The notes under the pieces: generated by a model
What the model saw: only the letters and a program-made list of their open reading frames with translations
What the model was told of the DNA's origin: nothing
The model's database searches: none
DNA from: Mesostigma viride
Lineage: Eukaryota; Streptophyta; Mesostigmatophyceae; Mesostigmatales; Mesostigmataceae
Assembly: GCA_009746045.1 (NCBI GenBank)
Contig: RPFO01000106.1
Span: 1,783,211-1,847,210 of the forward strand
Reading direction: 5' to 3'
Length of the DNA stretch: 64,000 bases
Part shown: positions 1 to 64,000 of the stretch, one piece after another
How the letters are laid out: each line of letters starts with the position of its first letter
Position numbering within the stretch: position 1 is the stretch's first letter
Made by a program: the position numbers and the translations under genes

Positions 1-279
1 GAGCATTGTATACCAAGAGCACACCGGGTTGAACTGGCGAGGGGTATTTCATGGTACTGTACATCACATGGCAACAAACAGGGTCGAGAGGACAGCGGGA
101 AGCATAAGTTGCAAGGGCTGTAGAGCACCTATGCACGAGGGGCCATGGCCAGCGACGCCAGGATGTGACAGGTGACCGCAAATGCTTTGGGACAGAGAGA
201 AAAGAGAAGAGAAACGTAGGAAGAAATGAGAGGGGGAGGAAGGAGAATGAACAAAAGGGGACACACGAGGGGAGGACAA

Positions 280-540
280 GAGGGGGAGATAAGGCAGGGG
301 GGACAGAAGGGGAGGACAAGAGGGGGAGATAAGGCAGGGGGGACAGAAGGGGAGGAGAGGAGGGGGAGATAAGGCAGGGGGGACAGAAGGGGAGGAGAGG
401 AGGGGGAGATAAGGCAGGGGGGACAGAAGGGGAGGACAAGAGGGGGAGATAAGGCAGGGGGGACAGAAGGGGAGGAGAGGAGGGGGAGATAAGGCAGGGG
501 GGACAGAAGGGGAGGAGAGGAGGGGGAGATAGAGGGAAGA
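280..540. repeat. Purine-rich minisatellite in a DDX11 intron
   Basis: About six imperfect copies of a roughly 40-bp purine unit (GGGGGAGATAAGGCAGGG core) lie just downstream of the GC donor of DDX11 exon 6. The DDX11 sense strand is C/T-rich here. The run stays open in several frames (serine/proline-rich), but this is repeat periodicity and not coding. Positions 1-279 hold no recognisable exon. Confidence 0.85.
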
Positions 541-566
541 AGGAGCCCAGCCACTGCCCTGCTTGC

Positions 567-3500
567 CTTCATTGATGCAGAGCGCCTTGCGAGACGCCAG
601 TGCGACCATCTGAACGTCCGCGTCACGGAAGGGCGTGCGGTTGACCTCGTTGACAAACTGGGACAGCTGCGAGTGCGTGCGGCTGCTGAAAAAGATCTGG
701 CACGTGTCACGTGATTAAAGTAGCAAAAATAAATTAGTTAGATAAAGTAAAGTACTTATAAAGAAAAAGTCAAAATTACCCTCAGATGAGCAATGCACAC
801 ATGCAGAAAAACTCGGGCAGGAATGAGAAGATGGGAAAAGCGTGCAAGTTGAGGCTAGCTGCTAGCAAAGCGTCAGTCCGTGACCATGGGTGCGGTATAG
901 TAGACTTCGCTGGGGGGCGGTGTAGTAGACCTTGCAAACCTTAACATTCGAGGATGGGAACCAACAGCGAGACGCGTGTCACAAAACGGGGCGTACACAG
1001 GTGAGCCGCAGCACGGAGGCATGTGCCTATCAGCAGGGGTAGTTCAGGCCACTGGATAGATATACTTCTGAAGTATGCATAATGCTCGGTATACATAGCT
1101 CAGGCCACTGGACATATATATACACCGCTGCTGGGTTTAGTTCAGGCCACTGGATAGACACAACGCAGCAGACGGAGCGCACCTCGAGTAGCAATGATGT
1201 TCTGCATGCGAGCGTTCACGATGCGGCACCGACAAGCAAAACCGGGCAGTTACTTGATCCATCCAACACGTTTACTGGGGAGAAAAAGGAAATAGTTGCC
1301 ACAATAGTTGCCACAATAGTTGCCACAATAGTTGCCACAGTTGCCAAGTCCATCGAGGTCTATTCCTCAATGAACAAGGGAAATTACTTAGCCCATTAGT
1401 TGCCTGTTGCCACAAAGATGTCGTTGACAAGGGTGAGAGAGGTGAGCCAGCAGTTAAACATACCTTCACAGCTGTGGCGTCCGTGCCCAGGTCAGTGCCA
1501 CTGTCGTAGCCATCGCTGTCGGATGAGACCGCGCCGTCGGCATGTGCCAGCCGTTTGAGGGGGGCGCGGGCAGCTGCTTGCGGTGGGGCACCGGCATACC
1601 ATGCAGGGAGGTTCAGAAACATCCCATAATAAGTCAAAGAAAGCCCCATTGCGCATCAGTGCAAGTAGTATTCAAAGCCAAGGCATGGCACATGCCAGAT
1701 GGCCTTGCGGCCCGGGATCCAAATCTTTCGAAAGCGGCCCACCTGGCCCACCCCGTTCACTGTAGCTTGAAGCAAATTTGCAGGAGCGCCAAAAAAGGGA
1801 GGAGAGGATTGAAAGTCTCATTGGGATGTTTAGGGCCGGCTTGCAAGCCTATGAGAAACCGAAACGCTTCCATCTTAAACGTGAAGGCAGATATACGATG
1901 CCGAGCTTTTTACAAAACCATGAGACCAACCCCTCCAGACATCGGGCAGGTCAGCTGATTTCTAGGCCAAGGACAAACGGCCTGCACAAGTTACTACTTG
2001 AATTGCTGACCATGTTACAAACGACCTGCAGAAGTGGTTCCCTTGACTATTGCTAACCACATTCCAAGTTACAAACACAAATATACTGCACAGGAGGTTA
2101 CCTTGGGTGTCATCCCATTCCCCCAGCAACAGCTCGGAATCTTCGTCTTTTCCCAGGGTGGAGCCTGCACCCTCCAAGGAGGCCCTCCTGGCCGCACTTG
2201 CCGATGGAGCACCAGGGTCAGTCCCGGCCGGGCCCTGCCACATACCGGATCGGAGCCAAGACAAGTGCTGTACTTTAGCAGCCCTTGTGTAGTGTGGTCA
2301 TCCGCGGCATATTCTCCGGAAGACCTTTCCTTGAACCCACATTTTCTGGGAAATAATCTTGTTTCCTAGTAGCCTTATACTACCAATGATTTGCTGGACA
2401 TGAAGAAGGGGTTACCAGAGCAGTGTACGGGATGTAACACTCGGCTAAGGAGAAGGGGTTACCAGAGAAGTGTATGGTATATAACACTCGGCTAAGGAGA
2501 TGGCGTTACCAGAGCAGCGTATGGGATATAACACTCGGCTAAGCGGTCCAGTGCTGCCTAGAATACAGCGCTGCCATATGTATACAAGCTCCGGCCATCT
2601 GAAATTGAAAAAGAAGAAATCCATTCATAGTTATCATTAATAGGATATAAATGCAGACACCAATAAAACTAATGACCGCATAAGGAAGCTGGCCGATTAA
2701 GGCAATATGCGCCTCTCCACCATAGGTCCGTACAATGCAACATCACGGTGGTGGTAACTCCACATTTTGAGAACATCAACCATGTGACCATGTCACCATA
2801 TTTTTCAAGCAAGCCAATGCCTTGCACGTTCTCTGGGGATCCGAGGCTGCAAAGACAAAACACAAGATCGTTCAATGGCATCGGCATTGGCCATCGTTCA
2901 ATGGCATTGGACCTCTCACGCATGACAGCATGGTCTAGAAAAAGAAAAGCTTGTCTCCTGTGCTTGCCATTTGCATCGAGAATTCGTGTAGTAAGTATCC
3001 ACCATCTCCCCACACCCCCTTCTGTCCCCAAAGCAGAAACTTTAGCACGCTCATGCAGTAGCTCTAGATTAAGGTACGACAAACCAACCGGATCGCTTAC
3101 AAAAAGTGAGGCGGCGCCGCTGGCCGCAACTCCCCTGCCGCCCCGTGCATTGGCCCTTGCTTTGAATGTTTCCACCTCTCGGCGCGCTAGCTCACGGTTT
3201 TTCTGCCGCAGCGTTCGGACATGCTCCTTATGCTTGCGCTCGCGGTCCACCTCGTATTCCAGCACCCACGCGGGCTCTGGGGGGGGGAGGGTAATAGGTA
3301 TGTACAAGGGGATGGGGGGGGGGAGCATGTGGTTCACTCGGCAGCGCCAATGGCAAACAACGTGGGTCGCTTGAGATATTATTCAGCACCTTGTTCATGT
3401 CAGCCAGGCGGCGGTATACAGTTATACTAACGATTAGTGGTAATCAGTTATTCATGTGCGACGTATACGAGTACTAGTGAATCTTATAAGATTCACTAGT

Positions 3501-5605
3501 CATAGCGGATGATCTAGGAAACCACGTTCTTTTGTCTAACAGTCATAGCGGATGATCTAGGGAACTACGTTCTATTGTCTAACAGTCATAGCAGATGATC
3601 TAGGAAACTACGTTCTACTGTCTAAGAGTCATAGCAGATGATCTAGGGAACTACGTTCTTTGTCTAAGCCTAGACTGCCCAACCGTGAAACTCAATAGAT
3701 TTCCCAGGATAGGCAGTTTGAGGGAAGAAGAACGGCAAAGAAGCAGGGAAAAATCAAGGGGACGGGGAGCGGGAGACAGGGATAGGGAAACAAAGAACAG
3801 GGGACGAGGGGACGAGGGGACGAGGGGACGAGGGGACGAGGGGACGAGGGGGCGAGGGGACGAGGGGACGAGGGGACGAGGGGAAGAGGGGACGAGGGGA
3901 CGGGCGGACAAGGGGGCTAGGGGACTAGGGGACGGGGGGGCATGGGACGAGGGGACGAAGGGACGAGGGGACGAGCGGACAAAGGGACAAGGGGACAGGG
4001 CACAGGGAACAAGGGGCAAGGGGCAACAAGGGAGCAGGGAAGAAAGGAGCTACAACCTCCTCACCCACCATTGTCCCCATTGGCGTTTCCGCCCCTGCTG
4101 TCCAGTTGAGATGTGGCCGTGGCATCCCCTGACTTGACAGGTGGCGTCTTCTGGTCCTCCAGCCACTGCAGGGCGCTGCAGATGACGCTCAGGGTCTTGC
4201 CCTGGATATGGCACCCAGGATGGGGGCGACCAGGCAAGGGAAGGAAAGGCTTTATGAGCCTTGACCGCTTCATGTGTGTGCCAGCAGAGGCGTGTGCCAG
4301 CAGCAATTGAGCGGTCAATGGAACGCGCGCAACATTTCACCTTAACTGCACTGGCCACCATTGTTGTATTGGACACATTGGCGTATCGGACACTGCATGT
4401 TTTAGGCGCCAATGTTGTATTGGACACTTCATCCATTGGACACTTTGTGTGTTGGACACCAATGTTGTATTGGACAATCTCACATATTGGACACTTCCAC
4501 GTATTGGAACTTCCACACGGTGGACACTTCATGTATTGGACGCTTCATTTATTGGAGACTTCATTTAATGGAAATATTCTTGAGCCCAGAAAGCCCTGCT
4601 TTGTGATACCCTCACGACCAAGCCTTGACATGTGCCTCAGCCGTCCTGCGATGATTGGTTGTCGGTTATAGAACCCGTCAGGGACTCCTATCTTTCGCAC
4701 GCTGCCTGGCAGAGCGGTGGCTTGGGAGAGAACACAGTGCGGGATAGTAGAAAATTGCTTTTAACCATCCTAGTCCAGGCGACCCCCCCGTTCCCAGTGT
4801 GTGTGGTGTACAGATAGCCAACAGGAAACTTGCGCAGCCGTCCAAGGTGTCGGTTGACTATCGCAGGCAATGACATGGGAGTCTGGGACAAGGATCTTGG
4901 AGGGCTAGTGCAGCAAGGGTAGTTGCAATCAGGCCTTGCGTGACTACATGGTGGATGGTTTGACTGACCACACCGTCGATGGACTTTCCCACATGAGTTA
5001 AGGTCACAACGCATAAGCAAGGGGGTGGAAGCACTGAGGTCCTAAAATGTGACAGCTGGCCAAGGGTGGCCGAGATGCATCAAAGCCAATGATGTGATGG
5101 GCCAAGGCTAACAATTACGTGCTAATGGTGGCTGCCTCAGCTATGTGTGGGACTAACTCTATGCACGGGAGGGTGCATCAGATTCTGACGAAGCTGTTTC
5201 GCCCAAATACGCTAGACAAGGTCTATGCTAGAGCTGGAGAGGCCACATAGCCCACGTGAAAGGTAATGGGGCATTCAGCACACATCAAATATAAGAGAGG
5301 GGAAATCTTTACATTAACCGAGCCTGGTTGGCCCGATGACGCAGGCGTACTTTTGTCAGTACTCGGGAGGAAATAGGCGGGGGGGGTGAGTGGTTGAGCA
5401 ACTACAGGTGACATGTGAGACTCTAGCCCAGCCTTACCGTGCCTGTCGGGCTCTCGAATATGCCAACACCACCGCTGTCAATCGTGTCGTAGATCTTCTG
5501 CATCAGTTGCTGTTGAATAGGGTATGGAGTGAACGGAAATGCAGGGAATTCCTGACGCTTGCTTTGCCCCGCCGGGCCTTCGGCGAGATTTCCGTGGTCT
5601 GGCAT
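567..5605 (-). CDS. DDX11: DDX11/ChlR1-type DNA helicase, N-terminal part (gene continues past the left edge)
   Basis: Superfamily 2 iron-sulfur helicase that acts on forked DNA and supports sister-chromatid cohesion (family knowledge). Exons read on the minus strand: 5605-5438, 4200-4065, 3276-3101, 2234-2102, 1573-1464, 696-567; phases match at every junction. Exon 1 starts at an ATG and carries the N-terminal FPFTPYPIQQQLM motif and the first part of Walker A (GIFESPTGT), completed by GKTLSVICSALQWLED at the start of exon 2. Exon 3 (EPAWVLEYEVDRERKH) matches the charged insert typical of DDX11 and distinguishes it from RTEL1, XPD and FANCJ. Exons 4 and 5 are acidic spacers (DSELLLGEWDD, SSDSDGYDSGTD). 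Exon 6 holds helicase motif Ia (IFFSSRTHSQLSQF) and runs to ALCINE. The last donor is AG|GCAAGC, a GC-AG intron. The FeS cysteines, DEAH box and C-terminal helicase motifs lie outside the window. The family call is firm; boundaries of exons 3-5 are somewhat less certain. Confidence 0.88.
1276..1340. repeat. 12-bp tandem repeat, ATAGTTGCCACA unit
   Basis: Four to five near-perfect copies of ATAGTTGCCACA in a DDX11 intron. Confidence 0.85.
1975..2101 (-). repeat. Degenerate copies of the DDX11 exon 4 splice donor
   Basis: On the minus strand, exon 4 ends CCCAAG|GTAACC and continues CTCCTGTGCAG. Two further blocks downstream in the intron repeat the pattern (CAAGGGAACCACTTCTGCAG and CAAGTAGTAACTTGTGCAG), separated by a repeated GTTTGTAAC segment. 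I read this as tandem duplication across the exon-intron junction, now diverged. Confidence 0.55.
2402..2543. repeat. About 49-bp tandem repeat, three copies
   Basis: Three imperfect copies containing GGGGTTACCAGAG and TAACACTCGGCTAAG, in a DDX11 intron. Confidence 0.85.
3473..3500. repeat. 28-nt perfect palindrome
   Basis: ACTAGTGAATCTTA is followed immediately by its exact reverse complement, with no loop. It sits directly before the 43-bp tandem array inside a DDX11 intron. Confidence 0.9.
3498..3668. repeat. 43-bp tandem repeat, four copies
   Basis: Four copies beginning AGTCATAGC(G/A)GATGATCTAGG and ending TTGTCTAA(C/G). The intron is otherwise featureless. Confidence 0.9.
3798..4010. 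repeat. 9-bp GGGGACGAG minisatellite
   Basis: More than 15 units of GGGGACGAG with variants, shortly downstream of the DDX11 exon 2 donor. The DDX11 sense strand is C-rich (CTCGTCCCC). Confidence 0.9.
4360..4570. repeat. Degenerate TATTGGACAC repeat
   Basis: About a dozen spaced copies of TATTGGACAC-like blocks (ATGTTGTATTGGACAC, CATTGGACACTT, GTATTGGAACTTCC) in DDX11 intron 1. No coding signal. Confidence 0.75.
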
Positions 5606-6514
5606 CTTGGTTGCTTCACGCGCGCTTGCGGGCGGGTCCCATGTTGTACCTTAGGCCCCGATGCTCACCGGCAGCCATCGTACCAGGTCCTCGAGCAATA
5701 CGAAGCTCTATCTGCAGCACCGCGCGACTGACACCTTAATCATGGCGCCGAACTTCGATGATCCATGCGCGGACCAACTGCGGACATCAGGAGGCCAGAA
5801 GGCATGCTCTGAACTAAGCCGCAGTTACAACCTTAAGCCGCGCAGACAACGTTGGCATTCAGCTGCAACAGCCTGTCCCGGCGTTGTCTACATGCTTGCA
5901 GTAAGCAATACGTTGGACTAACAAAAAGCAAAAAAAGGCAATGACCCACGAGAGGACCTCGGCTTAAGCGCAGTGCAAATATGGAAGGCTTTGCTCTCTT
6001 GCGGTTACACCTGGCCTATGCTTCTTACGCAGGACGACGAATACGGCCTGGAGAGTGGAGCGAGAAATTACATACAAGCACCGAAAGTAATAGTGGGCTT
6101 TGACAACGTCGCTTCTGATAGCTTTTGATCGACTGCTTCTGATCGAGTTGCTGTGGCGGGAACCCGTGATCGACGACCGCGGCAAAACCCTTTCCCGCGA
6201 ACCACTGGGCACGTGTCGTTCTCACATTCAATGTTGTGTGAGGTTGTGGGTCTTTGAGCCACATTTTGTTCCGGCATCAGATTGCAAACTCCACCGGCCG
6301 CGGCCGGGTCGCGCGTGTCTGACTAAGCCGTTCGTTGCCGACTAAGCCGTTCGTTGCCAGACTTGGCGACGCCACGCCCGCGTGGCGCGCCCGTCAGGCC
6401 GTCACCCGCGCGACTATTTTGTCCTGGCACCGAGGCCGAATCGCTATTTCAGGTAAAAATACTACCCAATATACCGTCGGTATATACTACCACTATCATG
6501 TAACTAGCCGTACG

Positions 6515-6753
6515 AAGTGAGACAACTATGCCTGGACGCATGGCGATCCCGCAACGCCGTGGAAGGACTAGGGTAGTTGTCTGAGAGGAAAGACGCGAAG
6601 CCCGCGTTAGCCGCGTGCCTATCTCTAGGTAGACCTGCATGGAGGGAGCTATAGGGTAACAAGAAAGGTTGATCTATAGGGAAAACACACACACACACAT
6701 ACACACACAAGGAATACACGTACACTGATAGGGGGATAATAGTTGTCTCACTT
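6515..6753. mobile_element. MITE-like element with 15-bp terminal inverted repeats
   Basis: About 239 bp bounded by AAGTGAGACAACTAT at the left end and its exact reverse complement ATAGTTGTCTCACTT at the right. The interior includes an (AC)n run. A second, right-truncated copy begins at 56009. No transposase and no clear target-site duplication are visible, so the element is classed by structure only. Confidence 0.7.
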
Positions 6754-6841
6754 AAGTTTTATATATGACTTGCAAAGAGAAGTTAAGGGGCCTCAGATTT
6801 AGTAGGAATGGAGCCGTACAGGATACCATTGTGATGCAAAT

Positions 6842-6893
6842 AAATTAATAAAATTCATTAATTTACACATAGACTGCGTCACGTGAGCACGTC
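6842..6893 (-). mobile_element. LINE 3'-terminal fragment (tail module)
   Basis: An AT-rich TTAATTTA-type tail followed by ACTGCGTCACGTGAGCA. The same module ends LINE copies at 37674 and 59303 and recurs elsewhere in the window. The orientation places the LINE on the minus strand, almost completely 5'-truncated. Confidence 0.6.
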
Positions 6894-7148
6894 AAGATGA
6901 CACGCCAGTAGTCACCCACATTTTGGCGCTGTGTACTTGCCGATGGTACCTCTCAACACAATGATTATTATTTGTCTCTTTACACATGAACATAAATGAC
7001 AAAACATCTTATGTGACTTTATTTGTTCCTTGAAAAGGAGCACGTCAAAACTACCAAATTTACAGCTGCCCAGGTGCAGTTGCCAACTGGATTCACCTGG
7101 CCAGACACATATAGGATGACTGTGAAAAATATGATCACCGAATCAGGT

Positions 7149-10100
7149 TTACCAGAACTCAAGCTGTCGGTTTTCCATGCCCTTGATGTTGCGTTTGTGT
7201 TCATCAAACATGCGTTGGAGCTCCTGTTTTCATACAGCCATGGACAAGCAATAGCATGCAGCAAGTGCATCACATGTAGAAATTCCGAGGACACATGCAT
7301 GAGAAAACCACGCCATGCGCAATTGCAAACAACCCAACGCACCAGGCACATGAGTAGAGAGGCTACAGCAAAGCAGCCAACTTCGCACGAGCACATAGTA
7401 CCTTCACCTGAAAGCATGCGAGACCATCAGACAGGCTGGCAGTAACAAGGCTACTCACACAGGGGAAAAGCAGGGCAGGTTGCTGACTGGCAAATTATCC
7501 CACAGGAATCAGTGCAGCGACAGGCAGTAGACTACCAACAAAGGAAACAATTGGTTTGCGTGTGCATGCGACCGTGAACACTCAAACCCGTCAAGGGGTG
7601 TTCAAAGTGGATTTCTTGAAGTGCCATGACTACCTTTCAACCCATCATTTTGACCCATCCACTGCGTGTGCCACCCTATGACACGTGCGGCACCGCTCAC
7701 GTCATCAGCGCATAAAAGTTGTGCCCCCTGATTGAAAGTACCGAGCACCTTGTCGCCACTGGCATTATATTAAATATTCTACGCCTTCGATAGCATGAGT
7801 GGCATGGTGAGGCCTACCTAGTCAGCCATTTTGATGGGGTGCCGCCGGTGCATAACAGGCCTGCGACCGCACATTCAATTCCTATAACCGGAATACTGCT
7901 GGATATCTGTTCCCGCCTAACGTGCATGGCCATTGCGTGCCTGAAAATATTCACAGTAAAACACAGTGTCGCATACCATCAAGTAGCATGGTATTGGTCC
8001 ACCATCCACTCGCACCAGATGACCGACGTAATGCTGCCTACCTTGACACAACTCTGCCTACCTTCACATAGTTGGCGTGGTACTGGCCCATCCACGCACC
8101 CCATGACCGACATAACTCTGCCCACCTTGATGTAGCTGGCATGGTATTGGTCCACCTGCGCCTGCGTCGGCTCCGCGATCTTGGGCAGCACAAACGGCTT
8201 GCCCACCACGGTATGCAGCTCCAGGTTGGTGCGCGGCAGCAGCGGGCAGAACCAGGCGCCAAACGCCAGCACGCCCGGTATTGAGTGTCGGCCTAGCCAC
8301 AGGCGGAAACTCCAACCTCCCTGCAAGTTGGCCATGCAGCAAGAAGATGAAAGATCCAAATGAAGTTACCATCTTGGGAAAGGGGGCAAGAGGGGGCAAG
8401 GGGGCAAGGGGGGGCAAGGGGGGGCAAGGGGGGCCAAGGGGGAAAGGGGGGGAAAGGGGGGGAAAGGGGGGAAAGGCGGGGGAAGGGGGGGAAGGGGGCG
8501 AAAGGGGGGGAAAGGCGGGGGAAGGGGGGGAAGGGGGGAAAGGGGGGGGAAAGGGGGGAAGGGGGGGCAAGGGGGGCAAGGGGGGCAAGGGGGGCAAGGG
8601 GGGGCAAGGGGGGGCAAGGGGGGGCAAGGGGGGCAAGGGGGGCCGAGGGGGGCAAGGGGGGCAAGGGGGGGAAAGGCGGGGAAGGGGGGGAAGCGGGGGC
8701 AAGGGGGGGAAAGGCGGGGTAAGGGGGGGAAGGGGGGGCAAGGGGGGAAAGGGGGGGAAGGGGGGCAAGGGGGGCAAGGGGGGCAAGGGGGGCAAGGGGG
8801 GCAAGGGGGGCAAGGGGGCAAGGGGGGGCAAGGGGGGCAAGGGGGGCAAGGGGGGCAAGGGGGGCAAGGGGGGCAAGGGGGGCAAGGGGGGGCAAGGGGG
8901 GCAAGGGGGGGCAAGGGGGGCAAGGGGGCAAGGGGGGCAAGGGGGGAAAGGGGGGAAAGGGGGGGAAAGGGGGGAAAGGGGGGAAAGGGGGGAAAGGGGG
9001 GAAAGGGGGGGAAAGGGGGCGAAAGGGGCGAAAGGGGCGAAAGGGGGGAAAGGGGGGAAAGGGGGGAAAGGGGGGGAAAGGGGGGGAAAGGGGGGAACGG
9101 GGGGAAGGGGGGGAAAGGGGAAAGGAGGGGGAAAGGGGGGAAGGGGGGAAAGGGGGGGAAGGGGGGAAAGGGGGGGGAAAGGGGGCAAGGGGGCAAGGGG
9201 GGGCAAGGGGGGCAAGGGGGGGCGAGGGGCGAGGGGGGGCAAGGGGGGGCGAGGGGGGGCAAGGGGGGGGCGAGGGGGGCGAGGGGGGGAAGGGGGGGGC
9301 GAGAAGGGGGGGGCGAGGGGGGCGAGGGGGAGGGGGGGGGAAGGGGGAGGGGGGGAGGGGGGGAAGGGGGGGGAAGGGGGGGGAAGGGGGAAGGGGGGGA
9401 AGGGGGAAGGGGGGCAAGGGGGGAAGGGGGGGCAAGGGGGAAGGGGAAGGGGGAAAGGGGGGGAAGGGGGGGCAAGGGGGGCAAGGGGGGGCAAGGGGGC
9501 AAGGGGGGGCAAGGGGGGCAAGGGGGGCAAGGGGGGCAAGGGGGGCAAGGGGGGCAAGGGGGGGCAAGGGGGCAAGGGGGCAAGGGGGGGCAAGGGGGCA
9601 AGGGGGGCAAGGGGGGCAAGGGGGGGCAAGGGGGGCAAGGGGGGCAAGGGGGGCAAAGGGGGGCAAAGGGGGGCAAAGGGGGGAAAGGGGGGCAAGGGGG
9701 GGCAAGGGGGGAAAGGGGGGGAAAGGGGGGGAAAGGGGGGAAAGGGGGGAAAGGGGGGGAAAGGGGGGAAAGGGGGGGAAAGGGGGGGAAAGGGGGGGAA
9801 AGGGGGGAAAGGGGGGAAAGGGGGGGAAAGGGGGGGAAAGGGGGAAAGGGGGGAAAGGGGGGAAGGGGGGAAAGGGGGGAAAGGGGGGGAAAGGGGGGGA
9901 AAGGGGGGAAAGGGGGGAAAGGGGGGGAAAGGGGGGGAAAGGGGGGGAAAGGGGGGAAAGGGGGGGAAAGGGGGGGAAAGGGGGGAAAGGGGGGGAAAGG
10001 GGGAAAGGGGGCAAGGGGGGGCAAGGGGGAAAGGGGGGGAAAGGGGGGCAAGGGGGGGCAAGGGGGGGAAAGGGGGGGAAAGGGGGGGAAAGGGGGGCAA

Positions 10101-13100
10101 GGGGGGAAAGGGGGCAAGGGGGGGCAAGGGGGGGCAAGGGGGAAAGGGGGGGAAAGGGGGGAAAGGGGGGCAAGGGGGGAAAGGGGGGAAAGGGGGGAAA
10201 GGGGGGAAAGGGGGGAAAGGGGGGGAAAGGGGGGAAAGGGGGGGAAAGGGGGGAAAGGGGGGAAAGGGGGGAAAGGGGGGGCAAGGGGGGGCAAGGGGGG
10301 AAAGGGGGGGCAAGGGGGGAAAGGGGGGCAAGGGGGGGAAAGGGGGGCAAGGGGGCAAGGGGGAAAGGGGGGGAAAGGGGGGGAAAGGGGGGGAAAGGGG
10401 GGAAAGGGGGGGAAAGGGGGGAAAGGGGGGAAAGGGGGGAAAGGGGGGGAAAGGGGGGGAAAGGGGGGAAAGGGGGGCAAGGGGGGAAAGGGGGGAAAGG
10501 GGGGAAAGGGGGAAAGGGGGGCAAGGGGGGAAAGGGGGGGAAAGGGGGGGAAAGGGGGGGAAAGGGGGGGAAAGGGGGGAAAGGGGGGAAAGGGGGGAAA
10601 GGGGGGAAAGGGGGGAAAGGGGGGAAAGGGGGGAAAGGGGGGAAAGGGGGGAAAGGGGGGAAAGGGGGGAAAGGGGGGAAAGGGGGGAAAGGGGGGAAAG
10701 GGGGGAAAGGGGGGAAAGGGGGAAAGGCGGGGAAAGGGGGGAAAGGGGGGACGGGGGGAAGGGGGGAAAGGGGGGAAAGGGGGGGGAAAGGGGGGGAAGG
10801 GGGGGAAAGGGGGGGAAAGGGGGGGAAAGCGGAGAAAGGGGGGCCAAGGGGGTGTGGGAAGGGGGGAGGCTCAGAAAAAAATATACAAGTTATATGATCC
10901 ACTATAGTTACAGACACATGCAAATACACACACAACCAAGGGGACAAACGGAACATAGATAGACGGATACACTCACTATACCTTCATTTCCACCAACGCA
11001 AACCAATTAAGAACACGCTAGCGCAGAGGCAGGCTTGACGGGACACCCATATGGTGGGGATTGGTACGCAAGAACTTGCTTACGTGGTACGGATCACCGC
11101 AATGTCCAGCTTGAGCTGGTTGTCAGGTTGATATTATGCCCACTATCTTATAGTAATGGGTTGTGGCAGGGATCCTCGCAACGTCAAGCTTGTGCTAATG
11201 CTATCTCTCGACATGCACGCTCACCTGCACGTTGTAGTACAGGTCAGACTCGCCAAACGTGTACACGGGCACCAGCGTGGCGCCCTCCCGCAGACCGATT
11301 TTCACAAAACCCTTTCGATTCTTGAGGAAGAGGCGCTCCTTACGGATTTCCGTGACAGACGCCTCTTCAAAACCGCCTGCTCCCCGATACGTGTTTCAAA
11401 TGACACGTGTTTTGAAAACATGGCATTCAAGGTTTCAAAATCAATTTTGTCCATGGTAGAGGAAAGATAGAAAGTGGGCTGAGAGTGGGCTGAGAAGTGC
11501 GCCGCATGGAAAACACGATATCCTGTGCGGGATGAATTCATGTTACGTTTTCCACCGGCCTGGCACACAATCATCAGTCATGATGTTCTCGGTAACGCAA
11601 ATGGAATGCAGTTTTTTGAGAATATGCGAAGGTGCCGGCCGACTCCCTGACAAATCTTACACGGGTGAGATTGTATGTGTGGGTGCATGTGCACGCACGC
11701 GCGTGCGTGGTCGGGTGGGTATAAGGGGGTGAGGGAGGGGGTGGCATGAAGCAAACCGCCTACGCGATTTCCGAGAACATCTTCCTGGAACTCACAGGAA
11801 ACATATAAACACACTGTCTGAAGATTCTTCTGGACGCAACGCTCGGTTACTGACAAAATTTGCAAACCAATCCCTGTCTCCTGCACCTACGTATATGACA
11901 TCAAATTCTCAAATGCAGCCAACGCGCTCAGCTATGCCAAGCCAGCCAATTCCCCCACATATGTGTTGAGTGGCGGATGGAAGTGCGGGCAAACTATTCT
12001 AGAGACAGAGTATACTCGTACGACGACATTATGTGTACCATCGTTTTTTCTTCGCCGAGTATACTTTATTGTCCATGGGCACATGCGCGCAGCATGCTAC
12101 TAATGCCTATCGTGCAAGTAGTGGGGGGGACGTAGCACGAGTCAAAGCGCATTATATAGTGGCGCGACAGCCGCCCCAATCAACTGCAAATCATTCAAAT
12201 AGATTTGACTGCATGTGATGTCAAGTAAATATCATCCCATAACCATCATTGACACATGGCACAAAGGCAGGTGTCCTTGCCTTTGTCAGATCAGTCAGAC
12301 ATTAAAGCACCACCAGTTTACAACATCTGTTGCGCGTCCTGACCTGGCAAAATCGCCATCACCTCCCCCGCTTTAAGGCGCCGCACAAAACTGCCTCTGC
12401 TGGCAGATCCGCCGCAGGTGATCTGGCACAACCGGGATGGGGGGGGGGGGCAAACAGCAGATCACAGCGATGCCATACACATGCGTAGTTAAACAGATAC
12501 TCATAATTATTGCTCATACTGGCACTTGGAGTGTTCCATGCTGCAGGGCCGTCCACAAGACATCCAAAAAATGTAATAAGTATAATAATAATAATAATAT
12601 TAATAACCAACGGAAAAAAAGATGGGCATTGCATATCGTATTATGGGATAAATGTAAGAAAACCACACATTGGCATGCAAAACCGTTGAAGAATAAATGA
12701 ATGCATACAGCTAGGGCACTAAAACATGGCAACCTCCTCCTGGCCTTAAAACATGGCAACCTCCTCCAGGAACTTTCTTAAAATCAAACCTTCTAATACA
12801 TAAATCCAAAACATTAATAAGGCCAGAAAATAAGACCACGTAAGTGTGAACATCAGCGGAAACAGCCATGTGAAAATAGGAACTTGTCCATTCTCGTTGG
12901 TCTGTGCCAGTGCCCAGTTGCTGCCTTGTGCTCAAACCAGCATAGCTTACAAGAGAAACACAGCTTGCACGAAACCCAGCCAGCTCACACTCTTCAACAC
13001 AGTCCGCACTTTTGGATGTGTATTCACAATATGTATGTATATATACTACTATATGTATGTATATATTACTATATGTATGTATATAGTAATATACATACAG

Positions 13101-14635
13101 CGGGCCCCATGGTCGGCGCGGACCTGGACGTCATATTGGCGTCAGCGCTTGTCGGTGGCGCTGACTCGGGCCATGGCTGACATCATGCTCCGCCGTACGC
13201 GGGCTGATTTTGCGGTGCAGCAGGGCTATTAGGTTCCTCCCATTGGGAGTTTCCCTTGGTCTTATCGTAGTATAGAGCTTTGACATGGCTCTGTATATAG
13301 GTTTATAGCTGGGCGTTTGCTTTGGTTTGAGTGATTTCACTCTGCTGTAAGTAATTATATTTTTAATGTATATATATATATATTACTATAGAGAGATACT
13401 CCTAAAAAATCCAAACAGCCTCCCTTTATTTGCTTGAAGTCCCTCAAAGCCCAACGGCCTTGCTTCCACAATAACAGGAGCCATTTACTCAACATGTACA
13501 ACCGCTTACCCCTCTCACTAAAAAGTTGAACAGCGGTGCACGGTACAGGAGCTTGGCCATGAGAATGCGGACACGGATGAACTCTGGCTGCAGGCTCATC
13601 AATACCTGGAAAGGAGCAGGTACAATCCACAGCAAAAGCATTCGAAACAATCCACCGTATAAATACGGCAATTTATCCACATATATAAGCAGCATTTGGC
13701 TATGTGCAAGGCCTTTCCAACCATCAACAGCAATGTCCAAGTGAGGGCATGTAACACATAAATAAAAATTTTAGTAAATGAAATTCTTGTGCATGTACAG
13801 CAGTAAAACCCAAGGTGACTAGCACAGGGTGATCGCATAAGTATACTGCTTGAAAGTATTCCTGCTACAAAACACTGCAGCTATGGCTGTCAATAAAGGA
13901 AATCTCCAGTTGCATCAATAAACTGTACCACATGCAGTGAAAACCGTGCACCTAGAGCCAAGCCATTCGGCCCCATTATGGGGTCATGAAACGCAGTGAA
14001 GGCCCGGGTCGCATTCCCCTTTACACTCTCATGACAAAGAAACGCGTTTCTTTGTGCAAATTTTTGCTGCACGACAATCAGCTTTGATATCAGATTCAGA
14101 CCAGGTAGCACGCTCCTCGAAATTACGTACGTATAAGTAGAACAACTTAATTACATTAGAACATTCAAAACTCATTCCCGAGGTACGATGCGCAGGGACT
14201 ACAACGTTCATTTAGCAATTGAATACCTACCAAACCCCAGCAATATATCCCGTGGGGATGCACGCAAAATAGTACAGGATTCGGTGACGCCTTCTTTTGA
14301 CGATCCGCTGCCGTCAATTCCAGTATGCTGGCATGGTCTTCAAAGGATATGGTGTATGATTTGAAATACAGTGGTCCAGTCGTGGTGAAAATTCTGCGCA
14401 GCCATGGTATAATGTCAACGTGCATCACTAAGGGAAGTACGGTCAAAGTGGCGAAGGATATTGCCCAGGTGTATTGTCCGGAAAACGCCAGGCCTATCGT
14501 GATGAATGGAAGGAACGACCCGATGCACCATGAAAGAAGGAAGATGAGAGACAACAGAATGGATTGAATCCATTGAAAAAAGGTCGGAGGGCCTTGTTTT
14601 CTACTGTAAAGTACTGTCTTAGATGGTAACGCCAT
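7149..14635 (-). CDS. DGAT2: Diacylglycerol acyltransferase type 2 (DGAT2 family), complete
   Basis: DGAT2 enzymes transfer an acyl group from acyl-CoA to diacylglycerol at the ER membrane, giving triacylglycerol. Minus-strand exons: 14635-14231, 13605-13510, 12422-12344, 11376-11225, 8320-8126, 7223-7149. Their sum is 1002 bp, a clean 333-residue frame with matching phases. Residues about 23-71 are hydrophobic, as expected for the membrane hairpin. The catalytic HPHG motif is at residues 126-129 (FCVHPHGIYCWGL). It is followed by PEFIRVRILMAKLLY, GGFEEA near 194-199, LKNRKGF and the C-terminal block VGKPFVLPK. The start ATG at 14635 gives the usual family length. Exon 6 encodes only 24 residues, ending QLEFW. 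The GGFEEA form resembles DGAT2-like enzymes of algae and other protists more than animal DGAT2, so wax-ester or monoacylglycerol acyltransferase activity cannot be excluded. Intron 4 holds the 2.5-kb purine array; intron 5 holds copies of the exon 5 donor. Confidence 0.93.
7975..8125 (-). repeat. Tandem copies of the DGAT2 exon 5 end plus splice donor
   Basis: Exon 5 ends YHASYIK|GTGGGCAGAG. Immediately downstream the intron repeats the same arrangement: a segment that would encode YHANYVK followed by GTAGGCAGAG, a short CAAG|GTAGGCAG, and a third block resembling DQYHAT followed by GTATGC. The copies are diverged but retain donor-like GT sites. Confidence 0.85.
8383..10870. repeat. 2.5-kb purine array (GGGGGGAAA / GGGGGGCAA) in DGAT2 intron 4
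   Basis: About 2.5 kb built from runs of 4-9 G separated by AAA, CAA, AA or CGA, with almost no T. It forms spurious long ORFs in several frames on both strands (proline- or glycine-rich), because the unit length is near a multiple of three and stops cannot arise. The DGAT2 sense strand is the C/T-rich one, and the array ends about 60 bp before the acceptor of exon 5, so it behaves as a hugely extended polypyrimidine region. Confidence 0.95.
13020..13100. repeat. TATGTATA-type microsatellite
   Basis: Alternating (ATGTATGTATATA) blocks with TACTACTAT interruptions and partial self-complementarity, in DGAT2 intron 2. A short (TA)n follows near 13370. Confidence 0.8.
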
Positions 14636-15940
14636 TCTTGTTATAAGCCGCTCGCCCGCACGCTTGTGATTTTGCTTTACGTGAACACATCGAAATTTGC
14701 GTAATATTTTGCGGAACCGACGTCGTTTTGGAAGACAGCGACGTCAGCTGCTGCCTGTGTAGCCATGAACTGCCATCTGTCACGCAAGGTAGCGTGTTCA
14801 CTGAGTATCAGCGTTCCGGGTTGATATCCGAGCATTACGCTTTCGCAATTATGACGAACTCGGACATGATGACCTCACTACCCACTGAACTGAACCCTAA
14901 TAACTATACCCTAACTAGGGAACAAACTCTGCAAGTTTTCCCTCGTCACAACTCACAACTTCCCAGTTACGCGTCTGCATGAGGTGGTCGTGGACTCGTG
15001 GTCAGCCAACGGCCCAACGCTGAAGTCGCAACAGCTGGATAAGTTTTCCCGAGGTTGCCTTGTCACAGACAACCGCCCGCGCTCAGGCTCTTGCACTGGC
15101 AACTGAGCAATAATTACCAAAAGTATAATAAACTACTGGTAGTTACACCGTATAGGCCGTATTCCGTCTACTGTCATGCCCTGTATTGGCTCGGCTTGTG
15201 ACGACGGCTTGACATGCTGGCAGAGTCTGCAGAGCTTGGAGGCGACCCATGCCACGATTGCCGGGCACGTGAGCACCGGGACGTTCAAGCAGTGGCGCAC
15301 TCCAGTCTACTCCAGTCTCCAAGGCCCAAGGCCCAAGCAGTGCTGGTACGTAGTGAGCACAACAAAACAACTTGGTTATTACCAAAGCACTACTGTGTAC
15401 CAGGCCATGGTGGGGGCAGTAATTCCTTAAACAACGCCGAGGGGTCTGAGTTAAGGACATAAATAACATGCAAGTACCATCCCAAACACCACACGACTTT
15501 GGCTGATGACCCGATGACTGGCGAACAGATTGCTGGCAACTAAACATTACTGCTGCAGCTAGCCCCCATAGACGCGAGGCTGCGGAACTGCCTCCGCCAG
15601 AATGCTGCCCTCAAAGCTTCTTCGCTCGATGACGTAATTCTGTGCGGCCTGGGAGGTATTCCCTTCCTCATCGTCTCGCACTTGAAGACAATCTCCCAGA
15701 CCGCAAGAGCACGTTTCTCGAAGACCTGCGACAGCCACGGGCGGACGGGCCGGATCTAGATCTCGCATGTACCCGTCTTCGCTGAACATTAGCTTCGAGC
15801 ACGCGACCGAAATGTAGGAAAGAAATGTAGAAGGTTGGCGACTGCGATGCATTCTGGCATGGTAATGCAGTAATAGCCATTCACTACCGGCTATACTTTT
15901 TTGTAAAGATGATACCACCGGTGCTAAATCAATTGAGAAA
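14636..15940. promoter_or_regulatory. Head-to-head upstream region of DGAT2 (minus) and the FAAP100-like gene (plus)
   Basis: About 1.3 kb between two divergent start codons, so both promoters should lie here. I see no further gene. A minus-strand ORF at 15559-16002 has no recognisable motif and overlaps the first exon of the plus-strand gene; I did not accept it. No specific promoter element could be assigned. Confidence 0.5.
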
Positions 15941-18900
15941 ATGGACCACTTACCCATGCTGAAGTCCATTCCGTGCTGGCATGGGCCAGCCGTGTGTGGC
16001 ACGTGGGTGGTGTGCGCGTCGGAAGGCTCTACACTGCGAGTGTTTTTCGGTGACGTGCTTCAGGTATGCGTTGACATACGGTACCCGTCTCTACGTAGTA
16101 CTCGTCTCTACACGATAGGCGGTTTGCCTAACATTTCGCCACAGCTGATCAGTCAATTTCCGTGGGTTAAGGCTTTGTTGCACAATGCGGCACGTTTACC
16201 AACGCTAGCAGAGGACCGCTCGCACCCCCACGCCTCTGACAGAGAGGGCACCCTGCAGGCATATGACGAGAATGAAATGGGATTGGCCCCGGCCCGCAGC
16301 AATGCAATCAACACCAGCACATCGCATCCTTTGCAGCCACCTCTACTAAACCTTCTGGATAGATGTTGTGGCTGTTGAGTTCAGGAACCAGGTTGGCTTT
16401 TCCCCTTTGCTAGCCCCTGTTGCCCGTCACCCCGACGCTTGCTTCCATCGTGTGCCACTCGCTGCCGTGCTTCTCCTTAGGCAATCAGCACGCATCCATC
16501 TCCAACCTGGGCCACGTGATATTGCTACCCAACGGCCCCTAACTCGCCTGGAAATGCCACCTGGCGCTGTTTGCATGCTTGGCCCGTGCAGGCCACGTAC
16601 TTTTTCCCGTTTCAAGTCATCAGTGTGGACGCGGTCATCTCCCACCACCCTGTCTCGCTGCCCCAATGCTCTCCAGCCTCAACCTCACGCTCATCTGGCA
16701 GGAACTTGGCAGGGGGGCCAACAGGTATCTCTGAACAAACACGTAGACTGCGGTCCATTTCCATCCCACCTTGCAAGCCGGAGCCTGTGAGGCAGCCTGC
16801 TGCGATTCCCTTTGGCGTGCCCGCCACGAATCGGAATGGCGGCTTGGTTTGTCCGAAAAGCTGGTTTGCGGGATCGCTTTTTCTGCTCGCTTTTAGCCTG
16901 ATGCTATAGCCCCCCCCCCCCCCCCCCCCCCTTGTGTCCCCGTGGCTCATTCCACTGCTGTACCATGCCTGTAACAAGGTGGCAAGCAGGCAAGGGGCTC
17001 GTGTCGTGAGGGGAGCTTAAGGCTACCTAGCTCCTGGCGGCCTTGCGTTCCCTGTTGTGCTCCCTTAAGGCCACCTAGCTCCTGGCGGCCTTGCGTTCCC
17101 TGTTGTGCTCCCTTACGGCCACCTAGCTCCTGGCGGCCTTGCGTTCCCTGTTGTGCTCCCTTACGGCCACCTAGCTCCTGGCGGCCTTGCGTTCCCTGTT
17201 GTGCTCCCTTACGGCCACCTAGCTCCTGGCGGCCTTGCGTTCCCTGTTGTGCTCCCTTACGGCCACCTAGCTCCTGGCGGCCTTGCGTTCCCTGTTGTGC
17301 TCCCTTACGGCCACCTAGCTCCTGGCGGCCTTGCGTTCCCTGTTGTGCTCCCTTACGGCCACCTAGCTCCTGGCGGCCTTGCGTTCCCTGTTGTGCTCCC
17401 TTACGGCCACCTAGCTCCTGGCGGCCTTGCGTTCCCTGTTGTGCTCCCTTACGGCCACCTAGCTCCTGGCGGCCTTGCGTTCCCTGTTGTGCTCCCTTAC
17501 GGCCACCTAGCTCCTGGCGGCCTTGCGTTCCCTGTTGTGCTCCCTTACGGCCACCTAGCTCCTGGCGGCCTTGCGTTCCCTGTTGTGCTCCCTTACGGCC
17601 ACCTAGCTCCTGGCGGCCTTGCGTTCCCTGTTGTGCTCCCTTACGGCCACCTAGCTCCTGGCGGCCTTGCGTTCCCTGTTGTGCTCCCTTACGGCCACCT
17701 AGCTCCTGGCGGCCTTGCGTTCCCTGTTGTGCTCCCTTACGGCCACCTAGCTCCTGGCGGCCTTGCGTTCCCTGTTGTGCTCCCTTACGGCCACCTAGCT
17801 CCTGGCGGCCTTGCGTTCCCTGTTGTGCTCCCTTACGGCCACCTAGCTCCTGGCGGCCTTGCGTTCCCTGTTGTGCTCCCTTACGGCCACCTAGCTCCTG
17901 GCGGCCTTGCGTTCCCTGTTGTGCTCCCTTACGGCCACCTAGCTCCTGGCGGCCTTGCGTTCCCTGTTGTGCTCCCTTGAGGCCACCTAGCTCCTGGCGG
18001 CCTTGCGTTCCCTGTTGTGCTCCCTTACGGCCACCTAGCTCCTGGCGGCCTTGCGTTCCCTGTTGTGCTCCCTTACGGCCACCTAGCTCCTGGCGGCCTT
18101 GCGTTCCCTGTTGTGCTCCCTTACGGCCACCTAGCTCCTGGCGGCCTTGCGTTCCCTGTTGTGCTCCCTTACGGCCACCTAGCTCCTGGCGGCCTTGCGT
18201 TCCCTGTTGTGCTCCCTTACGGCCACCTAGCTCCTGGCGGCCTTGCGTTCCCTGTTGTGCTCCCTTACGGCCACCTAGCTCCTGGCGGCCTTGCGTTCCC
18301 TGTTGTGCTCCTTTTTTTTGGGGGGGGGGCGCTTCGCAAGGCTTGATTGTTTCCTAGTTTTCCAGTTTCCTAGTTTTCCAGTGTGCGCTCCCTTTGTATG
18401 GACTCAGGAGGAAGCGGGCAGCTGCATGCATTCATCCATGCACACGGATGGGTTGTCGGTCTAGTGACATCTTATACTAGTGCTGTGGCTGGTTGGCTGG
18501 ACTTCATAGGGAGCGATGGCATGGTTTACTGTGGCTTCGATTGGGATTCTGGGGTGCACCCACAGTGAGGAGAATGCTCACATGAGCAACGGTAGGGGTG
18601 CCAATAGGCGATAAGGCTTGTTCTCCCAGGCACTAAGTGTGTTTTCAATGCACAAAGTCAGGTCACCAGCCGCAGCCAGCCCGCCAGCCCGCCAGCTACC
18701 ATAAGAATAGGTTGTGTTGCAAGTCGGGCAGCCTGGAAATCTTCTGCCGCATCCTTTTCACATCTCAGGCACGAGTCTTGTATCAATGCCACAGCCTTTG
18801 CCCTCTTCAAGAAAATTCTGAGAGGTCATGTCCGCACGGATGTCTCTGATCCGTGCGGACACGGATTTCTTCCCTGGATTCGTTGTGGGCCTCGTGTCGT

Positions 18901-21900
18901 GTTTTTGGGTATCTGCCACACCTGCGATGCCAGTTGGAAGCCCAGGTTTGCAAGTCGCGGTTTTGACCGAGAGCGGGCATTTGTGGCTGGGGTGGCAGCC
19001 CCACCCTGGCAGCCGGGACGCACACCCTGACAGCATGTTGTCGGACCGAGAACCTGCCTGGGACCGCGTTCGAGGAGGCCACCATACAGATGTGAACCTG
19101 CCATCGACGAACAAGGGTGTGAAAGCCGTGCCTTCCATCCATGCACCCAGGAGCGCCGCCCTGGTGTGCATCCCAGGGGCCACACTGACTGCCCTCTCCC
19201 GCCGCTTCGTAAGTAGCGGGGCATCTTACTTGGACGCGCCGCAATAGGGTCATGGCTGGAAATCGAGGAACGGCTGACAAAGATTGTGTTCTTCTCACTG
19301 GTGATCCTGTGATGTGGGACGTGTCGTCGTTTCCATCGTTGTTTCATCCCCCCCTTGCTTGCAAATTGGTCTACTAGTGGGGTGGGGTCAGTGGGGAGTT
19401 TCGATGACAGACGGCGCCGTGGGGAGCAGCATGACACCAGCGTTGAAAATTGCAATCCCTTGGGCATGCTCGCACCTAACACAGCTTGCCATCAAATGGT
19501 TCATGAGCATTCTCCACTGAAACTCTCTAAGTCTCAACTGCATGGCGACCTGCACCAAATTGTCTGATCTTTTTCACCCTTCCCTTGTGCAATGCTTATG
19601 CATGCAGGTCGCCGTCACAGGGCCTGCTCCCTCCTTCCCTTGCGTCATTGACCTGAGCGAAGCCTGCCTGGGACCCACCACAGCCATGACGACCACCACC
19701 ACGCCGGCGGAGCTAAAGAGTGGCCCAGGGGCCACCCGGTCGGTAGCCGTACATGTACCAGGGGAAGGGGACCCACCGAATCAACCGAGCCAAGTCCAGC
19801 TGGCAGACACAGGGACAAGCCGGAGCGTTGATATCCGGTCATGCGCCTCGGGCCCCGACGGTGCTGCTGCTTTATGTGCATGGGTGACGGCTCCCCAGCA
19901 TGGGCCCAGGGTGTACCGGAGGCAGCAGCAGCAGGGTCTCTGGGCGGCGCCGGTGCTGTCGTCGGCGGACGTGAGCGCACGGGCATCGTCTTGTGGCACG
20001 CGGCGGCCGCATTCGTTAGCGCTGGTGTGGGCACCGGAGGGTGAGGGGGGGACCAGGTACGGTTCTCTGTGATCTGTAGGGGAGAAGATGGGACAAAGGG
20101 AAGGGGGACGAGTGCGAGAGGAGAGGGGAATATGCGAGAGAAGATGGGCCAAAGGGAAGGGGGACGAGTGCGAGAGGAGAGGGAAATAGGCAAGAGAAGA
20201 TGGGCCAAAGGGAAGGTGCACGGGTGCGAGAGGAGAGGGGAATAGGCAAGAGAAGATGGGCCAAAGGGAAGGTGCACGGGTGCGAGAGGAGAGGGGAATA
20301 GGCAAGAGAAGATGGGCCAAAGGGAAGGGGGACGAGTGCGAGAGGAGAGGGGAATAGGCGAGAGAAGATGGGCCAAAGGGAAGGTGGACGGGTGCGAGAG
20401 GAGAGGGGAATAGGCGAGAGAAGATGGGCCGAAGGGAAGGGGGACGGGTGCGAGAGGAGAGGGGACTAGGCGAAAGAAGATGGGCCAAAGGGAAGGGGGA
20501 CGAGTGCGAGAGGAGAGGGGAATAGGCGAGAGAAGATGGGCCAAAGGGAAGGGGGACGAGTGCGAGAGGAGAGGGAAATAGGCAAGAGAAGATGGGCCAA
20601 AGGGAAGGTGCACGGGTGCGAGAGGAGAGGGGAATAGGCAAGAGAAGATGGGCCAAAGGGAAGGTGCACGGGTGCGAGAGGAGAGGGGAATAGGCAAGAG
20701 AAGATGGGCCAAAGGGAAGGTGCACGGGTGCGAGAGGAGAGGGGAATAGGCGAAAGAAGATGGGCCAAAGGGAAGGTGGACGGGTGCGAGAGGAGAGGGG
20801 AATAGGCGAGAGAAGATGGGCCAAAGGGAAGGGGGACGGGTGCGAGAGGAGAGGGAAATAGGCAAGAGAAGATGGGCCAAAGGGAAGGTGCACGGGTGCG
20901 AGAGGAGAGGGGAATAGGCAAGAGAAGATGGGCCAAAGGGAAGGTGCACGGGTGCGAGAGGAGAGGAGAATAGGCAAGAGAAGATGGGCCAAAGGGAAGG
21001 GGGACGAGTGCGAGAGGAGAGGGGAATAGGCGAGAGAAGATGGGCCAAAGGGAAGGGGGACGGGTGCGAGAGGAGAGGGGAATAGGCGAGAGAAGATGGG
21101 CCAAAGGGAAGGGGGACGGGTGCGAGAGGAGAGGGGAATAGGCGAAAGAAGATGGGCCAAAGGGAAGGGGGACGAGTGCGAGAGGAGAGGGGAATAGACG
21201 AGAGAAGATGGGCCAAAGGGAAGAGGTGGACGGGTGCGAGAGGAGAGGGAAATAGACGAGAGAAGATGGGCCAAAGGGAAGGTGGACGGGTGCGAGAGGA
21301 GAGGGAAATAGGCGAAAGAAGATGGGCCAAAGGGAAGGTGGACGGGTGCGAGAGGAGAGGGGAATAGGCAAGAGAAGATGGGCCAAAGGGAAGTGGACGG
21401 GTGCGAGAGGAGAGGGAAATAGGCGAAAGAAGATGGGCCAAAGGGAAGGGGGACGAGTGCGAGAGGAGAGGGGAATAGGCGAGAGAAGATGGGCCAAAGG
21501 GAAGGGGGACGGGTGCGAGAGGAGAGGGGAATAGGCAAGAGAAGATGGGCCAAAGGGAAGGGGGACGAGTGCGAGAGGAGAGGGGAATAGGCGAGAGAAG
21601 ATGGGCCAAAGGGAAGGGGGACGGGTGCGAGAGGAGAGGGGAATAGAGAAGGTTGGCAGGAGAGAAGGGCAAGAGAAATATAGATACTACTATAGAATTA
21701 TACTTCTATAGATACTACGATAATAATAGTATAGATACTGATATAGAATTCAAGGCTCAAGCCAGTGAAGATATAGATATAGGCAAGGGGGATAGGCAAT
21801 AGCTGAGTTGATTGGATGTGGTGACGCCGCATGCCAGTCGAGGACCTTCCTGCGCTTTCGTTGATAAGACGCACTTGTGGTCTTTGTGGGTGCCTTGTGA

Positions 21901-24341
21901 TGGCTGTAATGGGAGCCCTAATGGCTGTAACGGGCTGCGCCGCTCACAAGGCCGTGTAAGCAAGCATGACTTATCGGCAGCGCACTGGCGGGACACTTGG
22001 GCAAAATGGATACTTGGGCTGACTTATTTGGGTGGTCCAGCGTGCTCGTCTCCGGCCCCTCCCATATGATACCCAGCCTTACGTTGTTGTATCACTTGGC
22101 CCATTATACGTTGTTGTATCACTTGGCCCATTTTACATAGAGGCTTCGCTCGGCCCATTTTACATAGAGGCTTCGCTCGGACCATTTGACTTAGTGGCTT
22201 CGCTCGGCCCATTTTACATAGAGGCTTCGCTCGGCCCATTTTACTTAGTGGCTTCGCTCGGCCCATTTTACTTAGTGGCTTCGCTCGGCCCATTTTACTT
22301 AGTGGCTTCGCTCGGCCCATTTTACTTAGTGGCTTCGCTCGGCCCATTTTACATAGAGGCTTCGCTCGGACCATTTTACTTAGTGGCTTCGCTCGGCCCA
22401 TTTTACTTAGTGGCTTCGCTCGGTCCGTTTTACATAGTGGCTTCGCGAGCCCCCGTTGCCACCATCATGCCTGCGACTCCTGGCCACCGTCCGACCCCCC
22501 ACACCATGACCCCACCGGGCAGAGACGACAAGAAGCAGGGTTCATCGGGAGGGAGCGTATTCCGGTGCCTGCGAGATAATTTCCTTTCGAGGTCATCCGT
22601 GGAGACAGCAGAGGTCATCGAGAGGGAGGCTGGCCCCAACTCCCGTGAAATAGCCATCATTGAAGGTGAGCGTGGGACTTGGGGGTGTGTATTTCTTGCC
22701 CTTTCATGCCTGAAACTTGTTTTAGTATTTTTTGGTCAACGTTGTAACGTTTGCATAATGTTGCAGTACAATGTTCCCAAGTGTGTGGTACTCGTGGCTG
22801 TATTTCATTTCAACAACAAGGCAATGTGTTCTTTTGACCTTGTTCCATGCCCACTCTCATTGTCTTTCCTGGTAGTGCGATGCCTTAGCGCTGCGTGTTC
22901 AACTAGAAGGCTTGCTTTTTATGTAAAAGCCTCGTTTGAAACATGACGCCGTGTTCCGTGCTCAATTGCTGATTCTCTAAGGCTTTCCGGCTACGCTTTC
23001 CCGACTTTCGCCACATGCAGGCGATGCTGATGGCCGGGTGCAGCTATACTGGTTCAGCCACTGGGATGATGCCAGCATCAGTGGCTCGTATGCAAGCATG
23101 AATGGCACGGTCGCCCACGACAGACCGTGGGAGCATGTAGATACCGCAACAGGGTGGGCGTTTTTCCCCGAAACAGACAAAGGGCAGCTTCCCATGTCAG
23201 GGAATAAGGACTTACAACATAGAGGGGATGCCAGCCGAGGCGATGCGGATGCTAAAGCCATGTCAGTGTCGACACCCATGCCAGCAGTCAAGCCAGCATT
23301 GACGCTGAGCTCTGTGCCACAACGAGCTGATCCGCTCTCAGCACACAGGGGCCATGCCCGAGGCGAAATCCTGCCGCCCGTCACCTTGGTAGAGTTGCTA
23401 CAGCCCTTCGCAGGCCTTTCCCTCGCGTTCTCTCTCCCTTGTGACGTGTTGGCCACACATGGCGGCAACGCGAGGCCTGGGATTAGCACAAGTTTGCGTG
23501 GGGACGGGAAGGTTTACCCAGGACAAGAAGGCGGTGCTGGAACGGCAGGCAGGCCGGAGGGAAGCCCGGCTCCTGTTCACAGGGGTCCAACCGGCTCTGT
23601 GACAAACATGCCTGGCGACGGGGGTTGGCATCCTCTAATGTTGGGCAAGGGCCCTCTGTTGCCCGCTCACTCTGCCTCCCCTAATGGACCCGGCGTTGCT
23701 GTTGCAAGCATTACCGCCCCGACCCCGGCCGCGCTGGTGGCAGTGGGACGGTACGGCGTGACGGCTGTGCTGGCACCCGTCACCACCGCACCTGCGCGCC
23801 GATCGGGCAACCGTCCCCAACCCCTTTCTTTCCCCCACGTGGGTGTTCAAGACGGGGATCGTTGCGAGCAGGGAGGTGACTTGGCTACTGGTGGACGTGA
23901 CGATGGGAAGATGCAGCTACAGCACAGGTCAAGGAGATACCACCTTTGGGTGTCGTGGTGGGAGCTGGGGAGGGCGGTAGCAGAGGTGGCCAGGGAGTGC
24001 TACAGGATGGGAGAGGGCGCGCATATGTCGCACGGGGGTGACCTGGCGCTGTTCTACCGGGCCGGCAATATGTTGTATCGGACGCAGGTGCCTCTGTTCG
24101 GCGACAAGTGTGCGCAGCGGCCACATCTTGTGGCGGTTGGTGGGGGCGGTGTGGAGGGATCGCAATCTGCAGATGCCAGTGCGGAGAATGCGGCGTATGG
24201 AGCGCTGCAAAGCGGGGCGTCGGGGATGTCAGCAGAATCAGGGGCGACCAGGTGGGTCCCTGGCTATGCGTGACATGCGCCGTTGGAGACAGCGTGGGTG
24301 ATGAATTCTGGTTCGGAAGGCGATCCCTTTGAGGGTGTAGC

Positions 24342-24395
<54 letters not shown>

Positions 24396-27300
24396 GTGTG
24401 TGTGTGTGTGCGTGCATACCAATTAAAGCTGTAATGGGGATGTTGGACTCAAGCATGCACGGGAAAGGCTGAAAGCTGCAAGGAGTTTCTGTATCTGGGG
24501 AAGAGGATGGCATGGAATTTGCACATGCTTGCGGATGTGTGGTACTTCATTTGCTTGGTTTTGCGGCCACCCCCAAGTGACTAGATGGCTGTTTGTAATT
24601 TGGCATGGCTCACAACCACCTGTCCTTCACTGCTAGCGCTTTTTGTGTTGCGATTTGAAGTGTGAAACCCCTGGTTTGTCTGTAGTAGCGCAAGTCCTGG
24701 TTGAAATGCCACCTGGGACTACATGTGAATGTCAGAGTGAGCTAGTGCAAGGTGGAGAGCCACGACTTATTAGTCAATGTAGTATCGTTTATTTGTTGTT
24801 GGCTTTAATTTGTTTTCTAGAACGGTGGTTTTTCTTCTTTTTTTTTTACCTGCCCCTGGTGTTATGGCCAGCATTAACTACAGCATAAACTACAGCGCTA
24901 TGGAACAACTCAGATGTTTGGATTCCAGATGTTTCCTTTTTTTACCACGCGTGCGGGATGCGACAAGCAGACAGCTGGCATCGCGTGGAAGTCTTTATTT
25001 ATGTGCATGCCTCTGCTGCGTGGGCGCCACGTGGCCAGTTCTCTCCATAGCCAGGAACCAATTGGCGGTGTCATTTCCTCCTATGTCATGTACTTCTGGG
25101 AGCCCTGATTTGTATGTCCTCATTGCGTTCATCACTTCCATGGAGTCTCCCCAGCACCCTATACCCTTCTGAAAATGCACCACGCACCAATGCTGACCCC
25201 CGCCCCCCCCCGCCTCCCTCAACTCCCCTGCTCCTATGCTGGGATGGCACTCTGCTGGTTCCCAGAGCGAACGCGGCCCCGTCTGCGACCCATCTGGCCT
25301 CTGATGCCGCCACCTGGCACCCGCACCTGCCTCCAAGTCGTGAAACTGTCGCGCTGCTGAGCCAACCGGTCACTGCCACAGGTCCAGTGCATGCGTTCGC
25401 ATGTTGCCCATGTCTTTGCGGTCCCGCGTCCAAGCCAGCCGTTGAGCGAGGAGACGTGCGGGACAAGTGCTCCCCTGCTCTGGCCGCTGCCAATAACAAA
25501 GCAAATAATACCAATGTGAATAGTACTAGTATTACTGATGGTAATAGGGATTTCAATAGCTCCTATGGCCCTTCTGCTTGCGACGGCCCTTCTGCTGGCG
25601 ATCCCATAGGCACCGTGTGTGGAGACAGTGCATGTGAGGAGGGCGCATCTGGGCAGCACAAGGACACACAGCGCAGCCGGTTGGATCCCAGCACCAAGGT
25701 TGCGGCGAACCCGCTAGGGCATGCGGAGCTAAAAACATATGCACCGGGTGTTTCCACGTGCGTTGCTGGGCCAGTGCCGGAAGTCCCTCTCAACAGCCTG
25801 AAAGAGCCCCATAACAGGCGAGAAGTGACCCCTGACAGGCGGGATGGCGCGCCACCGGCTTCCTTGGCATCCCTGGTGTCATTGTGCGTGCATATGGTGA
25901 CTGGCGAAAGCAGCCATTTGGCACGGGCGGATGTGGGCTTGGAAGTACCTAGGGAGCAGCCAGGGTCCAGCGGCCCTGGCACCGCGGAGGAAGTCGAGAG
26001 CCGAGTGAAGGTGGGTGTTCACGGGGCCCAGACAGATCAAACTATTCTCCTTGCAAATACTCTTCTTGCAAATCTCCTTCTCGCAAGCTTCTTTCTTTGC
26101 ATCGTTGTCCCCATACAGGTTTTCTCGGATACGCGTACGGCTGTCCTCATACGTGCTTACCGTCCCCGCTCCCCACATCAGTTTTGTTTTTTTAGTATTT
26201 CTTTCGTGAGTGCACTTGAATTACTTTTCAACTTTGGCTGCACACAAGGTTGTCGACACGCTTCGGATGCTGCTGCTTTGTCACCCATCTCGGCTGATAC
26301 CCCCCATCACAGGTTGCCCCATGTGCCCGTTGTGCTCCCATCCTCAAACCTACTAACCGCCATCTGCGTTGACAGGTGGCACTCCAGAGCATCGCGGCTG
26401 TATCGGCGACCACCCACGCGCTCCGGGCCCACACGGAGCGCCTTGACGCCACCCTGGCGCGCGCCTCCCTGGCCGTGTGCCTGGCCCGCTCCCTGGCCTC
26501 GCCGGCGGCCGGCGGGTCACACGGACCCAGGGATTCCAGGGACGCGGCCTCCTCTCGCTTGTCAGGGCAGGGCGGCGAGCGGCCCGCACGAATGGCACCA
26601 GCTCACGCCGAGTGTCATGAAAGAGTCGAGTGCCACGTAAGGGCTGTCCCGCACGTGGCCGTCGGCGCTGGAGGCCATGTCATGCCATTAGCATGTCACG
26701 ACCCCCGTATACCTGCCACGTGGCGCCACGCAGTGGTCGGGGGTGGGGACGGCGGGCCGGGGGATGGCGGTGGCTGTGACTTGGAGTTGTGGGTGAGGAA
26801 CGGCACGCCGGTGCCCTTGGACGGACGCCATTGGTCGCTGGTGGTTGAGTTCCGGGCTGTAGCGGATGTGCTGGCGGGCCGTGGGGACGAGAGAATCTCA
26901 AACCGCCTGGACTGCATGCCCCGCCGCCTGGCTCGTTTGCTAGCGGGTGCGGGGACGCGACCACCGGCAAAGGCACTTGGCACACAGGGAGCAGGGGGCC
27001 AGGTTGCACCTCCAAGCTACTGGGGCGGCATTGCTCCGGGAGCCGGGGACACGAGTTTGTCAGGCACGAGGTCGGAACCATCCGGTACAGGAAGCTTTGC
27101 GAGGCCCTTGCGGTGGAACAAGACACCGACACGTTTGGAGCCAGATGGCACATCGACCCCAGCCCGCTCAGTGTCCTTTGTCTCGCTGCCCATCGCGCGA
27201 CTCGACCCGGGGGCTGAGTGGGTCACTCGGATCGCCGTGTCAAAAGGCACCATGACAGGTGGCGGCGGCAGCTGCGCGCCCGTGCTCGTGACTGTTATGC

Positions 27301-30300
27301 TGGCGTTCCGAGGCTCTTGGCCGCCCCTGGTCGACCCGGGACACAGCATATCCATGCATGGGTCGTTCCCACCCCCACCATCACTGCCAGCGTCGCTCAC
27401 CGCACGGCAGCCCTTGGGCGCGGCGCTCGTGCTGCTGCGCACGTGGGTGGACCCTCTGGATTTCCTGGTCCCCCTGCGGCCGCTGCCAGGGGCCCCAGGC
27501 TCAGGTGGCGGGCCCCAGCGCGGTCACCCCACCGGAGCCGGCGGTGGGGGCCCGTGGGGCATCTTGTCGAATGCAGCCACGTCGGGGGGTTGGGGATCAT
27601 GGACGGCTGGTGGCCCCCTGGCAGGGGGAGGCATGAGTGCGGGCATGGTACCGAGGGGGAGGGGATTGGCGGGCGAGGGGCACGCGGGGCAAACAGGCGT
27701 TGCTGCCGCTTTGGGGTCGCTGCGTGTTCCCGCGTCGTTGAAGCCACTGTTCACTGTAGTTATAGTGAGCGCGGATGTGGGCGCGCTGGTTGAGTTTGTC
27801 CGGTGGCTGGGCAAGAGCTTCAACGGGCAGCGGTCGCTGGAGGTGCACGCGAGGAAGGAGAAGAGGGGCCGGGACAAGAGGAGCGGGTCGAAGAGGAATG
27901 TGAGTCAATGGCAGAGTGCGCGCTGAAATGTGAGGGCTGTGCATGTATGAGTGGCTTGGATTTGTGGAGTGGTGTCCGATTTTAGAGGGTAACATGCTAC
28001 ACTACAGTATGACAGACGATGGTGAAGTCACCAATCAGTCCTCGATGTTAGGCCGGACGTACCTGTCCTGTCCGGATGTATATCCATCGAGAATGATGAA
28101 TATAGTGTCCGGATGTATATCCATCGAGAATGATGAATATAGTGTCCGGATGTATATCCATGGAGAATGATGAATATAGTGTCCGGATGTATATTCATTG
28201 AGAATGATGAATATAGTGTCCGGATATATATCCATCGAGAATGATGAATATAGTGTCCGGATGTATATCCATCGAGAATGATGAATATAGTGTCCGGATG
28301 TATATTAATTGAGAATGATAAATTTAGTGTCCGGATGTATATTGTGTCTCCGGAAACATTTGAAGCCGCAACAGGCTTTCATAGGTACACTAGGCTTCAC
28401 GGCGTTACCCCCCTCCTGGAAAGGGGATTGGATTCCCCAGGTCTATAGGATCTAGTACCAGCTGGTACCCCCCTACTGAAAAGGGGATTGGATTCCCCAG
28501 GTCTAAAGGATCTAGTACCAGCTGGTACCCCCCTACTGAAAAGGGGATTGGATTCCCCAGGTCTATAGGATCTAGTACCAGCTGGTACCCCCCTCCTGAA
28601 AAGGGGATTGGATTCCCCAGGTCTATAGGATTTAGTACCAGCTGGTACCCCCCTACTGAAAAGGGGATTGGATTCCCCAGGTCTATAGGATCTGCTACCA
28701 GCTGGTGGAGAAGCTTCTGCGTTTCTTCGTCTCAGTGCTATGAGGCTGCAAGAGTAGTTAGACTAGCACCAACTGTCGATGCTGATGGCTGGCCCCCCCC
28801 CCGCCCCTTTTATTTTGGGTCTTCCTGACGGACGGCAGGACTGCCGGTCGTGGTTTTAGTAACTGAGCGGGCACCTTGTCGTTTGCGGACACCTTGCCCC
28901 GGTGGCCTTGTCTGCCAGTCTTTTGGCGTTGGGCGATGGCGTGAGGCAGTAATAGCACGCATGCATAGCATTTTTAGGCGCCTACCATGAAGCTTCTTCT
29001 GTGCAAGCATCATCCTACTAGTACCAGTGCATGTCAAGTAACTCTTTAAATTTCAGGGATAACAGTTAGTTAATTAATTTCAGGGATAACCGTTCGTTAA
29101 TTAATTTCAGGGATAACAGTATCTTTGTCTAGTCTTGAATGCATGTTGTGGGATCGACCGGAGCGTTGCTTAGCGAAGCATTCTTATGCAATTATGAGAA
29201 TGATTGCATGATGATGTATCTGCAATTACTGAGTTTTCTCATGGGCAGGTCCAGGATGTTGAAGAAGTTCACTCCGGTCGTCTTGTCTTTTTCCCTGGAT
29301 GCCTCACCCTGGCTTTGTCACTCAACCCTTCACTGTGATGTCCACGCAGGGTGCCCCTGAGGCGAGCACGGCCGCCTCTACCCTGTCGTCGGGGTCGCCC
29401 GTCACAGCGGCCCGTGCCACGCTGCCAGATGGCGCTTCCCTGCTCATCCGTGCCTGCCTCCACCCACTAGCTGTACCCTCGGTGACGGCAGGTAAAGCAG
29501 CTGGCCAACCGCTACCACAAGGTCGGTCAGGGCCGGGGCACGATGGGGCAAAGTCACTCGTAGGAAACCGTGGCGAGAAAGGGTCCATTGCGGGCGCCAG
29601 CGGCCAGCTACAGGCAGAGGGTATGGTGGGCATGACGGCAGCTGGAGGGGGAGCGGCGCCTGCCCCCAAGCGGCCCAAGCTGGCGCCAGAGGTCCCTGAG
29701 AGCTTTGAACCCGAGGGAGGGAGCGGTGGCCAGGGGGCAGCGCCTACAGTAAGTACTTAGGTGCACAGAAGTTGCTGGAGGGTATTCGCCGTGTGTGGCG
29801 GACACACCCGCGCAGCAGAGAAGTGTAGAAGAGATAGAGGGAGAAGGGATCAGGTGGAATAGAAATGATAGGACAATACGTTAGAAAGGGCCAACTCAGG
29901 ATTATCTCTTTATTCAACTTGAAACAGCGTTGCCTTGTACAGCATCTGCCGCGTTATGGTTTTGCATGAAGTGGGCACACCTGTTCCACTTTGTTTTGAT
30001 AGTGACACTCGTCAGGTTCTCATCCTCGTTATAATAACACGTGATGGTAACACTCGTTATACTGACACTCGTCAGGTCCCCATGACCATTGACAGCGAGC
30101 TGCAGGTCGGGGACAATCGAAGCAACCATATGCCCGCTCCCAGTTGGCCTCTGTTGCTTTGTGTGGAGTCAGACACTAGCTGCCTGGTTGCCTGATGGCA
30201 CGGCTGGCAGCCCTCATGCTGCTGGTGCCTAGTTCCTCGATAGTAGTTAGTATTGTTACTCGATAGTAATTAGTGTTGTCACTCGATAGTAGCTAGTATT

Positions 30301-31333
30301 GTTACTCAATAGTAGTTAGTGTTGTTACTCGATAGCAGTTAGTATTGTTACTCGATAGTAGTTAGTGTTGTTACTCGATGGTAGTTAGTATTGTTACTCG
30401 ATAGTAATTAGTGTTGTTACTCGATGGTAGTTAGTATTGTTACTCGATAGTAGTTAGTATTGTTACTCGGTAGTAATGTGCCATGCGGATACAAGCACAA
30501 AATACAGCAATAAGAACATGTCAGGAAAAGTGCTAGTGAGCAAATGCCTCATCCCACCTCAAACTTGTGAACTCTACGTATAACTCTACGCTGACGGTGC
30601 GTACGCGTGGTGGAGACGCCTTTTCCCGCCATGATGATTTTCTTGTGGGGGATTGCCTCCATTGAATTTTCTCCTTGAGCAGGAACATCCTACACACCGG
30701 CTTGAGATCGTGGTGCAGGCGACCACGCTGCCTGCGGCGCTGACCTGCCGCGCGTGCCTCATGCGGAGACTGGCGCAGCTGACGCTGGCCATACCCCAGC
30801 CCCCCACGAGAGCTGCTGTGACATGTGACATTGTCAGCAAGTCCCCTGGAGGCAACCAATCGGATGCCGGACCGAGCTGCGGGGGCCCCGATGCCAGTAG
30901 CAACTCGCAGGCGGCAAATGTCGTACCCGGTTCTTCAAGGATGCCTCCCCCTGCTGCTGCTGCTGCTGTTATAGTAGCAGCAGCCCCGACAACCGCGACT
31001 TCTTCATCCCTGCCTGCCTCTCATGCCCTTCATGGCAGTACCTCCACCGGCACTGCTAATACCCGATTTAGCGGGACGTTGCCATCACTCCCTGCTGGCT
31101 CTGCTGGGAGGCGGGGGGAGGGGGGGAACCGGGTGCGAGAGCTGGAGAATGCGTTGGTTGCGCTGCGCGCCCTCGCCCGCGATGTGACAGAATTAGGGGA
31201 CGCCCAGATGGGGGTGGAGGAGCTGCGGGGGAGGCTGCTGCGGGATGACAGACGCCAGCTGGGCACCGGAAAGGCATCCGTGCCCGCAAACAACTCGAGG
31301 ATGCCGTGTGGCGAGGATGGTGCGTGCAGATGA
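15941..31333 (+). CDS. Large FAAP100-like protein (Fanconi anaemia core complex), exon structure partly resolved
   Basis: FAAP100 with FANCB and FANCL forms the catalytic part of the complex that ubiquitinates FANCD2 (family knowledge). Phase-consistent exons: 15941-16063, about 16145 onward, about 18929-19208, 19608-20040, 22438-22665, 23021-24251, 25266-26010, 26376-27899, 29350-29748, 30683-31333. Exons between about 16260 and 18929 are unresolved. The order of features matches my memory of FAAP100: beta-propeller-like strands (WVVCASEGSTLRVFFGD; LQVAVLTESGHLWLGW; EGDADGRVQLYWF across a junction); a helical segment (VALQSIAAVSATTHALRAH); a beta-sandwich (LELWVRNGTPVPLDGRHWSL; LPIARLDPGAEWVTRIAV); LPDGASLLIRA; RLEIVVQATTLPAALTCRA; and a C-terminal coiled coil (VRELENALVALRALARD). 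The assembled protein would be about twice the human length through Gly/Pro/Ala-rich inserts. That a real spliced gene is present is firm from phase agreement; the FAAP100 assignment is by recall, without alignment, and FANCB is the main alternative. Confidence 0.6.
16908..16931. repeat. Poly-C run
   Basis: About 22-24 consecutive C residues, in an unresolved part of the FAAP100-like gene. Confidence 0.9.
17020..18311. repeat. 48-bp satellite-like array, about 27 near-identical copies
   Basis: Unit beginning CTTACGGCCACCTAGCTCC and ending CCCTGTTGTGCTCC. Copies are almost identical across 1.29 kb; the clear variants are CTTAAGG in the first units and CTTGAGG near 17977. Because 48 is a multiple of three, all frames show a 16-residue repeat and long spurious ORFs. 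It is not preceded by a start context or flanked by coding sequence, so I treat it as an intronic minisatellite. The array ends in a T8-G9 run. Confidence 0.95.
20077..21645. repeat. 56-bp purine-rich minisatellite, about 28 copies
   Basis: Unit contains GAGAGAAGATGGGCCAAAGG, then GTGCGAGAGGAGAGG and AATAGGC. It starts about 35 bp after the donor at 20041 of the FAAP100-like gene. Variants alternate (GGGGGACGAG, GGTGCACGGG, GGTGGACGGG) in a higher-order mix. Minus-strand ORFs of 340-675 residues across it are periodicity artefacts. Confidence 0.95.
22075..22437 (+). repeat. 28-bp array carrying a splice-acceptor-like site, about 13 copies
   Basis: Each unit reads TTTTACTTAG or TTTTACATAG followed by TGGCTTCGCTCGGCCCA (some GAGGCTTCGC). 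The last copy, TTTTACATAG|TGGCTTCGCG, is the acceptor and first bases of the exon at 22438 in the FAAP100-like gene, so the array repeats a 3' splice site plus the exon start. Confidence 0.85.
24340..24416. repeat. (GT)n microsatellite
   Basis: About 35 GT units with two GC interruptions, just downstream of the donor at 24252 in the FAAP100-like gene. Confidence 0.95.
28069..28345. repeat. 37-bp minisatellite, about seven copies
   Basis: Unit starts TGTCCGGATGTATATCCATC and continues GAGAATGATGAATATAG. Intronic in the FAAP100-like gene. Confidence 0.93.
28404..28706. repeat. 60-bp minisatellite with internal palindromes, five copies
   Basis: Each unit includes GGGGATTGGATTCCCC and, across the unit boundary, the perfect palindrome GTACCAGCTGGTAC, so every unit can form two short hairpins. 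Intronic in the FAAP100-like gene, 60 bp after the 37-bp array. Confidence 0.93.
29052..29125. repeat. About 27-bp repeat, three copies
   Basis: Three copies of TTTCAGGGATAAC(A/C)GTT followed by (A/C)GTTAATTAA. Intronic in the FAAP100-like gene, upstream of the exon at 29350. Confidence 0.85.
30235..30476. repeat. 23-bp minisatellite, about 11 copies
   Basis: Unit ACTCGATAGTAGTTAGTATT plus GTT, with AAT/GTG variants. Lies in the last intron of the FAAP100-like gene. Confidence 0.92.
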
Positions 31334-33300
31334 GATTCTATCATGATAGAGGTGTGAATTACATTGCTGGGACTAGCAACAGTATTTTGTACTTGTGGGA
31401 CTAGACACAGTATGCTGTACTCTTGTCGTTGTTTCGTCGAGCTAGCTTTAATCTAGTTGTTCGCGAAGGGGGTTGCAAGCGCATGATAAACTGGCCAAAC
31501 TCACAGTGTCTTTTTGAGAGGGATGATTCGCTCGGTTCTGGTACGTATCTGCTGGGCCCATCAGTGTGGCGGTTCGGCTGAAGCGTAGTCGTAGCCTGGC
31601 AAGTGGTGACATGCATTCACTGCCTGCGGTAACCATCCTGCATGAAACGGGCGTGTCGGGCGTAATGGTTTTGTATGGCAGGGTGGTGATTGCAGGGGTG
31701 TGGGCACCTACACAAAGCTTTATGCATCACCAAGTTGTGTGACACTACCAGTATTTAAGACTCAGACGTCGCATGATGTTTGTCAATCAACGCAGCCAAG
31801 TTTTCTTTGGTTGCGCTTTGAGCTTTGATCGTAGCACTTTGTTTTTTCCGGTGGAGTCCAGCGGTCCAGTGCGGGAGCAATGGTCAGGAAAGACGGGCAG
31901 TCCTACAACCCCTCTGCCACAATATGTCTAGTAACCTGCCCAGGGATGTCTTTTTGCGAGAAGAGCCTTTCTGTTGCCACAAAGGGACATTGCTGGGCAA
32001 GTCCTATTAGAGTACCCTGGCTATAGTTGATACAAGGCTGCCTGCCTTCTCGGACCCTTTCCTCCTGTGCTGAAGGGGTTCGTTATTAGCCATGGCTAGA
32101 CAAGATTATCGCCGCCAAAGCTCGAACTGAAACGTGAAGAAGTAACTTGACACCGGCTCAGGCACGCGAGGATACACGAGGCTGAATGGGGAGGCTTGGG
32201 GTGACCCCCCTCTACAGGTCTCATGGCTGCGCACATCCACAACCACATTTGATATGGCATGCTGCTGCGTAGTCAGGTATCGTCATGGCACACAAGTAGG
32301 GATGCTTTTATATGGACTGCTGTAATGAGCATAATTTGAGTGTACTAGTATAAACTTGCATGTATATTTAACCAAAAACTTGCATAAACGTCGCAATATT
32401 TCAATGTCTTCAACAGGTGTACCTGTGTGAACGCCGTGATGTTGTCATGTGCAATGGTTGCGCCTACCCACCTGTGTGCTTTTGCTGATGCTGCTTTGTT
32501 TGCGGTGGTGGGGTGGTGGGAGTGGGGGCATCTGTTTTCTTTGGTTTCTTTCTTGCAGGATCATTATTGAAGGCATTGACTTCCCAGACATGTGATTTGT
32601 ATTCCAAAACCATGGACGCCTATGCGCGCTTGAGAGCGCTACGGCCACTTTCAACATTTCGGGAGAAGAGCGTATAGCAGCTAGGTGTCCAGAATTTTTC
32701 CCCAGTAGCTCCATGCTAATCATGCATGCCTTTGATGCATCATGTGTAGGGAGGTAGACAACCAATGACATATAAACGATCAACATTTCAATTAGTGCAG
32801 CTGGTGTGTGTGCCCATTCTGCACGCAAGCACTGTACGACTGAGAGTTGACTGTTGTACTGTTCGCGTGTACATGTGCAAGTCACGCATGCATGCCGGCC
32901 GCTGGCCCCGGCTGCATGACCGCCAACCTCTAAGAACATGTGTGCAGCAATTATTTGGAAATAGCTGCAAGGCATGCACGATCACCATGCGCTGCGAACA
33001 CATAACTCACACATGCTCCCGGTCATGTTAGCAAGATGCAAAGATTCAGGTGCATGGAACCTCTAGTTTCTCATATATAGTTATTGAGAATGATGAATTA
33101 CGGAGATGAGATCGGCATGCAACATACGGAAAGCCAAAAAAACGAGGAAGGACCTGAAAGAAAAAAATTATACCATGGCCGGCAGGCAAGGAGCATGCAA
33201 GCAAACACTAGCGCACAACTACAACGTACTACATGCAGCAACAACGCTGCCGGGCTACCGGGCCTGGAAAGGATCTAGACCGCTTTTTCGATATCATATA
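31334..33300. other. Intergenic stretch without recognised features
   Basis: Between the stop of the FAAP100-like gene and the LINE island. Only short, motif-free ORFs are present on either strand. The FAAP100-like 3' untranslated region must begin here, but no poly(A) signal was assigned. Confidence 0.5.
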
Positions 33301-33314
33301 TATGTATTAATTGA

Positions 33315-33360
33315 TCACTAATTAACTAAGTAACTGCATCACGTGGGTATCAGTACATAG
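33315..33360 (-). mobile_element. LINE 3'-terminal fragment (tail module)
   Basis: TAATTAACTAAGTAACTGCATCACGTGGG: the AT tail plus the conserved terminal module of the window's LINE family, minus orientation, 5'-truncated. Confidence 0.55.
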
Positions 33361-33659
33361 TAAAGGAACCGTCTTATAAATACACAACGAGGAGGCAGGG
33401 CCGGCCTTAGCTTCTCTCACTGCCACAAGTGGGCAGGCCACAGAGCGCTCTCTCCACAGCATGGTGCCGGAGTGCAACACTGGGTGCAATACAACCATGC
33501 AATACCATATAGGTATAGGCTGCACATACAGCTTACGCTGTGAGAATTAAGGTAGGCTCATGATCAAAGTGTTGGCTAAAGCGCAGGCTAAACGGGCCAC
33601 CAGCTGGACCCAGAGCTATGTAACATTACTAGCTAGATGCATGATGGAAGGAATGTACA

Positions 33660-33970
33660 CGCGTGGTTGCATCACGTGAGCATAAGTCATCAGCGGGACG
33701 GGAACATGGGATGGAATGGATGATCGATGCAAGCTACATCCTAGCTAGTTAAAGGCTGTTAATGGGCACCACGGCCCGCATCGCTATGAATGCCAACCTG
33801 GGTCGGGACCAGGCATGCGGAGCCCCCACTGACTTGGGGTTGGTCTCCTTCATCGCTACTTGCCACCTATCCTTGCGAGCCATCTGCCTCCATCATACTA
33901 TACAGACAAACCAGGAGGCTGTCCGGGCGTGAGCCCGTCGATCCCGTCTAGGGTAGCTCATGCGTCCATG
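33660..33970 (-). mobile_element. LINE 3' end (end of ORF2 plus 3' UTR), minus orientation
   Basis: This 310-bp stretch is the reverse complement, with substitutions, of the end of the plus-strand LINE at about 37400-37700. It shows TGCATCACGTGAGCATAAGTC at its 3' end, then remnants of the ORF2 C-terminus (GLTPGQPPGLSV, WHS stop). It lies immediately upstream of the plus-strand ORF2, so the ORF2 copy is flanked by inverted LINE ends. Confidence 0.75.
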
Positions 33971-34210
33971 CTCCGCGGCTCTAGCAGTGGGATCTGCCTA
34001 ACTCCCCTTCCCGCCCCTTTGCCTTCGCAGCCCTCGGGCTGTCGGAGAGAGAGCAACGGGTCGGCAGTGAGCCAGGGTCGCCCCGCCGGCCTCGCGCGGC
34101 CGCCTCCGAAACCTCCTCAGACTGCACGCATTTCTTATGCGTGCAGCTACTAAGACGCAGACTCATTCTACCTGGCCACCCGAGCCAACCGTCGGCGTCG
34201 CCTCGACGCG

Positions 34211-37200
34211 TTGGCAGGAAGAATCGAAACGGTGATTGAAAGCATAAGTCCCCAACCCGCCCCCCCTACCCCACCACCTCCACCCCCACCCCCATCACCA
34301 CCCTGCTCCATCTCCGCCCCCACCCCCGCCTGCACCCCCCTTTTCGGTCAACGCGCGCCCTTGGTCATCGCCACCTTCAACGCCCGCACGCTCCAACCCG
34401 ACGCTGACTGCTGTCACTGCCTGCGCAGTGACGACTGTCAGTGCCATCGAGTATCCAATCTTATTGGTTTCTGCATCGACAATAATATCGCCATCCTGGG
34501 AATCCAAGAACACAGGGCGCACTGCATCGGCCCGCGGATCAACTGCCCTTGCTGCTGACGACATCGACGGCTGGCGGTTCTACTACGGAGGCGGCGACGG
34601 CACCGGGAACGGGGGCGTCGGTCTCCTCTGCTCCCCGCTCGCCGTACGCCACATGGGCGAACCCCAGCTGGTCAACGCTCGGCTCCTTGTGGCCACTTTT
34701 CATTCGATGGAGGGCCACTCGACCTACGCCCTGACGGTGGGCGTTGGTTACGCACCCCACTCCGGCCACCCAGAACAAGACCGCAAGGACTTCTTTGCAG
34801 CGCTGGAGAACCTGGCGAACGGCATCCCTGGTCGCAACTACCTCGCTCTGCTGCTGGACGCCAACGCCACGCTACCACCGGGTACTGGCGGATGTCAGCA
34901 CGCCCCCAACGGTACGGTCTCCAATGCCAACACTGAACTTTTTGCTGATTTGCTTACGACATGCGATTTGGTCACTGCCAACACCCGCTTTCCACATAGT
35001 CCAGATGCTTTTGGTCACACACACCTCGCCAACTGGCACTGAACGCTGCATTGACTATGTTGTAATGCGCAAGCGTCATCAAGGATCTGTACTAGCTGCT
35101 CGCTCGCTCGCATGTGATCCCCCTGGTGCGCTCCGATCATCGCATCGTCACCGCCCGCATCCGCCTGCGATTCCCCTCGCCCTTTCGTAAGCACGTGGCA
35201 CCACCTGATTTGCGCACACTTCAGTTGCTTGAGAAATCTGACGACGCTCTGGAGGACTTCCCTGAAAAACGCGCCCACAAGCGCGCAGAGGCAGAGGCGT
35301 TCGTCGACGCGCTGGACATCCCGGCCAGCCACGCCCAGCTGTTCGCTGCCGGCCCGGCATCGGCCCTTCGGCACCTCGCTGACAAGCTGCCCGCGGCCGG
35401 GCCCTGCTGCCCCCCGCCGCCCGCCCCGCTTCACCAGCCTGCACCGGCTCCCCGCCGTCATCCAGGCCCGGCAAGCCCTGCGCGACAACAACGACCCCGC
35501 CCGCTACGCCCGCCTCAAAGCCGATTACCACTCGGCCATCCGGCAGGCGACCAAGGAGCAGGAGGACCTTCATGTCCGCGAGTACTTCGCCCACCTCAAG
35601 GACCAGCACGGCAAGTACGCCTGGACCCGCCTGCGTCACGCCCAACGGCCCGCCGGCGGCGCGCAGCCGGCGCCGCGGACGCTCTCTGGCTCACCGCAGC
35701 AGCAGCTCGACCAGTGGTATTCCTCCCAGTCCCGGCTGCTCGGCGCCCCCCGCCGCCTCCGCCGCTTGGCCCTCTGGCGGCCGCACGCCTGGCAGTAGCG
35801 CCTGCGGACGTCCCTGCGCCGCCCACGCCGCCCGCCGCTGAGCAGGACTACACGTACCCAGCCCTGACGGAACCCCTGGCCGACCCCAACGAGCTCCCGC
35901 CGTTCACCGAGCTCGAGCTGAGCACCGCCGCCAAGCAACTCCGCTTCTACGCCGCCGTTGGACCTGACCAGCTCCCAGCCCCGGTGATTAAGCTGACGGC
36001 GCTCACGGGGTTCCTGCTTGACGTCTGCAACCGGATCCTGCTTGCCGACGCGCCGCCGATTCCTGAGTGGCAGCACAGCTACCGTATTATGCTGTACAAA
36101 AACAAAGGTTCCCCTGATGACGACCCCGCCAACTACAGAGGAGTCTGCATCCAGAGCGCCGCACTCAAGTTGTTCATGCGCATGATCCTCAACCGCCTTC
36201 GTTCTGCTCTCGACTGTCACCTTGGGGAAAGTCAAATGGGCTTCCGTCCTGGGCGCAACACCGTCATGGCCATCTTCGTCGCGCGTCGCCTCTTCGAGGA
36301 AATCGCTCTCCTGCAACCTGGTGAGTTTCCCGCCATCCTGATCTTCGTCGACTTCATCAAGGCTTTTGATTCTGTCCTCTGGGACGCTCTATGGGCTGTA
36401 CTTGCTCGCGCTCGCGTCCCCACTCCCCTGATTACCGTCATCCGCACGCTGTATGAGGGGTCGACCACTTCGGTGCGCACTCAACACGGCATTACCCCGC
36501 CCTGCCCACTGCAGACCGGCGTCTGGCAGGGTTGCGTCCTGTCGCCGTACCTGTTTATTATTGTCGTGGATTATGTTATGCGCCAGGCACGTGCTCGCTT
36601 TGCTAGCATTGCAGGCCGTGCCCCTGGCCTAGCGATCACGAACGAGCTTGGGGAAGGGGGGCCGACTAACAAGCAGAATTTACTAGCTGACCTCATTTAT
36701 GCCGACGACGACATCACGCTCATCGAGAAGCCGGAGTCTGCCCAACTTTGGCTGGACTGCCTGGCGCTCGAGGCTCGGGCGGTTGGTCTAGAAATCAGCC
36801 CCAAAACGGAGGCCCTGGCCCTCGGCATGGCAGGGCCCCCACCCACACTCCGCCTCTTAGACGATGCCGAGGTCAACTACCCTCCTTCAGGCCGCTTCAA
36901 GCTGCTCGGCAGTTGGCTTCCCGACTGCGAGGACGACATGACGACACGGATCGGCATGGCGTGGGCGCACCTCCATGACCACCGCCGCTGGTGGAGCAAC
37001 CCCGCCCTACCCCGGATCGTCAAGCGTGACCTCTTCAAGGTCGTCATTCTGACGATCCTGACCGGCCTACGGTGCCGAGACGTGGACACTGACGCAGGAG
37101 CTGGAGCAACGACTCGACGGCACCGTCACCAAGATGCTGCGCCAGGCCCTTAACATCCCCCTTGGTTTGCACATTAGTAATGAGGATTTGTTCGCTGATT

Positions 37201-37575
37201 TGCCCTATGTTTCCAACATTATTAGGCACAGGCGCCTGGGCCTAGCCGGGCACCTGGCCCGCACAGATCAGGTAGATACATCAGATAGACTAGCTGGCAC
37301 CAAGCCCGGCCGCCCAGCCTGGGCGATATGTCCTCACCTGGCGTGCCCCCGGCCGCGCGCGGCAGGGCCGCCACCCGTGGACTTTTCGTGATAGACTTGG
37401 CATGGACATGTGCTACACTAGACGTGACGGGCTCACCCCCGGGCAGCCTCCTGGTTTGTCTGTAATATGGAGGCAGATGGTGCGCAAGGATAGATGGCAA
37501 GTAGTGATGAAGGAGACCACCCCCAAGCCTGTGGGGGCTCCGCGTGCGGTGACCAAGTACATATGGCATTCATAG
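34211..37575 (+). pseudogene. LINE ORF2 (endonuclease and reverse transcriptase), frameshifted
   Basis: Non-LTR retrotransposon polyprotein with an apurinic-type endonuclease followed by reverse transcriptase. Endonuclease motifs in order: VIATFNARTL, GIQEHR, LLLDANA, CIDYVVM and VRSDHRIVTARI. Reverse transcriptase motifs: YRIMLYKNKGSPDDDPANYR, GFRPGRNT, FVDFIKAFDSV, GVWQGCVLSPYLF and the catalytic IYADDDITLIEKP at about 36700. After it come TWTLTQELEQRL and RRLGLAGHLAR, then a C-terminal block with RKDRWQVVM, stop at 37573-37575. The frame changes at about 34560, 35040, 35110, 35400, 35800 and 37080, so it cannot encode one intact protein. Proline-rich low complexity marks the start. The catalytic motifs are intact, so inactivation is fairly recent. 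Confidence 0.9.
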
Positions 37576-37710
37576 CGATTCGGGCCGTGGTGCCCACACC
37601 CAGGCTGTAACTAGGACCTAGATAGCTTACACCATCCATTCCATCCCATATGTTCCCCTCCCACTGAGGACTTATGCTCACGTGACGCAGTCACGTGTCT
37701 ATTATTAATT
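37576..37710 (+). mobile_element. LINE 3' UTR and terminal module
   Basis: 3' untranslated end of the plus-strand LINE. It runs from the stop at 37575 to GAGGACTTATGCTCACGTGA, CGCAGT and a TATTATTAATTA tail. The same end is found at 33660, 55861 and 59303. Confidence 0.7.
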
Positions 37711-39180
37711 ATGCGTCCATGCCTAGCCTATCACGGAAAGTCTGGAGTAGTCGGATGGCGACCCGGTCGTGCGCGGCCTGGTGCACGCCATGTGAGGATC
37801 GACAAAACTAACGCCCGGGATGTGCGGGCTTGCATGCCAGCGATCGAGTCTACTGATCCAATGTCGGTCTACCTTATCTGTGCGCGAACCAGGTGCCCGG
37901 CTAGGCCCAGGCGCCTACTACATATATACGATGTGGGAAACGTATGGCAAATAAATCAGCGTGCAAATCCTTACATATTGCTAATGTGCAAACCATGCAT
38001 GCAAAGGGGCCGGATATTAAATGCCTTGCGCAGCATTCTTGAGTGAAACTGCCGTCGAGTCGTTTAATCTCCAGCTCCTGCCGCGCCAGCGTTCACGTCT
38101 AGGCGCGCCGTAGGTCAGGATAGTACTAGACTACAAGGACTAGTCATGGAATGACGACCTTGATGAACATGCAAGCCGGCGCGCTTGACAATCCTGGAGG
38201 GTAGCTAGGGCGGGGTTGCTCCACCAGCGGCAGTGGTCATGGATCGAGTTGCGCGCCCATGCCATGCCTATCCCCGGGTGGTCATGTCATCCTCACAGTC
38301 GGGAAGCCAAAGTTGCCTAGCAACTTGAAGCGGTCTGAAGTAGGGTAATTTACCTCGGTGTCGTCTAAGAGTCGGAGTGGGGGCGGGTGCCCGACCAGAC
38401 CGAGGGCCATGCAGGGTCTCCGTACGTTTGTGGGCTGCATGATTTCTAGACGGCCAACAGCATGAGCCTCGCAAGTGCCAGGCAGTCCAGCCAAAGTTGG
38501 GCAGACTTCGGCTTCTCAATGAGCGTGATGTCGTCGGCATTGATCAATGAGGTAAGCTGGTAAATTCTGCTGGTTGGTCTGTCCGGCCCCCGGCTAGTTC
38601 CCCAAGCTCGTTCGTGATCACTAGACCAGCTAGGTGCGCGGCCAGCCATGCAGCAGAGCAAAGCGGGCAGGTGCCTAGCTGGCGCATAACATAATCCACT
38701 ACAATAATGGACAGGTACAACCTGACGGGACGGAACCCTGCCATACGCCAGTCTGCAGTGGACATGGTGGGGTAATTAGAGCCGTGTTGATTGAGCGCCC
38801 ACCGTGAGGTGGTCGATCGACCCCTCGTACATCGTGCGGATGACAGTAATCATGCAGGGGAGTGGGGACGCGAGCGCGAGCAAGGATAGCCCAGATAGAG
38901 CGGCCCAGAGGACAGAGTCAGAAGCGTTGATGAAGTCGAAGAAGATCAGGACACCAGATTGCAGTCCTGCATGAGCACGATTTCCTCGCAGAGACGGCGC
39001 GCACTGCGAAGATGGCCATGAGTGAGGGTGTTGCGCCCAGGACGAAAGCCCATTTGACGCTCCACACTAAGTGACGGTCGCGAGCAGAACGAAGACGGTT
39101 AAGCATTATGCGCTTGAACAACTTGCATGAGTGTGGTGCTCTGGATGCACACTACTCGGTAGTTGCATGGCGGGGTCGTC
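37711..39180 (-). pseudogene. Decayed LINE ORF2 copy, inverted relative to its neighbour
   Basis: Minus-strand fragments recognisable against the plus-strand LINE include LNRLRSARDRHLV, NADDITLIEKPKSAQLWLDC (the catalytic YADDD has become NADD) and FPTVRMT. A distal part, about 38040-37850, matches the HISNEDLFADLPYVSNII block with stops. Many stops and frameshifts are present. It meets the plus-strand copy tail to tail at about 37.7 kb. Confidence 0.8.
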
Positions 39181-39309
39181 AGGGGAATGCTACTTTACGG
39201 TAAGTACTATAACGCTAGCTTATATGAGTTCATTCCGAGTGCTATAATCTCTAAGCTAGCTATCCTATTCCATGTGCAGTCGCCCCCACCTAGACAAGTT
39301 CTGCTCTAT

Positions 39310-39339
39310 CCCGGCCCCCGGGGGAGCCCGGGGGCCGGG
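39310..39339. repeat. GC hairpin, 13-bp stem and 4-nt loop
   Basis: CCCGGCCCCCGGG, GGAG, CCCGGGGGCCGGG: perfect stem. No flanking U-run or gene end, so no terminator role is claimed. Confidence 0.85.
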
Positions 39340-39359
39340 GCTTCCACGGTTTGTTGTTG

Positions 39360-40183
39360 ACATAAAGGTCCCTGCCCCACCAGAAAGTGCAGTTGGAAAA
39401 AGAACATATAATGACATATTAAAATGTATGTTTGCAATACTATGCGAGGATCCTGCGAAATTATTTGAAAAAGATTATAGCATACTCTTCTGTGAGAGTA
39501 AATACGACTATGCTAGTACTTAGAGTGGTAGAATGTTCATGGCATGTTGCCGACAGCCCATCCCTGTAGCTGCCAGGCCACAAAATACTCGGCACTCCAC
39601 ATGTGACAAATAAATAAAAATGTAATGGCAAGATGCGACATCCCAAACTCCTGGCAAAGTATCACCCGGGCTGAATCATTAGCACCCAAAGTTGGAGCTT
39701 TCCACTTGACCCTTTCAAAGATGAACACGGTGACGGGGATCGTAGGCAACTTGTGGACACTACCACCTCCCATTCACAGCGCTTGAAGCAGGCGTTACAG
39801 GACTCTACCTCAGAATATCCATGGCAATCCAGAAGCCTAGGAGTGGAAGTTCGCTTTTTGTCAATGGCTGTTCTCAGGCCGCATCACACTTGCATCCCCA
39901 GGGGCCACGGGGCCACCACCCCGTTGGATGTCACTATGTACAGAACAACATGTTGCCTGTTTTCGCACCCCCTGTCGGCACATGCCGATAGAAAGGATGC
40001 TGCCACCCGTGTGTAGGGGTTTTGTTTCGTTTACCAGAGCCCACAGGCAGTACATCATGTGCCTTTTGTCACCTCGAGGGAGGCCCACTAGCCCAGATGC
40101 TTGTGCAAATTATACGTCTGCACCAGTGAGAGGGGCTGTTGCTGGTGGATATATATATCTCTAGTCGGGATACACTCGGGCTG
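39360..40183. other. Region without recognised genes downstream of the coiled-coil gene
   Basis: It contains a short plus-strand ORF ending at 39523 (FVVDIKVPAPPES, then lysine- and phenylalanine-rich residues to KYDYAST) whose AT-rich composition differs from the GC-rich exons nearby. No motif or splice support was found. The 3' UTR of the minus-strand coiled-coil gene must lie within this stretch. Confidence 0.4.
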
Positions 40184-43100
40184 TCATTGGTGGGAATATA
40201 GGCTGGGGAGACGGGCGCTGACGGGCCCGGACCCCCCTGGGGCGCCCCAGTTCATCTGCTTCGAGACAGGGGCGGGAACAACCGCCCTTGGCATCGGCAC
40301 TGCAGCAGGGAACGGAGCCGACGGTGCCTGGCCCATCCCCGCCCCATGCTCAAACGCCTCCCGGCCCCCATCCATCACCATCGGAGTCGCCATACATGTA
40401 TCTTCAGACCTGGACCGCCCCCGTGCACTGCCCAAGGGGGCCATGGCCGGAGGGTACGGTACGTCCACGCTGCCCATCCGGCGCAGGCCGGGGCTCGGGG
40501 GTGACAGGGGCCCTGTGGGGGAGAGCGGGCCAGGGGGAGAGAAGGCGCCAGGTGGGGACAGGGTCCCACCGGAGCTCACAGCGCCAGAGCCGATGCGTTT
40601 CAGCTTGGTCGGGAACGCGCCACCTGTCATGAGCGGGTTCCCTTGCGGCCGGGAGGGGTCCACAAGGCGCGCCGGTTGGGGCCGCGAGTCGGTCAAGCTC
40701 CCCTGACAAAAATAGACCATGGACACGCGGCGAGGAGAGAGCGCGTTGGGTGAGAATGAGTCAGTGGCGGCCACCAGCAGAAGACGCTGCCGTGCTTCAA
40801 TGGCACTTAAGAGTATTTCAAGCAGGCATGTATGTACATGGTTTGCCTCTAATGTATTCACATCGCAAGAGACCACAATTAGTTAAGACCACATCCAAAT
40901 AGTATAATATTATGATACCAACGAGGCACCCACGGGCTTCCCTCACGAGACACACAAGTACGAGTATAAGCGCGTAAGTACAAGCATAGAACTGCTACAC
41001 GTGAAATAATGGAAGCAACACCTACGCTCACCTCGCATGACACAGCATACGACTAATGCCAACACACGTGTAATAATGAAAGCAATTGATAAGCTCACCC
41101 CGCATGACACAGCATACGACTAATACCAACACACGTGTAATTATGAAAGCAATACCTAAGCTCACCTCGCATGACACAGCATACGACGAATACCAATACA
41201 CGTGTAATAATGAAAGCAATTTATAAGCTCACCTCGCGAGACATGCCGCTCCGACCTGGTCCCCCCGCCGACCCCGACGGTACGGATCCCATCTCCCCGT
41301 GCTCCCTCAGCGGTGACGGCGTCCTCAGCGCCGCCGCCATCGCCACCCCGCTCTGCTGGTGCTGGTATACAGGCGACAGCATCGGCGAGTGCGAGCGGTA
41401 GCTCAGGTGGCTCGGGGACGACCCGGCGCCAGGTGGCGACGCCGGGTTGGATCCGGTCGAGCGCGCGGTGCTGGGGCATGTCCCTGGGAGGCCCTGGTGG
41501 TTGGGCACGTGCAGCGGCGCCAGCTCGTTGATCTCGCGTATCCGAGCCTCCTTGCGGTGGATCTTGATGTTGGCCCCTTTGAGCATGTCCTCGTACGCCG
41601 CCACCTTCCTGGGGGGTACAAGGCCGAGGGCGAAGAATGGAGCAAACGAGCAGCACAGAATCGCAGTGTCAAGATGACAGGGGTATGATACACCGCCACT
41701 GTCGTGGGGGTGTGGGGGGGTATGTAAGCAATTCGAGTACAATGGAAAGGGAAGCGAGGAGCGTGGAGGTTAAGTTGGAGGGGGTAGAAAGGAGCAAAAC
41801 AAGGTGTGCAGGATTGCAGTGTCGGGACCGGGGGGCCAAAGTACACCGTCACTTTCCCTGGGGCCGTTGACACAGGATCTGGGCATGAAAGTTGGATGGG
41901 GAAGCGAGGAGCGAAACGACAGGGATTGCCAGGTCAGGGTCCGCAGGGTTTGGTATAATACATGGGACCCATGGCAGCAAGCGAGGCCAGAGCGCAAGCG
42001 GTAAGAGCTGCAGGTACAGAGGGAGGTCGAGGAATTGTGGGGTGAGAGCAATCCCCCCGTTACAGAGAGCAGCCATAAGAAGCCAGGGTTAAAAGATGGA
42101 CGCAGAAGAGCTGGGGCGACTGCACACACTCATCGTCAGTACAATGTAATGTCTAGTCACCCGTAGTCCGCCAGGCAAGCGAGACAGCTGTCTCGTAGAT
42201 GCCCCTCATGAAGGCCAACCCTGATGCAAGCTTGCCAACCCTGATGCAAGCTTGCCAACCCTGATGCAAGCTTGTTAACCCAAACATTCCCTTGGCCTCT
42301 CCACTTAATCTCCGCCAATGCCCCCCTCACCGTCCCATCTCCACTCATCCCCTTCTCCTCACTATTCCATCGGCACTACTCCCCTTCTCCTCACCGTCCC
42401 ATCTGCACTCATCCCCTCCTCATCACCGTGCCATCTGCACTAACCCCCTTATCCTCACCGCTCGATCTGCAGCAACCCCCATCTCCTCACACTTCCATCT
42501 GCACTACCCCCTCCTCCTCACCGTGCCATCTGCTCCAACCCCCATCTCCTCACCGCTCCATCTGCACTACCCCCCTTCTCCTCACACTGCCATCTGCACT
42601 GACCCACTCCTCAAACTGCCATCGTCACCTCCCGTACTCCAACCCCCCCTTATTTTCTCACCGTTCCATGTCCGCACACTTGTCGCTGTACATGCGGTTC
42701 ACTTCTGCCAAACGCGCGTTCGACTCGTCGGCCAGCCGCAGCTTCTGGGTGGCGTTCGCCAGCTCGCTGCGCAGCCCCTCGCGCTCCTCCACCACCACCA
42801 GGTTGTCGGCCTCAGCCGCATGCAGCCGCTGGGCCAGCTCGTTGGCATGATTCTGCCAGTCGCACGCCTGCTGGCGAATGACCTCCACTTCTTGCAACCT
42901 GGGGTAAGATGTGTGTGTGTAGGAGGGGGGATGGCGGGGGGGGAGGGAAGTGCCGGGGGGGAAAGGAAGAGGAGGAAAAGGGGGAGAAACAAAAGTTTTA
43001 AGATCTTGTATGTCATCACTCTGTGCTTTAAGGTGCTAGATGACACAGCAAGGAACCTCCTTGAGAAGCTAAGGTTGTATGTCTGCGCTAGTGATAACAG

Positions 43101-45813
43101 CATGTGTTCATCTGTCATAGTTGATGTGCACGATGTGGGTGATAAGCTGTTGCGGAGCTTCCGCTCATACCTTCCGTAACGCCCTGCATTCTCAAAAGAC
43201 AGGCATCACCACATGAAGGGCAAAATGAACCTGGCAAGGGCAACGTATACGCCATACGCCGCTCTGAATAGCTCGACTATCTGCCACCATTTCTACTTGG
43301 AACCGGAATAAAAACATCTCCACCCGCATAATCTTTCCTTGCGACCTCAATGACCTGCCACCCTCTTTACTACCACCATCTCTTCGTAAACATTTCTGAT
43401 CGCAAACTACTCACGACCCCGTCATTTGCATCGTCTTGCCACCCCAGCAAAACAGATCCCCTTCACCTGACACCACAGACTTCTCTCCCTGTTACCACTC
43501 TCATGTTGACCACCCACATCACTCTCATGTTGACCACCCACATCACTCTCATGTTGACCACCCACATCACTCTCACATTAGCCACTGTAGCCACTGTAGC
43601 CACTCTCACATTGACCCCCCATTATCCCCATAACAGTGGCCACTCACTTCTCGGTCATCGTCTCTGCTTGCGTCCCGAACAACTCCAGCTGCTGCCGCAG
43701 CGCCGCGTTCTGGTCCGCGTACGCCTTGAGGGAGGCGTCCAGGTCGCCCACCTCACGGCGCGCGCGCGACAGCTGGCTACGCTCTTCGGCCAGCTGCGTC
43801 GCCAGGCCATCCGCGCGCACACACACCTGCGCGTGCTCCTGTTCCAGGGCAGACTTGTCACGGCTGGCGGCCTGGTGGTGGCGGTGTGCATGTCGGGGGA
43901 AGATTTTGAAAAACAGTGGAGGAGGTTAATACAGTTGCTAGGGGGCGACTTACACGGGATGTGAGTAGGTCTAGTACAGGGGTAAATAGGCGTTGATAGG
44001 GAAGTTCATGGGAAAGATGGGGGTGTTCATAGGGGTTTTTGGGGGGGAAGAGGGGCCCAACTTGTGGGCAGACAAGGACGGGAGAAAGGATCTCTGTTGA
44101 AGTCTAGGCTACAAGTCTCCAGCAACACCACAGGGTCGCTGTCATATCATCTTTCACGTGGTTGGAATGGCCGGGTTGTGAGCGGCGGCTACACTTTCTT
44201 GTTGAGGTTTGTACTGCAAGTTGAACCAATATGGGTTGCCAGGGAGGGAGATGGAGATGAAATTAGGCTAACACCCTAGCTGTGCTGCATCAACTGTATC
44301 CACTGTATCCACTGTATCAACTGTATCCACTGTATCAACTGTATCAACTGTGTCAACTGTATCAACTGTATCAACTGTATCAACTGTATCAACTGTATCA
44401 ACTGTATCAACTGTATCAACTGTATCAACTGTATCAACTGTATCAACTGTATCAACTGTATCAACTGTATCAACTGTATCAACTGTATCAACTGTATCAA
44501 CTGTATCAACTGTATCAACTGTATCAACTGTATCAACTGTATCAACTGTATCAACTGTATCAACTGTATCAACTGTATCAACTGTATCGATATGAACAAC
44601 ATTACTAACTAATTTAACCAATATAACCAATATTACCAATATTATACCAATACTCTACTACTGCTTATATCATCGCCGCACTGACAGCATCACAATGCTC
44701 CCCCAATATCCATGCTTTCCCAACATCGATGAGACAACCAGAGACCACAATATGGCTATATGGCAGGCAGGGATTAGTAAGAGGCAACGTAAGAATATGG
44801 ATGTACAGCAGACAGCTGGGAAGATCAGTTGTTGGGCATTGGTGGATCCATCCCTGGCCAAGCTTATATTGTTGACCCTAAGCTTGGAATCGGCGCGACT
44901 ATGCCAAGTGGCTGAAGATTAACATCCCAATCCCGACGTGAAGCAGGCAGGTCATCAGAGCATGGCTTGCTCACAGGCAACAGCTCCAAACGACACATAC
45001 ATATAACACTCACATTCCGCAAGCAAAAGCCACCAGCAAGCCTACAGCCCGAGCTCGTGGGAACACCCCCAGCATGCTGTCTGGGACTTAGTCACACTGG
45101 AATGGGTAGCATAAAACGGCTTTTTCCTTAGGCAGATTGCCACCTGTTGGCACCTTGCCACCTGCCCCTGCAGCGGCTTGCCATCTTACCTTATGCGAAG
45201 GTTTTATCTGGGTAGTCATGCATAAGTGCTGTGGCATAGCAAAATATGAGCGGCAATGATGACAACTTGGGGAGAGCGAGAAAGGCATGCTCACGTCACC
45301 CGGCTCTTGTCCTGTACATTTGCGCGCATCTCCAGGCTGCGAGTTTGATAGCTACGCAGCTATCGACTACGCAGACCTGGGAATAGAATCGAAAAGTACG
45401 ATGCTAACAAAATCTTCAGAATTTTCTAGAGACCCTAACGGCTACCGGATGGTGGCAGGGGCGCATGATGTCGCTCCAGGATTTGTGTCCAGCCAGCTAG
45501 CACGCTAGCTGCCGGCGGACGTACTCTGGGCTGTCTGCATTCTCGCTACCTTCCTCACCTCTAGTAAGGCGTCGCGCTCTTCAATAGATTGCCGTTGCTC
45601 TGCCACCTGGTTCTCCAGTTGCTTAGCATAATCTTCTTTTGCTGCAAGCCTTTGTTTCAATGTCTCCCGTTCTCGCTCCAGGGAAGCATTTCGGAGGTTT
45701 GTAGTGTGGAGGACGGTTGCCTGCACCCGGGCTTCGTCCATATCCACCGGCATTACGACCCCAGCCATGTCGGCAGGGGTGGAGCCAGCCCCTCTGCCGC
45801 CTGGCCTAACCAT
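40184..45813 (-). CDS. Coiled-coil protein of unknown function, complete
   Basis: Minus-strand exons 45813-45559, 43871-43648, 42898-42662, 41608-41233 and 40702-40184 join in phase to 1611 bp (536 residues). Residues about 30-270 are heptad-rich coiled coil: RERETLKQRLAAKEDYAKQL, LAEERSQLSRARREVGDLDA, LQEVEVIRQQACDWQNHANE, KVAAYEDMLKGANIKIHRKE and RIREINELAPLH. The C-terminal half is disordered and rich in Pro, Ser, Gly and Ala, with many Ser-Pro pairs (SPMLSPVYQH, LSPPGAFSPPGPLSPTGPLS), which could be proline-directed phosphosites. It ends LPSLYSHQ. No enzyme motif is visible; centrosomal, ciliary or vesicle-tether roles are possible but unsupported. The start is the first ATG of the only open 5' exon. 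Introns 3 and 4 contain tandem copies of the preceding splice donors; intron 1 holds a 9-bp array. It is divergent from SUOX. Confidence 0.82.
41035..41232 (-). repeat. Three 66-bp tandem copies of the exon 4 donor region
   Basis: Exon 4 of the coiled-coil gene ends CGCGAG|GTGAGCTTA. Three following 66-bp units each contain TGTCATGCGAGGTGAGCTTA (or GCGGGGTGAGC, GCGAGGTGAGCGTA) plus TTACACGTGT. The splice donor is thus present four times in tandem. Confidence 0.9.
42318..42661 (-). repeat. About ten tandem copies of the exon 3 end plus donor (30-bp unit)
   Basis: Exon 3 ends GACATGGAACG|GTGAGAAAA. The intron continues with units of the form GCAGATGGNNCGGTGAGGAG followed by A(A/T)GGGGG. At least five copies keep CGGTGAGG exactly; others read AGTGTGAGG or ATAGTGAGG. 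On the plus strand it appears as a C-rich repeat with false ORFs. Confidence 0.9.
43495..43625. repeat. 24-bp tandem repeat
   Basis: Three to four copies of CACTCTCATGTTGACCACCC, then shorter ACTGTAGCC copies, just downstream of the exon 2 donor of the coiled-coil gene. On the gene strand the units contain GTGAGAGTG or ATGAGAGTG, weakly donor-like. Confidence 0.8.
44285..44590. repeat. 9-bp TGTATCAAC minisatellite, about 33 copies
   Basis: Near-perfect 9-bp array in intron 1 of the coiled-coil gene, with TCC and GTC variants at the left end. It is open in every frame (VDT, STV and QLYQLYQ patterns), an artefact of the 9-bp period. Confidence 0.95.
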
Positions 45814-46991
45814 CCTAACAGGAGCTACGATAATTGCTGCAACGCTTAAAAATTGTTGCGTCCGTGGTCAACAGGCACAAATGGCCCTCCTCTAATCAGC
45901 CCTATCACTGGCGATCCTAGGCTTTAAAGCAGACCGTCCTCTAATCCATTCATGACCCCCCCTAACATCGCCAGCCATGGTCGCGATGCACTAGTGAACC
46001 AAACTTCAAGCTTTATATTGCGTGCCTGTCGCAAATTGCGCGTATTTCGCTTAGGGCGCGTTCCATGCCGCGCACAACGGAAGTAGGTACAGTATTAATG
46101 TGGTTGCAGCACTAGATTAAACAGCGGAAATGGCCCAGTAATATAATCCACCGAATTGAGACTGCACCCGTTGACCACCAGGAATAATGTACCAAGAATG
46201 TAGCCAACGTTTACCAGCAAACGTGGTCGAGATCCTGAGTCAGTCCACTGACCACTCTTGTCGTAAGTACGGTAGCCGATAGGACACTAGCCGAATAGCC
46301 GAATAGGCCTGTACATCTCTATAGGCCCCAATAGGCCTCTATTGAGCCTCCTCAGACCGCAGTACTAATGTACGCGGCTGTGCCACTCATCTTTCCTAAA
46401 CTGCCTGACTTTTGGGCTGTGCCGCTGTGGCTGTGGGCTACAGGACACATTCCAACGGATCCACCGAGCAAAAATAGCCTGGATGGCCAAACCAGGCCGT
46501 CTGTCACGCGAGGTACGCGCCTACGTGGCCATTGGCCATTGGCCAAGCGTCAGGGCTACATACATACTGTACTGTACTGTAGTTAAATTTGGCACAGTCA
46601 TCCTGTTCCCAACCCTGCCCAACGGCCAGGGCGCATTGTTGTTGGACCGTGGACGTATGGCAGAGATGCTAGCATTCATTATGATGGCATTCACAGCATT
46701 CACCCGAACGTTACCGCAGAGATGCTAGCATTTCCGTAAGTGCCGTACAGCAAAACGTGGCAAGCTTGCAAGTGGCTTGGGTATGGCGCCCATATCGCGA
46801 GAGCATTTACAACCCCACCATACGCCTCTGCCAGGCTGGGGCAGCGCCTGCAAATTGCATTGAAACCTATCCCCCAAGTGCCATGCTTTCTTAAAGAGCC
46901 AAGCCACCATCGCTATCGGCAGGGCTTCGTTCTTAGTTACAAATCAACAAACCTTTAGTTCGGACGCTCCTGTCGACGATTCGCGCCAGAA
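45814..46991. promoter_or_regulatory. Divergent upstream region of the coiled-coil gene and SUOX
   Basis: About 1.2 kb between two start codons on opposite strands. It includes a repeated GATGCTAGCATT block near 46665 and 46720. No additional gene; promoter elements not assigned. Confidence 0.5.
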
Positions 46992-49900
46992 ATGGCTAGC
47001 ATTCTATCCCGCGGACCTCATGGTATTCGTTTGGGAAGAAATCACAGTGCCAGCATGGTTTTCCTGAGATATCTCTCCACGGTCCCCCAGACCCAGCAAG
47101 CGTCTGCTTCTTCTTCCGAGCCCTGGCATGGTCGGGCTGCAGGGATTCTTCTCGCTGCTGCTGTCGCAGGGGGCCTTACTGCTGCTAGCTTCATTGACCG
47201 GGAGTCCCGGCCCATTACGGCAGCTCCATCTTTCGCCAGTAGCGCACTGTCTCACTGCGATGCCGCGAAACCTGCCCCAGGTGCGCCTCTAATCTCCTCA
47301 ACTACACCGTACTCCCCTTTAATGTAGTCAACGAGAAAGCCTGTAGTGCCCTGAACATCATTCCGTTTGTCGCCTTCTACGAGGAACTCTATTCAACAGT
47401 AAACCTTATGACAGTGTACTTAGTCCTGCTTAATACGACGGAGCATGGTATAGTCGATCAGCTATGCACGCGCCCTCGTCCCACGGGATGCGCTGCCCAC
47501 CTCCTTGCATGGAGTACTGGCTACCATGTCTGTGGCGCCATTTTCCTGGAATTAGCGCACTGGGGCATGCACCAGGATGTTGGATGCCCAAATGATGAGC
47601 GCACTGGCTCGTGGCACAGCAAACAAGGGCATAGGGCATTGACCAGGTTGGCTGGTTGGCTCATCCTCTTTTCTGGCCAGACATCTTGCCCGACCACTGC
47701 TATTTTGTCCGCCCACAGCCAGTTGGTAAGCCCACAATTAGCTTGCGACTTTCAGCTTGCATGCTTGTAGTCCTCTGCGTGGAGTGAGTAAAATGGTCGC
47801 TGCATTGTTGGTAGGGTGGATTACCAGCGGGCTGATTGGGGGCTGGGGGATTGGGTTGGGCTAATGCCCCACTTCGTTGCTTCATATCCGGCTTTGGTAT
47901 CAAACACGACGCCTTCTGCCCCATATCCAACTTTGCTGTCCAACATGACGGCTTCTGTCCCCAGTCAGGCTTCTAGCTAGTTGTTTGCCATTTGTTAACT
48001 CTGGCACTTGTGGGTCTACTTTCCCTGTCCCCCTACCCCTAGCTAGTGCAAGCTAGTGCAAGCTAGCGCAAGCTAGTGCATGCTAGTCAAAGGGCGAGCT
48101 CGCTCCTTCTCGTTGTGTATAGGGGTGGAAGGTTCCCTTATTGGTACCCACGTGACGCAGTCTATGTGTTAATGAATAGATCCCCTTCCTATTGAATTAA
48201 TTAATCCCCCTACTATTGAACTAATTAGCCCCCTACTATGTAATTACTTAATCCCCCTACTATTGAATCAATTAGCCCCCCTATTATTTAATTAATTAAT
48301 CGCCCTACTATGTAATTAATTAGTTCCCCTACTATTTAATTACTTAATCCCCCTACCCCTCTGCCCCCGACAAATCTCGCCAGGCCCATGCCAGGCTGCC
48401 GCTCCCGACAAGTCCTATCCTGAAATAACCCGCGCCCAGGTGGCGGAGCACCGCACCCTGGACAGCATGTGGGTCACGTTTGGGGACGGCGTGTACGACG
48501 TGACGGCGTTCGTGGCGGGGCACCCGGGGGGGAAGGACCGCATCATGCTGGCAGCGGGGGGCGCGGTGGAGCCCTTTTGGTCCATGTACCGCGTGCACAA
48601 CACACAAGGTAATTTTATCGGGCAGCCTCGCACACGTTTTTTACTCTTTTGCTTGTCGATGTACCGCATGCACAACACACAAGGTAATTTTACTGGTCAA
48701 CCTCCCTCAGGTCTTTGACTCTTTTTCTGGTCCATGTACTGTGTGCCCCACGGGCAAGGTGCGTAGTCTTGGAGGGCATGCTAGCGACGGTGAACTAATT
48801 AGCCACAGCCAAGCCTTTTGTTGGGACATAATGTCCCTAAAGTTGCGCCAATGGTCTGGGTGCTGCAGAGGACGGCGTTGCACAGCAGCCGTTCACATAG
48901 TGGTCCATGGCTGTAAAATAATTTCCTTCTAAGTTGTGGAAGGTGTTGTCGCTTCACCATGAAATGAAGGCTGTAGTACTCTCCCAATATATTAGGGTAA
49001 TGTCTAATACACTAAGGTAATTTGTCATTTAAATTAGTTTGGCCGCCTTACACTTGCACGGTGCCTGCCCCCTCCTCCCCTCTTGGCCCCCTTCCTCCTC
49101 CTCCCCCCCCTTCCCCTCCCCCTTCCCTTCCCCTACCCCCCTTCCCCTTCCCCCTTCCCCTCCTCCCCCCCCTTTCCCCCCCCTTTCGCCCCCCTTTCGC
49201 CCCCTTTCGCCCCCTTTCGCCCCCTTTCGCCCCCTTACCCCCTTACTCCCCCTTTCCCCCCCTTACCCCCCTTACCCCCTTACCCCCTTACCCCCTTACC
49301 CCCCCTTACCCCCCTTACCCCCTTACCCCCTTACCCCCCTTACCCCCCCTTACCCCCCTTACCCCCCTTACCCCCTTACCCCCTTACCCCCCTTACCCCC
49401 CTTACCCCCCTTACCCCCCTTACACCCCCTTACACCCCCTTACACCCCTTACACCCCCTTACACCCCTTACCCCCCTTACACCCCTTACCCCCCTTACCC
49501 CCCTTACCTCCCCTTCTCCTCCCTCCCACCCCCTCTTCCTAACACTTGCATCAGCCACGCGGGACTTGCTGGAGACGTACCGCATCGGGACTCTTCCCGA
49601 GGGGGAGCGGGGCACGCCCATGCCGGACCTCGGGTCAGACATGTGGGCCAACCAGCCAGATCGGTCAGGTACGTGCTCACGCGCGTTTGTGGTTTCTTAC
49701 TGTTTGCTGCTACAAGCTGCTATCTAAATACTTGCTATTGAAATTGCGGATCAATCGGGTATGTACTCAACTGCATTCATGTGGTACGTGGTCACGCACG
49801 CTTGTGTTTTCCCGTTCTTTGCCGCTAAAGTCAGTGATTCAAAAAATTGCTATTTAAATTGCCGATGGCCCTTGTTTCCCCCCTTGTTTTCCATTGTTTA

Positions 49901-50302
49901 TTCTTTTTCCTGTACTTTTGCTCATCCCCTGGCTGCTGTACTCCTTGATGTGCCTCTGTGCGTGGCACAAGTATTTTTTCGCTTTCTTGCTTGCCTCTCC
50001 ACGCAAGGTTATTGCTTTCATTTACGAAGTCACCCCGTACACTTCTTTCCCCCCTCCCATCGCTCGTCTCCCCCGTCCCCCCCCGCACCAGCACTGCGCG
50101 TCATCCCCGTCACCCAGCAGCCCTTCAACGCGGAGACCCCCGTGGAATACCTGCTGGCGTCCGCCGTGCAGGCCAACGACGTCTTCTTCGTCAGGCACCA
50201 CCTGCCGGTGCCCACCGTGGACGTGCGCGCGTGGCGGCTCGACCTGAGCAGTGACGAAGGGCTGCTGCCAGGTAGGGGGCCTGCACGTGGAGTTGTAGTA
50301 GC

Positions 50303-50362
<60 letters not shown>

Positions 50363-53300
50363 TCACCGTAGTAATAATATATTTGAGTATGTGATATTTT
50401 ACAAGAGTGTATTTTGGTCCCTTAGAATAAACAAAGGGGGGTAATAAATCGTTTAAAAATGGCTTCAAACAACAATGCCGGCAAGGACAACAAGGACAAC
50501 AAGGAACTCCCCGGGCCTGTTGAGCTAAACTTGATGCCACCAGAAGTATTGCACGAGTTCTGGGGCCCATCTTTTTCAGTCCAAGTTGGAATGAGATGAA
50601 TGCGAGAGACAACTCACGAAAGCTGAGAATGATGAGGAAGATTGTATTAGCAATAATACAATGAACGCAATGAACGCTGAGGGCTCAGGATGGAACTGGG
50701 CAAACTCGGGTGCTGCGGCACTCCCCAGTGCTACGCCTATGGCAGTGCTCACTGCAGCACCTGCCAGTGGACAACTGTACACTGCAATGCCATGCGACCA
50801 CGTCACTAGCGACAGCTACACTCGGCCCGTGAGACCCGGATACCCCGGATCTGGCGGGTCAAGCTAGAGCCTAGGAACAGTCTGGCACTAACTGCACGTC
50901 AGTCCACATGACACCGCAGTACCGTACGACCTGCCGTACAGTACTAAGGTGTCCCGCTCAGCCGCGGTAGGCAATACGCGGCGCGCAGGCCGGAAATCCG
51001 TGTGTCAGCCTAAGCATCTCATCTAACTGAGGGAGGGGAGGGAGGGGAGGGAGGGGAGCGAGGGGAGAGAGGGGAGAGAGGGGAGAGAGGGGAGAGAGGG
51101 GAGAGAGGGGAGAGAGGGGAGAGAGGAGCCAGAGGGGAGAGAGGGAATACAAGGATTATGATACGGCTCATTGTCAGCCCGCAAGGGTAGTCTCCCATTC
51201 TCCTGTCTGAGCGTGTACCCATACGTGGTTGTCTTGTATAAGCTGCAGAGTAGTGCTTTGTTTCTTTCTTCTCGCGCTGCCCGGTAATTTGGCGAGTTGA
51301 GGGGTGGTGTACGGGCCTGTAGGGTTGGGCACAATGGATAGTTTGGCTTGTATGGTTGGGCAGGGTCCCGTGTGGGTTCCTGTGTCTGGAAGGTACCCAC
51401 TTGATCGTTAGGAAACAGTGGATTGCAAGTTCACTCTTGGATGCTTACTTCTGTCACGCGTCCACCTGCCGTCTGCCTGAGCAAGAGCACCATGTGCCCC
51501 TTGTGCACCGTGCCAACTGCTGCAGGTCAGGACGAGTCGGGTGGCCCGCTTTCCTTTTCATTGGACGACCTGAAGACCAAGTTCCCAAAGCACACGGTGG
51601 GTGACGTAACGCCTCGTGAGGCTACCTAATGCTACCAGCTGCTCGGGTTCCTGTCGTCCAAACACGTGCCGTGTTGGGCATGCATGCCTGGCGCGTCCAG
51701 CTCTGTGTGGTTGTGCGTGTGCAATCGATGCCCCGCGGGGTGAAGCTATCCCCACACATCGCTGCAGCGGTGCCCACTCTACATCCTGTAATCAGGTACT
51801 GCTGTGATCCGGTCGTATACCCTGGAGGTATATTGCTGGTGTAGGCCTCCATGTGTGGCATGGGACATATCATGAGTTTAAATTGTGAGCGGCTGGCTTT
51901 GTGTGAAAGGTCGCACACCATCGTTTTGGCCTGCGCTGGTTGTCTCGTTGATGTACCGCTATGGACACAGGTGGGTGTTCCAGTATGCCTTCCGTCCTGC
52001 CTACAGAGCTTTGCAACGTCTTGGCGTCCTCTAATAGTAACCTTGCCTTTGGCGTATTCTATATTAGCCTCGCTTGGCCCCTGACCTTGTCAGCCTTACT
52101 TGCCCCGTCATGCACCACGCATTCCTTACCTGCTTGGCCATACATTACTCTTTCCTTACTTGCTCCGTCATGCATCATGCATCGCGTGCCTTGGCCCCGT
52201 CACCTGGGCTTCGCACTACGTGGCCACGCCTCATCGAACCTCTCTAACCATGCACCCTCCGACCCATGCCTGATCTCCGTGATCTGGGCATGCACCATCG
52301 GACCATGCACCCTCCGACCCATGCCTGATCTCCGTGATCTGGGCATGCACCATCGGACCATGCATCCTCCGACCCATGCCTGACCTCCGTGATCTGGGCA
52401 TGCACCATCGGACCATGCACCCTCCGACCCATGCCTGATCTCCTTGATCTGGGCATGCACCATCGGACCATGCACCCTCCGACCCATGCCTGATCTCCGT
52501 GATCTGGGCATGCACCGTCGGACCATGCATCCTCCGACCCATGCCTGATCTCCGTGATCTGGGCGTGCACCATCGGACCATGCACCCTCCGACCCATGCC
52601 TGATCTGAGCACGCACCATCTGATGATGCATCGTCTCACCTCGCCCCATCGAACCGTGCCGAACCTGGCCACCTGCGTGCCACCTGGCAGGTGCGCGCCA
52701 GCATCCAGTGTGCGGGGAACCGCCGTGCCGCCATGGACACTGTCAAGCCCGTGCGTGGCCTCAAATGGGGCCCTGGCGCGGTGTCCACCGCGGACTGGGG
52801 CGGCGTGCGGCTCTGCGATGTGCTGGCGCAGTACGGGATCACCGCGGACAACCACCGGGGGTTGAAGCACGTGCAGTTTGAGGGGTGGGTCACAGGTAGT
52901 TTGAAGGGTAGGGCACTCTCCCGGGAGAGGTTAGACTCCGGGTTCCACGGGTGCTCTGGGTTCCAGGGTAGATATGCCTCATGAAATACGTTGGGTAGGC
53001 ATGGCAGGTCCAGGTTTTGCTCAAGGGGTAGATTTGGTCGATGGGTTGCAGTGACTTTGGGTAGATTTGGTCGATGGTAGCCGTGACTTAACCGGTAGGA
53101 GCATTTTCGAAAGGTAGGTGGGATGGGGGGGAGGGTGGGCTGGGTTGATGCGTGCGTTCAGAGATATGGCCAGGTCTGTCGTCCTCAGAAGAGGATGCCC
53201 TGCAGGGTACCAGTCTATGCTCAATACCCTGTCGATGTGTGGGTGGGGGTGGGGTGGGTGGGGCGGGGGGGGGGGGTCTCACAGGGTCTGATGCCTACAT

Positions 53301-55806
53301 AAGCATCCTCTCGTCCCCCCCTTCCGTCCACGTCCCCCATTCACCATCCTACTGCCCTGTCTTTTTGTCCCTCTACACTCCTCACCCCAGCCCACCCCAC
53401 CGCCTCCCCTCTGTCTCTCCCTTTCTCCTCCTTCCCCTCCTTTTCTGGCTTTAATATTTACATACCCACATTCTTGACTGCCGGTTGCTTCTTTGTCATT
53501 TCTCTTTGCTGCTGTCCCAGTATGCACTGGCAACTGGATTCCCACATGCAGCCAAATAATCGCTGGCATCCTTACACTGTTTCATCCATGGCTAATCCTC
53601 TTCCCCCCCTCCCGCCCCCTCCCTTGGCACCCCCCAGCCTTGACCGGGACATGGAACATGCATACGGCGCCAGCATACCCATCGAGACGGCTACCAACCC
53701 GGCCGGTGATGTCCTGCTTGCGTTTGAGATGAACGGGGAGCCGCTGCCGATCGACCACGGCTTCCCCCTGCGGGTGATTGTGCCGGGGACGGTGGCGGCG
53801 CGCAGCGTCAAGTGGCTGCACAAGATCGTGGTGTCCAAAGTGAGCTGAAAGATTTATCTTTTCCAAAGTTGGCTGCATAAGATTCTGGTGTCCAAAGTAA
53901 GCCTGAAGATCATAAATACTAGTATATTACAAATATAATATAGATATTACAACGGTTAGCTGACCAAGATCATGACGTTAAAATTAGGTAAAGTGCGCTA
54001 TTTCCTATAAGGTGTCCAAGGTCGTGCTTTCCACGCTAAGATAAGGGAGTTTGATGTCTTAGTATTATATTACGCTGATCGAGTGCTATTTCCTATAAGG
54101 TGTCCAAGGTCGTGCTTTCCACGCTAAGATAAGGGAGTTTGATTTCTTAGTATTATATTACGCTGATCGAGTCCATGTTGTCCCAAGTAAGACCAGAGAG
54201 TTTCTTGAACCACTCTCTGGAGTTATCAATCTTTATACCCTATGATATGTTGGCAAACGTCGTGGTGCCCAAAGTAAGACACCACGTCACCACGTAAGAC
54301 GACGAGTCATGTTACACATTCATACAACACTGTGCCCGGATGTCCAAACTAGGAAATGAAAAACCGATCTTTTTTTAGCTCTACGACAAGGTGTCCAAGG
54401 TTGTATTTTTCAAAGTGCGCAAGATTTATGGGCGCCTGCTGCCTTTCCCCTCCGTTTCCTTGCGCAGGACGAGAGCGACTCCCACTGGCAGCAGGCGGAC
54501 TACAAGGGCTTCTGCCCAAGCTCGGACTGGGACAAGCTGGACTTCTCCAAGGCCCCTGCGATCCAGGAGATCCCCGTTCAGTCCGCCATCCTGTCGCCCA
54601 AGGAAGGGGACGCCAAGCCTGTCCGACCTGGTACGTAGGAATTAATGAAGCAAGCAAGAGCATCCGCGGTTCTTTAAACCTTTAATTTCTAGGGAGGTGG
54701 GGGACGAGCCATACAGCTAATTAGTCACGTGCTCCTTGGGGACTCGCGGAGCACAGTAGTACAAGGTTACATCTGGGAGATGAAGCTCGATGTGACTATC
54801 AAGCATGTTAAATAGAATAAATCCTCTGCATGCATGTCCCTTCTCTAGAGTTTGCCTATCCCTCTGTCTACATGGCTCATAAGAAACGTGCTGAAGTACC
54901 AATGTCTGTCGGGTGTGGGTTGAACAGGGCTACGCAAAGTCATCTGCATGTTCATAAACACAGCCGTTGTTTAAGATAACGTTTGATGTTAGGCATGTGG
55001 CGTGACTTTATGAACATCTGGCAAGCAGTGCCATTGGTAGAGCCTGCGAGCTGCCTGGTTTCTGGTAGAGCTCACCCTAGCGTGGCACCCGCTGCTATCT
55101 CCAGGGCCGTGGTGTGCTGCTGTATAGGTAACCAGGTGCAGCTTCTGCCTACCTTTTCCTGCTTCAAGGGGTCATGTTACTTTTGGCGCATGCTAGGAGG
55201 TAGCAAGGCTACCATGCTGCCGTTTGCCACGGTGCCAGGGTTTGATGCCTGATTACACTTAGGTAGCCATTCAAATTGCACTTCCAACATCTGCATGATG
55301 CGTGTTTAAGAAGCAGAGAGCATGAGGCAACTTGCTCATGAACTGCATGGTATCAACTCCCCGTCTCTCTGCATCCTGGCGACGCCCCTTTGCTGCGTAT
55401 CTTTTTCCCTTCTCCAGGGGATATGCTCCCTGTCGCTGGGTATGCGCTCTCTGGTGGTGGGCGGGAGATCATCCGCGTGGATGTCTCCGTCGACGGGGGG
55501 GAGACGTGGAGGGAGGCCACCCTGGAAGAGACCAGCCAGGCGCCGGGGAGGCACTGGGCTCTGCGGCGCTGGCACGCAAATCTAACCGTCCCTGCCATAA
55601 AATCAGAGAAGTCAGGCAAAGACGGGCAGAGCGGTACCGTGCGGCGCAAGCTGCAGCTTGTGTGCAAAGCGGTGGACCGTTCGTACAACGTCCAGCCCGA
55701 GCGGTTCGAGCCGATCTATAACGTGCGGGGTGTTCTGTCCAATGCGTGGCATCGGGTGGATATTCCAGTTGCTGAGACGGCCCACCACCCTGCTGCTAAG
55801 AAGTGA
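46992..55806 (+). CDS. SUOX: Sulfite oxidase, mitochondrial, cytochrome b5-containing, complete
   Basis: Oxidises sulfite to sulfate with a molybdenum cofactor and passes electrons through heme b5 to cytochrome c in the mitochondrial intermembrane space (animal-type family knowledge). Exons 46992-47280, 48384-48608, 49555-49668, 50092-50271, 51526-51596, 52691-52884, 53638-53839, 54468-54630 and 55418-55806 sum to 1827 bp, 608 residues, with every phase consistent. Residues 1-40 are Arg/Ser-rich like a mitochondrial presequence; 49-67 ([19 protein letters not shown]) form a membrane or sorting segment. The heme domain, about 108-185, has both ligands: His143 (HPGG) and His168 (YRVHN). The Mo domain includes [10 protein letters not shown] and the Mo-binding Cys300 in QCAGNRR. 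The dimerisation domain has [55 protein letters not shown] and [11 protein letters not shown]. Land-plant sulfite oxidase lacks the heme domain, so this is the animal-like form. Introns 2, 3 and 7 begin with copies of the preceding splice donors. Confidence 0.96.
48148..48180 (+). mobile_element. LINE 3'-terminal module in SUOX intron 1
   Basis: CCCACGTGACGCAGTCTATG, then TGTTAATGAAT, matches the conserved LINE terminus; the rest of the element is missing. Confidence 0.5.
48178..48362. repeat. AT-rich interspersed repeat (CCCCCTACTAT / TTAATTAATT)
   Basis: About seven alternating blocks of CCCC(C)TACTAT and (T)TAATTAATTA in SUOX intron 1, ending 20 bp before the exon 2 acceptor. It may be an expanded LINE tail, because it follows the LINE terminal module directly. 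Confidence 0.75.
48579..48765 (+). repeat. Two copies of the SUOX exon 2 end plus donor
   Basis: Exon 2 ends TGGTCCATGTACCGCGTGCA, CAACACACAAG|GTAATTTT. The intron repeats TCGATGTACCGCATGCACAA, CACACAAG|GTAATTTT (48655-48692), then TGGTCCATGTACTGTGTGCC, CCACGGGCAAG|GTGCG (48730-48763). The first copy still encodes YRMHNTQ, including the heme-ligand histidine. Confidence 0.9.
49080..49545 (+). repeat. Pyrimidine-rich CCCCCTTA array before the SUOX exon 3 acceptor
   Basis: About 460 bp of CCCCCTTACC, CCCCTTTCGC and CCCTTACAC units running directly into TTGCATCAG|CCACG at 49555. It acts as an extended polypyrimidine tract. Long proline/leucine/tyrosine ORFs across it are artefacts. Confidence 0.9.
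49655..49835 (+). repeat. Diverged copies of the SUOX exon 3 donor
   Basis: Exon 3 ends CCAGATCGGTCAG|GTACGTGCTCACG. Downstream blocks read TGCGGATCAATCGG|GTATGTACTC (about 49745) and GTGGTACGTGGTCACGCACG (about 49781). The latter is followed by CTTGTGTTTTCCCGTTCTTT, which parallels the sequence after the true donor. Confidence 0.7.
50306..50362. repeat. (AAT)n microsatellite
   Basis: About 18 AAT units in SUOX intron 4. Confidence 0.95.
51028..51150. repeat. GGGAGAGA minisatellite
   Basis: About a dozen GGGAGAGA or GGGAGGGA units in SUOX intron 4; purine-rich on the sense strand. Confidence 0.92.
52243..52620. repeat. 55-bp minisatellite, seven copies
   Basis: Unit contains CATCGGACCATGCACCCTCC, GACCCATGCCTGATCT and GATCTGGGCATGCAC, spaced at 55 bp from about 52243. 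It lies in SUOX intron 5, ending about 70 bp before the exon 6 acceptor. Confidence 0.95.
53815..54420 (+). repeat. Ladder of SUOX exon 7 donor copies
   Basis: Exon 7 ends TGGCTGCACAAGATCGTGGT, GTCCAAA|GTGAGCTGAAAGA. A close copy, TGGCTGCATAAGATTCTGGT, GTCCAAA|GTAAGCCTGAAGA, follows at 53866-53909. Later, more diverged blocks (GGTGTCCAAGGTCGTGCTTT at about 54011 and 54098 in two roughly 88-bp units; TTGTCCCAAGTAAGACC; CGTGGTGCCCAAAGTAAGAC; AAGGTGTCCAAGGTTGTATT) continue to within 60 bp of exon 8. Confidence 0.88.
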
Positions 55807-55844
55807 GATCAATGGTTAGCTCTTCCACTTTGCCTCATTCATTA

Positions 55845-56008
55845 TTTAATTAATTAATCTACACGTATAACTGCGTCATGTGAGCATTAAGTCCTCAGGG
55901 AATGGAATATGGGATGGATGGATGGATGGATGTAGCTATACGTAGTTCCTAAATAGCATATGTACATCATCCATTCCATCCCATGTTCCCATTCCACTGA
56001 GGACTTAT
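55845..56008. mobile_element. Back-to-back LINE 3' ends (inverted pair)
   Basis: Minus-oriented tail (TTAATTAATTAATC, AACTGCGTCATGTGAGC, TAAGTCCTCAG) up to about 55935. A plus-oriented counterpart then ends ATTCCACTGAGGACTTATG at 56008. Together they form an imperfect inverted repeat around a short AT spacer. Confidence 0.65.
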
Positions 56009-56200
56009 GAAGTGAGACAACTATGCCTGGACGCATGGCGATCCAGCGCCGCACGTGGAAGGACTAGGGTAGTTGTCTGGGAGGAAAGACGCGAAGGCCG
56101 CGGGAGTTATCTCTAGGAAGACCTGCACGGAAGGAGACAGACGGTAACAAGAAAGGTTGATAGGGAAAACACACACACACACACACACACAAAAAAAAAG
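56009..56200. mobile_element. Truncated second copy of the MITE-like element
   Basis: Starts AAGTGAGACAACTATGCCTG and follows the 6515-6753 element through AAGAAAGGTTGATAGGGAAA and an (AC)n run. The right inverted repeat is absent. An A-rich, low-complexity stretch (56200-56420) follows. Confidence 0.7.
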
Positions 56201-56504
56201 TACTAAGAAGGAAAAGAGGGAATGCATACACACATACACGAAGGAGCTAAAAGAAAAGACAAGGAGTACACATTACAAAGGGAAAAAGAAAAAGTAAAAG
56301 AAAGAAAGAAAAAAGAAAAGAAAATGTAAATATTAATGTGAAGTGAGGCAACTAATAATACAAACAATAATAAATAAAGACAAAGTGAAGAGCTAGTAAT
56401 AATAATGAAAAAAACAAAAATGGATTAAAGAAAGAGGTCATTGCTGGGATATGGTGAGGCGCAGGACAGTATGGGTCAGGAGTTCCATGTTTCAGCGCCC
56501 ATAT

Positions 56505-56580
56505 GCTCACGTGGCATGTGCAGTTAAAAAAATTAATAAATTAAATTATAACATGCCTCCGTTGGGAGATCATGTAGCAC
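56505..56580 (+). mobile_element. LINE tail module followed by a minus-strand LINE 3' UTR end
   Basis: TGCTCACGTGGCATGTGCAG, then TTAAAAAAATTAATAAATTA. The next bases are the reverse complement of a LINE 3' end (GTGCTACATGATCTCCCAAC, GGAGGCATGTTATAATTT), matching the end of the ORF1-bearing LINE at 58549-58585. Confidence 0.55.
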
Positions 56581-56592
56581 ATATTCCTTGAT

Positions 56593-58602
56593 CCATCCAT
56601 CCATCCATCCCGAGCCACGAGGTAGCCATGGCTGACGGCGGAGCTCATAACTTTCACGTTTGAGCACCGAATTACGCCGTGAATATCACAGTCGACGCGT
56701 CTTTCTACGACGCACATGCTGATATAATTTTCCGACGCTATTACGCAATATACGATGAGCAAACGGCTCTCGACGCAACGCAGCCTGACGGCTGCACTCG
56801 GCAATGAAAATACGTCTGCAGCTTCGGCTGCAGCTTCGCCCTCAGGCCCGGCAGGCAGCTAGCGGTGACACTAGTCGCGCACTGGTGGTCGCCCAGCACC
56901 CGCCCGGGCTTCCCGCCTCGCCTTCAGCCTCGCCCGAGCCCAAACGCAGCCGCCCAACCGAACCTAGCTGGTCTGAGTACGACTTTGACGTTGACGAGTT
57001 ATTTTCAATCTTTGACGTCAACAGACCCGGCTATTTCGACAGGGCACCTATCCGGATCCTGGAGCTTTTGTTTTATTGGTCGTATGCCTCCCTTTTCGAC
57101 CTGTGCCAGCGCCTCCAACGCCATAAATGCTTCCGCAGCCAGTCTGACGGCCAGTTCCAGCCTCGTGCACCTGACCTGTCTCAGCTGGACGCGACCGCGC
57201 CTTCAGCTTGCCGCCCTCTTTTCCATCCTTCAGCGCAGTGCCATTGACGTCTGGCGCCCCATCCCCCTGACCGAATCCGCCCTCCTCCTCCACCTCAACG
57301 AAGCCCTCTCACAGCACGTGACGCCCCTAGCTGCAGATGTGGCAGCTGTGAGTCGCACGCTGGCTGCTGAGCTCCCCACCATCCCCACCGCCACCGCCAC
57401 CCTCCTCGCCTCCTCCACCGCCACCACCCCCACCTCCGACGCCATCACCGCCCAGCTCCGTGAAATCGACCAGCGTCTTAAAGACAACGCAATCGCCATC
57501 GAGGTCCTGCAGAACACCGCCGGCCTCACCGCCCAGGCGGTGAAGGACATTGCCGCCAAGCCAGCCCCTGCTGGCCTGGCCGGCGATGCTCCTCCCATCA
57601 CGACCTGGGCGGACATGCTTAAGCAGCACACCCGACCTCCACCACCTCCGCCGTCGCAGCACAGCTCCAGCGGCAGACGCTTGACCTCCGCGAGGAGGCC
57701 GAGCTCGCCAAGCGCAGCCTTAACGTCATTGTCAAGAATCTCAAGATGGAGGAAGGTGAGAATTCCGAGAAGCTTGCGCGTGCTTTTGAGAGAGGTATCC
57801 TTGATCGCATGGGCCTTACTGGTGAGATCGAGCTGGCCGCCCACCGCCTTCCCCGCGCGCGGGGTAAGGCAGGGCCGCCCCCGCTCCTTCTCACCTTTAA
57901 GACCCCGGCGGACAAGATTTCTTTTCTCAGACGCCGCAAGCGGCTCGAGAAGACTCTCTTCACCCTTGATGACGACCTGACCCTGGCGCAGCAACAACGG
58001 CGACGGGAGCTATGGCCGACCTACCTCCAGCTCCGGCAGACCAAGGCGGGACAGCCGGTGTACTGGAATGAGGGGGCGGCCATCTACGTCGGCCACATGA
58101 GCCCTGGCAGGCGACCCCCGCGGCCCCAGCGACTCCAGGCGCCCCAGCTTAGGGGAATACAGCAGTAGTAGTGTAGAATAGATAGACCGTGGCCATGTAC
58201 ATGTACGCCTCCGAGAGGCCCTATCCCAGCTAAGCCACGCGCTTTATTTAATCATGTACATGTGTGCCTATGATGAGCCACACTCCAGATGATGCCTAGC
58301 TTTATTTAGTTATGTTGTGCCCATGCAGGGAGTAACTCTCTGCTGAGCCGCCATGCCCTAGCTTCTTTGTATAGCTATGCTGATCTCCCCCCCCATGACA
58401 GGCTCCCCCTGATCGTTGGGCATAGCTTGAAGATCATGGGGATGCACGTGCCCTGGTGCACCTAGAGCAAGGGTCCGTTACATCCCCACCCTTGCAGGAA
58501 GTAGCTTAGGATGTATGATAGGCCATATGCCCCCTCTCAAGGGCTATGTGCTACATATACTCCGCAACGGAGTTATGTTACAATTCAATTCAATTCAATT
58601 CA
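56593..58602 (+). mobile_element. LINE insertion carrying ORF1 only, flanked by a 12-bp target-site duplication
   Basis: ATATTCCTTGAT occurs at 56581-56592 and again at 58603-58614, directly after a (CAATT)n tail. It brackets a 2.0-kb element with ORF1 and a 3' UTR but no ORF2. I infer a retrotransposed internally deleted or nonautonomous LINE. It inserted, in opposite orientation, into the 3' UTR of another LINE whose ORF2 end lies at 58688-58870. Confidence 0.8.
56804..58168 (+). pseudogene. LINE ORF1 (RNA-binding chaperone-type), two frameshifts
   Basis: The reading path changes frame at about 57130 and 57660. An N-terminal disordered part leads to SWSEYDFDVDELFSIF, then an Ala/Thr-rich linker and a coiled-coil-like AQLREIDQRLKDNAIAIE. 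The C-terminal domain holds ELAKRSLNVIVKNLKMEE, LLLTFKTPADKISFLRR, TLFTLDDDLTLAQQQRRREL and VYWNEGAAIYVGHM. This order (coiled coil, RNA-recognition-like fold, C-terminal domain) is that of L1-type ORF1 proteins. The last frame is intact to the stop at 58168. Confidence 0.75.
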
Positions 58603-58687
58603 ATATTCCTTGATGGATGGGTGGAGTGGAAGGAGCCGCGTAATCGAACTAACCTAACTCTAATCTAGCTAGTCTAGAAAAGTCCTA

Positions 58688-58870
58688 ACTACCCTACTCA
58701 TCAAAACGCCTCCTCCGCTTGGGGGGAGGTGGTTTGCCCACAGGGTCGGGTGTGTGAGCCTTGACAATCCTCTTCCACCGCGTCTTGTTCTGCATGGCGG
58801 TCCAAAGAAGGGAGAGAGAGTGGATACGGTATTCAAACTGGGCTGGGACCAGTAGGTCATCCAGCAACAT
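58688..58870 (-). pseudogene. LINE ORF2 C-terminal fragment
   Basis: Minus-strand reading LLDDLLVPAQFEYRIHSLSL, then LWTAMQNKTRWKRIVKAH and PPPPKRRRRFDE stop. The W..M..K.RWK.IV pattern is the conserved end of LINE ORF2. The copy is 5'-truncated, and its 3' UTR continues to 58615 and, beyond the nested insertion, at 56580-56540. Confidence 0.7.
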
Positions 58871-59010
58871 CATGTGCAGTTACGTGTAATTAATTAAAAT
58901 TAATTTGATATGCAGTTCCTAGTGACAGGTTTGCGGCCTTGCGGGCACCACGGCCCGAATCGCTATGCATGCCAAACTTGGTCACACATGCACGCCGGGA
59001 GATATCTTCT
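58869..59010 (-). mobile_element. LINE 3' fragments, plus-oriented tail abutting a minus-oriented ORF2 end
   Basis: TGTGCAGTTACGTGTAATTA is a plus-oriented tail module. It is followed by GGGCACCACGGCCCGAATCG, CTATGCATGCC, the reverse complement of the last ORF2 codons found at 37545-37590. Confidence 0.6.
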
Positions 59011-59302
59011 TACATCAAGTCGAGACAACATCTTACATGGTCAGGCCAGCTGCCATGCAGGGTTAGGCAACGCAGTTGCCAACATTGGACTTATTGATTC
59101 TCCCGATCTTTGGCCTGCGCTGCTTGTCTCCTTGATACCGCGACATGCATGATTTTATCGCTGACATGCAGAGCAAAGACGTTGTTGGCGTCATCCGCTC
59201 AACCCCTCTTACAGATATGGTCGGATATGCAGGATAAGCAGCGTAATTGCCAGGCGGACATTGTCAAAGACTACGAACCGACCCCCAACTGTGGCCGGTC
59301 CT

Positions 59303-59700
59303 AATTAATTAATTAACTAAACATACACGTAACGTACAGCTCGTTACGTGAGCATAAGTCCTCAGTATAGTCAAGGGGGATGGGATCGATCGATCGATGG
59401 ATGGAGCTAGCTATCTAAGACCTAGTTACGGGGTAGCACATGGGCACCACAGCCCGAATCACAGTGAATGCCATACTAGGTCACACGCGGATTGAGCCCC
59501 GGCCCACTGACTTGGGGTGGTCTCCTTCATTACTACCTGCCACCTATCCTTGCGGACCCGTCTGCCTCCAGATGACATGCAGACATGCCACGGGGCTGCC
59601 CTGGCGTGAGCCCATTGCGACGTGGGTAACACATATCCATGCCTAGCCTATCCCGGATCGAAGGTCCACAGGTGGCACCCCGGCCGCCGCTCGGCCCGGC
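59303..59700 (-). mobile_element. LINE 3' end (ORF2 C-terminus and 3' UTR), minus orientation
   Basis: Minus-strand reading RDRLGMDMCYPRRNGLTPGQ matches the plus-strand LINE at about 37390-37450. The 3' UTR ends GAGGACTTATGCTCACGTAA and a TTAATTAATTAATTAGG tail at 59303. It is 5'-truncated at about 59700. Confidence 0.75.
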
Positions 59701-60601
59701 CGGCCATGTGGGTCCTAGGAAATATAAAAAGCATGGTAGGCATAGTTTGATTAGCAAGATTAGCTCGAGGCCTCACTTGCTGCCAACCGCTACCGGTGAT
59801 CCCTGCCAATAAACCCGCCGAAAGCCTACTCAATCCGTCAGGACTACCTGCATGACAAGTGAGCCTCCCGGCTGTCATAACTTTGACCAACTAGCTGGCA
59901 GTGTATAGCATATCCGGAAATCGCGGCTCGCTATAGCTTCCTTGGCATGCATTTGTGTTGCCTTGTAAACATATGCCGCATGACAATCCGACAAACGGCC
60001 GGGTTCCCACCCTGCCTTCACAGCCAGCCGACACGCTTGGTGAGCGGCTCGAGCGGGCCACTTGCCATATGCATGCACTGCCATGCATGTACTGTAATTG
60101 CTGCTTGCCGGTACAGGTTTGTGCGCATCCCCCGTTCTGCACATCCACCGGCCGCAGGCGGGCTGCACCCGGCCTGACATTTGCCTCCTCGGCCCACAAG
60201 CTTATATATATATCCCGCATTGTGGCATGTGCAGCATCAGCTGGCTCGCATCTTCTAAGCCTTGGACCAATAATAGTGGACAGCTACGATGCTTGTCACG
60301 TGCCGGGTGGCAGGCTAAGAGCCAGGATCTTCAGTAGTCAGTAGACTGCAGCTGCAACATAATTCCCTCGATTCACCACCTCTTTGGCCATGCAGCGAAC
60401 TACAGGCATTTCATTGAGTGACATGCGATGGCTTCAGAAGTTCACAAGGCAGCCACTCTGCTCAGGGAAGCACTATACAATTCCATACCATACCATGGTT
60501 CCCATTGCCGGCGCGCCACTCGGGCTTCACAATACCCGCATTTATTCCCGGCATGAAATCATCCGACCGCCTGCCAGCTGGGCCGCGCCTCCTCCCCCCC
60601 C
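59701..60601. other. Stretch without recognised features
   Basis: Only short ORFs without motifs. It should include the 3' UTR of the minus-strand gene ending at 60602. Confidence 0.45.
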
Positions 60602-60756
60602 TCAGGGCCACCAGTGCCGCCACATTCTGCCGCTCCACGTGCTCGTGCCCACCCACAGGTACTGTGCCAGCTGGCACAGCGGGTTATTGGACACTTGGTG
60701 CCCTGCCTGTTTGAGACTGCCCCAGCTCCCATCCTCCCCACTGACCGCCATGCTGC

Positions 60757-60800
<44 letters not shown>

Positions 60801-62769
60801 CTGCCACTGCCAGTGCAGCCATGATCCTTGCCATCATGAGCACGATCATAGGCTACCCCCTCGAAAAGGCTGCCGCCGTCACCCGACACGCCATGACCTC
60901 CACCGGACGTGCCACCACCAACAACACCACCAACACCACCACGGGATGTGCCGCAAACACCACCCGACATGCCACCATCACGGCCAGACAGGTCATCATC
61001 AGCCATGCCACCATCCGACTCGCCCGATGTGCTGTCGCTGCTGCCGCTGAGGCCACCGTCGTAACCCCATCCGGCGCCATCACTGGCCGCACCACCCGAC
61101 ACCCCGCTGTCACTGGCCAGAGGAGAAGCCGGCCTTAGGGCCCCCCTCGACATCAGCAGAGGCTTGTGATCCACGTGGAGCGTGGGCGGTGGCGGCGGGC
61201 GGTAGGCAATGTCGCCGTTGGTCGCCATGTGGACGGCCCGTACGCCCGCAGGAGCGTGGGGCACCGTCACTTGCGCGCGGTGAAACCGTCGCACCGCCTT
61301 GCCGGAGGAGGCTGCAGAATGGAAGGAAGGAATGTGACATGGAAGGGGGTTGGTTGAGAAGGGAATCCTGTTCTCATGTATGCATACTAGTATGGATGGG
61401 TTTAGCGGGCGGGCGGTGATGAACGGTGATGAGATCATCAGTTCAAGCAACGCAGAGAGGCATTCGGAAACATCGACAGTTAGACACAACATTGAGTGGG
61501 CATAAGAGTGCACCGCGGACACGGCTGCGGCGATGGACGGAAACTACACCCGACCACCTACCGTATCGACTGTGTTCTGTATCCTCTGTGAGTCTAGCTG
61601 TCGTCGACAGAATCACAGCAATGCAAGAGTATCGATCTGGGTGGTTGACATCTATAGCCATCGAAGGATCACGTGAATAGATCTGCAGGGTCCATGTTAC
61701 GTGAATTGAAAGGACCAGTACTGCACCCGCCATGTTTTGTGGACAGCCTGCCTGATGGCGCAGAATATACTACCATGCATCGCAGCGGGCAACACAAAGA
61801 GCACTACAGTAAGGAAAGCACTCATGTCTCAGTAAAAACTTCAACAATAAATGCACGATAAAGTTAAAACAATAAAGTAAAAACAATAAAGTTAAGAGGC
61901 CATGGGAAAAAATCCACGCACCGTACATGATAACATTTAAAAGGCATGATAATAACATTAAATGATCAATTTCATGTTGAAGTCATTTTAGAAATTATCA
62001 ACGCATGCTCAACAGGGCTTGTACAAGTCACTGCGTTGATTAACGATTAGACCACCGCGTCGTGCCGGTTTCAGTAGTAGCTACTAACAGCTACTAACAA
62101 CTACTACAACGAGCCGACCTGTCTACAACAGCCCATGTTGCCCAGTGCATGGCATGTGGGACATGCCACTAGGGACTCCTGAAGGCGCCTCGTCCCGCGG
62201 CACGAAGACCTAGAGCCCTGTGCCAGCGAATCTCAGGTAAGTACAGCACTGCATGCCCATCATGCATAGCATGCAAAACTTCAAGCCCAAGCCGGCCAGG
62301 AGTCTATAGTTCCACAAATTACACACCTCCCCGCATACACCATTTGTCGGACCCAATCGGCGCCCGCAGCACCACCGACGTGTTTTTTGTCACCATGTCG
62401 CAGCCCGTGCCCACAACAAAAATGAATGTGCTCAACCACCCCACCCTGCGATAACCCACCCTGAGCCTGCGGCTCCACGGACAACTGTGTCGCCTGTGAT
62501 CACGTAGCATCCCTTGCCCACCATTATAAAGTAAAACACCCAAAAGAGTCATGCCTTGTGGCACTCGAGCAACCCACCCTGCGCCTGCAACGCCACGGCG
62601 GTATCGCGCGTGACCATGTAGCAGCCCTTGCCCGGCTTGATCATCTGGAACAGCAACCACGACCCGCTCGCCGCGACCATGATGGAGTAAACGCGCCCCT
62701 TGCGCACGGGGTAGTCCAACAAGCCCCCTTTGTCATAGCTGTGGTTCACGTATGCCATCGCGCTGTGGA
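60602..62769 (-). CDS. Unrecognised protein, two exons visible (5' end missing or unresolved)
   Basis: Minus-strand exons 62769-62578 and 61311-60602 join in phase. The first exon starts one base into a codon, so an upstream exon is expected, unless translation begins at the internal ATG (MAYVNHSYDKGG). The first exon looks like a folded domain: LLDYPVRKGRVYSIMVAA, SGSWLLFQMIKPGKGCYMVT. The second begins ASSGKAVRRFHRAQVTVPHA. It then becomes a Ser/Gly/Asp-rich disordered tail (GGLSGSSDSTSGESDGGM) with 14 consecutive Asp and ends WSGRMWRHWWP. I recognise no family. The C-terminal exon may be spliced differently near 60650. Intron 1 begins with two diverged copies of the exon end plus donor. 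Confidence 0.5.
60757..60799. repeat. (ATC)n microsatellite encoding poly-Asp on the minus strand
   Basis: Fourteen ATC/CAT units; on the minus strand GAT codons give Asp14 inside the unrecognised gene. Confidence 0.93.
62330..62577 (-). repeat. Diverged tandem copies of an exon end plus donor
   Basis: The exon ends GGCAAGGGCTGCTACATGGT, with CAGGCGCAGG|GTGGGTTGC. Downstream the pattern recurs as GGCAAGGGATGCTACGTGAT, with CAGGCTCAGG|GTGGGTTATC. It recurs again as GGCACGGGCTGCGACATGGT, with CGGGCGCCGATTGGGTCC. Spacing is about 110 bp. Confidence 0.8.
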
Positions 62770-63225
62770 CTGAAGCGGGGAAGGAAGGCAAGGGGGGCGG
62801 TTGATGAGGGTGGAAGGTGGGCCGCAAGGAGGGGCAAGGAACAAAAAAGTATAAATAACAAGATCATAATAATAATAATATGCCGGAGCTATGCACAAGT
62901 ATCACCCCAAACTGAGTACAAAAACCGAGATGGCATTATTCTGCCTGAACGTGGCTAGCAAGCCAAAGTGGAAAAGAATGTCACTACAACAGCCAGTTTA
63001 AAACGATCGAAACATGAAACAGATCTTCTGTTGTCCGGCCGTGGTGGCAACTGCCCTTACATCACCTCTTTCATCGCCGCCACTAAATGGCCAAGCCTCT
63101 GTCGCCACAGCAACGTCTGCAATGATTCTGGGCGCTAGCTAGGCATCGCTTCAAACCACTTCCAGTCCTCCACGGGTCTCCTTCCGGACCACGTAAACTA
63201 TAGATAGCCAGTCCTGTATTGTAAT
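62770..63225. other. Stretch without recognised features
   Basis: Upstream of the unrecognised minus-strand gene. Contains a short (AAT)n near 62865. No exon identified. Confidence 0.45.

Positions 63226-64000
<775 letters not shown>

Follow-up and report, generated by a model that had tools for sequence, protein, structure and literature searches.

Near-tandem copies of splice junctions inside introns of Mesostigma viride suggest a silent route to intron growth

Introduction

Intron lengthening is usually credited to transposons and unbiased insertions. The window analysed here, a 64,000-nucleotide stretch of the Mesostigma viride genome (contig RPFO01000106.1), raises the question of whether introns may also lengthen by copying their own splice junctions. 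The original prediction was that introns of unrelated genes open with tandem copies of the exon end together with the GT donor, and that junctions either nucleate minisatellites or retain redundant donors. A title-level search of the open-licence literature returned no published account of junction-edge copying, which is weak evidence of absence.

Results

Copies of the donor edge in the window

Reading frame and homology served to locate 29 introns in the window (the acceptor of one of them, DDX11.c, was only guessed). Each donor edge, comprising 35 exon and 6 intron bases, was aligned to its own intron, with all other introns serving as the control. The donor edge scored above every cross-intron control in 6 of the 29 introns and tied in a seventh (CC.i4). 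The genes concerned are SUOX, DGAT2, a coiled-coil gene (CC) and an unrecognised gene located near 62 kb (E, the 62-kb gene). Scores below are given against the control.

SUOX intron 2 (SUOX.i2), 48574..48768, plus strand: real donor 48609, decoy donors 48684 and 48759; score 33 against 12
SUOX intron 7 (SUOX.i7), 53809..54424, plus strand: real donor 53840, diverged exon-end copies; score 26 against 14
DGAT2 intron 5 (DGAT2.i5), 7972..8160, minus strand: real donor 8125, decoys 8061 and 8041, donor-less copy 7972; score 19 against 12
Coiled-coil gene intron 2 (CC.i2), 43277..43682, minus strand: weak donor-edge copies; score 13 against 12
Coiled-coil gene intron 3 (CC.i3), 42325..42691, minus strand: real donor 42661, 32-bp minisatellite of 9 units; score 14 against 12
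Coiled-coil gene intron 4 (CC.i4), 40997..41262, minus strand: real donor 41232, 67-bp array of 3.6 units; score 14 against 14, a tie
Unrecognised 62-kb gene, intron E.i2, 62383..62640, minus strand: real donor GT starting at 62577, exon-end-and-donor copy whose GT lies at 62459; score 20 against 12
DDX11 intron (DDX11.d), 1962..2110, minus strand: intron-head repeats of about 45–60 bp with about 3 exon bases; score 9 against 12, not significant

The predicted copies are thus real and occur on both strands, although in six or seven introns of four genes rather than in seven or eight introns of five. The gene that drops out is DDX11, which has a DEAD_2 domain. In DDX11.d, the intron at which the originally described interval begins, the repeats take in about 3 exon bases, which makes this an intron-head repeat and not an exon-end copy. 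DGAT2 matches PF03982, and one piece of the 62-kb gene that was tried gave no Pfam match. None of the 6 introns of a plus-strand gene at 22.5–32.7 kb carries donor-edge copies; two pieces of this gene, provisionally labelled MED14, gave no Pfam match.

The expectation of minisatellites holds for part of the cases. CC.i3 (32 bp, 9 units that resemble the exon end plus donor), CC.i4 (67 bp, 3.6 units, decoy donors at 41165, 41098 and 41031) and SUOX.i2 are tandem arrays across the exon–intron boundary. In SUOX.i2 there are two further tandem copies of a 75-bp unit of about 35 exon and 40 intron bases, called by TRF as 2.3 repeats of 75 bp. Many other introns, on the other hand, have one to a few diverged and spaced copies, of which the first is usually found some 100 bp from its source. 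Decoy donors of SUOX.i7 lie near 53897, 54187, 54274 and 54415, with a GT-less copy near 53983. A third diverged copy in E.i2, near 62383–62420, was read by eye; the junction of this intron was scored at 62578, one base early relative to the real donor GT.

Within the window, hits at intronic points 80 bases from the donor numbered 10/29, against 6/29 for donors and 2/28 for acceptors. Any special status of donors therefore depends on the larger sample and not on the window by itself.

Both intron ends are copied in a larger sample

The sample was extended with 28 stretches of 10 kb around kinase matches, a non-random choice; two short kinase loci, L001 and L002, were also part of it. Introns outside the window are predictions of a purpose-built HMM, which recovered 22/29 donors and 23/29 acceptors of the window introns, with both ends right in 17/29. 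With DDX11.c excluded, the total came to 126 introns, leaving 80 donor and 85 acceptor tests after filters. Donors removed by the filters include those of E.i2, CC.i4 and SUOX.i6 and of two introns of the 22.5–32.7 kb gene; since E.i2 and CC.i4 were lost to the complexity filter, the window contributes 5 hits of 23 to the donor totals that follow.

Donor edges are copied within their own intron in 23/80 cases and in reverse complement in 0/80. Against the next and previous introns of the same gene they match in only 1/49 and 2/49, which bears out the view that the pattern in several genes is not due to chance. Acceptor edges behave alike: 15/85 in their own intron, 0/85 in reverse complement, and 0/52 and 0/53 against other introns of the same gene. 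Outside the window alone, the figures are 18/57 donors (at 9 of 23 loci; reverse complement 0/57) and 14/65 acceptors, and relaxed gene models there gave 16/79 and 15/80. Of the 106 introns testable at one or both edges, 31 have copies.

Copies stay near their source. In introns longer than 700 nt, the donor edge was found in the last 300 nt in 0/40 cases and the acceptor edge in the first 300 nt in 0/42. Intron edges were copied on the exon side in 0/88 and 1/64 cases.

One test gave a greater length for introns with copies (790 vs. 565, p = 0.027). There was no rank correlation between length and copies (p = 0.21), and short and long introns did not differ; introns below 250 nt have copies at 2 of 10 donors, a rate similar to that of longer ones.

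Size, exon share and decay of copies

The first copy lies at a median offset of 102 bp for 22 donors and 102.5 bp for 14 acceptors. Donor copies in the larger sample reach a median of 23.5 nt into the exon (range 2–81, 48 copies), in agreement with the 10–40 exon bases first described. The exon share of the unit has a median of 0.32; it exceeds 0.60 in none of 25 near copies and in none of 34 copies overall.

Mismatches look neutral. In copies outside the window they are near-equal across the three codon positions (17/18/21% and 20/15/20%), and offsets modulo 3 (26/20/27) show no frame preference. GT is retained in 37/48 aligned donor copies, although the alignment itself favours this count, and AG in 16/25 aligned acceptor copies. 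When copies were detected from exon bases only, the GT bases matched in 20/30 cases, little more often than the six exon bases flanking them (53/90), and the AG bases in 16/24 against 52/72; by this detection 8 of 15 donor copies have GT, or 9 once the one-base offset of E.i2 is taken into account.

Reading frame identified the real site, with homology as a second criterion in the cases where it was applied. The spliced SUOX protein aligns to the solved sulfite oxidase 1sox continuously across introns 2 and 7, with no extra sequence. When the outer sites are used, SUOX reads on without a break, and so do the kinase domains at four loci chosen for having copies. Among 24 GT-bearing decoys outside the window, 20 were tested, and use of 19 of them is predicted to give a frameshift or stop. 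Judged from reading frames, the working splice sites appear to be the outermost ones.

Donor edges exceed the intron interior

The rate of copying at donor edges is 4.4 times that at deep intron points (CI 2.7–10.7), and still 3.15 times (CI 1.15–5.57) when the query is three quarters intronic. The corresponding acceptor ratio of 1.84 (CI 0.92–9.28) is not significant. The donor peak stands at 19/71 against 18/258 at +120 to +240, with a cross-null near 0. Exon conservation does not suffice as the sole cause of the excess, the simulated detection bias being just 1.3-fold, and GC content was likewise rejected (17/107 observed vs. 5.2 expected in the relaxed set).

The contrast between donors and interior emerged only after removal of low-complexity queries. 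The unfiltered first version gave 25/93 donors, 19/93 acceptors and 10–23 of 79–92 at interior points (12–20 at +35 to +250). Among the best-matching copies (score at least 28), 4/80 donors against 7/273 deep intron points leave little donor excess. Complex near-tandem families number 89 in 351,611 bp, 31 of them within introns; those spanning a donor number 10 where 2.5 are expected, and edge units are longer than interior units (median 89.5 vs. 55 bp).

Discussion

Copies at both intron ends, in direct orientation and of similar unit size and exon share, are probably best explained by tandem duplications across junctions that stay silent since exon-proximal sites win under exon definition, with introns lengthening as a result. 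Short duplications, typically of about 100 bp and one third exon to two thirds intron, would arise across exon–intron junctions, perhaps through repair of DNA breaks. At the donor end the upstream copy would remain the working donor and at the acceptor end the downstream copy the working acceptor. The spliceosome would pair the sites nearest to each other over the exon. With most of the exon missing from the inner copy, the mRNA would be unchanged and the duplication silent. The inner copy would then decay like neutral intron DNA, and repeated rounds would extend the intron inward from both ends, occasionally as a minisatellite, with donor copies expected in the first part of the intron and acceptor copies in the last. 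One intron outside the window (at locus L016) has four donor edges and, downstream of them, three acceptor edges, counting the real ones, and another (L015) has a near-perfect 101-bp duplication across its donor. Two observations count against this explanation: uniform duplication with tolerance predicts no donor peak, yet one is seen, and exon definition predicts fewer copies in short introns, yet 2 of 10 donors there have them, much as in longer introns.

The donor peak is also where competing accounts of origin divide. Duplications might simply occur everywhere, junctions being struck by chance and better seen because the exon edge is conserved. We consider this rather unlikely as a full account: the abundance of near-tandem families, the high unfiltered interior counts, the non-significant acceptor ratio and the scarcity of a donor excess among the best-matching copies all speak for it, whereas the filtered donor peak, a ratio of 4.4 against a simulated bias of 1.3, the surplus of donor-spanning families and the greater length of edge units do not fit. 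Since the three- to four-fold donor excess is larger than that bias, a junction-linked origin deserves a place, and the suggestion that junctions nucleate repeats may hold to some extent given the 4.4-fold ratio; the donor specificity that came with it is not supported, as acceptors are copied too (15/85 vs. 0/85). Tentatively, junctions, and donors above all, could be start sites of duplications of about 100 bp, one third of each being exon and the rest intron, so that introns would gain length at either end through copies of their own splice sites. Splicing or transcription, an RNA–DNA hybrid or the exon/intron GC step might act as the trigger.

Readings in which the copies have a function or a different history are less probable. 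Extra donors or acceptors could be kept to aid spliceosome recruitment or regulated alternative splicing, and the GT in 37/48 aligned copies, several strong-looking donors (GTAAGC and GTAAGA in SUOX intron 7) and an in-frame SUOX intron 2 copy 75 bp on would suit such decoys. Yet codon-position mismatches are near-equal without frame preference, GT and AG are matched about as flanking exon bases are under exon-only detection, AG persists in only 16/25 aligned copies, and 19/20 tested decoys would disrupt the protein. We thus consider selected decoys improbable, with retained donor redundancy not supported and alternative donors looking unlikely. That the copies are normal exons, or remnants of duplicated alternative exons, is very hard to credit in spite of their coding-like edges: the exon interior is hardly copied (0/73 at −60; in a second test 0/60 at −80 and 2/63 at −60), the exon share stays at or below 0.60, and SUOX has no extra sequence relative to 1sox at introns 2 and 7. 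Equally far-fetched is an origin of these introns from an AGGT-containing exon segment that was duplicated in tandem, or as mobile introns of the introner type. Both routes are known and both involve duplication or copying, but similarity of the upstream exon end to the intron tail was seen in only 1/103 cases and of the downstream exon start to the intron head in 3/102, edges seldom recur in the gene's other introns, and the 126 introns include only 5 similar pairs.

Silent junction duplication has partial parallels. One is the minisatellite with multiple splice donors (IFI6 type; Nucleic Acids Res. 1995), a tandem repeat whose units carry donors, which CC.i3, CC.i4 and SUOX.i2 resemble. The human case concerns one gene, whose short units are reportedly used as donors; here several genes and also acceptors are involved, first copies lie near 100 bp away, many introns have no more than one or a few copies, all diverged, and from the reading frames the decoys are apparently unused. 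Introner elements occur at many loci as whole introns of near-identical sequence. They share with our cases an intron-associated copying, but here the copies are local to each intron, and in this small genome sample only 2 of the 5 similar pairs cover more than half of the shorter intron. Tandem exon duplication was set aside in view of the exon share in 34 copies and the empty opposite intron ends (0/40 and 0/42).

In human segmental-duplication genes, recent, variable internal tandem repeats at exon–intron boundaries are reported to form new introns, most with alternative transcripts (PMC2812944). As there, tandem repeats overlap junctions and may alter intron structure; unlike there, an existing intron seems to grow with its protein unchanged. 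Intron gain by tandem duplication, as outlined in PMC4974935, similarly involves duplicated splice signals and an unchanged protein, but its defining homology between exon end and intron tail is almost absent here, no new intron appears, and the 1/103 and 3/102 counts above speak against it. Where sites compete and introns are long, the cross-exon proximity rule predicts use of the exon-proximal one, and when two identical 5′ sites were placed in minigenes spliced by exon definition, only the upstream one was used (PMC9225289). That rule, drawn from a splice-site database and minigenes, is framed there as splicing choice and not as intron growth; we infer that it would hold for the outer sites in M. 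viride RNA. Fill-in by Pol alpha-primase at breaks with 3′ overhangs makes small tandem duplications and is by analogy a plausible source of short direct ones, although it is not tied to splice junctions (PMC8355091).

Taken together, 31 of 106 testable introns hold duplication fossils at the splice junctions themselves. Such copies may mislead gene finders and RNA aligners. If general, they would offer a direct readout of intron growth, a test of any protection that exon definition gives genes against duplications of this kind, and many natural experiments on how the spliceosome chooses between near-identical sites. Edge copying looks like a route by which introns can grow without protein change.

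Materials and Methods

The source assembly comprises 440 Mb in 2,243 contigs, and the window is bases 1,783,211-1,847,210 of contig C1635. Reading by eye covered all of it except 9,001-10,799, where a simple-repeat array lies, and the CAG run of its last 600 bases; Tandem Repeats Finder was also run over it. Its 29 introns were placed from frame and homology, one acceptor being guessed; each donor edge (35 exon plus 6 intron bases) was aligned to its own intron, with all other introns as control.

For the wider sample, we chose 28 stretches of 10 kb around kinase matches and built a small gene HMM, which recovers 22 of 29 curated donors, 23 of 29 acceptors and both ends of 17 of 29 introns. 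The final set holds 98 confident introns outside the window and 28 curated window introns, a total of 126 from one genome, most of them predicted and selected for nearness to kinase genes. Low-complexity queries were dropped before edge counts, and searches covered the first 500 bases of the own intron for donors and the last 500 for acceptors. A positional scan slid the query along introns of at least 400 nt, at lags of 60-150 bp.

The sequence is eukaryotic, and the predicted proteins include plant-like kinases, which suggest the green lineage; in one of them an ACT match falls short of the curated cut-off. On contig C1107, the stretch at about 652-1310 kb has 22 kinase-domain matches among those listed, all on the + strand, 19 of these 22 in open frames of 1,039-1,265 codons.

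Results

Tandem copies of the exon end and its donor, as originally predicted, are present in four genes of the window: six of the 29 donor edges beat every cross-intron control in own-intron alignment, and one more ties. None of the six introns of the gene at 22.5-32.7 kb has donor-edge copies above controls. DDX11, named in the same prediction, drops out as an exon-end case, its repeats including only about 3 exon bases.

Window introns with donor-edge copies (six over controls, one tie; donor-edge alignment)
SUOX: introns 2 and 7
DGAT2: intron 5
Coiled-coil gene: three introns, one weak and one the tie with a control
62-kb gene (unrecognised): among the seven

As an independent check, the spliced SUOX protein was aligned with 1sox, a sulfite oxidase of known structure; the alignment spans residues 107-597 and shows no insertion where introns 2 and 7 lie. 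The copies there are therefore intronic in a conserved protein, which the outermost donor would yield.

The window also contains other elements.

Other elements in the window
About 585, - strand: DDX11 exon end with what seems by eye a GC donor (AAG/GCAAGC), adjoined by a G-rich 40-bp minisatellite
8376-10852: 2.5-kb GGGAAAGGG array within DGAT2 intron 4, read as long spurious open frames
17016-18311: 27 repeats of a 48-bp unit, 99% match and therefore probably very young
20082-21646: 28 repeats of a 56-bp unit, after the 48-bp array
35096-37150: LINE-like retroelement, reverse transcriptase domain PF00078 (E 3e-25)
About 38-39.2 kb, - strand: seemingly a diverged LINE-like piece (by eye)
63312-64000: CAG repeat, 229.7 units, 100% match, continuing past the window end

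In the wider sample the donor edge was copied in its own intron in 23/80 cases, against 0/80 for the reverse complement, 1/49 for the next intron and 2/49 for the previous one. Recurrence across genes and loci thus held, as a real and local effect; restriction to donors did not, since acceptor edges were copied in 15/85 (reverse complement 0/85; other introns 0/52 and 0/53), donors being somewhat higher. At the opposite end of introns >700 nt, no copies were found of donor edges in the last 300 bases (0/40) or of acceptor edges in the first 300 (0/42), and the exon side was nearly free of intron-edge copies (0/88 and 1/64). Without the window, the rates were 18/57 for donors (9/23 loci) and 14/65 for acceptors (10/25 loci); relaxed gene models, again leaving the window out, gave 16/79 and 15/80. 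Separately, three introns (L009:8981, L021:1673 and L028:4468, named by sampled stretch) have 260-390 bp in common; this shared stretch, 86-88% identical, is probably a transposable element.

Measured from the real site, the first copy is at a median distance of 102 bp for donors (22 introns) and 102.5 bp for acceptors (14 introns). One donor (stretch L015) is spanned by a near-perfect 101-bp duplication, and one L016 intron has four donor edges followed by three acceptor edges, the real site being the outermost of each. Among 25 copies within 150 bp, the exon share of the duplicated unit has a median of 0.32 and a maximum of 0.60; the chance of none exceeding 0.60 under uniform breakpoints is 2.6e-7. 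Tandem families have a longer period at edges than in the interior (medians 89.5 bp, 14 families, vs 55 bp, 31 families; p 0.0005), so edge copies are not simply the general minisatellites.

Discussion

Tolerance of duplications at junctions may not be the whole account. The positional scan peaks at the donor (19/71 at the junction, 16/70 at +10), with 18/258 pooled over +120 to +240, 0/60 at -80 and a cross-intron null of 0-0.5%. Bootstrapped by locus, the donor to deep-intron ratio is 4.4 (CI 2.7-10.7), or 3.15 (CI 1.15-5.57) with a three-quarters-intronic query, and that for acceptors is 1.8 (CI 0.9-9.3). After matching for GC, donor hits still number 17 where 5.2 are expected (relaxed set), and the simulated detection advantage is 1.3. 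Counting against a junction-linked origin, the best-matching copies (score at least 28) are about equally frequent at donors (4/80) and deep in introns (7/273, pooled +150 to +300). Such an origin is possible but, in this sample, unproven.

Splice-site choice may explain why copies are tolerated. In published data (PMC9225289), long introns favour the sites nearest across the exon, which agrees with the real sites of the present genes being the outer ones. Minigenes carrying duplicated 5′ sites of identical sequence were spliced exclusively at the upstream copy, whereas at 3′ sites upstream preference was merely reduced, in agreement with donors being hit more often than acceptors. A copy holding little exon would be a weak competitor for splicing, which would accord with exon being scarce in the units that survive. 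Work by Reed and Maniatis in 1986 reportedly bears on this point. The intron-length test of the tolerance idea was unsupportive: 2 of 10 donors in introns <250 bases had copies, like longer introns.

The copies look like unused, neutrally decaying sequence. Outside the window, mismatch with the exon was nearly even by codon position, at 17/18/21% for donors and 20/15/20% for acceptors, and offsets of 73 copies were about even by frame (26/20/27). With detection by exon alone, the dinucleotide was intact in 8/15 donor copies, or 9 when intron 2 of the 62-kb gene is permitted a one-base slip, and in 6/12 acceptor copies; GT bases matched in 20/30 vs 53/90 for six flanking exon bases, and AG bases in 16/24 vs 52/72. 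Outside the window 24 donor copies bear a GT; of the 20 tested among them, 19 would cause a frameshift or stop if the decoy were used. In alignments the exon part of a copy often appears better kept than its intron part. Selection that holds the real exon while both intron partners drift would be expected to leave this pattern; we infer that the uneven decay reflects selection on one partner.

Among the closest known systems are a minisatellite with several donors in an interferon-induced transcript, a type matched here by a few arrays only, and tandem repeats at exon-intron boundaries of human segmental-duplication genes (PMC2812944), small tandem duplications from break repair (PMC8355091) and intron gain by tandem duplication (PMC4974935). 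The defining homology test for the last failed (1/103 and 3/102), as did the introner test on the 126-intron sample. We class the copies in M. viride as a form of boundary tandem duplication that is frequent, two-ended, about 100 bp long and apparently silent.
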